Origin: Henricia sp. BOLD:AAB3569 | Lineage: Eukaryota > Echinodermata > Asteroidea > Spinulosida > Echinasteridae | DNA length: 64,000 bases | NCBI GenBank assembly: GCA_037783545.1 | Contig: JBBELK010000006.1 | Coordinates: 1,004,501-1,068,500, forward strand | Direction of reading: 5' to 3' | Shown: positions 1-64,000 of the stretch, piece after piece | Numbering within the stretch: the first letter of the stretch is position 1 | Layout of the letters: every line of letters begins with the position of its first letter | Position numbers and translations under genes: made by a program | Notes under the pieces: generated by a model | What the model was told of the DNA's origin: nothing | Databases searched by the model: none | Seen by the model: the letters and a program-made list of their open reading frames with translations, nothing else

Positions 1-270
1 ATATGCATGCACTGCACTATGAATGTTTCATCCTACAGTTTGCGTACTCCAGGAAATATGGGGGTGAGGGAGGGGGAAAGGGAAAGCAGCGACCAAACCC
101 ATCTTCCTTCATATTAAACCTCAATAGTCAATCCACGTTCTTGTTGGAACTCCTTCTCCATGTACGTACCGGCAAAGTATTAAATGGTATTTAACCTGGG
201 ACATACACAAGAGGATTCGAGCAAAGGTCAAGGGGAGCTAGGCGAGGAGAAGGTCGAATTCGTCACTCAC

Positions 271-625
271 CTGATTTGTCCAATTTGAAAACCGTCGGCT
301 CCTTAGCAAAGTAACCATCTGACTTGGCTTCCTGGCAAACGGCCTCCATCATCTCCCGCCGCTCCTCCAGGATTCGAACCGTCTCATTATACATAACCAA
401 GATGTCCTGTGGCACCACCTCGGGTCCACTGTCCGCCGGGGGTGCCGTCAGGCCAAGCTTGCTCAAAATCTGGGCCTTGATCGCCGAGAGTCGCCGGTTC
501 TGGTACTCTTGAAAGTTGAGTTTACACTGGCCCGTGCCGCCCGTGGCCGTCCGCAGCAGTAGCGAGCATAGCGTTAGGCAGGCCACGGTGAGATGGAGGA
601 GTGATGCCCGATGGAAGGCACCCAT
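271..625 (-). CDS. TGF-beta family ligand, first coding exon (N-terminal signal peptide and start of latency propeptide), partial gene
   Basis: Secreted growth-factor precursor; this exon gives residues 1-118 plus one base of codon 119. The ATG at 625-623 opens a hydrophobic signal peptide (about residues 1-29). Next come Cys34 and the helix ending AQILSKLGL, matching the alpha-1 straitjacket of TGF-beta1/2/3; the family's equivalent Cys bonds LTBP or GARP. A proline-rich lasso, an N-glycosylation site YNET (Asn80), a Cys97 as in TGF-beta2/3, and the fastener-like YFAKE (residues 105-109; YYAKE in vertebrates) follow. The exon ends in a consensus donor, CAG then gtgagt, at 270. A longer frame reaches 781 but its upstream part has no family resemblance. 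The furin site and mature cystine-knot domain lie off the left edge. Assignment to TGF-beta proper rather than BMP/activin is strong; the 1/2/3 subtype cannot be given. Confidence 0.9.
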
Positions 626-1019
626 CCTTCCACGGTACCTCTGCTGGTATACTAGTATAAGATCCCTTACTTCGTACGCACACTTCAGCCACAAACAATT
701 CCAATAACGCGTGTGCTCAACAATTAATAGGCCCGGCTGCCAAACAGTTGCAAAACTTTCCAGTGCCGATGTACCAAGCAATACCCTCTTTAGCCGAGAT
801 GTCTTAATTAGCGAAGACTGGCTCTACAATAGTGGACACTCCTTTAAATAGCTCTGCGTAGACATACACTGTTTGCGTGCACATTCACTCATGCTATCTC
901 ATACTAGCCATCTATGTTCCAATCAGATACACCAATGCGATTGTGAAGCAACACGTTCTTGTATTCACTACACTTATCGAGCTTTCTGTTCTACCGAATA
1001 CCATTACAGCAGCCAAGTG

Positions 1020-1027
1020 CTTATATA
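1020..1027 (-). promoter_or_regulatory. Candidate TATA box for the TGF-beta gene
   Basis: Reading the minus strand, TATATAAG occurs about 395 bases upstream of the TGF-beta ATG. It would put a start site near position 990 and give a 5' UTR of roughly 370 bases. The match is good but a single 8-mer is weak evidence. Between 626 and 1,500 I see no other clear element; a CRE-like half site (TGACGT) lies near 1,168. Confidence 0.3.
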
Positions 1028-1509
1028 GAAGTAAACCCCGTCCCCGTGTGACCGCCAGAAGCAGTGATTTCTAGTTGGCGCGTGCAACTCGCTGGATGGA
1101 CGTGATGTGGCGGACGTCCGGTATTGGTCTATTAAACCGGTCATGTTCTAACTATTCAACGACCGAGTGACGTTTACCTAAAACAGCCGAAGTGTTGTCA
1201 GACGCAACACTGTTTTGGCGGGTTTAATGATGACGAAGTCGTGAGTTATTCTTGGTCGGGATTTGTCTGTCGTCTAGACTAGAGCCGTGGATGGGACGGG
1301 GAGGTGGGAGGTATTAAGATGTGGGGGCGTGTTTGGGGGTTTCAGGCTGCGCCGCTGCGGTGCAGTCGGTGCTTGGTGCTGTTTATGACGGAGGACGACC
1401 AACTTTCGTCTAGGCATTGCAGTCCTGGTGGAGATCTTGTCGCACCGGATACGAAAATAACTTTCTACGGATAAGAGCAAAATAGGAATTCCACCGTGGT
1501 TTACAAACG

Positions 1510-1722
1510 TGATATGGCTTGAGCACTGGGCTTATCTTTATGAGGTCTCAGTACCCAGGTTGGCATTTTGGTAACGGCAAAAGAGTTATCTCGCCACGAA
1601 AGTCACATTTGTGGATTTATTTTTCATCTGTTCTAAGATTTCCTCAAAGCAACGACCAAGTGCTCACAGCATTTCGCGTTCACGTTCGCGTTTTACGTGC
1701 ATCTAAACCTCCCTACTAACCA
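1510..1722 (-). mobile_element. MITE copy, truncated at one end (GTTTAGATGCACGTAAAACG family)
   Basis: This segment matches the reverse complement of the element at 46,074-46,316 over about 210 bases. One terminal repeat (near 1,672-1,720, containing the GCGTTCACGTTCGCG stretch) is intact. The other end has lost its terminal repeat, so this is a decayed copy. Confidence 0.6.
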
Positions 1723-3569
1723 ACCGTACCAATGAAAGCATTAACCGGAAGAAATTGCCCATATGCGCCATATTTCAATTGGACTTTCTTGAAACTCAGG
1801 ATGAGAAGACGGTCATACTTGCCAAATAGCAAGTGAAACATGCTGTATGTTTAGCAGACAATTAATGAATATATTTTAAAACTAGACCCCCATCTATACA
1901 GCCTTATACTCAATTTAAGATGACCGTGCTGGTATTACCAACATTAATGTGAGGTATTTGCGTTGGTCTTACGTATAGCTGCGTTTCGTCTTCTCACATC
2001 TCTGTGTTTGAGGTTCGAATCTCATCCACGCCTAAATATGGGTCTAGGTTTGCAGTCCGTACTTTTTCTGTTGGTTTTCCCTACCCACATTGTAGACTGG
2101 TTTTCTTGAAGTTTTCCTGCCTTTCCTTTTACGGTTTTTGTTTTCATGCGTGATGTCTGCCTTGTACGTGCGATGATATCGTTCGATGTACGTGCGATGA
2201 TATCGTTCGATATACGTTTGTGTGTTTTTCGAACCAAGCAGCCACATTCTTTCGAAACAAGCACTTTCTTCGTTTGGATCAATCACGTTCTTGTTCGCTA
2301 CTCACCGAGTACAAGGCATACTATGCCTAGTCTGTGAATCCTTCCTTTACGATCTTTCCACACCGCAACCTAGTCCGACTACCTTTGACTCTCACAGACC
2401 TATCAGAAACGAATCTGACATTAGCAAGTCGCCTCAGATTTGTTTCTGAGAGCATGTGAGTGTCAGAAGTAGTTGGAGTAAACTACAACCCATTAACTCT
2501 CCTCAAATCCTTTTGTTGTCCGATCATGCTGCGTTTTTGGGTTTCGAGTTATTCACACGAGAATCTTCGCAATGTTTACGCCACCGTTTTGGATCTAGCG
2601 CTGAACCACCTCTCGAGAAGAATCCCAAAGGTCACAGATCTCAATTAAAGTCTGCGCGAAGTGACCGAGTGCACTTCATTAATCTGCGCGGATCTGGATC
2701 TGGATCCGTCTAAAACAAACGGCTTTACACAGTGGCGGTTTTCGGTCATGCAAGAGGGCGCTATTTAGAGCCAACAGGAAGGGTTGTTCAGAGGATCAGG
2801 AGGAGCCGACAGGCCTTTCGGAAATTTCTGGCAACGGCGCGGCGTGGACTTATTTGAGGCGTTTAACTTCGGGTTCGAAGTCGATTGAAACTTTGTCAAT
2901 TTTTGCAAAGCACGTATATATGCTGAACAGTATTTCCTTTTTAACAGCGCTATGGAATTCCAGTTTCGACTGAAATGTTGCTCCACAGGAACCCAATTTC
3001 AGTTCAGACTGCAAACAAATAGGTGTCCCCATTCCCCATTTATTTTAAGTGACGAGCCAAGAGACCCTCAGAAATGTACAAAAGGATAAATAAATAAAAA
3101 TAATATAATATAAAATAATATGAAAATAATATGAAAATAACAAAATGAATAACTTTTAGAGTTTTCTCCATATTTCTCAGAAGTCAAAAGGATGGGAGTC
3201 AAAGTAGCTTCCGGGCCGCAGAGCTTAACCTCGTCGGTGATTATTGAGGTGTTTCCCCGTGTGATGAGTCATCTTGCCCTGTAGTGAAATACCTCCCGGG
3301 GAGAGAACGTGATTGTTTTGAGACTTGGCTCATTTCCAACAACATGAAATCACTATCAAAACTGTCATCATCAGTACAATGTATTTTGTTAATACATGCA
3401 TGTTTTTGTTCAAGTATTGACATTAATTTCAAAATAATTAGCACTGGCAGGCTAGTTTCAGATGCTAAGCCAGTGTTATACGCGTCTTGCAAATTTTGTT
3501 ACAAAAGAAAGCACTGAGACCCTCGTTTTATGATGGCAATTTGAAATCCCTTTATAGAGATATATTGTG
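1723..3569. other. Intergenic, no gene recognised
   Basis: A decayed tRNA-SINE body lies near 2,005-2,150: a box-B-like GGTTCGAATCTC followed by a segment resembling the SINEs at 52.4 and 54.5 kb. A 24-base unit is tandemly doubled near 2,164-2,212. The part from 3,090 to 3,150 is AT-rich simple sequence. No coding exon could be supported. Confidence 0.5.
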
Positions 3570-3932
3570 GGGTACTGTGGTCGAGTGGTTTGGACCACTG
3601 ACTTGCAACTTGGGGTTGCAGGTTCGATACCCGGCCGTGGTACCTGTGCCTATGAGCAAGGCACTTAAACACACTTGCTCCATCCTTCGGAAGGGATGTA
3701 AAGCCGTTGGTCCAGTGTGTTGTGTAACGCACTTAAAAGATCCATGGGGCACTCTTTCGTGAAGAGTAAGGGGATTTCCCCGGTGTCTCTGGCTGCCAAT
3801 GGGGCCACCCATCTATGTATCTCGATGTTTAGGTGGAGTATTAGCTTCGTAAAAACCCAATATAATGTGAAGCGCATGTGAACATATCCAAATGGAATAT
3901 GCGCTATATAAATGTAATAATAATAATATATA
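3570..3932 (+). mobile_element. tRNA-derived SINE, family 1
   Basis: The head carries a pol III A box (TGGTCGAGTGG, Ser/Leu-tRNA-like) and B box (GGTTCGATACC). A conserved body follows (GAGCAAGGCACTT, AGGGATGTAAAGCCG, CATTCTTTCGTGAAGA-like), and then a (TAA)n tail. Related copies are at 15,671, 27,382, 29,181 and in pieces at 57,385 and 58,194. Confidence 0.8.
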
Positions 3933-4779
3933 TATCATCTATAGTTTTAATTAGTTCTAAAAATGTAGGCCTATAGGCCTACATTTTACTCTGTACAAAG
4001 TTCATAAAACTTACGGCCAGTGACCAAAAACACTCGACCGCGTGGTTTTCCGGGTATCGCGATAATTAGTGCATATAACCATGCACCCACATTCCTCATT
4101 GACAGACACTCAGTAATTAACGGCGATATAACCAATTGAAGGGTATTTATCAAGCGCAATATGCCCGGGGAATATAGTTCTTAATAGTTCTCAATACGCT
4201 CCTCTATAATTGGTCTGACCACATAAAACCCTTTCAAATAATTTTTGCATATTTTGGTACAATGATGATAAATTACACTTTCCAGTTAATGGGTTGTATT
4301 GTGTTGATTTATGATTTAACGTCAACTTTTAAAATGCTGTCCCGCGGTTGAAGGGCAACGAAAATATACGAAAACAACATTGTTGTTTTTTTTCTTCAAA
4401 CCACACCATTTCAACAGTACTAAACAGTCAATCATTAAAAAAAAATCACATATTGTCCAGCGAAGGTTCCGGTAAAAATGTCCGAATCATCCCTCTTATC
4501 TCATGGCAAGTTTGTTTGGTAAAGACACGTGTAGACAAGGAAAATCCCTCGAAAGTGAAAGTGCGTGTTGGATCCAAGGTGACAACGAACAGTGCATTTA
4601 TCATTGCTATTCAAAATACACAGTCACGCATTATAATTTATTACCATGATGTGCATTCGGCCGGGCGCCTCAGAACGATATGAAACAATGACCCAAAGAA
4701 GAATAGCGTGATAGGTATATTCGTTCAAAATGTCTCATTTTGATGAATAATTATTGTTTGACAAAATAATACACTCAGT

Positions 4780-5062
4780 GGCGTTTTAGGGACCGCATTC
4801 GTCCCCAAACTCAAAGGTCTTATGGTGTTTGTTATCATAAAGTAAAATTTTGGGTCATTGCAAATGATATAATGAAGAAAGAAAAAAAAACGACTTTAAA
4901 AGTGTTGGTTGCATTGGTAACAAACATGATTTTTGTTTCGTGAAAAATGTGGCAGAAATTGCCAACTGAAGTGAAGGTGGGTTTAAAAAAAAGGTGGTCT
5001 GCAGCGGACAACTTTTTTTTATACCATTCATCCACACACACAAACATGCTTGGATTTTTCAG
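4780..5062. repeat. Dispersed repeat (ATTTTACTTCACGAG / GGTAACAAACA family)
   Basis: Similar segments recur near 35,440-35,790, 44,260-44,360, 48,420-48,660 and 62,545-62,790. They share a core around ATGGTAACAAACA and an end around GCATGGATTTTTCAGG. I cannot define the ends, so the class is unknown. The flanking 3,933-4,779 contains nothing recognised. Confidence 0.5.
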
Positions 5063-5311
5063 ATTTTCTTAGGCATCTCTGAGGCTGAAATACAAGGCAG
5101 TTTTCGCGACATAGGTTTTTAATAGACCGTGTAAGTTGACCTCGAGAACTTGCGGTACGCTGCGAAATTCATCCACTTCCGGAGACCACGTGCGGCGACC
5201 TTTTTTTCGGTGCCATTTTGACTCCACGTCAAAATTAGCAGTTTCACCTACCGATTTGGGGTCCACTTTAAAAATTCTTAAAATCCCATTTATTACCTGT
5301 GGGAAAAGTTC

Positions 5312-5448
5312 AAGGCACAGGCTCGTCAGCAATGCGCGCGCGCCAAATTCGTGCCACGAAATACGCAGCTCCATGCCTTTGCTATATGGAGCTGCGTATT
5401 TCGTGGCACGAATTTGGCGCGCGCACATTGCTGACGAGTCTGTGCCTT
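5312..5448. repeat. Near-perfect hairpin, 63-base arms
   Basis: Left arm 5,312-5,374 is the near-exact reverse complement of 5,386-5,448 with only an 11-base spacer. Both arms include the GCGCGCGC-rich part and a shared TTCGTGGCACGAATT-like block. Very few mismatches mean recent formation or ongoing homogenisation. Confidence 0.9.
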
Positions 5449-5485
5449 TAATAAGGTACAAAAATTCCATCGGTGTTAGGGCAGA

Positions 5486-5748
5486 ATAGACCTTTATCAC
5501 GGTGCGGCCATCTTCCCCTTTCTTCTGTTAAAATGAACGTAATCAAAGCGAGGCTTGCAGAAAAAAATAGTTTGGTCCCGTTTTGAAATTGTTCAGGCGT
5601 TGCGCGATTAAGAGAGCGTGCAGCGTGGACAGTGATTCTCAACGGAAGATTACACGCGCATGCACGCGGACGCGCAGACGCACTGATCGTACCCGACACG
5701 TACTATGGGGAACAAGACAAAGATGGACGCACCGTGATAAAGGTATAT
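5486..5748. mobile_element. MITE-like element with TIR of about 30 bases
   Basis: CCTTTATCACGGTGCG followed by a CCATCTT motif at the left end is mirrored at the right end (AAGATGG, then CGCACCGTGATAAAGG). Internal sequence carries no supportable protein. Sequence from 5,749 to 6,330 shows nothing recognised. Confidence 0.6.
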
Positions 5749-6330
5749 TGCCTTCAATAGTACTGGATTCCCAATTGTGGTTTCTGCTATGATTGATACT
5801 TGCTGGTGGTCTCTCAAATGTTGATTAATTGGTTTGCGGTAACCCATCGGAAGGAATCAATAAAGATGAACTATTAACCGCGACCTCCTCCAAGTGGTGA
5901 AAGAACCACCAGCACAGCAGGTAAATAGAACGTTGGACGAAAGCGAGTTCGAAGTTATCTACTGGGTGGTGTGACGTCACTGGTCATTGGGTTATTTGTG
6001 ACAACAATCTGCACTAGCCACTGAAAAAGTGAAAACGTCAATTATGTTACTGGGTCTATACATGAACCCAGTGAACTGTTTCCCTGCGCTTTAGCAATGG
6101 ACATTTCAGATTACCATCGAATGTTTAGATCCAGTTAGGCCCGGCAACTGACGCCATACTTTAGCAGTGCATGCTTTATTTCACCACCTGATTGCTTGAT
6201 CTTACCTCTTGTTTTTACTCAGCTAACTATAATTTGTAATGTTTACTGTTGAGAAACGGCCGTTGCTTTTGAACATGTTGGTTTTAAAGACAGATTTAAC
6301 TGTTAAAAACGGCGTTCTACCCACGCGTGT

Positions 6331-6480
6331 TTAAAGGAGCGTACCAGATTTTCAAAGAATGGATCTTGCTCTAACCTAACAATCGTACGAAATACCCCGA
6401 AGTCATCAAAATACTATGGGAAGAAAACAGGAAATTTACAATCCCCAATTTGGATGTGGAAGCAAGAGTATTGGATGACC
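6331..6480 (+). mobile_element. TTAA/GGAGCGTG MITE family, truncated copy
   Basis: Begins TTAAAGGAGCG and matches the first part of the full copies at 7,793, 18,981 and 25,001 (the CCAATTTGGATGTGGAAGCA motif is present). The second half and right TIR are missing. Confidence 0.6.
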
Positions 6481-6499
6481 GGGCATATCCACCTAGTTA

Positions 6500-7235
6500 A
6501 GAATTTAAATCGCTGCGTAGCTAATTTTAATATTGATTTTAATTTGTGTATATAGATAGATAAATTTATGGATAGTGTTTATATTTTATTGTTTCATTTT
6601 ATCATGCTTCAGTGTTTAGTCCTTTACTAATTTAATCGTATATGTTTTAACTAATTAATTGTTTATGTTTGTATGTGCTTTCGTATAGTTTTATCACTTT
6701 ATTTCTTGCCACTCTTTTAAGTATTTTAAGTTCATGTCTTGGTTTGATTTTATCATGTCCTATCCTTCCACATTATTGTATTAATTTATTCCTAAATTTG
6801 CGTTTCTTTGTTTACTCTGTTTTATAGTGTAGCCTATATGTGACGGGCTCTACGAAAATGAGTCACAAGTCGCGCTGGCTACCATAAAAAGAATCTGTGG
6901 CATTTCTACGCTCGTTAAAATACCTAAACACAAAAGAAATTCCAGGCGTAACACAGACATTCCAGGGGGAACACAGACATTCCAGGCGGTATCTGGGCAC
7001 CGCCAGGAATTTCCATTGTGTTTTGGTATTTTATTGAGCGTGGATTTGCCGCAGATTTCTTTTTATGGTCGCAAAAAGAATACTAGCCAGCGCGACTTGT
7101 GACTCATTTTCGTAGAGCCCGTCACATATATATATATTTTAACTTGGCCCTTATTGATATCAGTTTTTATGTAAACTGAAGAGGCCACCCTGTATAAATA
7201 AAACAGCTAATAAATAATAAAAGAACGATCTTGTC
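6500..7235 (+). mobile_element. LINE 3' tail remnant interrupted by a MITE
   Basis: The end (CCTGTATAAATA, then AATAAATAATAAA) resembles the tail of the LINE fragment at 22,785-23,200. The two parts are split by the TIR element at 6,835-7,130. No reverse transcriptase reading frame survives here. Confidence 0.4.
6835..7130. mobile_element. MITE with 45-base TIRs (TGTGACGGGCTCTACGAAAA)
   Basis: Left TIR from 6,835 is mirrored at 7,085-7,130, flanked by TATA-type sequence. The interior repeats ACAGACATTCCAGG-like blocks and matches 22,078-22,250 within ERLEC1 intron 6. No coding capacity. Confidence 0.75.
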
Positions 7236-7792
7236 CCCAACTCCCTTGGACGAGCATCCGGTAGTTTCCTGTGAAGCAAGTGGGAATTTTCCACAACAAC
7301 CGAAAGATAGGTACAATGTATTTGGCAATTAATTTTGTTGTGGGGAGACCCAAGCCACAGAATATTATATCGGATGAGTCACGGTGAAAGTTGGGCTATG
7401 ACCCAAGGCTATGACTCAGCCGGTGGTATTCCCCAATACCTAAGATACACATCGCGTGGGCCATGGGTTGGCCACGTTGCTCTACCGTAAACATATAATT
7501 TATTAATAGGAAATTTCCATTCATCGAAAGTTTAACCATGTTTGTTATCTCGGACTCTTACAAAAATATATCTTCTCCACAAAATTAACAGGGTGACACT
7601 ATGTCTTTGGAATGAAGTTTTTGTCCGTGGAAAAGGTGCGGTAATTTCAACAAACACAAACATCTCCAATAAATATCTGTGGTAAATATACCCTACTCAT
7701 GTTTTGTGGTGCTTCTAAATTCAAGAAATGGGTTTGAAAAGAGTGTACACAACACAAAATTATTCCCATTGACAACAGTGATAATCGGACAG

Positions 7793-8160
7793 TTAAAGGA
7801 GCGTGACCAGAGTTTCTGGAAAATAGTTTTCGATGTAACTTACCAATATTATCAAGTAACTCCCATACACACCTCCCCGTCCCAAAAACCCGAAAACATT
7901 CGCAATTTCCAGTAAAAAAATTAACAAAACTATCGAGTATGCTTTCAGCGGATAAACGTTAATACTGGAAAATTAGTTTACAAATAATCGGTGGATTTTC
8001 GACGATATCCTCGGAAATATGCGGCCTAGAAGCGCGGGAGTTTCAGTTTCGTAATCAGAAAAATATAACGGATGTTATGATATAAAAATCTCATGACCCA
8101 TAAGGTAAGTCCCGGGGAGTTATGGGTAAAAAAAAAGGTGATCTGGTCACACTCCTTTAA
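7793..8160 (+). mobile_element. TTAA-flanked MITE (AGGAGCGTGACCAGA TIR), full length
   Basis: Starts TTAAAGGAGCGTGACCAGA and ends in the mirrored TCACACTCCTTTAA. Terminal TTAA at both ends is the piggyBac-type target, so a piggyBac-derived MITE is inferred. Other copies: 18,981, 25,001, 31,003 and the 40-base remnant at 53,125. Nothing is recognised from 7,240 to 7,790. Confidence 0.7.
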
Positions 8161-8335
8161 AAACACATTTCGGAATAACCCTCTGGACATATAACGCAGT
8201 GTGGGAAATTTGAAAAATATAATGGTATGCCAGAACTTTCAACACACTCAGAAAGCTTTTCCACAGCATGCATGAACATAAATGTTGAACATATAATTGT
8301 TTTAAAGACTATAGGCTCGTCAATAAGCGACAGAA

Positions 8336-8783
8336 AAATTCGTTCCACGAATTTCACCACGCTCCATACTTGTAGGGCAGCCGCTCTTACAGTCCCAGAG
8401 GGTGTAGGGCCATGGTACAGGCTAATAGCCTCGTCCATTCTGCAAATAGGGTGTGTATCTTTTCGAAATCAAATATTTATCTCAGAAAACACACCCTTTG
8501 TAAAGTAATGAGATTTAGTTTCAGCCATAATCACATTATATTACAGATATGGTCACATTTGCTTCAAGAAGGTGTCATATAGATGGTTCAATTTACCGTA
8601 TATGGGAACTCTTTGGTACAAACGACAAACAACAACACACACGCGCATGATTCGATTAGCACAGCAACGCATAAACAAAGTGGCGAGCTCGCATAAATAA
8701 TTAGCCTCCACCTCTGGGATTGTAAGAGCAGCTACCCTACTCGGGCAAGGTATGGAGCGCGGTAAAATTCGTGGCACGAATTT
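8336..8783. repeat. Inverted repeat about 70 bases per arm
   Basis: 8,336-8,403 is mirrored at 8,711-8,783 (arms share AATTCGT, CTCCATAC, GCTCTTACA and CCCAGAGG-type blocks). Probably the TIRs of a foldback element of about 450 bases. No gene is seen. Confidence 0.6.
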
Positions 8784-8809
8784 GTTCGTGGTGTAGCCCC
8801 AAATTCCAG

Positions 8810-9015
8810 GCCTGCGCACGTCCATAGTGTGTGCCCTTGGGCAAGGCACTTTGCCATGTGTTGCCTCTCTCCACCCATGAGCAAATGGATACCTGTGAGA
8901 GCAGTAAAAAAAGACGTGTTTGACTATAGCTCGGGCGCCTAATGTTATCAAGACTCCAAAGACCTGGGGTAATAATGTTGAGCATGGATACGTGCGCCAT
9001 ATAAATTGGAACATT
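8810..9015 (+). mobile_element. SINE fragment
   Basis: Contains the SINE body word GGGCAAGGCACTTTGCC, a CTCTCTCCACCCATGAGCAAATGG block and a terminal GCGCCATATAAAT. The tRNA head is missing. Related in type, not identical, to the family at 3,570. Confidence 0.45.
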
Positions 9016-9305
9016 ATTTTCCACAAAATGGCAGCAAAAGCCATGCAGTACCGTATCCGATTATTTTGGGGAGTCTCCATGTTTTCAACTTCTAGGCCGA
9101 AGCCGTGTAGTGCATTTGAATGTATTTGTGGTCAAGAGATTTTCTCTATAAAAGAGATTCATGTTCGTTTTATATCGATCAACTTACGTTTTGTATCCAA
9201 TTTGATTAACAAAGATGAACTGATTTCGGGGGTCCTGTTAAAAATCCCTCGAGCATGTTTATGGAGGGCTTCCTAGCGAGGTATCAAGGCTTGCGTGTAG
9301 GTCTA

Positions 9306-9965
9306 TAGACCCTTTGCACGGGCAGCCATGACAGGGAATAGTCACATTGTCACCATGCGTCAGCGTCATGCATGATTAGGCACTTTGTGGATATATTGTC
9401 ACACGGCTGGGGTGATACTATATACCGGAAAACACCGGAAAACACCGGAAAATACCGGAAAACACCGGAAAACTCACCGGAAAACACCGGAAAACACCGG
9501 AAAACATACTAAATACCGGAAAACACTAAATACCGGAAAACACCGAAAAACACCGGAAAACATACTAAATACCGGAAAACACACTAAATACCGGAAAACA
9601 CCGGAAAACACACTAAATACCGGAAAACACCGGAAAACATACTAAATACCGGAAAACACACTAAATACCGGAAAACACCCGAAAGCACTTAATAACACCA
9701 CCCCCACTACCTGCAGAAAACACCATAAAATACTGTTTTCCGGTGTTTTCCGGTATTTAGTATGTTTTCCGGTATTTAGTATGTTTTCCGGTGTTTTCTG
9801 GTGTTTTCCGGTGTTTTCCGGTAAATAGTACTACCGCACGGCTGCCGGTGCAATAGTCTGGTACCCGGACCAAAAATGTTTTGACTAGACTGAATTTAAG
9901 TCATATTCAGTCGTTGTATGTGGAATATGTGGACCGGGAACCAGTCTACCGGTGCAAAGGGTCTA
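9306..9965. mobile_element. TIR element carrying a minisatellite (TAGACCCTTTGCAC ends)
   Basis: TAGACCCTTTGCAC at the left is mirrored by GTGCAAAGGGTCTA at the right. Between them 9,423-9,690 is an array of ACCGGAAAACACC with ACTAAAT variants, and 9,735-9,830 is the same motif in inverse orientation. A solo TIR-like copy occurs at 36,099, in the RRP15 3' region. Confidence 0.65.
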
Positions 9966-10404
9966 GTGTACGCGCTAGACTGGTTCCCGTCCACATATTC
10001 CAGCGAACCAATCTATAGGGATCGGGAACCAATCTAGTGTACGCGCACGTTCACGCGCACGTCGGCTGGTGGCGCACTTCACATAAACAATGTACAGCGT
10101 GCATAATCTGTGTAGGCCTACGTGTATTTCCGGTGTTTTGTTGGGAAGATTTCGTTGATGAATTGAGTATTTTCAAATTGCAATTTATAAAAACTACATC
10201 AATATGAATGATTGTTCCGGTTGCATTGGGCTTGATTGTAAATGCTGAAGTTAGTGGTGAAGGGAGAGTGAAGCACAAGCCAAGGTATGAAGGGGTAAAC
10301 TTCAGTGGAGTTGCGTTACAAATGACACGTCATCTCAGTCATCTCAAGTCAATGCACAGAAACCTGTCCACCACCGGCACTCGTACTTCGTTTGATGGGT
10401 TTCG

Positions 10405-10505
10405 AGTCAATTCGGTCCCAAGTGGTCTCGGTCAACTCGGTCCCAAGTCAACTCGGTCCCAGGTCAACTCGGTCCCGAGTCAACTCGGGCTCAGGACAAC
10501 TCGAC
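10405..10505 (+). repeat. Minisatellite, 16-base GTCAACTCGGTCCCAA unit
   Basis: About six units of a 16-base repeat. The same unit in reverse orientation forms the longer array at 11,779-12,155, so the two arrays bracket the inverted repeat at 10,735-11,643. Reading frames through the array are artefacts of its period. Confidence 0.85.
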
Positions 10506-10734
10506 CGCTCTTGAAAATGTACAAGATTTCTAATTAGCCCGATCTTTTCCGATTCATTTGACGCAATATGCCGAATTAGGCTAGTTCAAATTTGTGTACA
10601 TGACAAATTCATACGCGAGGGCTTGTGAAAGCGAACTTGACGCGAATTTGACAGTTTGCACCACAAATTTGCTTAGGCTTAAGTTCAACTAAATAGGCGA
10701 ATGTTTACTGCAAATTGTTTGACTCTCGTTTTAA

Positions 10735-11643
10735 GCATGAACCTACTTTTAGAAGGCTAAAAGTGTTGTTTTGGACGTTTATATTGGGACGTTATCATTT
10801 TCTCTATTACACTTTTAGCCCCTTAACATTTTAACCCCATTCGCTATCGTGAATTTTGATGCACGCCCTCAAGAGGCAAAATATCGGCGTGTATAATCTT
10901 ACCGTAAATTCCAAATCAGACATTTAAAAGCACAACATCGGGGACCTTGTAATCTCAAGACTTCTGTACCCTTGTCGTTCACTGTCCATGATGACTCAAA
11001 CATCAAAAAAGGATAAAAGGGAGCAAAATCTGGAGTAAAATCGAAAATTATCAGCCAGCGCGGTACACAGACTTCATGCTGAGACGCGTCAAAAGGAAAG
11101 TAGTCCCACCAACGCGGATAGATTTTGTTTAGCCTAGACTTGACCCCTGTCCACATATTTACTTCCCCACGCGTTGTATATGAGCGAGAGCAGCGTAGCG
11201 CACATAGACAGGGGGCCAGTCTAGGCTAAACAAAATCTATCCGCGTTGGTGGGACTACTTTCCTTATGACGCGATCATTTAGTAGCGAAATCAACATGCA
11301 TGACATGGTCAAGTCTCCCGTCTGTCCAAATTTGTCGATTTTACTCCAGATTTTGCTCCCTTTTATCCTTTTTTGATGTTTGAGTCATCATGGACAGTGA
11401 ACGACAAGGGTACAGAAGTCTTAAGATTACAAGGACCCCGATGTTGTGCTTTTAAATGTCTGATTTGGAATTTACGGTAAGATTATACACGCCGGTATTT
11501 TGCCTCTTGAGGGCGTGCATCAAAATTCACGATAGCGAATGGGGTTAAAATGTTAAGGGGCTAAAAGTGTAATAGAGAAAATGATAACGTCCCAATAAAA
11601 ACGTCCAAAACAACACTTTTAGCCTTCTAAATGTAGCATGAAC
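10735..11643. repeat. Large foldback, arms about 420 bases
   Basis: Left arm about 10,735-11,155 is reverse-complementary to about 11,198-11,643 with few mismatches; some small indels occur. The centre holds GTCCACATA-type sequence. No protein is encoded. The structure is symmetrical with the flanking minisatellites, so the whole 10.4-12.16 kb block behaves as one inverted unit. Confidence 0.85.
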
Positions 11644-11778
11644 CGTGCCGCAAACCTTGATATTTTCTTGGGCCCGATGTCGTGCGCGTGCGGCGTAAGG
11701 CGTTACTTTTATTGGCGACTACGCCGATTATGATCTTCAAACTTTTCTTTTCGTAGCCTACATTTATTTGTCAATGAC

Positions 11779-12155
11779 GGTCGAGTTGTCCTGGGGTTTA
11801 GTTCGTTGGGGCTGAGTTGACTTGGGGCCGAGTTGACTTGGGACCGAGTTGACTTGGGACCGAGTTGACCTGGGACCGAGTTGACCGGGACCGAGTTGAC
11901 TTGGGACCGAGTTGACTTGGGACCGAGTTGAGTGGGACCGAGTTGACTTGGGACCGAGTTGACTTGGGACCGAGTTGACCTGGGACCGAGTTGACCTGGG
12001 ACCGAGTTGACCTGGGACCGAGTTGACCTGGGACCGAGTTGACCTGGGACCGAGTTGACCTGGGACCGAGTTGACCTGGGACCGAGTTGACCGGGACCGA
12101 GTTGACTTGGGATCGAGTTGACCTGGGACCGAGTTGAGTGGGACCGAGTTGACCT
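11779..12155 (-). repeat. Minisatellite, 16-base TGGGACCGAGTTGACC unit, about 22 copies
   Basis: Tandem array with CT/CTT and GGG variants. It is the reverse complement of the array at 10,405-10,505. All frames look open because the repeat lacks stops; the 147-codon frame here is not a gene. Confidence 0.9.
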
Positions 12156-12205
12156 GTACCCGTTTGATGAACTCAGCTGAGGGGTACCGGTACATTACCA
12201 TAGGC

Positions 12206-12279
12206 ATAGCCCTCTTGTGGTCACCTCATTGTATGATGTCACTGCAGTACAATGAGGTGACCACAAGAGGGCAGGCTAT
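12206..12279. repeat. Short palindromic element (CCCTCTTGTGGTCA)
   Basis: Arms ATAGCCCTCTTGTGGTCACC and its mirror flank a CTGCAGT centre. The same element, with one base changed in the arm, forms the centre of the element at 13,428-13,590. Confidence 0.75.
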
Positions 12280-12421
12280 CTCGACCGTGATTTGCCGTGC
12301 TTGTTCATCTATTACATCCTGCTCTTCTCTTTGGTATGCTGGGATAATGTAAAGAAAAATTACGTTGGACTAGTTTTTTTCCCGTTTAAAAGAATTTTTC
12401 AGAGTTGTCCATAGGCTAGGA

Positions 12422-12565
12422 ATAGGAGGATGCAACTTTCCCGGAAGTTCTGGTTCTGTGACCTCGAGCGCGGTAAAAACAAACGCCCGCTCGCATGTTG
12501 CTCTATGTTTTTACCGCACTCGAGGTCACAGAACCGGAACTTCCGGTAAAGTTGCATCCCCCTAT
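12422..12565. repeat. Inverted repeat with 59-base arms
   Basis: Arms contain GGATGCAACTTT, GGAAGTTC and TGACCTCGAG blocks, mirrored with few mismatches across a 25-base spacer. Probably a small MITE. Confidence 0.8.
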
Positions 12566-12642
12566 GTAACTTTTTTTGGTATTTTTTTTGTATACATTGA
12601 ACAAAGATTTTAAGGAAATTACCTGGAATCAACACATAATGT

Positions 12643-12910
12643 AATTTTAAGATATACTTCCCACTTGCACTTTTGTCGCAAATGTTGCTTTTCTGTAGAA
12701 AAATCACGTTTTCTTCTTCAAAAATTGTCTTCAGTTAGTGCACAAGATAACCATTCACGCGCGCGCGCAGCGCCCTCTGTTGTCGCGCTTACGCACAGAC
12801 CACTCGCCACGTCACTTTGTGCATTACTTTATGCAGTAATTTTATCATTTAGTTATCTCAGAAATGCAACATTTGCGACGGAAGTGTTAGTGGGAAGTAT
12901 ATCTTAGAAT
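12643..12910. mobile_element. MITE with 45-base TIRs (AAGATATACTTCCCACT)
   Basis: Left TIR 12,643-12,687 is mirrored at 12,866-12,910 (both include GCAAATGTTGC). The interior has no protein. The stretch 12,911-13,427 up to the next element shows nothing recognised. Confidence 0.75.
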
Positions 12911-13427
12911 TGAATAAGCTATCGATTCCAATATATAAATTCACCCAAATCCGTGTTCAATGTATATGAAAAAAAATCCCTTTTTTTAAAATTTATTTAC
13001 TCTACTTCAATGAAATTAATGTCATTGAACAAAATAATATAACAAAAATAATCTAACAATACCAAGACCAGCATGTCTCGCCTAGTACGAAAGAAAATAT
13101 CAGCAAAAGAAAGGTAAACATTTTGGCGCAAAATCTCCACACACTTTTAGAAGTTTTTAGAATTGTTGACGTATGATTCACTTTTAGCGGATTCGCTATT
13201 TACTCCCGATCGCCACGTTGTTTATTCCTACATGTCTTTTCTCGTCAAAAGACACTTGTCTGAAATCTCATCCTACAGTCCAAATCAAACATTGAAAAAA
13301 CACCATTGAGGTCCTTGGAATATCCAGAATTCTGGGCAGTGGTCGCTTTTTATCCCGATGATTCTTCTAAACAGCAAAAAACTCGTCCAATGTAATTTTT
13401 CTTTACATTTCTCCAGCAAACTGCACT

Positions 13428-13590
13428 GATGTTGGAATTCAATAGTCTGATTAATTGCCAACCAACCAGTGCATACATGTAGATAGCCCGCCCTCTTGTG
13501 GTCATCTCAGTATGATGTCACTGCAGTACAATGAGATGACCACTGGTTGGTTCGCAATTAGGCCTAATCAGGCTATTGAATTCCAACATC
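13428..13590. mobile_element. Nested palindromic MITE just upstream of ERLEC1
   Basis: Outer arms (GATGTTGGAATTCAATAG and mirror) enclose a second inverted repeat matching the 12,206 element. It ends about 120 bases before the ERLEC1 ATG, so it may lie in the promoter or 5' UTR. Confidence 0.75.
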
Positions 13591-13710
13591 GGTGTCTAGT
13601 CTTATTTTTGTTGTCTCATACACACAGGTAATTTGTCATCACCAGCTTTCAAGTCTAAACTCTACACATCTTGAAAAGACATCTTGATCCAGACTTGTAA
13701 AGACCTCCCA

Positions 13711-13848
13711 ATGGAGAGCACAGTGATGATGCACATCAGGGCGGAGCTTGTCGGCTTGTTGGTCTTAATGATGCTTCATATAACTCACTCAGACTATCTC
13801 AACAGTAACTCGCTATTCAAACTCAACTGGGTGGGGGAAAATATACAG
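13711..13848 (+). CDS. ERLEC1: ERLEC1 coding exon 1 (signal peptide)
   Basis: Residues 1-46, phase-0 end, donor gtaaga. The ATG at 13,711 is the first in frame and begins a signal peptide ([14 protein letters not shown] core). The segment SLFKLNWVG matches the mature N-terminus of the family. Confidence 0.9.
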
Positions 13849-15995
13849 GTAAGAAATTATAATAAATTTTCTCACGTAATAGCCTATCCCAATCAGTGAG
13901 AAAGAACTGTGTTTTGAGACCACCAGTTGGCTTCATAGCTCAATTGGTAAGGTGTCTGCACGTTAAGCAGAAGGTCCGCGGTTCGACTCCCGGTGGAGCC
14001 AAGCTGTTTTTCACTGTACCCAGATTTCCTAAAGTCATGGACATTTGTCCACATGTGTCAAATTAATTCACTCCGATGGTCCCTGGATCGTCATCCCTAA
14101 ATAATCACATATTCATACTGAATCTTTTTTTCTTTCCTTGGCATCAACTGAGGCCACCAAGGCCAAATGGCCTCATGCCCTGATGTGCTTGTTCTCCCAA
14201 ACAATCGTGGACGTTTTAGGGAGGTCTAACAAAGAGAACAATATCGTCCGCGATTGGCAAGCGAACGTCCGCGATTCGCTCTTGTACAAAACCAACGAGA
14301 GTAAGGAAAAATAGACTATGTACAAACAAAAGAGGAACAAAGGGACGTCCGCGATTGTATGTGAGTTTACACCTGCATGAGTTGGTTCCAATGCCGCTTC
14401 AAGATCTACACTTTCTGAGGCCAACTTGGCCAGCATGCCCTATCCTCTTAAATTGCATGGGTCTTGTATACACTAATAACCAGTCGAATTTGGAACGAAA
14501 TGGGCCGTGGTGCCCCTTCAGTTTACCTCAGTGGTTTTTCAAATTTGGACAAAATCAAGACTGGGGCAACCTGCCCCTTACACTGCGTTTAAACTCAAAC
14601 CGCAAAGAAGGATACAGACACTCGGCATTTTTATTGCGACCGCAAATCTACAAATTTGCCGTGTTTACATTACATCTTGATTCGGCTTCAACCTGCCTTT
14701 CTGACCATGAAGGTCACCGCTAATTGTGACCACAGCGCATGTGTTGGCTGTTTTGTGTTGCGTAACTGCCGATAGATTTGTCAGATAAATCTACCGCACG
14801 CTGCGCATTGCAAGGATGTTTAAATTGCCAAATCTGTATTCGAGCAGTGTTTTGAGCGACCGCAGCAAAGCGCGGGTACCGCGCATGCCCCTTCCTTTCC
14901 TTTTTTTCCTTTTTATCAACCCTACCCAAAAGGTGACTTGAAAAAGGCGAATCAGACACGATCACACAAGTCTGATTCTCTTTTTTCAATTCACCTCTAC
15001 GTTTACAATTAGTGCCTACCTGGCTTCAACTCGCCTTTTTGAAAATTGATTTTGATTTGGCAAAGGCGAATCGAGTGTAAGCACGCCTTTATTTGCCTGA
15101 AAGTGAATACAGTACATTCTGGACTATTGATTGGTAACACATAGCAGTCGATAAAATATATGCAGAAAATGAATGTTGGTTTCATAGGTTGATGGCATTC
15201 TACCCACTGCCATGTGTTAAAAATTAACTCTTTTTCTTTGTAATGGTATGTGGGAATATGATTTGTTAACTCCTTCGTACATAATCAAGACTTAAACTGA
15301 TAAATTAAACAAAACACAGTAAAGGTAGTGGGGGAGTTCAGTTACAATTTAATAACCTTTTTTCCAAATGGCATATACCGTAGTCAAATTATCAACATTT
15401 TTGCAGGCCCACAGGCTGAAGGGATCGTAGGGAGGGGTCAAACAAACCCCAATCTACAGTAGATCCTAAGGTCTGCACATAAATGTTTTAAGCGTACTTT
15501 ATGATGTCATTGTTATGTCCATCCTAGATTTTTATCATTGTCTGTTGTCCTTGGAAAAGGGAAATTAGTCCACCCTTTTGCTAAAAAAGAACTGCCCCCT
15601 TCCACACACTGCCCCCTTCCATCTGACAAATGACCTACAGGCCTGTTTTGTTCCCTGTATGGTTGACCTTAGGTACCGTGGCCGAGTGGTTTGGGTCACT
15701 GACTCGCAATCACAGGTGAAAGCTTGGGGTTGCAAGTTCGAAACTCACCCCGGCTAGGGTACCTGTGCCCTTGAGCAAGGCACTTTATCACACTTGCTCC
15801 ATCCTGCGGAGGGGATGTAAAGCTGTTGGTCCAGTGTGTTACCGGTAGGTATCAGTAACGCACTTTAAAGATCCCAGAGCATTCTTTCGTGAAGAGCAAG
15901 GGGATTCCCTGATGACTCTGGCCGTTTCCTCACCCGTGCGAGCGACAGTGCAATGGGCACTTTTGAGGAGTCCTTGGTTTTAGTACCAGAAAGAA

Positions 15996-16026
<31 letters not shown>

Positions 16027-19000
16027 TCACTTAATGCAGCAATGGGGCGACCCGACCCGACTTTGCCACACGACCACCGAAATTTCGGCTAAAAGACATC
16101 CATTGGACACCAAATTTCTGTAACCCAAAGCTTCCGAAAATGGTTCCACACCTAATAAAAATGCTTCTAAACCTAATAAAAATGGTTCTCGATTTGAAAA
16201 AGATGGATTTTGACCTAAAAAAAATTTGATTTTGACTTCCAAAATATTGGGGCTACACCAAATTGTCGCCCTAATAGAGCGTGTCGCCCTAATAGGGCTC
16301 TCTACACAAAAAGTGTCGCCCCATTGGATAAAATAGAGAAATAAAGGCCTATAGTTTCGAGGAGATCACTTTCTGGCAAATTGAAAATGATTGAAAATGT
16401 TGGAATTGCTCAAGCCTAGTAATAGGGGGCTAAGATAAAAGTAGAACGCAAATATGCAAATGTGAAATGCCTTGAGCTCTGAGGAGATCTTCCAACATAT
16501 AAAAACCGAAAACCCCACATAAGGGACTTTTGTGCCGAGATAACTTTTGAATGATTTCCGGTGCTGGAAAAATTCCACGTTCACATAAATTTGGGTTTTT
16601 CCACAGTAAAGAGGGTAATTTGGCAACACAAACCATATTTTCGAGGAAATACCTTTGTCTGGTCTCAAAATAAAAGAAATAAGTTTAAATGGTTCTGAAG
16701 AGATAACTTGGCCCAAAAAGGGTTACAAATAGTGCGACAACATGCCTTTCTAAAAACCCTGTGTACAAATTTCCAATATGCGCTCGTAATCCGTTCGGAC
16801 ACTTGTGTTACGGTACATTTTAGGCCGTCCCGGTTACAAGCGTATATTGGAAATTTGTACACAGGGTTTTTAGAAAGGCATGTTGTCACACTATCTGTAA
16901 CCCTCTTTAGGCCTACATGTAAGTTCAGAACAACTGAGACTTATTTCTTAATTTTGAGACCAGACAAAGGTATTTTCCGGAAAATATGGTCTGTGTTGGC
17001 AAAATGGCCCCTTTACTGTGGAAAGATTCATTTACGTTTTATGTGTATCCAAACCTTTCTAATAATGCATAAAATGACACCAGTTTCTCTCTTTGTAATA
17101 TTACAGGACCTTGCCAACAATGCAGAGTATCTAATCATGACCACGCCAGACAATGAGAAGTACCAATGCATTTTGCCAGACGACGACAGTCGGAAGCGAC
17201 AAAATCAAGTGAACTACGTCGGACCCTCTGCTGCTGATCTCATGCAAGCAGTTTTTAAAGGAATCTGCACAATAAGGGTGAGGCATTGTTAACGGTCAAT
17301 TTCATGCAGAGTAAACACCGAGGAAAACCTGAGGAAGCATAGACCGTATCGAATAGCTGCCATTTCGTGAGGCACCTCCTGTTAAACCGTTTAACAATGG
17401 AAGCACAAAATGTGGAACCATGCATGTCCTCAAGGAACAAATAAACTGCCCCACGAAATGGCGGCTATTCGATACGGTCTATACCACTGTGCCTCATAGC
17501 TCAGTTAGTAGAGTATCTGCCCAGTGTGAAAGTGGTTTTGGGGAAACCTGAGGGAGTATATACCACTGTGCGTCATAGCTCAGTTGTTGGACTATCTGCC
17601 CCATGTTTCAGAGGACCTGGGTTCTAATCCTGATGAGGAACATATGATTTTTCATTCAGCCTATGCTTGGTAGTTTCATTTCCATGGCGAAGAGACACCA
17701 TACATGTATTGGATGTTGTGCTCCTTACTTTGCCCAGTTGCGCATCCATGCAATGCCAAGTTTGTGTTTGCAAATTTTGTAACTGACATTTGGAGAATTG
17801 TCACTGTCGAAATTAACACTGGTCCTGTAGTCCGAGACCAGTAAAAAAATCAGAAGGACCACTAGATCTGTCAAAGATGCTGGTCCGATGGACCAGTGAA
17901 AACATTTCCTGACTCATGGAAACATTCTCTGATACCTAATCCACAGTAAACATTTCTTACTCAATGCAAAGAATTCATGGCTGGTTACCACAAACAATTC
18001 CTAATCGCTTTAGACATTTTCAGATAACTACATTTCTTTCTCCGATCTCTCCAGACATGCCCCAGTGTTGGATCAAAAAGCAACCCCATCCTTCCTGCAC
18101 TCAATGATCTTAAACCAGAAAGTGTTGCAGTATCTCGGTGCAAATTTTCAGCAGGACCAGTAGAATTCTCTAATCTACTGGTCCTTCTGACCAGCATGAA
18201 ATTCAGGTTAATTTTGACCCCTGCTTGTCTTTGTAACAGATGGAAGCATACTGGAATTTTGAACTCTGCCATGGGAAGCATGTGCGACAATACCATGAAG
18301 AAAAAGAAGCTGGCAAGGTACGTGTATATGATTCTACGAAATCACTCACTCATTCCAATTTTTTAATAGGTACATGTAGTTGGTACTACACAATTGGAAA
18401 ATAAAATAGAACGGCAAAGACATGCTAAAGGACTTTTTGACGTGCACTCATCAGAAAGGAAACTGCGGAAAAGTTTAAACATTTGGTAAAATTGTAATAA
18501 GACGGCTTACCACATTGCACCCGAGTATTGAATTGCAATAAATGGCTGACTTTTTGTAGAATATTGAAGAGCGAATTTAATAATGAGGTTGCAAGTTCGA
18601 GTTTTCTCAAAAGTACGGCGCTGGTTTTTGCTCAGGTTGGTTTTTATCATGCATATCTTCAATCACACTGGAGGATAAAACCATTTGTAAGAGTTTACCA
18701 ATCATGTATACTATCTTTAAGTAAGAATCAAGAAAGAAAAAAACGGATTTTGAAAATTTAAGTTATTAACTACGAATTATAAGATTTATAATTTTTTTAA
18801 AAATATTTTGGGAATTTAGGAAACCAAACGACAGGAGTTCTTCCTTGGTAGATCTATGAAGTCCCCAGAAGGCACCAAATTCAAGTTACAAACAGAGACA
18901 GAAATTCATGGAACTTACGATAATTTAAAGGTCAGTATTATGCAGAACCATTTTCTAAGCCAGGCACATAGGCTTGCCTTTGAAGGAGCTTGTCCAGATT

Positions 19001-22000
19001 TTTCCAGAAAATGGATTTCGTTCTAGCCTAACAATCATATAAAATACCTCCCCACTATCCGTGGAAAGAAAACAGGAATTGGCAAACCCCAATTTGGATG
19101 TGGAAGCAAAAAGGTTGGTGTAATCGCTGCACTGCTTTTTGGAACCAGAGAAATTAAACTTTGGTGGATTTTTAATGATATACCTGTAAATATACGGATT
19201 GAGGGCGCAAAATTTCAGAATGGTGATGAGAAAAATATGACACGTGATATGGTATCAAAATCTCAACACTCATGGGAAAAATATGGGGTTCAAAAATGTG
19301 ATCTGGTCACGCTCCTTTAAACTGCAAAATATCCAAATTGACTTGGGGCCGACTTCACAACCCATTTGTGGTGGATTGTCACAAGTATCTACGTGTACTA
19401 CGCCCAACATTAACAGTACATGTAATGGGTACGTATGTGTACACTGTACACATACATGTATGAGCGTACGCGCACATGTACAACATGTGAAGCCCGTTTC
19501 AAGAAAAATGCATGTATCTCTAATTCCCTACGTCAGAAATTTAATCATTTATTTTTCATCACGGAGACACGTAAGCTTTCTAAATTCGTTTGCTTGTGTG
19601 AATTAATTTTTTAATCCTTTCACCCAAACACGGACAGTGCAACTTTAACACTAATTTCATTCTGCCAGATTCCAACCATGACCATCGACAGGAAAGAGAT
19701 CCCCTTCTATGAGGTTTTAATGGACAACGGCACGCTATGCACTCTGCGCGGAAACACGCCGCGACTGACGCGCGTACGATACATATGTGAAGAGATGGGC
19801 AGGAACGAGTTGTTGTCAATCAAAGAAACGAGTACCTGCGAATACGAGGCTGTCATACTCACGCCAAACCTGTGCAGTCATCCTCTGTACAAGTGAGTAT
19901 TATTTGTGATGTGATCAACAAAATCGGTCAAAATACGGCGATTATTGTTTTAAGATAACGGGCCAAAATACGATTTTGGAAAAATCTAAAGTGGCTTTTT
20001 TACAAAAAGGAAAACATTCTTTTACGTGAAAATAATCCTTGAACTAAATTCTGTCCAGCTTCGGTGATTGTCAAAAAACCTGAAACTATTTCCAAAAGAA
20101 GCCTTTGTTTGACACAACGTTCATTAATTGCCTGATGTTCAAACGATTGTAATTTTCTTAACCAAAGGTCATGTAAAAATGTGGTCCTTGATCGCACCAC
20201 ATTTAAGCCAAAAGTATTTTCCATTACAAAAATATGATGTCCAGTTGTTACCACACTTGCTCATCTCCCTAATAATAATTTCAGTATATTTCACATGGGG
20301 TGGGCTTGAACAGTTAACAGGCTGATGTGGCATCTTTAGGCTGGCATAATTTGTCATGAATGTTTTAGTCAAATGTCATTTCGCTTTTGGGACGAGACAT
20401 ATGGGATTTAGGGATAACCAAAATTTAGATTAAACAAATTAAAACTTACACAAACTCCTGGCAGTTTACTTAAATTAAATCTTGTACAGACAAACAGTAA
20501 ACTTTCAAAATTCTTTGTTTTATTGAAAGAACCGAGGTCATGGACAACTTACATTGTTTGTTTTACATTACTGTGGTGGAATCAAATGTTTGAATTTCGT
20601 ACCATTTTCAGGCAGCGACAACCAACGATAAATGCCATTAACTGCCACGCCATAAATGGAGCGCCCCCACGACCGCTCGGTTACGAGCAACTGTACAAGG
20701 ATACGAGTCGTCGAGAACAGTTTACATCACCAACGGTACAACATTTCTCCCATTCATTTCCCCATTTTACTCCTGGCAATTGGAATTACACGCTCCGTTT
20801 AACCACTTTACGCCGGAGGACGCGCTAGTTTCCCCTAAACACGTTTAGGGAAAATTCATTTGTTTACAGTATTTGACATTTACACTCGCAATAATTTCCG
20901 AGGGAAATGGCCAAAACAGTTCATAACAAAGCTACATTGGGCTATACGCTGGCAGAGTGTGACGTAAATTTCCGCGCGGATGCGTTCACTTTTTTGACAA
21001 CAGTTCACGCTACTTGCATGGCAACGCGTTTCTCCATTCGTTTTGCATATGAGCCACAGAGGGAACATTTTCTGTTGAGTTTTTCTGTTACAAACATCAC
21101 AAAATAAGGCGGTATGGTAGCGTATCGCTATGAGACTCGGTATGAGCAAACCATTGCAAGTCATTATGGTCTTTATTTTCAAAAATTGTTTCCTAAAAGA
21201 ATAATAGTAAAGTACTTTGTGCGCAAACACAATGGGTGTAAAACGTGAGCAAGAACCAGTAACCATAGTTACGGTCCAGCACCCGCAATGTGACGTCACG
21301 ACTCTGCCAGCGAATACAATGACAGTGCATCGTCATAACAACAATACTTACCGAGCATGGTAAGTGAGTTAAGTTGTATTCCTCCATGCTTCAACTAAAA
21401 ATAAACCCGCGCCTACGTACAATAAATGTTAAATAATTCCGGCGTTAACTGGTTAAAAGTGTTGGCCGTTTCTACCGACAAAATACCATTGTGCGCTCTA
21501 GGAAAAAATCCCAGAGTAGTTTTTAATTTGCTGCTGCATACTCGGGCAAATAATCGTATAAGGCTGTTTCTACTGAAATGATAACTGTACTGAAATGTTT
21601 CCAAAACTATACCCAGCACGATATGGGGGCCTAAGGACTCCACCCTGACCGCCCCTATGACTCCACACACTCTTCCCTTTTGTTAACGCACCAACTCCCC
21701 CTAAAAACTGAAAGAAATTCCAAATGTTTGAGACACAATGGGGGGGAACAATAGTAGGGGGGTGGGGGTACCCTCGGCCCCATATCGTGCTGCATTTATC
21801 CAAAACGGTTATCGTGCTGTATACCCGTGGGATTAGAGTTAAATTTAGCTCATTTCCATGGGGTTTTTCTTTAGCAATATTTTATTTGTGCTGGGGCATG
21901 GAATTGTGATTTTTGTTTGGTCATTTGTGCCCCGCTCTGCAAAACAGCAGCCGATTTCAAGAAATTTTACGCAATTGCGCAAGTCCACTTACGCCATTAC

Positions 22001-25000
22001 TTGCACAATAATTTATGGCGTAAGTGGACTTGCGCAATTGCGTAAAGTTTCGTGAAATCGGTTGCTGCTCTGCAAAAAACACAATGGAAATTCCTGGCGG
22101 TGCCCAGATACTGCCTGGAATGCTTGTGCCCAGATACTGCCTGGAATGCTTGTGTTCCACCTGGAATTTCCATTGTGGTTTTGTATTTTAATGAGCGTGG
22201 ATGTGCCGCAGATTTCTTCTTATTGTCGCACAAAACTCGACCTAGCCTACGCAACTTAAGAGCCTTTTTGCACAGCAGGTCATTTATTTGTTTGTTCTTG
22301 CAGGCAAGAACCACAACCAAAGATCCAACATCAACTGAGCCCCAAGAATCTCCCACAGAAGCTGCAGCCAAGGCTGCATTGAAGCAGAGAGCCCCACAAC
22401 CAGTCCTTATTGACAAGCAGATTCTACATGACTTTCTCAATGGAGATCACTGCCTACATGGGGTCAGTGGACACACAGCCTATCGTAAAAACCTGTGTTT
22501 CAAACACACTTTTGTTCACTGCAGCAAAAATCTAAAGTTTAAGGTGTGCCTTGTATACAGAAATAGCCGGCCATGGCATACACATCATATGGCAGTCATA
22601 TCTGCAGTAATTGCACCACAATTTGCACTACAAGTTGTGTGTGCCAAGACCACCACTCAATGATAAAAACATTCTACACCCTTACCAATGTAATTGTTTT
22701 TTCTCTTTCTGTAGGGACAAGGATGGTGGAAGTATGAATTTTGCTATGGGAAATTTGCACAGCAATATCATACGGTAATTTTTTTCTCATTTGGGATTTG
22801 ATGCTGTCCCTTATGAGATTATCTTTCAGACATACCTTAGCAGCTTGTTTTATTATGTTAGTGAACAACACTCTTATCGAACTAGGCTTTGCCTCCCTTG
22901 CCCAAGGACAGAATTTGATAAGAGCACTTTTCCATTTCGGGGTGTGCAATCATGGAACAAACTGCCATTGTTACTGAAGCATCCTCTTCCAACAAGCTTA
23001 AACCTGTTTAAGGAGCACCTCTCCCAAAATCTGTTAATGTTTTGTAATTGTATTTTTAATTAATTATCTTGCTGTTTTAATGTTTATTTTTTACATATTT
23101 TAACTATTTCGAACTGTTAACTGGGACCTATGGGAGAACAGTTTTTTATAAACTGAATAGGTTCCCCTGTATAAATAATAAATAAATAAGTAAATAACAA
23201 ATCTTTCAGAAATAAGTTGACATTTAATCGTCTTGACACTACCTATGGCTACCTATAGTTTTATACGTTTGGAAAAGCAGGTAATTTGTTAAAAGGCCAT
23301 AGCATCATTGACGGGCTGAAAGACTATTTTTTAAAAGATTTACTGGTACAATGTTATTACATCTCTAAAGACGAATGTTGGTAAACTATCCTCCAAGTGT
23401 TTTTAATGATTAAAAGTGGTTTCCCAGTAAAAAATAATTATTTTTATTTGAACAAATGCCACTCAAATTTAATGTTTGTGTGTAGATATGGCACTAAGGT
23501 TAATGCAAACTCATTCTACATCCAATTTTCATTGGCGTAGGTAACCCGGGACACCAAACTCCTATTTTGTAAAATCCTGGATAGAGAGAAGCAATTTATG
23601 ACAAAATGCCTTAATAATAATAATCAAGGCACTCTCACATTCTCTATCATTCTTTACTTCAACTCCCTGAGAAGCATACAACCCTGCCTAGTTGCTAAGG
23701 AATTGCCCGTATACATGTACATACTCATTTCTTTCCATTTTGTAGGATGTTAAAACCGGCACTACGGTAATTCTCCTTGGATCATGGAATAAGGAAGAAC
23801 ACATTAAATGGTGGATTGAAAACAAACGAGCCATTGGACCAAAGTAAGTGTGTATGAAAGAGGCATGTAGGCTCTGTTTAGTAGTAAACTATACTGGTTA
23901 AAAAGATTTGTGCTCAGCATTAGTTGGTAGAGTACCACAAAAAGCAACACACATTACATGGGGTTTCAGCTAGTATTCTGTTTGTGCTAAGCATATTTTG
24001 TTTTGGCTGAGCTGAACAGAGTTATACAAATACAACAGGGTTTGAGGGACTATCTTCCAAGGTGCAGCCAAGGGAGAGAGTTCCATTAAGCCTAGCGTAC
24101 ATCGACCTTGCAACTGGAAGCAACTTAACTGATCAGTTGCTGCCGATGTGCGCGCACATCGTCAGAAACTGATTAGTTGCGCAACTAGCGGCAACTGGAA
24201 GCATCCAGCCATGTCTACATATCCAGTGCGTACATCGACACAGCAACTCGGTAAAGCCAAGAGTACATTGACCTTGCAACTGGAAGCAACTGTTGCTTGC
24301 AGTTGCTGTCGATGTGTGCACACGTGATCAGATGCACGCATGCAGCTGACAGCAACTAGTTGCAAGTACGCGTACATCGACGCAACTGACCGCAAATGGG
24401 TACAACTAGTTGCCAGAAAGAACATGAGCAACTTGCGGCAACTGGGATTTTTCCAGTTGCTAGTAGTTGCAAGTGTGTGTACATTGATCTTTTTAAGCAA
24501 CTAATCAGTTGCTCCCAGTTGCCGCGAGTTGCTTCTTGTTGCTGGAAACACCATTTGCCACTAGTTGCTTCCAGTTGCAAGGTCGATGTATGCTCGGCTT
24601 TAACATTCAGAATTGCTGGGTATTTTCCTTTAATTGCCAAGATAATCAAAGGGAATCAAAATCTCCAAAAGACAGAATCACGATTCCTATTCTTAACTTG
24701 AAATCGATTCTAATCGACTCCAGACTCACCTAGCATACAGAACACTTCTTGTTGGCCATTTCATGGCTTATTTTTTTTTAACCAGCTTCTTGACTTTCTT
24801 TGTTTCAGAAGTGTGACCCATTTCTATGGCCATGGTGATATCTGTGATGTGACTGGTCGACCCAGGATGGCCCAAGTCAAGTTAAAATGCAAGGAGGACA
24901 TGCAGCCTACGGCAGTTGCTATTTACCTGACAGAGCCCAGGGACTGTGAATATGTACTAGGGGTGAGTTGGCAAGGAACTCATTCAGTGTAAACTTGTAA

Positions 25001-27044
25001 TTAAAGGAGCGTGACCAGATCACATTTTTGGAGCCCCCATTTTTCCCATGGGTGTTGAGATTTTGATACCATATCATTTGTCATATTTTTCTCAGTACCA
25101 TTCTGAAATTTCATGCTCTCAATCCGTATATTTCCAAGGATATCGTCAAAAACCCATCAATTTATCTGGTTACATCAAGCAGTGCAGTGATTACACCAAC
25201 TTTTTTTGCTTCCATATCAAAGTTGGAGATAGCAAATTCCATGTTTTCTTCCCATGGATAGTATTTTGAGGAGCTATTTTTTATTGTTGGGTTAGAACAA
25301 AATCCATTTTCTGGAAAAATCTAAACACGCTCCTTTAATGGTCCTGAAATGAGAATGTTAACATTGAAAGTGCATATGTGACCCATTCTGGTGAAATGAG
25401 TTGAATGTTGAGCAGTCTGACCTGACTTTTTCCAACCAGTTCTAGAAATCAGCAGTTGATCCAGGATCATTAAAATACAAAATCATAATGAAAATTCTGG
25501 GTGGTACCCAGAAATTCACAGAATGTCCATTATATTGCATTTTAATGGGTCTGGATCCACTGCTGATTTCCGTCTGTCACAAAAACTGTGCGCTATCCAG
25601 CTCATTTCACCAGAATGGGTCTCACATATGTGTCTGTTTTCAATACTGGAGAGACCTTTTCCTCCAGGATTATATCTCTGTACAATGTCATTCATCTTCT
25701 CTCAAAACAAAAGAAATATCTTAAGATAGATCTAAGGAGATAGCTTTAGCTAAAAAACTGCAACGAATAGTGCCAAAACGTACCTTCCTAAAAGCCCCGT
25801 GTGCAAGTTTATAATATACCGGACACCAAAGTACGTGTCCTATGTTACATACGTTAAATAGGAAATTTGTACACAGGGTTTTCAGAGAGGTATGTTGTTG
25901 CACTATTTGTTGCTTAAGTTATCTTCTTAGATCTGTCCTAAGATATTTATTTTGCTTTAAGAGAAAATAACTGGCATTGCACAGAGTTATGATACTGGTG
26001 AAAAAGTCTCTCCAGTATTGAAAACTTATATGGGTCATTCTATAAATTTGGGGTCCAACGTGTGACATTTTCCTGTCCCTGTTACACCTGACATACTGCC
26101 ATTTGCCAAACAAGTATTATTAAAAATGCCTTCAAAACATATTTTTATGAATTGTACTTTATGTAATCACTCTTTGAAATAGAAAGCATTTAAAGAATAT
26201 GTCCTGAATTTACAAAATACAACATTTTACAAGATGTCAGACGTAACAGGGGACAGAAAAATTGGACCCCAAATTTATAGAATGACCCATATACCAAGTA
26301 CTTTCCCGAGACATGCGCTAAAACCTTGGTGTACTCGGGTGGGACTCAAACTCATGACCTTCTGCACACTAGTAAAAGTGCATACGAAATCGTGTAAGTG
26401 CGAATTACATGGGAATTATACCCAAGAATTGAAAGACCTTGTGTTCAACAAGTATAGCTTGTACGTTATTGCAATGCAAAGAACAAGAAATATTACCTAC
26501 TGAAAAGTGGATATGAACTTCACAAAGAATGTCAATTGCAGCGATGCTTTGCACTATGGGTGCTGCCATTTTGTCGGAATACTGGACAAAGAATGACGTT
26601 TTTGCTGACAACTTTTTCGTGTAATGCCATTGTCATAGGAATGTACGAAGGACTTGTCTGCATTCTTTGCCCAGTATTCGGACAAAATGGCAGCGCCCTT
26701 CGTGTAACGCATCGTTAAAATTGCCATTCTTTCTAAAGTTAGTATCCGCTTTTCATCAGTGGGTAATTTCTTGTTTTTGCATTAAAATAATTTGAGTTGC
26801 ACTTGTTGAGCACAAGGTCTTTTGTTTCTTGGGTATAATTCCCATTTAATTCCATTTGAAAGATCTGAATGACTGCCAAAATTCTTGCAAAACCAGTCAT
26901 GCATATTGCCTTTAAGTATTCAACTTATGGTAAAAACATTTCTTTGTGATTTTTTTCCAGGTGGATTCTCCCATTATATGTTCACTCCTAAGTACGGCAG
27001 ATGAGTATGGAATTTTACATCCTTCCCCAGCCTCAGAGCCATAA
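13711..27044 (+). CDS. ERLEC1: Endoplasmic reticulum lectin 1 (XTP3-B), complete spliced gene, 11 coding exons, 466 residues
   Basis: ER-lumen lectin that reads mannose-trimmed N-glycans on misfolded proteins and hands them to the SEL1L-HRD1 ERAD complex (family knowledge). Coding exons: 13,711-13,848; 17,107-17,277; 18,240-18,317; 18,820-18,930; 19,669-19,892; 20,612-20,735; 22,304-22,462; 22,715-22,774; 23,746-23,843; 24,809-24,962; 26,961-27,044. All junctions are GT-AG and phases agree through to the TAA. Residues 1-27 are a signal peptide. MRH domain 1 spans exons 2-5 ([31 protein letters not shown]), MRH domain 2 spans exons 7-11 ([26 protein letters not shown]). Both keep the paired cysteines, the Q of QYH and the E/Y of CEY. 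Length is close to human (483). There is no membrane segment and no KDEL. Introns 1, 2, 4, 6, 8, 9 and 10 carry repeats. Confidence 0.96.
13929..14000 (+). pseudogene. tRNA-like sequence (tRNA pseudogene or SINE head)
   Basis: 72 bases with a pairing 7-base acceptor stem (GGCTTCA/TGGAGCC), a perfect B box (GGTTCGACTCC) and an A box (TAGCTCAATTGG). A 5-base anticodon stem (TCTGC/GCAGA) exists, but the loop has C instead of T at position 33 and the D and T stems are broken. It would read anticodon GTT. Lies 80 bases into ERLEC1 intron 1, so a working tRNA is unlikely. Confidence 0.5.
14001..15670. other. ERLEC1 intron 1, left part
   Basis: Intron DNA. GTCCGCGATT recurs three times between 14,240 and 14,355. 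CCGCAAA/GGCGAA-rich segments near 14,560-14,700 and 14,990-15,110 look like diverged arms of one element. No exon with splice sites could be supported. Confidence 0.4.
15671..16026 (+). mobile_element. tRNA-derived SINE, family 1 (in ERLEC1 intron 1)
   Basis: A box GTGGCCGAGTGG and B box-like GTTCGAAACTC, then the conserved body and an (AAT)n tail of about nine units. This is the most complete copy and the best reference for the family. Confidence 0.85.
16582..17045. mobile_element. Foldback element with a nested inverted repeat, next to ERLEC1 exon 2
   Basis: Outer arms (about 16,582-16,670 and 16,955-17,045; AAAGGTATTTTCC and TCCACAGTAAAG blocks) enclose an inner inverted repeat, 16,718-16,908, with ACCCTGTGTACAAATTT arms. 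The inner motif recurs at 25,736-25,925 and 53,940-54,130. The element ends about 60 bases before exon 2. Confidence 0.7.
17107..17277 (+). CDS. ERLEC1: ERLEC1 coding exon 2 (start of MRH domain 1)
   Basis: Residues 47-103, phase 0 at both ends. Contains [11 protein letters not shown] and the FKGICTIR cysteine. Acceptor ttacag, donor gtgagg. Confidence 0.92.
17340..17481. mobile_element. MITE, TAGACCGTATCGAATAGC family, copy 1
   Basis: TIRs of about 30 bases (TAGACCGTATCGAATAGCTG and mirror) around a spacer with GGAAGCACAAAATGTG. Other copies: 46,729-46,878 and 51,950-52,080. Confidence 0.85.
17499..17645 (+). pseudogene. Two tandem tRNA-like fragments
   Basis: CATAGCTCAGTTAGTAGAGT (A box) near 17,503 has no B box. 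A second unit from about 17,571 has both CATAGCTCAGTTG and GGTTCTAATCC boxes. These look like degenerate tRNA or SINE heads; both lie in ERLEC1 intron 2. Confidence 0.4.
18240..18317 (+). CDS. ERLEC1: ERLEC1 coding exon 3 (MRH1 tryptophan/QYH segment)
   Basis: Residues 104-129, 26 codons, phase 0. Encodes the glycan-binding strand with ELCHGK and the glutamine of QYHEEK. Acceptor aacag, donor gtacgt. Confidence 0.94.
18604..18722 (+). repeat. Partial copy of the TTCGCCCCAAA-family flank
   Basis: Matches the 3' part of the repeats at 36,713, 40,102 and 59,055 (CTGGTTTTTGCTCAGGTTGG, CATGCATATCTTCAATC). The TTCGCCCC minisatellite itself is absent. Lies in ERLEC1 intron 3. Confidence 0.6.
18820..18930 (+). 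CDS. ERLEC1: ERLEC1 coding exon 4
   Basis: Residues 130-166, phase 0. Encodes [14 protein letters not shown], matching the EYYLG segment of the family. Acceptor tttag, donor gtcagt. Confidence 0.92.
18981..19320 (+). mobile_element. TTAA/GGAGCGTG MITE family, copy in ERLEC1 intron 4
   Basis: Left end AAGGAGCTTGTCCAGA is mutated; right end TGGTCACGCTCCTTTAA is intact. Internal sequence is collinear with 25,001-25,338 and 31,003-31,318. Confidence 0.7.
19669..19892 (+). CDS. ERLEC1: ERLEC1 coding exon 5 (end of MRH domain 1)
   Basis: Residues 167-240 plus two bases. Carries RYICEE, the [10 protein letters not shown] motif with the E and Y that contact mannose, and the closing NLCSHP. Donor gtgagt after AA. 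Confidence 0.94.
20612..20735 (+). CDS. ERLEC1: ERLEC1 coding exon 6 (inter-MRH linker)
   Basis: Completes codon 241 and encodes residues 242-282. [16 protein letters not shown] matches the INDIFCQSLPGSPFKPL-type linker known from vertebrate ERLEC1. Acceptor ttcag; donor gtacaa is weaker than the others. Confidence 0.88.
20880..21940. other. ERLEC1 intron 6, unannotated part
   Basis: Mixed-composition intron DNA. A CCCCATATCGTGCTG segment near 21,780 mirrors CAGCACGATATGGGG near 21,614, suggesting a small decayed foldback. No exon found. Confidence 0.35.
21941..22073. repeat. Inverted repeat, about 60-base arms, in ERLEC1 intron 6
   Basis: Arms read AAGTCCACTTACGCCAT with TTGCGCAATTGCG-type blocks and are mirrored across about 18 bases. 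Probably a MITE. It is followed by a segment (22,078-22,250) shared with the MITE at 6,835-7,130. Confidence 0.75.
22304..22462 (+). CDS. ERLEC1: ERLEC1 coding exon 7 (start of MRH domain 2)
   Basis: Residues 283-335, phase 0. A Thr/Ala/Pro-rich linker, then [19 protein letters not shown], the first half-cystine of MRH2. Acceptor gcag, donor gtcagt. Confidence 0.92.
22715..22774 (+). CDS. ERLEC1: ERLEC1 coding exon 8 (MRH2 double-tryptophan motif)
   Basis: Residues 336-355, only 20 codons. [19 protein letters not shown] holds the WW and Q of the mannose-binding site. Acceptor tgtag, donor gtaatt. Confidence 0.94.
22785..23200 (+). mobile_element. Truncated LINE, 3' end of reverse-transcriptase ORF and tail
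   Basis: 22,791-23,063 translates to a C-terminus typical of non-LTR retrotransposons (QHSYRTR, then [13 protein letters not shown], then [11 protein letters not shown]). An (ATAA)n-rich tail with CCTGTATAAATAATAAATAA follows. It is 5'-truncated, sits in ERLEC1 intron 8 in the gene's sense, and lacks the catalytic domain. Clade not assignable. Confidence 0.7.
23400..23575 (+). repeat. Dispersed repeat shared with the 38.1-38.5 kb element
   Basis: AGTGGTTTCCCAG, TTTAATGTTTGTGTGTAG and GGTAACCCGGGACACCAAA blocks are collinear with 38,175-38,340. The copy at 38.1 kb lies inside a TIR element; here no TIRs are seen. Confidence 0.6.
23746..23843 (+). CDS. ERLEC1: ERLEC1 coding exon 9
   Basis: Residues 356-387 plus two bases. 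[12 protein letters not shown] matches the family's GTWNQEEHIEW segment. Acceptor tgtag, donor gtaagt. Confidence 0.93.
24086..24603. mobile_element. Foldback element rich in GCAACT/AGTTGC
   Basis: Left end (ACATCGACCTTGCAACTGGA) is mirrored at the right end (TTGCAAGGTCGATGTATGC). The interior is repeated GCAACTGG/AGTTGC words, and a second copy of the end appears near 24,258, so it is composite. In ERLEC1 intron 9. Confidence 0.75.
24809..24962 (+). CDS. ERLEC1: ERLEC1 coding exon 10 (MRH2 core)
   Basis: Completes codon 388 and encodes residues 389-439. [17 protein letters not shown] and KLKCKE match the family closely; [11 protein letters not shown] carries the E and Y of the sugar site. 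Acceptor ttcag, donor gtgagt. Confidence 0.96.
25001..25338 (-). mobile_element. TTAA-flanked MITE (GGAGCGTGACC TIR), full copy in ERLEC1 intron 10
   Basis: TTAAAGGAGCGTGACCAGAT at the left, the mirror CACGCTCCTTTAA at the right. Orientation is opposite to the copy in intron 4. The best-preserved member of the family. Confidence 0.75.
25490..25930. repeat. Repeat shared with 53.8-54.26 kb
   Basis: CAATACTGGAGAGACCTTTTCC, CTTAAGATAGATCTAAGGAG and an inner inverted repeat with GTGTACAAATTT-type arms occur here and, partly in reverse, at 53,838-54,255. Likely a large foldback family; ends not determined. Confidence 0.55.
26030..26290. mobile_element. MITE, ATATGGGTCATTCTATAAAT TIR
   Basis: TIRs of about 31 bases, nearly exact, ending ...GGGGTCCAA. 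A related element with diverged TIRs (ATGGGTAATTCCC) is at 38,106-38,545. In ERLEC1 intron 10. Confidence 0.75.
26409..26845. mobile_element. Foldback element in ERLEC1 intron 10
   Basis: ATGGGAATTATACCCAAG at the left is mirrored by CTTGGGTATAATTCCCAT at the right. Inner arms include GCCATTTTGTCGGAATACTG and its mirror. No protein coded. Confidence 0.75.
26961..27044 (+). CDS. ERLEC1: ERLEC1 terminal coding exon 11
   Basis: Residues 440-466 and TAA stop. [17 protein letters not shown] holds the last MRH2 cysteine and the conserved C-terminus. Acceptor tccag. No AATAAA is evident within 300 bases; candidate poly(A) words are the ATATAAA near 27,829 and the AATAAA near 28,446, so the 3' UTR end is unclear. 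Confidence 0.94.
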   Translation: MDSPIICSLLSTADEYGILHPSPASEP

Positions 27045-27381
27045 AATGAAGATACTCGGGGCAAACCATGACAGGTTATCACTGCACTAAACTTCATACA
27101 TTCCATTCAGCATGTCTTCTTTGTTATTGGGTTTAGAGGCTGTCACTCATAACTTTTATCCCACGAACAATAACACTTGTGACAATAGGGACTCTTGAAT
27201 TGTCTCGTCAACTATGTGGACTGAAACGTGATGACTTCATGTTGAGACTTTGTGCATGTGTCAATTCGTCTCTCTCGTCCCAAGAATGTGGCAACTATGG
27301 TTTTGCCATTCTCTCTAAAATTTGAATGGTCTTTTCAGCTGTGACGTCATTCATACCAAGCTTAAATTCTGCGTTGAGTGG

Positions 27382-27730
27382 TTATTATTATTATTATTAT
27401 TTCTTTCTGGTATTCATACCAAGGATTCCTCAATAGTGCTCATTGCACTGTCACTCGCAAGCGTGAGGAAACCAATGAAGAATTAGAATTAGAAATGGCC
27501 AGAGACACCGGGGATTCCCCTTGCTCTTAACGAAAGAATGCTCGGGGATCTTTAGAGTGCGCTACTATTACCATAACTAACACACTGGACCAACTGCTTT
27601 ACATCCCTTCCGAAGGATAGAGCAAGTCTGGTTGAGTGCCTTGCCCAAGGGCAAAGGTATTGTAGCCGGATTCGAACTCGCAACTCCAAGTTTTCACCTA
27701 TGATTGCGAGTCAATGACCCAAACCAGCTC
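27382..27730 (-). mobile_element. tRNA-derived SINE, family 1, reverse copy
   Basis: Reverse-complement copy starting at a (TTA)n tail and running through the SINE body to a degenerate head near 27,725. Probably within the ERLEC1 3' UTR or just beyond it. Confidence 0.75.
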
Positions 27731-29180
27731 TCTACATAATAACCCAAAATAACCTGGGATATTTGTGTAGGTTCACCATTTTGTCAGTCGGCCTCAGGTC
27801 ATGTGCCGTCCAGTCGTCCTTGAGTGAAATATAAAATGTTTCTAACAATAGTCAACATGAGTAGTCGACTTGATGGCCACGCATCACCATGTGAAAACGT
27901 TGACGTTTGCACAAATTAAAAGTCCCTAGTGTTGTAGTCGTCAAGACCGATCACAAGACCAATTTCACATAGTTTTGGTCTCAAATGGTCTCTGACAGGC
28001 TTGTGTTGGTCACTTTATTTTCAGAATTTTGCCCCAAGACCAGTGGCCAATGTCCAGTGACCAAGAAAACAAAATTAGCTATGTTTCTTATTACATCAAA
28101 AACTACTTAGAGTGGGTAGGTGGGAACCCTACCCCGTTTGTTATGGAGATATTGGTCTTTTATAGATGAATCCCAAATTAATCAATTTGGGACGGATCTG
28201 TGCACCTACGTAGCTTAACACGGAGAGCCTCTTTATCAAACTCTGCTGAAGTAAACTAATGTACGCACATGAATGCACAATCATTCCTACATGCCACGCA
28301 GAACAGCACATGTACGTACACACTCGATCACTGTACAATACTGTACTTGTAGCGTATGCGTACTGCCGACTTGACACGAAGAACCTCAGCTTCAACGCGG
28401 AAGTGCGCAGAACGGGCTGTGAAATCTGTCAATATAAATTGCAAAAATAAAAAAGCAATATTTCAAGCACATGTATTTTTAAAATTATATGTAAATTTGT
28501 AAGAATGTATAATTTTCTTTCAACATGTTCAAATGTATCAGGATTTGAAAATTATCTTGAACCTTGAAAATAATGTGAGGAATGTACAGAAGAATATTAA
28601 TTGGGGCTTATGTAAATATTTTTGGTTTTTTTTTCCCTCTTTTTTTGGGGGGTTTGGGTGGAGAGGAAAGGGGGGTTCATTTTGTGTTGTTTAAATTTGT
28701 CACTCACTACTTATTTTCTCATATTGCTTTAAAGAGAGCTTGCACACAAAGGATAGACTTGTGAAAGTTGATGTCAATTGCATTGACTAAATTAAAAAAG
28801 CACCAGGAAACGTTTTACATGACCTTGACAGCATGGACAAAAGGGACAACAGATTACATTCAGTCTAGTACTATTGACTTCTTGTGCATGTTCCTTTTAT
28901 GTTGAAGGTTAACTGTATTTATAGACATGTTTGTATGCATGAAAGTTGCATATAACTCGAATGGGTCCTATTTCATGGCACTGGTAGCAGAAAATACTGC
29001 TTAGGGCAGAAAAATTGTAATTGGCAAAAACGGGTTGCCTTCTAAAACTTCATGCCATCTGTATTACTTTTGACTGGTACTATGCCAACTTTTGCTAAGC
29101 AAAAGGTTCTTTTCCTGAGATCTTTTCCTGAGATTCTGAGATCTTGAAGTAAATTATAAACATGTAAGACCCTGTTCACA
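27731..29180. other. Intergenic, nothing recognised
   Basis: AT-rich sequence with a G-rich tract at about 28,640-28,675. No gene, TIR pair or tandem array was found. Confidence 0.4.
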
Positions 29181-29482
29181 TTATTATTTCTAGTACTGAA
29201 ACCAAGGATTCCTAAAAAATGCCCATTGCACTGTCGCTCGCAAGCATGAAGAAACCCATGAGGAAAAGACGATGAATTAGAAATGGCCGAGGAATCCACT
29301 TGCTCTTCACGAAAGAATGCTCTGGGATCTTTAAAGTGCGTTACCTAACACACCAGACCAACGGCTTTACATCCCTTCCGAAGGATGGAGCAATTATGTT
29401 TAAGTACCTTGCTCAAGGGCACAAGTATCGAACCCGCAACCCCAAGTTTTCACCCGGGTAAACCACTCGGCCACGGTACCCC
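29181..29482 (-). mobile_element. tRNA-derived SINE, family 1, reverse copy
   Basis: Runs from a short (TTA)n tail to the A-box complement CCACTCGGCCACGGTACC at the right end. Body words match 15,671-16,026. Confidence 0.8.
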
Positions 29483-30149
29483 AAAAATCTTTTGATAAAG
29501 ATTGATTAATCATCGTTAGTTAATGAGGTGTGTTTCTCAATTAACGAAAATCAAATGAAGATTGGTACTCACTACACATCCATCAAGCAACAGCAAAGAT
29601 CAAAATATGCTGCATATCACATTGTTTAATATACACATTACAAATTTTCTTTGTCGCGTAAGGCGATCTCTTCGTCGGATGAACCTATTTTGCTTCACCG
29701 AACGTAGCGATTGTAATTTGTCAAATAAAGAGCCGTGCACTGTTAATGGGGTCAAAGTTATAAGTTATTTTTATCTTTTCTTGTAAAAATCACTAAATGG
29801 CATCTTGAGAAAATGTATTACCTAATGAAACCATGTATGTGTATTGAAACACTTGATTTTGATTTTCAGAATTTTACCATCAATGAAACAAATTACTTAT
29901 ACATATTACTTAAATATATAAAGTAAAAGTAACTTTAAGTGCGAAAGGCCTATATTTCACATTAATAAAGTACACGTAAATTTTAATTTCAATGCCTAAT
30001 TTATTAGTTTTTAACAACACATTGGTTAAGAAAACTGCCAATAGAAATGTACAGAATACACAGGTCTCAAGTTCGAAACTCGATGATGAGAATGAGGACC
30101 ATATCATGATTTTTCTCTCATCCCATTTGACTCATTTAATACTAAGTTG

Positions 30150-30330
30150 CTTGCAGCTAGTACTGTGTGGTGATTTAAAAAATAAAATTTTACCTGATAA
30201 CTTTGGCAAACCCCATCCTCTTGCAACAGTGCCCCTTTAACGCACTCCCTCACTCCTGCGTATTGTTACGTCGCTTTGCAGAGTGGAAATTCCCTGAGAT
30301 CTCAGGATGGGCAAACTCAGACAATTATTT
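30150..30330. repeat. Dispersed repeat (CATCCTCTTGCAACAGTGCC ... GATCTCAGGATG)
   Basis: The same block occurs at 39,158-39,241 and, split into two halves, at 61,786-61,845 and 62,300-62,350. Ends CCATCCT/AGGATGG are mirror images, consistent with a small MITE. Confidence 0.6.
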
Positions 30331-30339
30331 GGCAACCGA

Positions 30340-30562
30340 GGGGGCAGCGTAAGAAAAAAATATTGATATCGGGTACGTACGGGGAGCAGATTGTACCATT
30401 TTATACTTATTTCAAGTCTGAGATCTCGCATACTTCACAAATTTATGATAAGTATACCAAATACATAATTGGTGATTCGCAATATCAGACTTGAAATAAG
30501 TCTAAAATTGCACAACCTGCTCCCCGTACTTGATATCAATTTTTTTTCTTACGCTGCCCCCG
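30340..30562. mobile_element. MITE with about 80-base TIRs (GGGGGCAGCGTAAG)
   Basis: Arms share CAGCGTAAGAAAAAAA, GGGGAGCAG and ACTTATTTCAAGTCTGA blocks, mirrored around a 65-base centre. No coding capacity. Confidence 0.8.
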
Positions 30563-31002
30563 GACAAACCGAGATTTTTTGTTTTCATTTCATTAAAATA
30601 CGTTTTTAAGGTGAAATTGGCACAGAGCACAGATAGTACACATTTATAATAATTAATTTTTGTAAATTTGAGTAGAAATAAAGAAGATGTATTTTAGTAA
30701 ATGTGTACTTTTTAAATTGATGGAACACTGGGTATTGCATAGTTTTCTATAAAACAATGTTTCATGGCGCACATATAAAATGGTGTGTGAAAAAAATATA
30801 CATGTATGTTGAAAGCCGTCATTGTCAACCAATATCATTTAAATTTTAGGTCCATTTGGTTTGACTTCTTCAAATTAAAATACCAGGGTGTTTTATTTGA
30901 AAATAATTTTCCTACATTTTTTCCGGATGGTCCACTCGTTTATCATTTATTCATTCATAATTTGTTTACTCTTATTCCCTCTGCTCGGTGGCTATTTCAG
31001 GT

Positions 31003-31318
31003 TTAAGGGAGCTTGTCCAGATTTTTCCGGAAAATCAATCTTAATACCTCCCCAAAATACTATCCATGGGAAGAAACAAGGAAATTTGCAATCTCCAATT
31101 TGGATGTAGAAGCAAAAAGGTTGGTGTAATTACTGTTTTATGTAAACGGATAAATTAGTTTACAAAACATTGGTAGTTTTTTAACGATATCCTTGAAAGT
31201 ATACGGAACGCGACATTTCAGAATGGTAATGAGAAAAATATGACGAATGATATTAAAAGTATTAAAATCTTAACACCCATGCATGGGAAAAATGGAGACT
31301 CAAAAAATGTGGTCTTTA
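31003..31318 (+). mobile_element. TTAA/GGAGC MITE family, decayed copy
   Basis: TTAAGGGAGCTTGTCCAGA start; body collinear with the 18,981 copy; right TIR eroded. The region that follows, 31,318-31,600, is a dispersed repeat also found in reverse at 59,305-59,590. Confidence 0.6.
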
Positions 31319-31937
31319 AAGGGCCAATGAAATGGTATTTTTTATCAATGAAATCTATGCTTTGAAATTACTCCATTCATTTACAGTCGTACAATCCCTA
31401 CTCGGAAGCTGTTTTAGGGGTTAAAATCAAGGTTTTCGGTTTTTATGCTAATATTTACATATTCATGAGCAAAGTTGTGATGTGATGTCACATTAGACAA
31501 ACGGACAAATCTCATTCAACTGTGTGCAAAAGATTTTAGTATTTTCTCCAACTTGCTGAAACTTCTGTAACCCATGATTGTTTGGGTTTGTTTTACATGT
31601 TGCCTGAACATTGTAAGCCATGACAAAACTAAGGCTGGAAATTAAACTGCAGCAATTTTTCAAAATTCCAGTTTGAAGTCTTTTGTTCTGTCTTTGCTTT
31701 TGTTCTGTGTGTTCCCATGGAGGAAGGAAACAATCCTCCATGGTGTTCCTAAAGTGACATGCCCCAAACAGCGCCCTCTTTCTGAGAAGAAATTTTCAAA
31801 GTTTAAAAATTTCACCTTTTATTCATGGCATCAAAATGAACAATAGTATTGTCTTTCTGAACAAGTAATCCTTCATATGCAGCAAAAACTTTGCAAAAAG
31901 GTATTTAACATTTCAGGACCCTTTAATTACACGAACC

Positions 31938-32054
31938 ATGGAGGAAGGCACGAACTATACGTTCAAAAAGAAGTATCACAAACAATATGGCGGCCTCCAC
32001 GATTGCACATGGTCGTACGACGACCGCAGAAAATGTCGTGTCATTTGTCGACTC
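31938..32054 (+). promoter_or_regulatory. Overlapping upstream ORF at the RRP15 start
   Basis: An ATG at 31,938 opens a 38-codon frame ending at TAG near 32,052-32,054, overlapping the RRP15 ATG at 31,987 in another frame. If transcription starts upstream of 31,938 it would reduce RRP15 translation. If it starts between the two ATGs it is irrelevant. No TATA box is obvious. Confidence 0.35.
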
Positions 32055-32170
32055 TAGTGTCAAAAAAGACCATTTAAAAACTCTAAAAAGGTGGAAACCG
32101 TTTGTTAAGGTTTCGTATGACTCTGGCAGCGACGCAGATGTAGACAGCGAAGAGGAACGAAGGAAGGAAG
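31987..32170 (+). CDS. RRP15: RRP15 exon 1
   Basis: Residues 1-61 plus one base. [10 protein letters not shown] start; acidic cluster [16 protein letters not shown] at the end. Donor gtaacg. The N-terminus is poorly conserved in the family, so the start is chosen as the first in-frame ATG. Confidence 0.8.
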
Positions 32171-35100
32171 GTAACGTGAAAAATCGTCCGTTGAGTTGAC
32201 TCGTTGAGACAACTCGACCGTTGGTGTTTTAACTGAAAGACAAGTTGTCCGGGTAAAAATTGAAGGGTCAACTCGACCGTTTGCCAACTCGACTCGGTCC
32301 AACTTGACCGCGCCTAAGCCAACTGGACCGAGCGTAAACCAACTGGACGGCGCGTAAACCAACTGGACCGCAGTGGGCTTGGCCACAGTCATGACAGTGG
32401 TGTCGCGATGGGCCTTTCGCGTTCGCGAACAACTCGGACAACGGGTGCATTAAAACTACACGGTTTCAGAAGCCGCAACTCACCCTATTGTTACCTTACT
32501 TCATTTGGAACTTTTTCTCATTTTTTTCCTTGCAAAGTGGGCTCACCATCGAAGACAACAAAGAAAACCACAAGAAAAAAGCGGAAGCTTGAACCAACAG
32601 CCAACCCAGCTGACCCAATAACCCAGGCCGATACCGATGGGGAGGCCAATGACCCCAAACCCACCAAGGCTGAGGAGAATGACGAGCCGCGAGTCCCCGG
32701 GGCAGGATGGGCCGATGCCATGGCAAAAATCCTGGGCCGTGATGTGCCGGCCGGGGCTGGCTCTGTCGTCCTGGCCAAGTCCAAAGATTATGAGAAGGCC
32801 AAGAAACAGGAACATGAGGAGATTGCTGATAGGAGAAAGGAGGTGGGTATTGGCAGTTCAAGAAGATTTGTTTGATCCCTGGGTTTTTTTTGTGTGTGTG
32901 CTTTCGTCCTATATGGTGGGCCTGAAACCTGGACACTATGCAAAAAAGCGCAAGATTTATTTCAGTATTTGACTACATCTCCAATGCCACTATTGAACAG
33001 AAAACCAGTCTTGGGAGCATTTTGTCGGATATTGCAGGGAGGAGACACTGCTTCTTTGGCCATGTTCAACGTTTCCATACTGCTGCTTTGGCTGGCCTTG
33101 CTCTTGATGCAGTCCAGTTCCACCTTGGACAATTGCTGGGAAAGAATTGCAATTCGGAGATCACTATTTTTCCTTAAAATGACTAAAGCCACCAGTAAGT
33201 GCAGATCTAAACAGAATAACAAAACTTTTGCAGGAAAAATGATGATTCTCCGAGGAAAAACTTGGGTGATGTCCGACTTGTACATTTTTTCCATCAGTTG
33301 CACATAAGTTGCAATAAATTTGAAAAATCACAGAAAACTGCTTTTGTTTAAAATGTTGTTTGCACACATCTACTCAACAGTACTGCATAAAAAAACCTTG
33401 AAGCCCAAGACAAGCTGCTAAATTTGTAAAAACGCTAAATTTGTAAAAACAAATGTTGCGTTATTAATAAAACAGGAAATTATAAATGTGTCAGTAATAA
33501 GCTTTTGCTGATAGATGATTTTATTGTATATTGTGATTTTTTTGTTGTCCACTAAAATAATCTTTTTATTTTTCAGAAAAATTGTGAAATGGGACAAAAC
33601 TATAATCAGTATGTCTGTTTGCAAATTTCTGTTACACACTTTCCCCCCCTCCCCCTAGAAAGAGACTAAAAGCCTGTTGGAACACATTGGTCGAGCAAGA
33701 CCCAGAGTAACAGACAAAGAAAAAGAGCGGAAACTCCAGAGAATAGCAACCAGGCAAGTTTTCAGTATTTTTTATTGGGGCAGACGCAATTTTCAATAAG
33801 CCTTTTCGATATCTCGTGCGCGCAAGGGATTCTGGGATTGAATGTGGATAATCAAACCCACACGTGGGCGGAGCGTGCTATCTGTTAGTGTACGAACGCC
33901 GTGTGAACACAGAGTTCAAGAATCAACCTCTCACCACTTATTTGTTACATATCAAACATACTGACAAGCATGTCCCGAAACGGAAATGTTGCAATTGCGA
34001 GTAATCATCATCGGGGATTCCCTTCGTGGCTGGAGAGTCCGTGTAAACAAAACTCGCAGTGCAGCACACTCAATCCACACTCGCTGTGCCGATACGGCAT
34101 GTATTGCATTGCACATATACCTAGCTACGAGCACGATACTCGAACACTCCCACTACGAAGGGAATCTCCGATGATTTCTCGCAATTGCAACATTTCTGTT
34201 TCGGAACATGTTTGTCAGTATATTTAATATGTATCAAATAAAAAGTGGTGAGAGGTTATTTCTTGAACTCTTTTTGGTTTTCGTGAAAAAGTGCTAAATT
34301 GATAGCCCCTACTGTATACACACGGCGTTCCTCTTCTGTGGCACTTTGTAACCATGCTAAGGAACCTCATGGGTGGCTACATGGCAACGATTTGACTTAA
34401 ATCGGCTAATCTCTGCAACCAGATTCCTTTACTTGGACTTGAGTCGAATCATTGGTTTTTAGATGAGAGAGAGCTTCAAAAGACTCCTTATTTGAAGAAC
34501 AAATGACTTGGACCAAATTGTCAACAGTATTTTTTCTGTGGGCTATTCATTGCAGAGGCGTTGTCCAACTCTTTAATGCCGTCAAGAAACAACAGAAGCG
34601 ATTTGCAGACAAACTCGAGTCAACACACTCTGAGAAGGAGCGTGCCGAGGTGAAGGGTGCAGTCAGTAAAGGGGAGTTTCTTGATCTCCTCAAAGCCACG
34701 CCTGTCCTCACTAAGAGGGGTGTCGGCAAGGCAAAGGTAAGATGGTGGATTAGCTGCAACTCTGAATTAGATTGTGTGAGTCCATGTTGAGACCAAAATG
34801 AAAAATGTCCGTTTGTGATCATCGTACGCACTGTCAGAGACCTTGAATGAACAGAATGGAGTGTTGAGCTGTGCCATAAATGATGCATAGAATTTAGTCG
34901 TTTAGAAATATCTGAACTAAACACGAAACATGGGTCTCTGTTTGAACTTTGAACTCTCTGCATGTCATCTTGATGTTTGTCCAGTGTCAATCTGGCCTAA
35001 AGTAAAAAAACCTAAAATAAAAACCTGCTTTGCCAAAAATGCATGCGTCTGACAAAACCCTGAATGAACGTATAATTCCGGTAACTGGGTCTTTCCCCGT

Positions 35101-36034
35101 ACATCCGTCATAGATTCCACTGCATGAATTGTACATCCACGCGCGACCCATCCCCTTCACATATACAATCTTACAAATACACGTAACTTGTTTGAAGTGA
35201 AGACAAAATGTAACAGCTTAGAAACAACACAAAATGTACGGTTCATACACCGAATGAATTACAGCTAATGGTGGATATACTTTAGAGTTCGGAGTGCCTC
35301 TCAGATTTTTGTGTAGTTGTGCCATTAAACATGCTCAAAATAAAAAGGATATCTTCTTCAAATTCGAGTTGTCACAAAGTTGGGAGAATACCAAACTCTG
35401 TGAGTTGATGGTCTTGAAAAATGACTGGACTTAAAACCACGGTACATCGTTTGCAGTTACCCAACATTTTACTTAACGAGATGACAAGAAAAACCTGACT
35501 AAAAGTGTTAATAGCAATGGTGACAAACATGATTTTTTTTGTGTACATGTAAAATGGTATCTTTGTGAGAGAAATTGCTAACTAAAGGTGCTTTAATAAA
35601 AATTTAAAAATATAATTTAAAAAAATAAATAAATAACAAATAAGAAATATAACAAAATAACAAAATTAATTTTTGTATTTTGTATTTATTTTTTATAAAT
35701 TTTTTTTTACCATTTATTTAACACAAAAACCATGCATGGATTTTCTGGAGTACATGTATTACTACATATATATGCCTGAAATTTCTACAAGGCAGTTTAT
35801 CAACATTATTCTTTAGTTATGTAATGCTGTTGTTCCTGTTCTTAAACATTTTCCAATCATGTAGTCTGTCTTAAAATTGTTGCAATTGATAAATATGTTT
35901 GTTGTTTTGTGCTTCAGGGAGACACCAAGTCAGCCGCCAAGAAACCAGCATGGAGTGTGCTCCAAGATGACTTCATGATGGGTGCTAGTATGAAAGACTG
36001 GGACAAACAAAGCGACAGTGGGACTGATGAATAG
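31987..36034 (+). CDS. RRP15: RRP15-like protein, complete spliced gene, 5 exons, 293 residues
   Basis: Nucleolar pre-60S ribosome assembly factor needed for large-subunit rRNA processing (family knowledge). Coding exons: 31,987-32,170; 32,538-32,842; 33,659-33,753; 34,556-34,736; 35,918-36,034; phases agree throughout. An acidic/Ser N-terminus is followed by a Lys-rich stretch ([10 protein letters not shown]). Next come [26 protein letters not shown] (spanning exons 3-4) and the C-terminal [14 protein letters not shown], all hallmarks of RRP15. Length is close to human (282). Intron 3 has a GC donor (CCAG then gcaagt). Candidate poly(A) signals AATAAA lie at 36,410 and 36,425, after a decayed duplicate of the terminal exon. 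In human the gene neighbours TGFB2. Confidence 0.95.
32200..32400 (-). repeat. CAACTCGACCG minisatellite in RRP15 intron 1
   Basis: Degenerate tandem CCAACTGGACCG/CAACTCGACCG units. Related in sequence to the GTCAACTCGGTCCC arrays at 10.4 and 11.8 kb. Confidence 0.6.
32538..32842 (+). CDS. RRP15: RRP15 exon 2
   Basis: Residues 62-163. Lys-rich putative nucleolar signal, an acidic/proline linker, then [15 protein letters not shown] and the charged helix [16 protein letters not shown]. Acceptor caaag, donor gtgggt. Confidence 0.92.
32890..33150 (+). pseudogene. Decayed LINE reverse-transcriptase fragment in RRP15 intron 2
   Basis: One frame gives [15 protein letters not shown], another continues as [20 protein letters not shown]. 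This resembles the YGAETWTL...RLRWLGHV tail of many non-LTR elements, with a frameshift between. No intact domain remains. Confidence 0.5.
33659..33753 (+). CDS. RRP15: RRP15 exon 3 (GC donor)
   Basis: Residues 164-194 plus two bases. Encodes [14 protein letters not shown]. Acceptor is a strong C-rich tract ending tag. The only donor that keeps R-G-V-V in frame is CCAG|gcaagt, a GC-AG intron. Confidence 0.92.
33894..34330. mobile_element. Foldback element in RRP15 intron 3
   Basis: Long mirrored arms: GAACGCCGTGTG near the left end and CACACGGCGTTC at the right. Inner blocks AGAGTTCAAGAA, CCTCTCACCACTT and GAAACGGAAATGTTGCAATT are mirrored too. It fills over half of the GC-AG intron. Confidence 0.8.
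34556..34736 (+). CDS. RRP15: RRP15 exon 4
   Basis: Completes codon 195 and encodes residues 196-255. [14 protein letters not shown] is the most conserved RRP15 segment; [13 protein letters not shown] matches the SKKDFISVLRG region. Acceptor tgcag, donor gtaaga. Confidence 0.95.
35440..35790. repeat. Dispersed repeat (GGTAACAAACA family) in RRP15 intron 4
   Basis: Shares the TACATCGTTTGCAGTTACCC start, the TGGTGACAAACATGATTTT core and the CATGGATTTTCTGG end with copies at 4,780, 44,260, 48,420 and 62,545. An AT-rich expansion sits inside at 35,590-35,710. Confidence 0.6.
35918..36034 (+). CDS. RRP15: RRP15 terminal exon 5
   Basis: Residues 256-293 and [22 protein letters not shown] is nearly invariant in the family. 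Acceptor ttcag. The sequence from about 35,993 to 36,096 is duplicated downstream. Confidence 0.95.
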
Positions 36035-36289
36035 GCCGGCAGAGGCAGTGCTGGAAATTCATTTTCAGATTCCGACTGAGGCAGCTAATTTCGCTTATAG
36101 ACCCTTTGCACAGCGACTATCTTAGGGAGCAAATGCTTTGTTCAGGTACGAGTGGCATTTTGTGATTTGGGGTTTTCCCTACACTTTCCTTGGGGTTTTC
36201 CCTCCCACCTCTAAAACTGAGCATTTCTCGTTCTCTTGCACTTGATGGCTGTGCTGAAGAAACTCTTAAGTGGCTACAACAGGGCAATG

Positions 36290-36430
36290 ACTTCAATCGG
36301 CTAATCTCAACTGGGAAAAACACAGCGACTGTGAGACTGAAAAATAGGCCAGCAGAGGCAGCGGCAGAAACTCATTCTCTGATTCGGATTGAGGCAGTGA
36401 ATTTCATTCAATAAAATTCATGATAATAAA
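36290..36430 (+). pseudogene. Decayed duplicate of the RRP15 terminal exon and 3' UTR, copy 2
   Basis: AACTGGGAAAAACACAGCGA aligns with GACTGGGACAAACAAAGCGA of exon 5, through the stop codon (AAAAATAGGCC) and into GCAGAGGCAG...TGATTCGGATTGAGGCAGTG. It ends in AATAAA at 36,410. Frame is lost, so it cannot serve as an exon, but its poly(A) signals may serve RRP15. Confidence 0.65.
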
Positions 36431-36539
36431 TAATGGTGGATTCTTGTCTGGTGGATACTCCTGGCGCTGTTGCCATTGTTATCGCTGCCATCATGGAATC
36501 ACCAGAAACATTTTGCTTCAACTAGGTGGCTGCCCGGCC

Positions 36540-36602
36540 AAGGTGCACAACCCTATCAGCGCTTGGATTGTGCCATTCCCCCAACAGCTCCCCAAGTATT
36601 GC
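36540..36602 (-). mobile_element. SINE fragment (GGGGGAATG...GATAGGGTTGTGCACC)
   Basis: Reverse complement matches 60,400-60,455, part of a separate tRNA-like SINE whose head is near 60,263. Only about 60 bases remain here. Confidence 0.5.
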
Positions 36603-36712
36603 TTGTGTTGACGAGGCAATTGAGATTAAAGGCAGCTCGCACGCTTATTCAAAAGATGCAATTTTTGTTGGAATAATTCCATAGTGTATTTGGTACCATG
36701 TCTATTATTACT

Positions 36713-37222
36713 TTAAGGGCAGTATACATCATTGGTAATCTCGAAAATCAGAAATCTTCACAGATTTACGCCTAACTTACACAATATAAACATGATGACC
36801 GTAGAAAACTTCCCCTGAAATGGTTTTGTCTGAAGTGCTATAATCTTTGAGAAATGAGTGAAACAATTAGTTTTCGTCTCATGAGACGAAAATTTAAATC
36901 GCTCCAAAACCATTTCGCCCAAGTGCCATTTCGCCCCAAATCACTTCGCTCGAGTGCTATTTCGCCCCAAATTACTTCGTCCAAACACTACATCGCCCAA
37001 ATGCCACTTCGCCCCAAAACCACTTCGTGCACAGGCCGTGGTTCAGGGCGAAGTGGTTTTTGGGCGAAATGACTGCAAACCCTTTTTTGACTGTTTTCTC
37101 AAAAGTTAGACGAAGTACGGAGCTGGTTTTTGCTCAGGTTGGTTTTAATCATGCATATCTTCAATCACACAGGGGGATGAAACTATTTGTAACAGTTTAC
37201 CAATCATGTATACTATCTTTAA
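36713..37222 (+). repeat. TTCGCCCCAAA minisatellite-bearing repeat, copy 1
   Basis: Flanks AGTATACATCATTGGTAATC and CAATCATGTATACTAT enclose about ten TTCGCCCCAAA/CACTTCG units and a mirrored GGGCGAAGTGG. Copy 2 at 40,102-40,612 is collinear end to end; copies 3 (59,055) and 4 (18,604) are partial. Confidence 0.85.
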
Positions 37223-37305
37223 GTGTTTGTCCACAGACACAAACACGTTCACACTAGTGGGGTTTGAACCCAAAACTTGTCAATCATGTTAAAAGATAAT
37301 AATAA

Positions 37306-37430
37306 AAGATGGCAACAAATGGAGTGACGGGAATCCATTTTCAGAGTCAAACTAAGGGAGTGGATTTCATTTATTAATAGGAGCAGTCATGAAAGATTGG
37401 AACAGGCAGACGCAGTTACCCTTGGACTAG
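37306..37430 (+). pseudogene. Decayed duplicates of RRP15 3' UTR and terminal exon, copies 3/4
   Basis: 37,318-37,378 resembles the RRP15 3' UTR (ATTTTCAGA, AGTGGATTTCATT). 37,380-37,425 reads GAVMKDWNRQTQ, matching [12 protein letters not shown] of the true exon. Order is UTR then exon, as in tandem head-to-tail units. Confidence 0.55.
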
Positions 37431-37544
37431 GCGAATATATGCTAGGGTCCATTAAAATATATTCCAATCTGTGATTCGGAATCATGACATTTGTTTTTAA
37501 TTGATTCCTAGTAGAAAGTTAGAAACCAATCCCTTAGCAATCCC

Positions 37545-37862
37545 TTAGGTAAGTTGTTTACGAGCCAATTTTGGCTCATATGGCTGGTACTCATCTCTGG
37601 TTTCTGTGGCATAGATTGACTAGGAGCAATGCTACATGACATGTACTCCTCCTGGATGGGATGCCAGTCCATCGCAGGTCTACCCCCAGCAACTAGTTGG
37701 GTTTCCCAACCGTATTTGCTGGTACCCATTTATACAACCGGGTGGAGAGACAACGTGAAGTGTCTTGTCCAAGGACACAACGCGGTGTAATGGCCAGGTT
37801 TCGAACCATGGACCTCTCAACCGAAAGTCCGACATGCTATCCACTAGACCACCATGTTTCCT
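37545..37862 (-). mobile_element. tRNA-derived SINE, family 2
   Basis: On the minus strand the head GGTGGTCTAGTGGATAGCAT (A box) and GGTTCGAAACC (B box) is followed by GTCCTTGGACAAGACACTT, GGACTGGCATCCCATCCAGG and CCAGCCATATGAGCC. Body word order is typical of marine deuterostome SINEs. Confidence 0.75.
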
Positions 37863-38105
37863 CATTTCTAGAAAGTATCGGGCAATTCAAAGACAAAATT
37901 CACCCAATATGTGACACACTCTGCAAAGAAGTCGCCTCTCGTACAGCCTGGGCTGAGTTTTTCGACCACAAATAAAAATCAGCGGCATATCCAGGCTTAT
38001 TAAAATGCAAAAAGCCGATGGAAATTCTGCGTGCTACCCAAACAAATTATTTGTTTCAGCCCATAGTATGAACTGGATATATGTGCTTTGGTTGGCGGAA
38101 AATCA

Positions 38106-38545
38106 ATATGGGTAATTCCCTAAATTAGGGGCCCAAAAGTGTGACATACTTTTAAAGATTTTCAAGTGTTTTTAGTGAGTGAAAGTGGCTTCCCAGCAGA
38201 AAATATTTATTTTTATTTCCACAAGCGCCAGTTAAATTTAATGCTTGTGTGTGGATACGGCACCCAGGTTAATGTAAACTCGTTCTTCAGCCATTTTTCA
38301 TTGGCGAATGTAACCCGGGACACCAAATTCCTATTCAATATCATGGAACAAATTATGTTTTGAATATTTGTCAGTAATCAGAGGACAAAATATTCAAGAA
38401 AATGATGCTGTCCCCTGTAATCACAGGCCACAGTCTATTACTGAGAATCTGTGATCATGAATGGTGATTTTTGAAGCTCAGGGTGTCGTACATAACTGGT
38501 ACATCAAACGTGTTTTGGACCCCTAATTTTGGGAATTACCCATAT
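38106..38545. mobile_element. TIR element (ATGGGTAATTCCC...GGGAATTACCCAT)
   Basis: Terminal repeats of about 30 bases. The interior includes the repeat also seen at 23,400-23,575. Related by TIR to 26,030-26,290. Confidence 0.7.
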
Positions 38546-38675
38546 TTCCGATCCCCTTTTGAGTTTAACTTGTAAAAATTGACCTGCCGAAGTTATTCTT
38601 GGACACTTACACATTTGCAGTATGTGTGTAAAGGGCAGAAATCTTTATTTTTCTTGTATATAGGAAAGTGTATTA

Positions 38676-39662
38676 CACTGCACAAAATGCGGTGTTAAAA
38701 TCTACACCACTGGTGTAAAATTTGATTATTCCTTGGTATCCACATTGGGCAAGGATTTGGGTGTTAAGTAACACCAATTTGGGAATCAATATTTTGTAAC
38801 ACCAAGAAGAGTGTTAAACTTTAACACCCACATCCGGTGTCAACGTATTCTCTTTGGTGTTTATTTTGGGCAAGAATTTTGGTATTAATTGACACCTGAA
38901 TGTGGAATTAAATTGTAACACCTACATAATCAAAAGCCGACACCAATTGGTGTAAAATGGAGGAACCACTTTAAAATAAATCACGCACTGCAAAACCTCT
39001 GGTGTTAAATTTAACACCCATGGTGTAATTTAACACCAGCATTTGGTGTTAAAATATTTTAACAGTGATCTGTTCGTGGTGAAACAGTAATGGATTTGGC
39101 AAAATACCATTGTTTTCATCATGTTTATTCATGATTTATTCACATCCCCCTAGCCCGACATCCTCTTGCAACAGTGCCCCTTTAACGCACTCCCTAACTA
39201 CGTCGCTTTGCAGAGTGGAAATTCCCTGATATCTCAGGATGCTAGCCCGAAGGCCTAGGAGTAAAGATGACATCAAGACAAAAATTTCAAATAGCCTAGC
39301 CATAAGTACAACGTGATGAATACAGTTTGTATGCTCAAACGCGGGAAAATGATCAGAAACGCCTGTAGCCAATCAAATAGCTGGATTTCCGAGCATGCTC
39401 TCTTAGCATTATTTTTTAACACCAAAACATTTTTTTGCAGTAAACACGTGACCGACATCCCATAATTTTCTCGAGATCAACCAATGGGATTAGAATACTA
39501 AGCGTGATGCATTGTGATCATGCGCAGTTTAACACCATGTAAATTCTACACCACTTTTTCTGCTGCTAATCTATTACACCGGTGTTCGTTTGACACAAAT
39601 GTAACACCCAAAGAATTAAAAAACCTTGGTGTTAGAAATTTAACACCGCATTTTTTGCAGTG
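38676..39662. mobile_element. Large TIR element with GGTGTTAAA repeats (CACTGCAAAAAATGCGGTG)
   Basis: CACTGCACAAAATGCGGTG at the left, and its mirror with CGCATTTTTTGCAGTG at the right. Inside, GGTGTTAAA/TTAACACC words recur many times, with an internal end-like copy at 38,995-39,060 and the CATCCTCTTGC repeat at 39,158. It has no transposase. Confidence 0.7.
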
Positions 39663-39798
39663 ATATAGGAGATTCATACAGCACATGTAGCAAGTCTAGA
39701 AGTGTCATGTGTTCATTTCCCCTGTATTTTCTACATTTACTGACATAATATTTAGATGCAAGATAGAACCTCTCTTAACATCTTTAAACCTGGACTCT

Positions 39799-39939
39799 CA
39801 GGCTCCCACTGTGCGATTTTTGTAACGAACTTACCATGATTAGGTATAAGATTAGTTAACATTAGCTGAGACTGTGTATGGATACCATACCTTATCATGG
39901 GAAATTCGTTAGAAAAATCGCACAGTGGGAGGCCTGCTC
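39799..39939. mobile_element. MITE, GGCCTCCCACTGTGCGATTTT family, copy 1
   Basis: Near-palindromic 140-base element with TIR CTCCCACTGTGCGATTTTTG. Two further copies sit side by side at 63,606-63,906. Confidence 0.8.
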
Positions 39940-40101
39940 AAGATGTACAGACATAACCACGCGGAAGCAAAGTTCAATCGTGCCACGTCACCTGAATATG
40001 ATTGTGAAGGTATTTATACATGCCAAGCCTCGTCTTGGAAATTTCGTGCATAGAGGTAAAACGCATATCTGTGATGAAATTCCAAAAGAAACCAGTACAT
40101 A

Positions 40102-40612
40102 GTTAAAGGCAGTATACATCATTGGTAATCTCGAAAATCACAAATGTTCACAGATTTACGTCTAACTTACACAATATAAACATGATGACCGTAGAAAACT
40201 TCCCCTGAAATTGTTTTGTCTAAAGTGCTATAGTCTTTGAGAAATGAGTAAAACAATTAGTTTTCGTCTCATGAGGCGAAAATTCAATTCGCCCCAAAAC
40301 CATTTCGCCCCCAAACCACTTCGCCCGAGTGCCATTTCGCCCCAAATTACTTCGTCCAAACACTGCATCGCCCAAATTCCACTTCGGTCCAAAACCACTT
40401 TATGCACAGGCCGTGGTTCAGGACGAAATTGTTCAGGGCGAAGTGGTTTTGGGGCGAAATAACTGCAAACCCTTTTTTGACCGTTTTCTCAAAAGTTAGA
40501 CGAAGTACGGAGCTGGTTTTTGCTTAGGTTGGTTTTAATCATGCATATCTTCAATCACACAGGGGGATAAAACTATTCGTAACAGTTTACCAATCATGTA
40601 TACTATATTTAA
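40102..40612 (+). repeat. TTCGCCCCAAA minisatellite-bearing repeat, copy 2
   Basis: Collinear with 36,713-37,222 including both flanks; the copies differ by point changes and in repeat number. It ends about 180 bases downstream of the stop codon of the minus-strand gene at 40,793. Confidence 0.85.
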
Positions 40613-40792
40613 CTACTGTACAGTCGCTGCTTGAATGTCGCCGTTAATCTGACCCTCTTGGGTGAAGAAACTGCTGCTTAAAAAAAATCTGGAGTGAATA
40701 CATGTAATTGACAATTACATTTGTTTGCCAGTATCCTTTTGTGTTAGTGCTGCGGATCTAGCATTAAGCTCAACATTTGGCATAGGCCTATA

Positions 40793-42079
40793 TCAGTGTT
40801 GTAATTCCCCGAGAGTAGGTACACCGTCGACTCCGTCATATTCCGTTGCCAATCCAGCCGCTTGCAGGTTCTCCAACTCTTGCCTGGTTTCGAACCCAAG
40901 CCATTCGAACATCTCGTCCGATTTGTCCGCGTTCTCCAGATCACGCGAACGACTGACAATGGAGGGAAGGGCGCCATCCTTCAAAAAAGGGTTGTCTTCC
41001 GTTTCGTAGAACCTGCTAGGTACACTCTGCTGCGGAGGAATGGGCAGACTTATCCTTCGTTTAGGCGGCTTCGGGGAGTGGCTCGGCCGTGGAATCTGCC
41101 CATAACGAGTAAGGGCGAACGTACCGTCGTGTAGGTCCGTGGTATGCACGCTTTGCGTTCGACCTGAGGTCGACGATTCCGTGAACTGATCTGGTGTAGG
41201 GTCTGGTGTGTCTTTAACATTGTTAATGCTTGCATGTACGGGAAAAGCGTGCGTGGTACGTTTGGAAGAAGGGGCAATGGTAGTAGGGCATTCGTGCTTA
41301 ACTTTCTGTGGTATTAAAGGGTTGAGAATCGCTGTACCGGACAAGCTCTTGTTTTCAGGGCCGTTTACCGACATTTTACCAGTCTTTAGCTCCGGTAGGC
41401 ATGTTTTGCGAGTTGGTAGTCGTAGTCGTGAGTTGGCTTTGGAAATCTCAGGAGGACCTTTTGTGTCCTTGAGTGGTAGCAAATCATCTTCAGATTCACC
41501 AGTAGGCCTATTTGTTTTTGTTTCATCACAATTAGCGTCTGCACCCATTCGTTCTAGTACTGCCTCATTCTGTTCAGCGAGAGCTTTGTGTTTGACGTAG
41601 GATCTATTCAGAGCATTCAAGGACCTGTTGATGCGTTTTTCATGCGTCAATTTGTTCGCCAGTTCTTTCTTTTGACTTCTGCGGATGGACCCTACGGCCT
41701 CCGCCTCGTGGTTCTTACGAACCTCAATCTTTGGGAGCGTCCTCCCCCGCCTCCCCGCCCTCCCCGCCTCATGTTCCCAGTCCCTCTCCTCCTCCAAGCA
41801 CCACGCAATCTCCCTGTTACGGCGCCGTTCTTTGTTCTGCTCTTTCAACTCCTGGTAAAAATCAAACCGCCGTTGCATGTCCATCCTAGCCCGGTTCAGC
41901 TCGGCGTTCGTGAGCTGCATGGTGGCCTCGATGTGCTTCAGTTCTCGTTTGGTTTCTTGCTTGAAGATCGCATTGCGTTCGCGTCCGGCGAACGTCAGGC
42001 GGGCATCCATTTTTAACATCAGCGTTCGAGCGTCGTCCCTCTTCATATTGAGCTTTATAGAATGTTTCATCATCCTCAT
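40793..42079 (-). CDS. Unrecognised charged coiled-coil protein, single exon, about 428 residues
   Basis: One long uninterrupted frame, more GC-rich than its surroundings, from ATG at 42,079 to TGA at 40,793. The frame is open a further 28 codons upstream, to a TAA near 42,161, without another ATG. Residues about 25-110 are Arg/Lys/Glu-rich with heptad-like spacing (KRELKHIEATMQLTNAEL, ELKEQNKERRRNREIAW) and predict a coiled coil. The middle is low-complexity Ser/Thr/Pro; the end has a compact motif (DEMFEWLGFETRQELENLQ). No signal peptide or membrane segment. I do not recognise the family and assign no function. A processed-gene or lineage-specific origin is possible. No clear AATAAA follows the stop. 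Confidence 0.8.
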   Translation of the reverse strand: MRMMKHSIKLNMKRDDARTLMLKMDARLTFAGRERNAIFKQETKRELKHIEATMQLTNAELNRARMDMQRRFDFYQELKEQNKERRRNREIAWCLEEERDWEHEAGRAGRRGRTLPKIEVRKNHEAEAVGSIRRSQKKELANKLTHEKRINRSLNALNRSYVKHKALAEQNEAVLERMGADANCDETKTNRPTGESEDDLLPLKDTKGPPEISKANSRLRLPTRKTCLPELKTGKMSVNGPENKSLSGTAILNPLIPQKVKHECPTTIAPSSKRTTHAFPVHASINNVKDTPDPTPDQFTESSTSGRTQSVHTTDLHDGTFALTRYGQIPRPSHSPKPPKRRISLPIPPQQSVPSRFYETEDNPFLKDGALPSIVSRSRDLENADKSDEMFEWLGFETRQELENLQAAGLATEYDGVDGVPTLGELQH

Positions 42080-42289
42080 TCTGTTAGGTTTTTGGCGATT
42101 AAAATTATGGGTATCGCGTCCGTTCTTTGTCTTGTTGACGGTTGACAATCTTTGTGACGGTTAAAATCATTCGATCCTATACTCGTACATCTAAATTAGA
42201 AGCTTCGCTGTAACGGTTTCTTCTTCGGGCGACTTCACTGTATGGGAGAAATAAGCCATAAAGCCTGTCAATGTTTTACTAGTCTTTAA

Positions 42290-42480
42290 GAGTAAGCCTC
42301 GATTCAAATCTGAAGAGCAAAGTATCAATTCACGTTTCAAGTCTTTACGAGCAAATCTCAATTTAATTAATGTGAAATTCGTCTATTCAAGTCCAAAATC
42401 TTTGAGAGCAAGTCTCGATTCAAGTCTGAATACTTGAATGATACATATATGGCCTTTAAAGAGCAAGTCTCAAATCACCA
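42290..42480 (+). repeat. Degenerate CAAGTCT/GAGCAAGTCTC minisatellite
   Basis: Repeated words GAGCAAGTCTC, GATTCAAGTCTGAA and CAAGTCTTTA. Related sequence continues in shorter runs to 42,720. It lies just upstream of the minus-strand gene. Confidence 0.5.
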
Positions 42481-42756
42481 CCATGCACTAAAACAAAAAT
42501 TATCGTGCATGGTAAATTTACAATGCGCCCTATTATGTTTTAATTCTAAAAACCTTGTATATTATAGGTTGTTATACTAGATTTGCAAATCTGAGACCTT
42601 ATACAGTGCTTCAAGCTTCATTGGTAGTGAATATTGAGTATGCATTAGTCCCAAGTCTTTCCAATATCAAGTCAAGTCTCATGTCCTAAAACATTAGGAG
42701 TCGAGTGCGACTTCAGTTCAACTCAGGGACTCCAGTTACCAATCATGCATGGTCTG

Positions 42757-43427
42757 CACTGTTAATAATTGCCCGTCAATTTTTACGGTGGATAGCTGTG
42801 CAGCGAGTTTCCACCTATCTACCGTAATTTTAACGGTTACCCCGTTAAATCCCCGGGAAATCCCGTTAAACATTTTTCCTGTACTTTCCCTGGTGCTCTA
42901 ATTACCCAATCTTTTAATATTAACTCTTTCAGTGCCAATATCGTACACGAACGATCTTGATTGTATCAATTTCCAAAGAATTTCAAAGGATTATGAAAAA
43001 CGCGAGAATTTGGGCACTGAAAGAGTTAACTTCTGCCGATTCATGTAAGGTCTGTGGCTTGACACCAAATCAACTAATTTATATTTATGCTCCGTGTATT
43101 CCTACATCGTATAGCCCATGGTTGCACACATCTAAGTTAAATTTACTATTATCGCTCATCTGTCGCTATAGCATAAGTTAACTTTTACGCAACGGCTGTA
43201 AATTCTGCATCTTTTCCAAACAAAAACGTAACTATACAAAATGCAAAACAACTGAAAACTTAAGAAAATTACCGGCTTTACGAGGGAAATCTGTTAAGTT
43301 ACGCGCGATTCCACAATGCACTGTGCACAGATTTGTACGGGTTCGGCCTTAAAAATTCATTTACGGGCACTTCCCGTAAACATTTAAGTACTTTCTACCG
43401 TTAAAAATACGGTATTTTTATACAGTG
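42757..43427. mobile_element. TIR element with CACTGTATAAAAATACCGT-like ends
   Basis: CACTG at both ends plus mirrored TTTTTACGGT and ACCGTTAAAAATACGG. A nested inverted repeat lies at 42,921-43,032 (GTTAACTCTTTCAGTGCC and mirror). Ends resemble the CACTG class at 38,676. Confidence 0.5.
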
Positions 43428-45150
43428 TGATCCCTTTCTCACTTCGTGTTTCACTTTATAATCTCAAGTATACTCACCCGGGATATTTTACAAAGCCTGG
43501 TAGTCTATGCAGAAGAAGACGCACTCTCTCATCATGGCTGGGAAACTATAGCAACTAGAAATTCTGCTCAACACTTGCAAAATACATGTCGCGCATATGC
43601 ATGATGCCGCGACGCGTACATAGATTTCCTTTTGGTAGAATAGGTGCATTTATAGTTTCGTTTCGTGCACCAAATGTTAGGTGACAATAGCATTTTAAAC
43701 GGTTCTGTCAAACGAGGAGAAAAAAACATTTATCACATTTTCTGAAGCCACGCTTCATAGATTTTTGTTTCATTGCGCCACGAAAAATGTCCAGAGGCAA
43801 ATTGCAAAGGTCATAGACAGCCGAAGTGTGACGTTTGCCATGGTAATTGGCTCTAGACATCATGGCCGTCTGAAATAGTCCCATTGCAAAAGCACAGGTA
43901 CACGGTTTACTGAATTTTTATTGTAAAGCCGTTGCCCAGGCAACTAACAAAAGACGACGTATTTACTTCGGCAGTCTATTGGGTGCCTTTCAGAATCAGT
44001 TAAGTCAAACGGGCCTGTTTTGTTTGGTGTGAATCGGTTTTAAGTTCACATCCGGGTTCATCCAGCTGTGGGCATTGAAATCAACATCATTGTTTGGGCC
44101 AATATATAGCAATTTTCAAATCCCAACGGACAGAAGTTCAACAGAACATGTTGCAGCTATTCTTTCCGTTCCTTTTGCCAGAGTTCCTTTTGTCCGTTAT
44201 TCCTATGGACAAACTCGTGAAAGATCAAGTGAAATTCACAATGTCTGACGTGTGTAAAGCCCCAATACATCGTTTGCAGTGACTCGAAATTTTACTTCAT
44301 GAGTTGGCAAGAAAAACCTTGCTAATCGAGTGTTGATAGCAATGTAACAAACATTGTAGTCGAGTCACCAATATCGAGTTCGAGTCTCAAGTCACTAGCC
44401 TCGAGTCCGAGTCTCGAGTCATTAGCCCCGAGTCCGAGTCCGAGTCACGAGTCACTTTCCTCGAGTCCAAGTCACAAGTCACTTGTTCGCCAAATTAATG
44501 AAACTGAATCTGCTATATTTCGTTCACACAATATGTGAAATGATGACGTACTCATGCGCTCCTTGCCGGCCTGGTGGGGCAGTGTACATATTCACGCATC
44601 GGACTGTTTTTTCCCCCCATCAAGAATCCTGCATTAAGCGGGCGAATATATATATGTATATATTTATTTATTTTTTAAATATGTGACTCTTGAGTCACGA
44701 GTCACCATGTTCGAGTCCGAGCCATCGTGGTCGAGTCCGAGTCATTTTCCAATGTGACTCGAGTTGAGTGCGACTCACGAAAATTGTGACAGTCGGCGAC
44801 ATTGTGTATGATGCCAATGAGCGTAGCTTGACTTTTCCTGACGTAGGTGCTGTCATAGGTTGTCGCCGGTGCTAACTTCGGTGAATTCCATTGGCGACTA
44901 CCTACTCTAACCGGCGACAGGTACCGGCGTTAAGAGAAGTCAAGTAACGACCGGTATTGGCGTGAATTGTATTCAGTTTTCACCTATGCTCCAACTCCCT
45001 CAATCTATACAGTCCAGGCAGCGTAATTTTTTTTTACACCACTGCGAGGGGAAAATGAGGGATTTTGTACCTTTTTAGCGTCTTGAGAGGAGACTATATG
45101 ATAGTTATTTTAAAGAATTTAGGGTTTTGAATGCGGTCGGTTTACAACCA
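43428..45150. other. Intergenic; CGAGTC arrays, otherwise nothing recognised
   Basis: 44,357-44,480 and 44,690-44,775 are arrays of CGAGTCCGAGTC/GAGTCACGAGTC units, separated by about 200 bases of unrelated sequence. A piece of the GGTAACAAACA repeat precedes the first array. No gene is seen. Confidence 0.55.
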
Positions 45151-45420
45151 GCTTCTTGGTCTGGTTAGAAGAGAGCTCGACTTGTAATCATAAGGTCCCT
45201 GGTTCGAATCTCAGTCATGTTTGGGATTTTTCGAAGTTTCTTGGTTTCTTCTTTTTCTCTAATGGTGAGAGTAAGATTTGTGACTATTTCCAAGATTGTC
45301 ACTTGAGAAGTATCAGTCATTGGAAACCTGCTCTTTTTTGGGTTGAAAAATTGGGGTGTAGCCCTGGCTGCGGTGTGAAAAAAAACAAGCGTCCAGGCAT
45401 ACATCCCTCACATGTTTAAA
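45150..45420 (+). mobile_element. tRNA-like SINE
   Basis: Head TGGTCTGGTTAGAAGAGAGC with B box GGTTCGAATCTC, then a diverged body. Similar in type to the fragment at 2,005-2,150. No clear tail. Confidence 0.5.
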
Positions 45421-45833
45421 CAACTTGTTATTGATCCTGTTATGACTGACTAGTTTCTTTGTTAAACGTCATCCACGATTTGCGTTCATCCAAACATGTG
45501 CCATAGTCTTCAAGCTGTTTGAAGTTGGCACATAACTGGAAGAGGCAGAAGACAATACACAGGACGACAATATGTGGGCAGTATATGGCCCTTGACACGC
45601 CCCAAATAGAAATACACAAATTCAAAACGCCACGAACAAAAGCTCTCAGGCCACATTTTTGAAAACGGCAAAAGTTCACGTTGCAAATCGGGTTTTGCCT
45701 ATATTTCCTTTTCCATCCACAGCATTTTACAATACAATAGCACCAGGTCGTTAAAAGGTGACCCCCAAACACATCGAGCTGCTAATAGGGCCTATATGCC
45801 ATTTTGTACACGTCTCCGGTTTTTTAAAAAGCA

Positions 45834-45982
45834 CATCAGGGCTGCGTTCCAAATACGCGAACGTTGCCAACATTCGCCACTGGTTTCAGTGCTTTTGTGC
45901 ACGCGTCTGCAGCCGGGTACCTGTTTTTGGCCAACGTTGCCAACCTTTGCAAATGTTCGCGTATGTGGAACGCAGCCCTGGA
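45834..45982. mobile_element. MITE, CAGGGCTGCGTTCCA TIR (hAT-like ends)
   Basis: CAGGGCTGCGTTCCAAATAC is mirrored by GTATGTGGAACGCAGCCCTG. Ends beginning CAGGG are common in hAT elements, but I see no 8-base target duplication. Confidence 0.7.
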
Positions 45983-46073
45983 TTAATACAATATTTATAG
46001 GAAAACATGTCATTCGGAAACCGAAGGCTTGTACTGCGCAACGCGAGCCGCTGGCGGAGGCCTTCGAAACATT

Positions 46074-46316
46074 AGTAGGGAGGTTTAGATGCGCGTAAAA
46101 CGCGAACGTGAACGCGAAAGCTTTGATCACTTGGTCGTTACTTTGAGAAAATCTTAAAACAGACGAAAACAAAAATCCACAAAATGTGACTTTCGTGGCA
46201 AGATAACTCTTTTGCCGTGACCAAAATTCGAACTTGGGTTCCAAGACCTCCTGAAGATGTGACCAATGCTCAAGCCATTTCACGTTCGCGTTTGCGTTTT
46301 ACGTGCATCTAAACCT
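46074..46316. mobile_element. MITE, GGGAGGTTTAGATGCGCGTA family, complete copy
   Basis: TIRs of about 45 bases (AGGTTTAGATGCGCGTAAAA and mirror). The interior matches 1,510-1,722 in opposite orientation. Confidence 0.8.
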
Positions 46317-46328
46317 CACTAATATAAG

Positions 46329-46500
46329 CCCGCCGCACACCTTTGCGACTTATCGGCCTGTCGGTCAACAAACTGGAAATGTGTGCGCTGAAACAATTCG
46401 GACCGGTCTGACCGTACACCGCACGACCGGGGCAAATCAAACTACAACATCCGATGGTCCGGTGTCCGGTGTACCCGTATAAAATCGCAAAGGTGTGCGG
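46329..46500. mobile_element. MITE, CCGCACACCTTTGCGA TIR
   Basis: CCGCACACCTTTGCGA is mirrored by TCGCAAAGGTGTGCGG. The interior has GGTCCGGTGTCCGGTG-like words. Adjacent to, but separate from, the previous MITE. Confidence 0.75.
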
Positions 46501-46728
46501 ATTCAATGTGAGAGCGCATTTTGATTTATATATGATTTCAGGGTAAATGTAAAATAACTGCATGTTTTACTTTGCACTTATTTATTTTATTTATACTTCT
46601 ATTTTTGTAATATAATTGAAAAAGATAAATCAGGTTTTTGGTAAGGAATACATTTTCACAAACAACCATATACCCAAATAAAATGGCGCCTTCTCCTTTT
46701 GTTCCGCCATATTTCAAGAAGGCTATAA

Positions 46729-46878
46729 TAGACCGTATCTATCGAATAGCCGCCATTTCGTGGGGTAGTTTCTTTGTTCCTTGAGGACATGCATGGTTGT
46801 ACATATTGTGCTTCCATTGTTAAATGGTTTAAGTAACAAAAGGTGCCCCACAAAATGGCGGCTATTCGATACGGTCTA
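46729..46878. mobile_element. MITE, TAGACCGTATCGAATAGC family, copy 2
   Basis: TIRs with CGAATAGCCGCCATTTCGTG and mirror. Shares the GAGGACATGCATGGTTG centre with copy 3 at 51,950. Confidence 0.85.
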
Positions 46879-48420
46879 TTGGTACAAAACACTTCAGGTT
46901 GCCAAACATCGATATATATACTGGATGAAGTGTGCAATAGCAGTTTGCTATATGAGAATTTAAGCCATGCGTCGGCCGCCATTGTACCCCACGAACAATG
47001 CTTGGCCTAGATTGCTCCCCGGTCTATGCGATCGCTTGCCTTCCACTTAACGCATGTAGACCATGATGTAGACTAGTGAAAACAGTATGACCAATCTAGG
47101 CAAGGCATTGTATTTGGTGGGGTATAATAGCGGATGATGGCTTCAATTTTCGACGTCATTGCTTCATCCAGTGTATATATCGATGTTGCCAAGTGACTTT
47201 ATGGTGTAATGGTCACGTGATGTCAGTCATCGCGGCTGATAGACGCGCTCTGATTGGCTGCTCGGGGTCTGATCCGGCGCTAATTGTTTTCAAGAGCGTT
47301 TACACTCAGTTTGTGATCCGGGGCTGATCCCGAGCTCGGTGTTCGACCCCGAGCTCGGGATCAAGTGTAAACAGGGTGTAAGGTGCGTAGGTCGTGCCAG
47401 TGGCTAGCGTCGCGCACAGGCCTTCCTGTTTTCGAAGAAAGTTAAGTCATTATACACAATGTAAGTCGTAAGTTAAATTCATATACCGTCATATTTAAAA
47501 AATCAACATAGAAGTACACAAGCATATTCTGCACAGTCCGCCATACCTGCCCTACATGGACCTTATACACGCAAAAACAATTTTCAGTCATGTCCCGAGA
47601 ATCAGGTTTTGACATGAATGTAAATGATACTTCTATGTAGTCTGGCGCCATTCCGATCAGCGGCGGTCATATTATAAAACACATGCAAGGGACATGACTG
47701 AAAATCACTTTCGGACAAATAATATTTATTAATGAAGTATTTATTTATTCAATACGGCAATCTTTACATCAACGCCGCCGAAAACTGTCGTTGTACTGAT
47801 CACATACTTTAGGTCGTAACTTTTATTCTATATTTCGTTGTTAAGATCAAAGGTCACGGGTATATTTTTTGAGGTCAAAGCTGATTGGCTGTAAAGTTAC
47901 ACGTTAATATTGCACTTCTCTTGACTGATAACTGATATTGCTGGTTCGGTTTACGTATTAAATACTATATATCTTATGAAATTCCTCCAACATACTCTTT
48001 ATATACTAAAGATATTAATGGAAGGGACAGCCTCTAAATTTTGCATTACTGTTACCAGCTGTTACGTGCTTCATGTGCGTTTGGCGTTTGAAATGTTTTC
48101 ACACTGTAAAAGTTGAGATTTATAGCGCAACGTATGGCTAGTCTCACTTCAGTCGCAACATTTACCTGAAAGACAATACCACCTTCTGCCTCGTACGATG
48201 TCAACCTTTGGCCCTTGCGCGACCTGTTTACATAGCACACAGTACTAGTGCCCAGGTATGTTATACATAATTCCTTGGCACAAGAGTGTAAAAATAGGTT
48301 AATTGGCGGAAGGCCAATTTCTGATGAATTGTAGCTGGAATCGCGTATATACGGTTGCCGTGAAGTTTGTATACTGTTTTTGAATCGAGAGCTTGACGGC
48401 ACATGTTTGGCTCTTATAAC
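46879..48420. other. Intergenic, no gene recognised
   Basis: 47,220-47,385 contains GATCCGGGGCTGATCCCGAG and mirrored GAGCTCGGGATC-type words, probably a small foldback. An open minus frame at 48,173-48,402 ends at a donor-like CAG|gtaaat but has no partner exon. Confidence 0.35.
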
Positions 48421-48660
48421 AGTTAAAGACCCAGTACATCGTTTGCAGTTATACCCTAAATTTTACTTCACGAGTTGACAAGAAAAACCTGAATAAAAGT
48501 GTGGACAGCAATGGTAACAAACACCACATGATTATTTCCATGTATAATGGTACGTTCAGTTGGGAGAAATTACAATTTTACAATTTATTTAATAACAAAA
48601 CGCATGGATTTTTCAGGTTTTCTAAAGTTTTACTGCGTGGCTAAAATTTCTACAAGGGAG
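48421..48660. repeat. Dispersed repeat (GGTAACAAACA family)
   Basis: Starts CCCAGTACATCGTTTGCAGT and ends GCATGGATTTTTCAGG. Collinear with 4,780-5,062 and 35,440-35,790. The stretch from 48,660 to 50,275 contains nothing recognised. Confidence 0.55.
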
Positions 48661-50275
48661 TTCAAATCATCATGTAATATGTCTGTAAGCTACATCACAG
48701 CGTTTCCTTTCATTACATTCTTAGTACATATTGGTAGCCTGAATACAATCACTGTAATTACCAAACTAGGCAGATTTACCAAATACATGTAAAGTTGTAA
48801 TACTTAACACGTGTTAGATGTACGTTTACGAACAACCACATACATGTATCATATAGCATACAATTCCTGTTCGTTTGCCAATTTCATAGCCTACAGATAC
48901 TTGTACACACATAGCCGTAATATTTTCAACAATGTGAGTGTTATTGCCAAATAGTCGCGATAGCTTACATTGGTTTCTTGCCTTTACATATTTGGCTTCT
49001 GTCGTCAATTTCAAGAATATATAGATTTGGGAGATACAGCTAACACTGCTCAACAACTGTTCAAATGTTTTTATTTGTGTGTGCTGGAAACAGCAAGAGA
49101 AAGACATGTACAGCCAAAAGCGATATTTCGTAATTATTTGGCGGTTTTACTTTTGATGTTTGCAATACCCACACTCGAGAAATTTGGAGATAAAATATTC
49201 AACGGTAGGCAATCATTTTCTGTGGCAGTGATATAACTGATGACCAAACCAGACTAAAAGCATGACCAGTGAGGATTTATGAAAATTGTAAGAGACTTGG
49301 TCGCAGACGATCGACGCACAGAATGGTGCAGGCGATAATGTTGCGCATGAACTCCAACCACGTGCTGAGCATACATACATGCGTTAAGCAAATTTTCGTG
49401 GTGTTTTTATCGCGAAGCCTTAAGTACAATTTCTTAAAATGAAATTTGACCCACTATATAAAATAAAACGGACAAACATTTCCGAAAGTAACACTGTCAG
49501 CAACAGGGACAAGTAAAATAAACATACATAACTCGCAGCCTAATATAATAAGATTTCATATTTTTCTCCAATCCAATCCTTGGCCGTATACCGTCTGACA
49601 TTCCCCCCGTATACCGTCTGACATTTTTACCCTTTAATTTCAATGACACTTTTCCATGCTTCCAGTTTGAATATATTGCAACTAAGTTCCGGAAATTCAT
49701 ACAACAAAATCCACTGCAATGGCCGTATAGTCGCTGCCCAATATTTGAACCATTAATGGCAACAATTTGCTCAGGGAACGATGTCAGAAGTCTCATAGTT
49801 CAAAGCCGATCTGACCGACGACTTCATTCCTAATCAAATATATGCCCATCATGATGCGTGCGCACAGCAGTATAGCCACACCCCTAATATTTTGACGCCT
49901 GCCGTGACGTCAGAGATCATATTGTCTATACAGATACTAAAATAAAGCACACCAACATCAAGGGGTACGTAAAAGGGACACAGACAGACAACAGAGTTAA
50001 ATGTATAGAAAACTATAGGGACTTTGCTGACATGGGCACCGCCATTTTGTCTTAACGATGTGGTTGCATAGCGGGCAACACTAATACCGTGTCATTTTGC
50101 TCCCTTTGGTCAGCACGACGTGTATTGAGAGTTCACATTCTAGTTTTCTATATCTAACTCCATGAGACACACACAAACATATAAGGACAGTATAATATGT
50201 CGGTAGAGAAATCCTAGGAGTACTGTTGCGGTAACACAGAAGATAAGTCATTTCTGTACAAAGTTTGTACCAGCG

Positions 50276-50825
50276 TCATATGACAGACTCGTTGACAATT
50301 TGGTTCAAGTCCACGGGATAGCTGGAGTTACTTAGCGGGGACCGCTCGTCCGCGTCCTCGCTGCTACAGTTCCCTGTGTCTAGGTCCTCGGGCTTGGACC
50401 GGCAATTCGAGGACGGGTCCTCGCTAATCAAGGCCGCCGCTGACGACTCGGCCCGATCCCGTTTCGATTGACCGAGGTCTTTTCTCCGCTCTCCGGTGGA
50501 ACGACTGAGTTTCTTAAGCGGTGCGGCAAGGTCATCCGAAGGGGAAAGCCTTGATCCGCCCGGCGGATCCCGAGCCTGTCCGAACGGGCTGTAGGCCGGA
50601 GGTGGTCTCTTAAAGTGAGAGAAGCTATTACTCCCTGTCTCTCGGGACCCGTTGTCCTCACTGCCGTGCGTGGAGGGAGACACCGATCCCACTTGGTTCT
50701 CGGACCGATCGTCGGTATTGTTTTTCTTTAAACTGTTGACGTGGAGTTTACACGTCATAACTTCGTCTTCCTCCGTGAATACTTTGTGTGGCATGGACGT
50801 GAACGCCATGTCTCGACGTGATAAC
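50276..50825 (-). CDS. Bestrophin terminal exon (cytosolic tail)
   Basis: 182 residues and TGA; acceptor acgcag. [13 protein letters not shown] follows the conserved core. The remainder is disordered, rich in Ser, Asp, Lys, and is likely lineage-specific. Confidence 0.85.
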
Positions 50826-53800
50826 CTGCGTATTGAATACAAGAATGCGTTTATCCGCTGACACCACAAGGATAGTGAATCTGTCTGGTAATCCCGATCA
50901 CACAAATCAACTAAACGTGGGATGAGAGACATCTGAGGCATCTGACTCCCCGGGAAGATGCTCTACCAACTGAACTTTGAAACACACTTGTATTCCCTCG
51001 GCTGGCAAAGCATCTTCCTGGTGAGTCAGATTTATGATGTAACTGTGGATTTAACTTTGGCCGTGAACAAATCTTGCACGAAAATGGTCGTGAACTCACC
51101 GAACTTTGCTAGCGGATCCTTGCCACGGTTTGGCCTTGTTCTTTAACGCTGCGTTGGTATACGGAATTTCTGGCACGGTGGTGTCAAAATGGCGGTCTCG
51201 CACAATCGGTAAACTGATCTCGTACAGGTCGTCTACGGTCAGGAAACTCACCTTTAAGTTAGTGGTGTAATGCAAAGATAAAGTTACGTTTAAAAGTAAT
51301 ATGTGAAGTCAGTTGCCTGAGCAAATAGGTCTTAAACATCCGCTGGTAATCTGACATGTTCATTGCTAAAGCGCAGAGAAACGGTTCACTGGTTTTTAGT
51401 GTAGACCCAGGATCCTTGGCAACACACAAAGGGTGATCATGATTGGGAAATATAACCATGAAACATTAATCAAACTGCAGACGTTAAAGTTTTCCATGGA
51501 TGCCTTTCGTATGGCAAAATCAAAGAATGAAAATAATTTCTCTCAACTCAACGAGTTGTCGCCAATTTTACAAAAAATTCCTACCTGGAGATTTCTGTCA
51601 ACTATGAAATTCATGTCAAAGTCGTCGTCATCTTCACCGAATGGATTCATTAAATTCTCTGCGACCTGCCACAAAGGAAACAAAATAATGAGTACTTGAT
51701 ATTGACATTCGAAATTAGCCCTGGCAGTCTCGTTTCAGATACCGTCACACGTCTTTTGGCATTTGCAAATTTTATCACAAAAGAAAGCACAGATCCCTTT
51801 GGTTTCGATATGAAATTCCTCCATTCACACCCAAACAAATTTTTCGGCCGGGATATTTTTTTATTTTTTTTATTTTAAAGTTTTCTACAGTGATCTAATA
51901 AGGCATATATATGATGAGTGATAACATAAACTCATCAGATAATGCCCTATAGACCGTATCGAATAGCCGTCGTTTCTTTGTTCCGTGAGGACATGCATGG
52001 TTGCACATATTGTGCTTCCATTGTTAAACGGTTTAAGTAACAAAAAGTGCCACGAAATGGCGGCTATTCGATACGGTCTATTACAATATCAATTACTGTA
52101 CAAAACAAACCAATTGAAGGCCGAACCAAAATTCGAAAATTTGAGAACTTTTTGTTTGGTCTTATTTTTGTAAACAGCGTAGTATGAAGTATAGTTGCTC
52201 AAGATGGCGAAAGAAACCTGATAATGTCGTGAACCTCTTTTTCGTCCATCTATTTTCCGTTTTGAATACATACTGCCACATATTTTTGATTTTTTTTTAA
52301 ACCACTAATCTCTACACACTGGATTGGTTGTAGTGTATGCCACTCGTGTGAAACAATGCAGTCTAAGCAAAGCATCGTTTTCTGTCAGGCAAGATGATGT
52401 CAAGATGGCATCTTCGGCAACTAAGGCCCTTTATGCCATCAACTATACGGTTTTAGCTTTAACTATACTATATTATCAACTTGAGATGACGAAGAAGGAG
52501 TTGCAGTTTTAGAAGTGGGAGGAAAACCCCCGGAGAAATTTAATTCCCCAGGGGAAAACCCACGCGATCAAGTAGGGACTGCAAACCCAATCTACATACA
52601 CGCCCCGGATTCGAACCCGGGACGCCAGAGGTGAAAGGCGAGGAAAGAACCCGTACGCCAACCCGACCGCCCTCAGGCAAGATGACGGACGGTTGCTTCA
52701 TTCAAGGAGCCGCGTACCAGTTACTGTATATGGGTAAGTGTTCTAAACGTGCCAACGTTGTTTACTTTTTGCAACTGCTTTGTGTAAATTTTCATTTCAC
52801 CAAGCCTTCAGTGTGGTACCGCAATTTGATAAATATGGCAAACTTACCTTTAGCCAACCGACGTAGAATACAAACTCCAGTACCGTGAATCCGGGGAAGT
52901 ATAAGTCTATGGTGTGTCCCTCCAACTTCTTCTCAGGTTCTAAGTACTGCCGTCCAAGGAGACAGGCTACGAAATAGCTATAGGTTGCTATGGTAACGAC
53001 CTGCAGTCAAATTATCAAGAGAGATCATCATCAACATCCAATAAGAAACCACGAGATAGCAAGACATTTTCTAAAACCTATGGTCATGGACAACTGAAAG
53101 TTTTGATTTTGGTATTGTTTTTTTAAAGGAGGGTCAAAAATGTGATCTGGACACACGCTCCTTCAATGTATACCATACGCTGTAAAACTATACGAGAACA
53201 ACAGAGGGCGCGGAAACTTTCCGCTCAGCCGCGGTATTCTTTAAGATCTATATTGTATCATATGCAGATTTTTACGAATTCACAGAACAATGACACTACT
53301 TATATTTAAAGAAGATTTTTAAAAATAGAGCCTGCAAAAATTTCAGCGACATAGATGCAGCAATGTTTCAGAAAACCTTTTAATTGTGGTTCATGTATAT
53401 GGAAAAATATCGCCATCCACCCGAAGCACGCCGTGTAAACCCGCCAAGCATTTATGATAGCAATCTCAATTTTTGCAAACCCTCAAAATAATTTGAGGAA
53501 ATTGATGTACATGTATAATTATGTGGCCAAAAATGGCGCTGGCACAATGTGTCGTATGTGTGCTTGCAACTGTAAAAAAAATTGGCGAAAAGAGGAACGT
53601 TAAGATGTCCTAATTGGCCATGAAGTGGAGGAATAATTCTTGGACACGCTTTTATGTTTTGAGTTATGCATGCAAAAGAGTGCTGTGGGTGCACGTTTTA
53701 ACAATAGACCTTCATATGCATATATTATCAGAGGGCAACTTTTTTGTTCACTTCGGATAGACATGAGTGCACTTTTCGTGCTTCTACTTTTGAGAAATTT

Positions 53801-56800
53801 AAATGACAAAAGTGACTACATGCACCATAGTCTGTTTTCAATACTGGAGAGACTTTTTCACCAGGATCATAACTCTGTGCAAAGCCAGTTATCTTCTCTC
53901 TCAAAAAAAAGAAATATCTTAAGACAGATCTAAGGAGATAACTTAAGCAACAAATAGTGCAACAACATACCTTTCTGAAAACCCTGTGTACAAATGTCCT
54001 ATTTAACGTATGTAACATAGGACACATAAACTTTGTGACATTTGTTGGTGTCCTTGTTACATACGGTATATTGGAAATTTGCACACAGGGCTTTCAGGAA
54101 GGTATGTTGTGGCACTATTCGTTAAGTTCTTTAGCTGAAGTTATCTCTTTAGATCTATCTTAGGATATTTCTTTTGTTTTGAGAGAAGTGGATTGACATT
54201 GTACAGAGATATAATCCTGGAGGAAAAGGTCTTTCCAGTATTGAAAACAGACACATATGTAAGATAATTGCTACGCATAACATCTATGGGTGCACCCCAC
54301 TAAATAGGCAGCAGAGATCAGTGCGCCGACCTCATTAATATTTTCTATGCCGTTAGTAACTTTTCTATAAAGGAAAGATGAGAGCTGAATGAATGTGGTC
54401 TAGTGTAAAAATGGCCCATCATCATGATGTGAAGTGTTTCTGCTTTCAACCATAAGTATTTTGAATAATCTACACTCTAAAAACATATTGGTTGAATTCA
54501 ACCAATTGGTTGGTTGGGGGGCGGTCGGGTTGGCGTACGGGTTCTTTCCTCGCCTTTCATCCGGGGCGTGTATGTGGATTGGGTTTGCAGTCCCTACTTG
54601 ACCGCGTGGGTTTTCCCCTGATGGGGCATTTCTCTGGGGATTTTCCTCCCACTTCTAAAACTGCAACTCCTTCTTCGTCATCTCAAGTTAATAATATAGT
54701 AGTTAAAAGCTAAAACCGTATAGTTGATGGCATAAAGGGCCTTAGTTGCCGAAGATGCCATAAAATATACAACAACAACAACAACAACAACCAATTGGTT
54801 GGTAGATATGTGTCCAACCAATATATTGGTTATTTTAACCAATCATATTATTTTAACCAATCATATTGGTTAAAATGACCAATCCATATTGGTTAACCAA
54901 TACGGAATGGTTATTTTAACCAATATGATTGGTTATTTTAACCAATATGACTGGTTATTTTAACCAATATATTGGTTGGACACATATCTACCAACCAATT
55001 GGTTGAATTCAACCAATCTGTTTTTAGAGTGTAGCTCATGAAAATGGCTCTAATATCGCTCATAATAATATGATGGACAACCCCCATAAAACTGAGCTGA
55101 ATTGCAAAGATAAGATTTCATTTAGCATTTTTCTTTTTGTTCCGAGCCATTGTAAGACTTCTAAGTATTTTTAAATGATTTTTTAATATAGGGCCCTCAC
55201 TGGTTTTAGTCGGGCGCATCCCTATGAGCTTCTCCGCTATTCCAACCGTGCATGCGCATATCGCTTGTAGACCAACTTTCATCCAAAAATAATTCATAAA
55301 ATTAAGGTACAACAAAATCCAGCGATGGCATGGCAGAACTTATCCTTTAATTTATATTTCTGTTCAGCAAATTCGTCCAGTTTAGCCCCGTCTACACCGG
55401 GCAAACATTTCACATAAAACATGACCAAACTTCAAGTTTGGTCGTGTTTTTCAGAAACGTTTGCAGGTGTGGACAGCACATAAAAAAATTAGCAATCAAC
55501 AGCAAACTTCTCCAAACCGTGTTTGCCGGTGTTTGGACATGCAGCTATTTTGGCAAACATCTGTTTGCTCATGTTTTATGTCTGAACTATCATCAGGAAC
55601 CAGTTTCGGGTCATGTGATTAGAGCCAGCCAATCGTGATCATGTGACCGTTCAAGACGTTTGCTTCTGTTTGGGTCATGTTTGCAAACAAAATGTTTGCA
55701 AGTGTTTGCCAGTGCACTGTAGACGAAGCTTTTGTCATCTGCACGGAATACCTATCTCCTGCCCTAGAAAGCCAGACATAAGTCCGCGCCTGATTTGCCG
55801 GTGGATATTTCTGGAACGCAGGCGATCGATCCTAAAAGAATTCCTGTGCGAGGCGAGCATGTCGCCGGAAAAGGTCGCCCATGTGTTTTTCATCGGAAAT
55901 TAAGCACGGGCTGCATTTTGGAAAATAATCGTGTTTGCCATTTACTGCGGAGGACACTCATGACCGTCAATGCAAAACAGGAGAAATGAGGCGCTTAAAG
56001 ATGTACAGTCGAATCCGATAATAAGGGCACTGTTAATACAACATTCTACTTCTATAACAGGGTCCAAATTCCATATGTTTTGTTGTTTTTATTCCCGATA
56101 GTAAAAGGTTCCTGTCATAACAAGGTAATCCGCAAAACCCAGGGACCTCTCATAAATGAATGAGGTTCAATTGTAGGATGTACTCGGATCGGTTTCATTT
56201 TGAAAACTAAAATAAATAAAAATGCATACATTTCTACTGACGAGGAAGGTGCAGATTATTGTACTTTAAACCTTGTTGCAATTTCGACTTGGAACCATAG
56301 AGTTATACAAAACTAGAGTGATCACTCAACACATGATGTGCCGACAGGGAGGCCGCCATTTTGGTTCATCTTTCTCTGCACCCATAGGGGTGCACCCAAG
56401 TAAATAGGCAGAGATCTGTGCGCCGAGCTCATGAATATTTTGTATGCCCTTAATTTCTTCTTTATTGTGGAGAGTTGCGAGCTGAACGAGTGTGGTCTTG
56501 TGTAGAATATGACTATCGCCGCGATGTGGGGTATTTTTTCTTCCAACTATAAACATTTTAGACACTGTAGCTCCTAAAAGTGGCCCTATTTTGCCCAGTA
56601 GCGTATGTGCCTTTGTTCCAAAATGGATGCAGGTCTGATTAGCAAGTTTCACTGTTGTAGGAGTAGTTTTGTTTCAAGTGGAAATTAGGGAATAAAAGTG
56701 ACGGATTACCCCCATAAAATTGAACAGAATTAAAAAGATGAGAAATCAGTGAGTATTCTGGTTGTTGTCCTGAGAAGCTGAGAGAGTTGTGAGTATTTTA

Positions 56801-59800
56801 AAATGATTTTTGAAAATTGGGCATTTAGCATTGGTTCCTATGGGAGCCCTATTTACTGGTGTGCAACCATAGCATTAAGCCAAAATGGCGGCATAAGTCA
56901 GTAATTGAAACACATTTGGTCTGGCACCTTTCCAATGAACAGTTTGCATTTTACGGAACTGATTCTTGGGCACATTGAATGTTGCTTTGTGCGAATGAGA
57001 CAATTCTCTAAAAAGTTTGGGGATTGAAAAGGAAAACGAAGAGCCGAAGCGTTAAGTCATCGGAAAAGATGTCCTTTACAAAAGCGCAGGAAAATTAATG
57101 GAGTTATTTTTGTGTAGAGCTTAAACTGACATAACATGACGTATCCATCTCGGTTCTCTTGTACAAATTAAATAGGCCAATAGGCATCGATGATTGCTTT
57201 TCATCTATGATTCATCACTCAGATTAAAATGGACCCTCTGATTTTCTCGTCGTCGAGTAATTATCAGACTCGCATCATTCAATAAATATTTAATTATTGG
57301 TCTTTCGGCATTGTAATTTCCCCCGTTCGAAAAAAAAAACACGAAGTGCTCAGTACGGGCCGGTACTGGCTGGTTACACCGAAGTATTCTCACACAATCT
57401 CGAGATACCGTGGGCAAGCGGTTTTGGTATTGATTCGTAAACTTTAGGTCGAAACACCAAAAGGTTGTAGGATCGAAACCACTCGAGGTACTTACGCTTT
57501 TTAGCAAGGTCATTAACCCCAATAGACCAGTTGCGTGATATATTTGCATAAACCCTATAGACTCCCGCCTTCACGCTATGGCGCTCGCAAGCGAGTGAGT
57601 CAAGCACCAGACTACCTGGAAAATCAGGCCGTTTCCAGGGGTGCAAGCTGGTCCATAGTAACCGGCGCGAAAGTCTGTGCGGTACCTGGAATACCTCGCA
57701 CATTACTCTATGCATTTTAAAGCTGGACCACCCGAAATTACATGTTGAAATGAACATGTTGAAACAGGTAGACCTAGTCATCGTGAATTTTCGTCAAAAT
57801 AAATAAATATAGAACGTGTTTTTTGACTTGAAATCGATGTCAACTTTGAAAGCTAGTTGGAACGTTTCCAAACTGCAATGATGCATTCAAAAAAGTAGAG
57901 AAACGATTTCGGGTTATGTGACTGGTTTAAGTTGCTGATCAACATGTTCAATCAATATGGTCCAGCTTAGAAATACAAAGAGTAATGTGCGAGGTATTCC
58001 AGGTACCGCACGGTTACCATGTTCCAGCGTTGCACCACCTATAGAAACGGGAGCCGATTTGCCAGATATAGTATGGTGCTTGAGTCACTCGTACGCGAGC
58101 GCCATGTAGCGCGAAGGCGGGACTTTAGCATTTATGTAAATATAAGGCGTGACTCCAGGACTTATGCAAATCTATCACGCAACTGGTCTATTGCTCTATC
58201 CCTTGGATGGAATGTAAAGCCATAGATCCAGCGTATTTTGCAAAGATTTTAAAAGATCCCAAAACATTCTTTCGTAAAGAGAAGGGTATTCTCCCCGGGC
58301 CCGGTGTATCTGACTTGGCTGCGTAAGGCGCCTCAAATGTGTCTCAGGACGTTCGTTACACAATTCTTTGGTTAAACAATTAGCCAACTTGGTCAAATTG
58401 TACCCAACCATGCATTACCAGGCGAACATTGTAATAGTTAGTTAAACCTTTGACTAACCAAGGTTGGTCAATTAAATTTTTACTTGGTTATTTTAACCAA
58501 TGAATGGTTAATACCGGTAATATCATTTTATCAAAACCAGTGATATATCAGACACATACTTGTGCTCATGACCACGAAAATACGATCCAGGTGTGAGCCG
58601 GACATGAAAACTACACACAATTCGCCACTCGTATCGAGTTTTGATTGGTAAGTCTGATTAAGGCACAATGACCGGAGGTTATTTGTTTCAACCCTGTAAC
58701 TGATGAATCACAAAAACAGCCGTAGATTACTTTCGGATTCGCGGTCCGTAAAGCCTTTGTTGACACCGTGTTTCTTCAGCAAATGCCCTCGGGAATTGGG
58801 CGTGTTTTTTCGCCGTCTCAGATATCCAATCGGGTGGACTACGGATGCATTGGGCTAATTTCCAGTCTTGCAAAGGAATTCTCGTTGCAAAGGAATTCTC
58901 GTTTCAACGAAATTCCAAGCCCCGTTTCGACTCATTCACATGCTTACTTGGGGCGAAAAGTGTTTCGGACGGATTACAAATCGACAAGCCACTGGATTGA
59001 GATGCAGAATCCGAAGGATTCCGCTAGTTATATCTTCAGCAAGACTTAAAAATAACTATTTCGCCCAAACACTACATCGCCCAAATGCCACTTTGCCCCA
59101 AAACCACTTCGTGCACAGGCCGTGGTTCAGGGCGAAGTGGTTTTGGGGCAAAATGACTGCAAACCCTTTTTTGACTGTTTTCTAAAAAAGTTAGGCGAAG
59201 TACGGAGCTGGTTTTTGCTCAGGTTGGTTTTAATCATGCATATCTTTAATCACACAGGGGGATAAAACTATTTGTAACAATCATGTATACTGTCTTTGTC
59301 ATGGCAACATGTAAAACAAACTCAAACAGCCATGGATTACAAAAGTTTCAGGAAAATTGAGAAAAAAGTGGAATCTTTTGTGCACAGTTGAATGTGATTT
59401 TCCTGTGTTTGCCTCTTGTGACATCGTGACCTTGGTCATGAATATGCATATTCGCATTAGCATAAAAACTAAAAACCTTTGTTTTAACCCCCAAAGCAAG
59501 CTCCAAATAAGATTTTTTTTTAAGTAACATTTTTCTTGACAACAAGTGAGATGTTGGGTCACTAGCACTGCAAATGATACAGTGGGCCTTTGAGGCGTTT
59601 ACGGCAAGATATAAAAATATATTTATGTAAAAACAGAAGTCAATGTATAGTTCGACAGAGTATTTGAGTTATACGTACCTGTGTATACACCAAGGGTACT
59701 ATGATCCAGTCAAAGCCGTATAGTTCGTCGCATTTGTCACGAAAATTATTCAACTCCTGAAAACCATAGAAAATCAAATTAATGGCTGTTCGCTTTGTCA

Positions 59801-60782
59801 GGCAAAACACCAAATTACAAACTGTTTAACGTACTAAATATTGGTCCTTCGGTAATTTAATAGTTCAAACTTTAGTGGATGGGTCATCCAAATGCATACC
59901 TAATTGATGCATGCCGTCGGGTCTACCAGTGACGTCACTGGTATAGTTTCTAGTATACGTTCATAGAATTCCTTAGTATACTTACATCTACTATCGTTTT
60001 CATGGCCGGGTCGCTGACTATTCTGCCCTGCTTTCTTGTCATTCTAACCAGATTGATAAACCACACGCACGGAACCCAGTACTTGGGATGTGTGGACGGG
60101 AGGTCTTTTAATATTTTTTTCTCCTCTTCTGTAAGAACACCTTCAATGCAAATTCAAAAACAAGTCATTCAGTTGAAACACCATGCTGATTGAACGAACC
60201 TAAATGGGCAAACGAGTGAAAACATTCACACGTGTCTTCTGCGGCTCACAAAACATTTTCGATTGTACACGTGTGGTCTAGTGGGTAGTGGGGACACAGC
60301 CGTGCTTATGATCCAGAGGTTGTGGGTCCAGTGCCAACGTGTTTGTGCCCATGGACAGGTCACTTAATTTCATTTGCCTCGTCAACCCGAACAATATTTG
60401 GGGAGCTGTTAGGGGGAATGCCACAATCTAAGTGCTGATAGGGTTGTGCACCTTGGCACGACGAAGCCACCCAGTATAGCAAAATGGTTCTGGTTATTCC
60501 TTGATGGCTATAAACCGGTCACTATTGTTCATCGACTGGAGAAAAGACTACGACTTTATACAGATAACCACCTTACCTGCTTCAACGATATGTGTCAATG
60601 TAGGAAATCGCTTCTTGACCCGCTTACTACCGGCTCGGAAGATCATAATGGCGGACAGATTGACGTAGCGAACCAGCGTCCTGCGTATAATACGTGCCTC
60701 TTCGTCATTACCCAAGATGTGAGCTGCGACGTTGAAGACTACACGGTCTGGCCATGGTATCGCCTTGAATTGCGTCCACCAC
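50276..60782 (-). CDS. Bestrophin-type calcium-activated chloride channel, seven 3' coding exons, N-terminus missing
   Basis: Plasma-membrane pentameric anion channel (family knowledge). Exons in transcription order: 60,577-60,782; 59,986-60,128; 59,679-59,756; 52,848-53,000; 51,585-51,665; 51,100-51,251; 50,276-50,825. Phases agree to the TGA. The visible 450 or so residues carry [37 protein letters not shown], the membrane segment [34 protein letters not shown] (Asp-rich calcium clasp) and VDRNLQV, in the bestrophin order. The first visible exon begins with one base completing a codon before WW, so an exon for the N-terminus and first membrane segment (about 90 residues, including the neck) must lie beyond 64,000. 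The last exon is a Ser/Pro-rich cytosolic tail with no recognisable domain. BEST1-4 subtype cannot be given. Confidence 0.93.
51100..51251 (-). CDS. Bestrophin exon F
   Basis: 50 codons plus two bases. [15 protein letters not shown] and [19 protein letters not shown] match the VSLLAVDEMHQDLP and PPYTAAS segments of the family. The acceptor, ttaaag, has a weak pyrimidine tract. Confidence 0.85.
51585..51665 (-). CDS. Bestrophin exon E (calcium clasp)
   Basis: 27 codons, phase 0. [20 protein letters not shown] includes the four consecutive aspartates that bind calcium in the family, then IVDRNLQ. Acceptor ggcag, donor gtagga. Confidence 0.96.
51950..52080. mobile_element. MITE, TAGACCGTATCGAATAGC family, copy 3 (bestrophin intron)
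   Basis: TIRs as in copies 1 and 2, with part of the left TIR deleted (CGTCGTTTC). Flanked by TA-type bases. Confidence 0.85.
52398..52672 (-). mobile_element. tRNA-derived SINE, family 3, with 13-base target duplication
   Basis: Perfect direct repeat TCAGGCAAGATGA flanks it (52,385-52,397 and 52,673-52,685). On the minus strand: GGTCGGGTTGGCGTACGGG (A-box region), CGGGTTCGAATCC (B box), then GGTTTGCAGTCCCTAC, and an end with ATAGTTGATGGCATAAAGGG. In bestrophin intron D-E. Confidence 0.88.
52848..53000 (-). CDS. Bestrophin exon D
   Basis: 51 codons, phase 0. [20 protein letters not shown] and FYVGWLK match the family closely, including the pore-lining and membrane helices. Acceptor tgcag, donor gtaagt. 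Confidence 0.96.
53125..53166. mobile_element. Minimal TTAA/GGAG...CTCCTT remnant
   Basis: TTTAAAGGAGGGTCAAAAAT followed within 40 bases by GTGATCTGGACACACGCTCC. It looks like the two ends of the TTAA family with the interior deleted. Confidence 0.45.
53838..54255. repeat. Copy of the 25.5-25.9 kb repeat
   Basis: Contains CAATACTGGAGAGACTTTTTC, a CCCTGTGTACAAATGTCC...TTGGAAATTTGCACACAGGG inverted repeat and a mirrored GGAAAAGGTCTTTCCAGTATTG end. So the two mirrored ends define a TIR element of about 420 bases. Confidence 0.6.
54473..55031. mobile_element. Foldback/MITE built of AACCAAT words, flanked by TA
   Basis: CACTCTAAAAACA at the left and TTTTTAGAGTG at the right, each next to TA, as with Tc1/mariner-type insertions. 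Arms include GGTTGAATTCAACCAATTGG and ATATGTGTCCAACCAATATA, mirrored. The left arm is split by the SINE at 54,515-54,788. Confidence 0.85.
54515..54788 (+). mobile_element. tRNA-derived SINE, family 3, with 15-base target duplication, nested in the foldback
   Basis: AACCAATTGGTTGGT flanks it exactly (54,500-54,514 and 54,789-54,803). The copy matches 52,398-52,672 in opposite orientation, ends in an (AAC)n tail, and has lost part of the head before CCGGGGCGTGT. It inserted after the host foldback did. Confidence 0.9.
55032..57384. other. Bestrophin intron C-D, middle
   Basis: 55,380-55,740 is rich in GTTTGC/GCAAAC words, with GTCTACACCGGGC and CACTGTAGACG ends, likely one more MITE. 54,270-54,490 and 56,390-56,600 share GGTGCACCC and TAAATAGGCAG...GTGCGCCGA segments, a dispersed repeat. 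No exon found. Confidence 0.4.
57385..58320 (+). mobile_element. tRNA-derived SINE, family 1, split by a foldback
   Basis: 57,385-57,519 holds the head (ACCGTGGGCAAGCGG, GGATCGAAACC, TTAGCAAGGTCATTAACC). 58,194-58,320 continues the body (GGAATGTAAAGCC, ACATTCTTTCGTAAAGAG). The two halves fit together with the foldback removed. Confidence 0.75.
57520..58193. mobile_element. Foldback element, CAATAGACCAGTTGCGTGAT ends, inserted in a SINE
   Basis: Arms about 200 bases each: CAATAGACCAGTTGCGTGAT and mirror; inner blocks GGTATTCCAGGTACC and GAGTAATGTGCGAGG mirrored. No protein is encoded in the 240-base centre. Confidence 0.85.
59055..59300 (+). repeat. TTCGCCCCAAA repeat, copy 3 (partial)
   Basis: Starts within the minisatellite (TTCGCCCAAACACTACATCG) and runs to CAATCATGTATACT. 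The left flank of copies 1 and 2 is absent. In bestrophin intron C-D. Confidence 0.75.
59679..59756 (-). CDS. Bestrophin exon C
   Basis: 26 codons, phase 0. [20 protein letters not shown] and PLVYTQ match the family's FRGQCG...YDWISIPLVYTQ. Acceptor ttcag, donor gtacgt. A 6.7-kb intron follows. Confidence 0.95.
59986..60128 (-). CDS. Bestrophin exon B
   Basis: Completes a Glu codon, then 47 codons. [20 protein letters not shown] and SDPAMK match the family's YWVPWVWFANL...GRIRDP. Acceptor ttacag, donor gtaagt. Confidence 0.95.
60263..60455 (+). mobile_element. tRNA-like SINE with GGGGAGCTGTTAGGGGGAAT body
   Basis: Head GTGGTCTAGTGGGTAGTGGG; B-box-like GGTTGTGGGTCC is degenerate. The body piece GATAGGGTTGTGCACC recurs in reverse at 36,540-36,602. 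In bestrophin intron A-B. Confidence 0.5.
60577..60782 (-). CDS. Bestrophin exon A (first visible)
   Basis: One base, 68 codons, one base. [20 protein letters not shown], then [20 protein letters not shown] and [13 protein letters not shown] match the family. Acceptor cacag, donor gtaagg. No upstream exon could be found between 60,783 and 64,000. Confidence 0.95.
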
Positions 60783-63605
60783 CTGTGTGACGTCATATAA
60801 TGGAGAACATTAGAACAAAGAAGCTAAATATAGGAAACTAGAGTGGGAACTCAACACACGAGGTGCATGCCGATATGGGCGCCGCCATTTTGGTTTAACA
60901 ATATATAGTGCTAAAAGGTGTAATGTTGGTCAAGGCAAAATGTTGAGGCCAATTTCAAGGAGCTGTTAAAAGCATACATTTTATTTGTTTTCCAAAAGTA
61001 GGTTACCAGCTAAAATTGTATATGTCAACGTGTTTTCTTAGCAAGAGAATACCAGTCAATCGTAATATATATCACACACGATTTTACTGATAACCCATTT
61101 TTGCAAATTAAGCAAATATTTTGTTTTTACTTAGCAAATTGTTTGTACTTAACAGCTTCATGCTTTCTTTGTATACCCATACCATCAAGCCAAAATGGCG
61201 GCGCCCATATCAGTATATACAGTCCCATTACATCACAATTGATCTGCGTCTTTGCTTGGCATAAACAAAAAGACCCTTGAATGCAAAACTAAATTATTAT
61301 AAAATATGTCTCTTGATTGTAAATGAATGATGGCCTTAACGAGCGTGTGAAGTCACGGTGCATATCGTGCTGATATTTTCAAGAACATTTAATTTACGTA
61401 TCAGTGGCCGACCATCGCTAACTTTTACTGCATCCAATTTACTAAATTTAATTAGTCCAGGGGGCAATTTCATGGCGCTGTTTAGCACAACAATTTTCTT
61501 AGCACAGAATTTCTTTGCTTTATTTTGCAAAATTGGCTTGCCAACCAAAATCGTGTGTGATGTGTATTTGTTTATATTCTGTTCCTGTTTCTAGAAAACA
61601 CCATTTGGCATACAATTTTGGCCTTTAACTCATTTTACAAGGCAAATAAATTCTGTGATAACCAAATTTGTGTGCTTAACAGCGCCATGAAATTGGCCCC
61701 TGATGTTTTCCTCTACATGCAGGTTAACAGGTAGAGATCCATGAAGAAGATCTCATAAACCAATTTAAGTCATTACACGTGCGGTACCATCCTCTTGCAA
61801 CAGTCCCCTTTAACGCACCCCAACTCCTGCGTACAGTGGCCCTGTTGAAACCGGCCCCATTTCGCGGGGGAACAAGCGACAGAAATCTTGTCGCCTCTGC
61901 TGGACCAATCAGGACGCCTAGCAGTGCGTTGCAGGCATTTAAATGTCACGCGCACAGATTGTAAACACCGTGCATGAATGTGATACATGTACTCGGTAAG
62001 GCTGGCCGTTGTCTGCGTCGGCGATTGGTTGCTATTTAAAGCACACTGGGGAATCCGTTCCATTACATTCGTGAGCATGCATCCCTGTTATTAATTTGAA
62101 AAACTGTGGAGTAAATTAAGATCGTCGCCGAAAGTTTTGGTAGGAATGGGACAGTCATAAGGAACAGAACGCAATACAATTTCTGGAATGTATAAAATCG
62201 TTTCTTTTCGGCATAACATGACCGAATTTATTAAATTACATCATGTTGTCCGAACACAACAGCCGGCTCACTCCACAGATTTGCGTGGATTTCCTCAGGG
62301 TATTGTATCGTCGCTTAGCAGAGTGGAATCTCCCTGAGATCTCAGGATGGTGCGGTACGTGCAACGCGAAAACAAAAATCGGTCGTGTTACCGGCCGCTT
62401 GGTGGCAGCACACTCGCTTTTTTGTTTTACTACAGGTGCGTTCGTTTAACTTCTACGGGTCGACACGATTTTATCTTCGTTCAAAATGGTCTTTCTGACA
62501 GAAACTTGAATAGTTCACAAAAAGGACAAAGGTAAGTTTGCGATGACCCAAAATTTGACTTCAGGAGATGTCAAAAAAAAAATTAGTCATAGTGTTGATA
62601 GAAATGGTAACAAACACCTCATGAAATTATTTCTGTCCATGATGGTGGTTTAAAAGTGGTTTAAAAAGTGTGTGCACACTTTTTTACCATTTACCTAACA
62701 CACAAACCATGCACGGATTTTAATATTTTTTAAGCATTGCTGCATCTATATAGCGGAAATTTTGGCAGGCTAGTTTACCAACATTCGTTTGAGATATGCT
62801 ATGCACTTACTCAAGGAATCCGTAAAGAGTTTAATTATTTTTGCAAATGACATATTGGTCTTTAATACAATTTTTGTATTTAACAATTTCAGCTTTCTGG
62901 GGAGTATACAGCCCCAACTACCTGTTAGGCGCTCACGAGCTAAAAAAAGACTCCTGGATGCGGCAAAGTGCCTTGCCCAAAGACTCGCGCAACATGGGCT
63001 TGGTTTCGAACCAACTACATGTACCTGCAAAATTATTCAAGACCTTAGACAACATGCACCATGATGCCAATCGTTGAAAACAGTCAGTGTTGGAATGTGC
63101 TTCTGAATAAAACATGTAGAGAACTACCCTGAATAATGTACCATTTCTTGCGCACCGTCCTCTTGCACCTTAATGATATTTCTTCTTCTAAGCAGACTCC
63201 GGAGACAGATTTTTCAATCTAATCCATCATTATAAACCAACGTGTCACAGCCGACTCTCGGATTAAGCGAACGGAGGATGGGCCGGGTAAACCTAATGAA
63301 GTGAAATTGAGCAGATAAAAGAGCGGCACCAGAACCGGCGACTCGTGAACAGGTTCATCAAATACCACAGGTCCCGTACTAAAGATAGGTAAATTAATAT
63401 TTGATTAATCCGATCGTAAGATGATTACGCCTTAATAAAATCTGCTTGTTTTAACAAAAGTGCACAGCGATACGGATCTTATGCATTTTTTTTATGAAAA
63501 AGAACGAAATGTTTAAATTAATCTGCTGTTTGAGACTGCACGGTATTACGCACTTTTGTAGTAGTTTTTAAAGATGACATTGTCTCCACGTGAGATTGAG
63601 GATGT
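60783..63605. other. Bestrophin intron (continues past the right edge)
   Basis: Contains the split CATCCTCTTGCAACAG / GAGATCTCAGGATGG repeat (61,786-61,845 and 62,300-62,350), a GGTAACAAACA-family copy (62,545-62,790) and a decayed SINE end (62,900-63,040). Nothing with bestrophin N-terminal character on either side. Confidence 0.45.
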
Positions 63606-63906
63606 GTAAAGCGGGCCTCCCACTGTGCGATTTTTGCTACGAATTTTCTACGATTGGGTGCGATTGTGTGTAGAGTCTATAGACAGTATCCGGTAATCGT
63701 ACCAATTCGTAGGAAATTCGTGCGGAAAATCGCACAGTGGGAGGCCTGCTTAAAGCGGGCCTCCCACTGTGCGATTTTGGCCACGAATTAGGTACGATTA
63801 GCCACGATTTGGAACGATTGTGTATAGAGTCTACACACAATCGTACCAAATCGTAGCTAATCGTACCTAATTCGTGGTAAAAATCGCACAGTGGGAGGCC
63901 CGCTTA
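63606..63906. mobile_element. Two abutting MITEs, GGCCTCCCACTGTGCGATTTT family
   Basis: Unit 1 (63,606-63,752) and unit 2 (63,749-63,906) are each near-palindromes with TIR GCGGGCCTCCCACTGTGCGA, sharing a TTAAAGC junction. A third copy is at 39,799. Likely target TTAA. Confidence 0.85.
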
Positions 63907-64000
63907 ATATAAAAACCAACCTGTGAATAAGTCAGCCCAGTATACATCATGTTCTGAGAAAACAATGAAAAACTTTGTCTATGCTTTCAAGTAATAATTG

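Follow-up and report, generated by a model that had tools for sequence, protein, structure and literature searches.

The locus analyzed here raises the question of how old the linkage between TGF-beta and RRP15 is. RRP15 helps to build ribosomes, TGF-beta is a signaling molecule, and we saw no sign that their products work together. A first-pass annotation of the window (the whole 64-kb stretch of DNA analyzed) had placed a minus-strand TGF-beta exon 31 kb from an intact plus-strand RRP15 gene, with ERLEC1 in between, and had proposed that the pairing predates the vertebrate genome duplications.

We identified one TGF-beta exon in the window.

271..625, minus strand: coding exon 1 of TGF-beta (sensu stricto), with the protein start, a cysteine of the prodomain, and the first part of that domain; GT donor at 270-269

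The exon is 355 nt long and runs from an ATG at 625 to position 271, where it ends in phase 1, as does exon 1 of human TGF-beta, and is followed by GTGAGT. Pfam TGFb_propeptide matched the corresponding minus-strand frame (263-823) with an E value of 1.5e-6 (28.5 bits; cut-off, 25.8). When this frame was compared with the PDB sequence set, all 15 matches up to an E value of 10 were to TGF-beta1, 2, or 3, and TGF-beta2 (proprotein; E, 1e-12) ranked first. In the third PDB alignment, a CK near the prodomain start aligned with the CK of TGF-beta1; we take this cysteine to be the one linked to LTBP (the latency link). We concluded from the sequence that the exon is part of a true TGF-beta gene, its prodomain being nearer to TGF-beta1/2/3 than to other members of the superfamily. 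No further TGF-beta exons were found within the 64-kb window, and the ligand domain lies outside what is seen; the remaining exons (ligand domain, furin site, and RGD) presumably sit past the left edge. In a scan of viral contigs, the exon matched one locus (L001), inside an 811-aa phage-type frame. We dropped this match as chance; we read the frame as encoding an RNA polymerase.

RRP15 was resolved into five exons.

31987..32170, plus strand: RRP15 exon 1, with ATG at 31987; no Pfam match in its frame, placed by frame and splice sites
32538..32842, plus strand: RRP15 exon 2; Pfam Rrp15p below cut-off, RRP15-like protein, splice sites
33659..33753, plus strand: RRP15 exon 3; tblastn with human RRP15 (E, 5e-4), followed by the GC donor GCAAGT
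34556..34736, plus strand: RRP15 exon 4; Pfam Rrp15p (E, 2.9e-12), RRP15-like protein, splice sites
35918..36034, plus strand: RRP15 exon 5, with stop at 36032-36034; tblastn with human RRP15 (E, 2.5e-11)

The gene is intact (31987-36034), the five exons joining in frame without a stop to encode 293 aa, and the end coordinate given by the first-pass annotation, 36034, is exactly that of the RRP15 stop. The Rrp15p match in the exon 4 frame scored 47.5 bits against a cut-off of 27, and that in the exon 2 frame fell under the same cut-off (20.8 bits; E, 4.8e-4). For both exons, the best PDB match was the RRP15-like protein 8fkp_NG (E, 1.9e-5 for exon 2 and 1e-4 for exon 4), from what we take to be a human pre-ribosome structure. 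All introns are GT-AG apart from the third (33754-34555), which has the donor GCAAGT and probably belongs to the GC-AG class, uncommon but well established among introns.

The gene between TGF-beta and RRP15 was located by tblastn, for which, as for RRP15, the query was the human protein.

17107..27044 as found, plus strand: ERLEC1 (ER lectin 1); tblastn with human ERLEC1, PDB matches for two exons, splice sites
17107-17277, plus strand: ERLEC1 exon
18240-18317, plus strand: ERLEC1 exon
19669-19892, plus strand: ERLEC1 exon
20612 on, plus strand: ERLEC1 exon, end unsure
Within ~22303-22460, plus strand: ERLEC1 exon, ends unsure
22715-22774, plus strand: ERLEC1 exon
23746-23843, plus strand: ERLEC1 exon
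24809-24962, plus strand: ERLEC1 exon
26961-27044, plus strand: ERLEC1 exon, with stop at 27042-27044

The exons found by tblastn span 17128 to 27017, and splice sites, judged by eye, widen this to 17107 and to the stop. Missing from the exons located in the window are the first coding one and some short ones. In the tblastn alignments, identity to human ERLEC1 is 53% and 60% for the two best exons. Two exons matched 8kes_E ("Endoplasmic reticulum lectin 1") in PDB with E values of 1.1e-19 and 3.1e-23, and the nearest OS-9 matches for the same two exons had E values of 9.5e-6 and 2.3e-5, respectively. Pfam matched the ERLEC1 frames with PRKCSH_1 alone, under its cut-off. We concluded from these similarities that the intervening gene, being closer to ERLEC1 than to OS-9, is ERLEC1, the gene named in the first-pass annotation.

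The Pfam scan covered 29 of the 151 frames of at least 80 aa, plus one 43-aa stretch. Among these was a set of 20 stretches that gave no match above cut-off, one of them matching DUF7066 below it (E, 0.078). The frame at 22046-22663 holds an ERLEC1 exon yet had no Pfam match, indicating that the scan can miss exons, and there may be another gene besides ERLEC1 between TGF-beta and RRP15. Two long frames showed coding bias in a ranking that was applied solely to unnamed frames and for which one training segment contained a stop codon.

42160-40793, minus strand: 455-aa open frame to the right of RRP15, with strong coding bias at 42055-41696
50962-50276, minus strand: 228-aa open frame, with moderate coding bias

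Neither frame had a Pfam match or a credible PDB match. The 455-aa frame is likely a gene, judged by its coding bias.

Over the whole window, Rfam gave a single match at gathering score, a tRNA-like sequence at 13929-14001 (49.4 bits) outside the located exons; ARAGORN does not call a tRNA there, and the sequence is possibly a tRNA-derived repeat. Nine weak microRNA matches, all under gathering score, were set aside. Several repeats were also seen. A near-perfect palindrome at 5315-5450, upstream of TGF-beta and read by eye, is perhaps the remnant of a small transposon. An array of short units (~10 and 19 bases) at 9417-9822 has an inverted copy alongside. An inverted repeat at 10743-11636, between the TGF-beta exon and the first located ERLEC1 exon, has 305-nt arms that are 98% complementary and 284 nt apart, and is perhaps a recent fold-back element. 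A minisatellite at 11814-12156 has a 16-base unit (21.7 copies, 93% matches), and a shorter array related to it lies in the opposite sense at 10424-10503.

Within 36 kb, the order is TGF-beta exon 1 (minus), ERLEC1 (plus), RRP15 (plus). TGF-beta and RRP15 are transcribed divergently from ATGs ~31.4 kb apart; the TGF-beta ATG is ~16.5 kb from the first located ERLEC1 exon, and the ERLEC1 stop is 4.9 kb from the RRP15 ATG. Pfam, PDB, and splice sites thereby confirmed the arrangement originally described. That the two genes were brought together by an assembly misjoin or by contamination is very improbable. The window is rich in repeats, which are where misjoins happen. It contains no N, its GC content is even (0.41; range in 4-kb steps, 0.355-0.448), and 36 repeat alignments (51 to 525 bases) connect the TGF-beta side, the ERLEC1 stretch, the RRP15 stretch, and the right half, with every pair among these four segments having at least two repeats in common. 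A foreign chimera is unlikely for these reasons, which do not count against a misjoin within the same genome.

We compared this arrangement with what is recorded for vertebrates and other animals. In human, we take RRP15 and TGFB2 to have the same orientation, with no ERLEC1 between them. Pairs of genes in ancient metazoan microsynteny were reportedly described in Irimia 2012. The sole TGF-beta synteny study found, PMC8931421, is restricted to vertebrates and sets lamprey against coelacanth, zebrafish, mouse, and human. TGF-beta2 has RRP15 beside it in human, mouse, and coelacanth, and in lamprey RRP15 is closely adjacent to TGF-beta2B; in the excerpts consulted, RRP15 is named with lamprey TGF-beta2B and not 2A, and is not named for zebrafish. 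The human pairing given by the first-pass annotation agrees with this. With a lamprey TGF-beta2 included alongside those of the three jawed vertebrates, the RRP15 pairing dates back at least to the vertebrate ancestor. The same study places ESRRG near lamprey TGF-beta2A and links ESRRB to TGF-beta3; TGF-beta2 and TGF-beta3 thus each have an ESRR gene nearby, the pattern expected from duplication of a single ancestral block. It gives true TGF-beta as confined to deuterostomes, with one copy each in sea urchin, acorn worm, sea squirt, and amphioxus (PMC8931421). The ERLEC1 identities of 53% and 60% are consistent with an invertebrate, a closer match to human being expected of a vertebrate, and we take the window to come from an invertebrate deuterostome. 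ESRRG, RRP15, SPATA17, TGFB2, and USH2A are listed with one vertebrate cluster of 72 ultraconserved elements, classed as a "winner" in 5/5 fish (PMC3436827).

The present window shares with the vertebrate neighborhood of PMC8931421 the closeness of the same two gene families. It differs in that the genes are divergent, ERLEC1 intervenes, and a single TGF-beta exon is visible; the pairing described there is, as far as the excerpts go, vertebrate only. The cluster of PMC3436827 lists both of the genes paired here. SPATA17, the ESRR DNA-binding domain, and LYPLAL1, used as queries because they represent vertebrate neighbors of the pair, had no credible match in the 64-kb window (best E, 1.8, 1.1, and 2.4, respectively). 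Ancient metazoan microsyntenic pairs, such as blocks of the pharyngeal cluster (PMC11175523), likewise keep unrelated genes, one of them developmental, close for hundreds of millions of years; those are reported across phyla, whereas TGF-beta/RRP15 is seen here in one window beyond the published vertebrates. Among the matches listed, we found no comparison of the TGF-beta/RRP15 neighborhood in invertebrates in the open-licence PMC literature, and the match for ERLEC1 with RRP15 was, by its title, a mouse implantation paper. RRP15, TGF, and ERLEC1 are absent from the excerpts of PMC11175523 and PMC13317027, which concern echinoderms or hemichordates.

If, as the genes suggest, the pairing is present here in an invertebrate deuterostome, a pre-duplication origin is the simplest reading, and linkage predating the vertebrate duplications is the likeliest one, based on one genome plus the published vertebrates. 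Descent from such a neighborhood is likelier than a chance re-encounter, in which the two genes would have come close independently here and in vertebrates as order was shuffled within chromosomes. We regard such a re-encounter as somewhat unlikely. Few genes land at random within two places of a given other gene: rough arithmetic, done without a tool and assuming 25,000 genes and 22 chromosomes, gives ~1 in 6,000, or 1 in 280 for genes already on the same chromosome, figures weakened by the many gene pairs from which the first-pass annotation could have picked. What tells against descent and in favor of chance is that order and orientation differ from those in human, that ERLEC1 lies between, and that none of the three other vertebrate neighbors tried (SPATA17, ESRR, and LYPLAL1) has a credible match in the window. 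In addition, two hemichordate genomes have no apparent microsynteny between them, so local order can scramble strongly (PMC11175523). Descent is also weakened by the naming of RRP15 with lamprey TGF-beta2B alone of the two lamprey copies and by its not being named for zebrafish in the excerpts (PMC8931421). The age of the vertebrate pairing itself argues the other way (PMC8931421). The original proposal that local order has changed fits the position of ERLEC1 and the human orientation. The proposal of a pre-duplication pairing held in part: it is supported by the RRP15-TGF-beta2 pairing of lamprey and jawed vertebrates (PMC8931421) and weakened by the single genome, the altered order and orientation, and the unmatched neighbors.

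Linkage might also have been actively maintained, if TGF-beta enhancers lay in or beyond ERLEC1 and RRP15 and selection forbade breaks, making the locus a genomic regulatory block with bystanders. This is a stronger form of the descent explanation and compatible with it; we consider it unlikely. The shared listing of RRP15 and TGFB2 with the 72 ultraconserved elements is in its favor (PMC3436827), although that cluster may serve ESRRG instead of TGFB2. In a human cell line, RRP15 lies within the TGFB2 chromatin domain, and knockdown of Fra-1 acts on TGFB2 and leaves RRP15 expression unchanged, which is what a bystander looks like (PMC10354941). A regulatory element in a neighbor's intron is, on these grounds, plausible in vertebrates; in this window it is hypothetical, and the inversion and the intervening ERLEC1 show that breaks are tolerated here. 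Less likely still, TGF-beta may have originated, in deuterostomes, within a regulatory domain of which RRP15 was already part, with enhancers in the RRP15/ERLEC1 stretch keeping them together since. Under that scenario, the domain around human TGFB2 would be as old as the TGF-beta ligand itself.

Overall, the best explanation, and one that we consider probable, is that the TGF-beta/RRP15 neighborhood was inherited from a pre-duplication deuterostome ancestor and persisted by slow local rearrangement. That ancestor would already have had the two genes as neighbors before the vertebrate genome duplications. Afterwards, one side would have been inverted, and ERLEC1 would have moved in between or, alternatively, been lost from between in vertebrates; following duplication, RRP15 would have been kept beside TGF-beta2-type copies. 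The most likely route of persistence would be slow rearrangement within the ancestral chromosome, possibly helped by RRP15 being a bystander inside a stretch regulating TGF-beta.

The TGF-beta/RRP15 neighborhood would be a modest addition to the known ancient conserved gene neighbors. Knowledge of the original neighbors of TGF-beta would show the genomic place in which TGF-beta originated, would help to assign the vertebrate copies to particular duplications, and would identify the old parts of the regulatory domain around human TGFB2.
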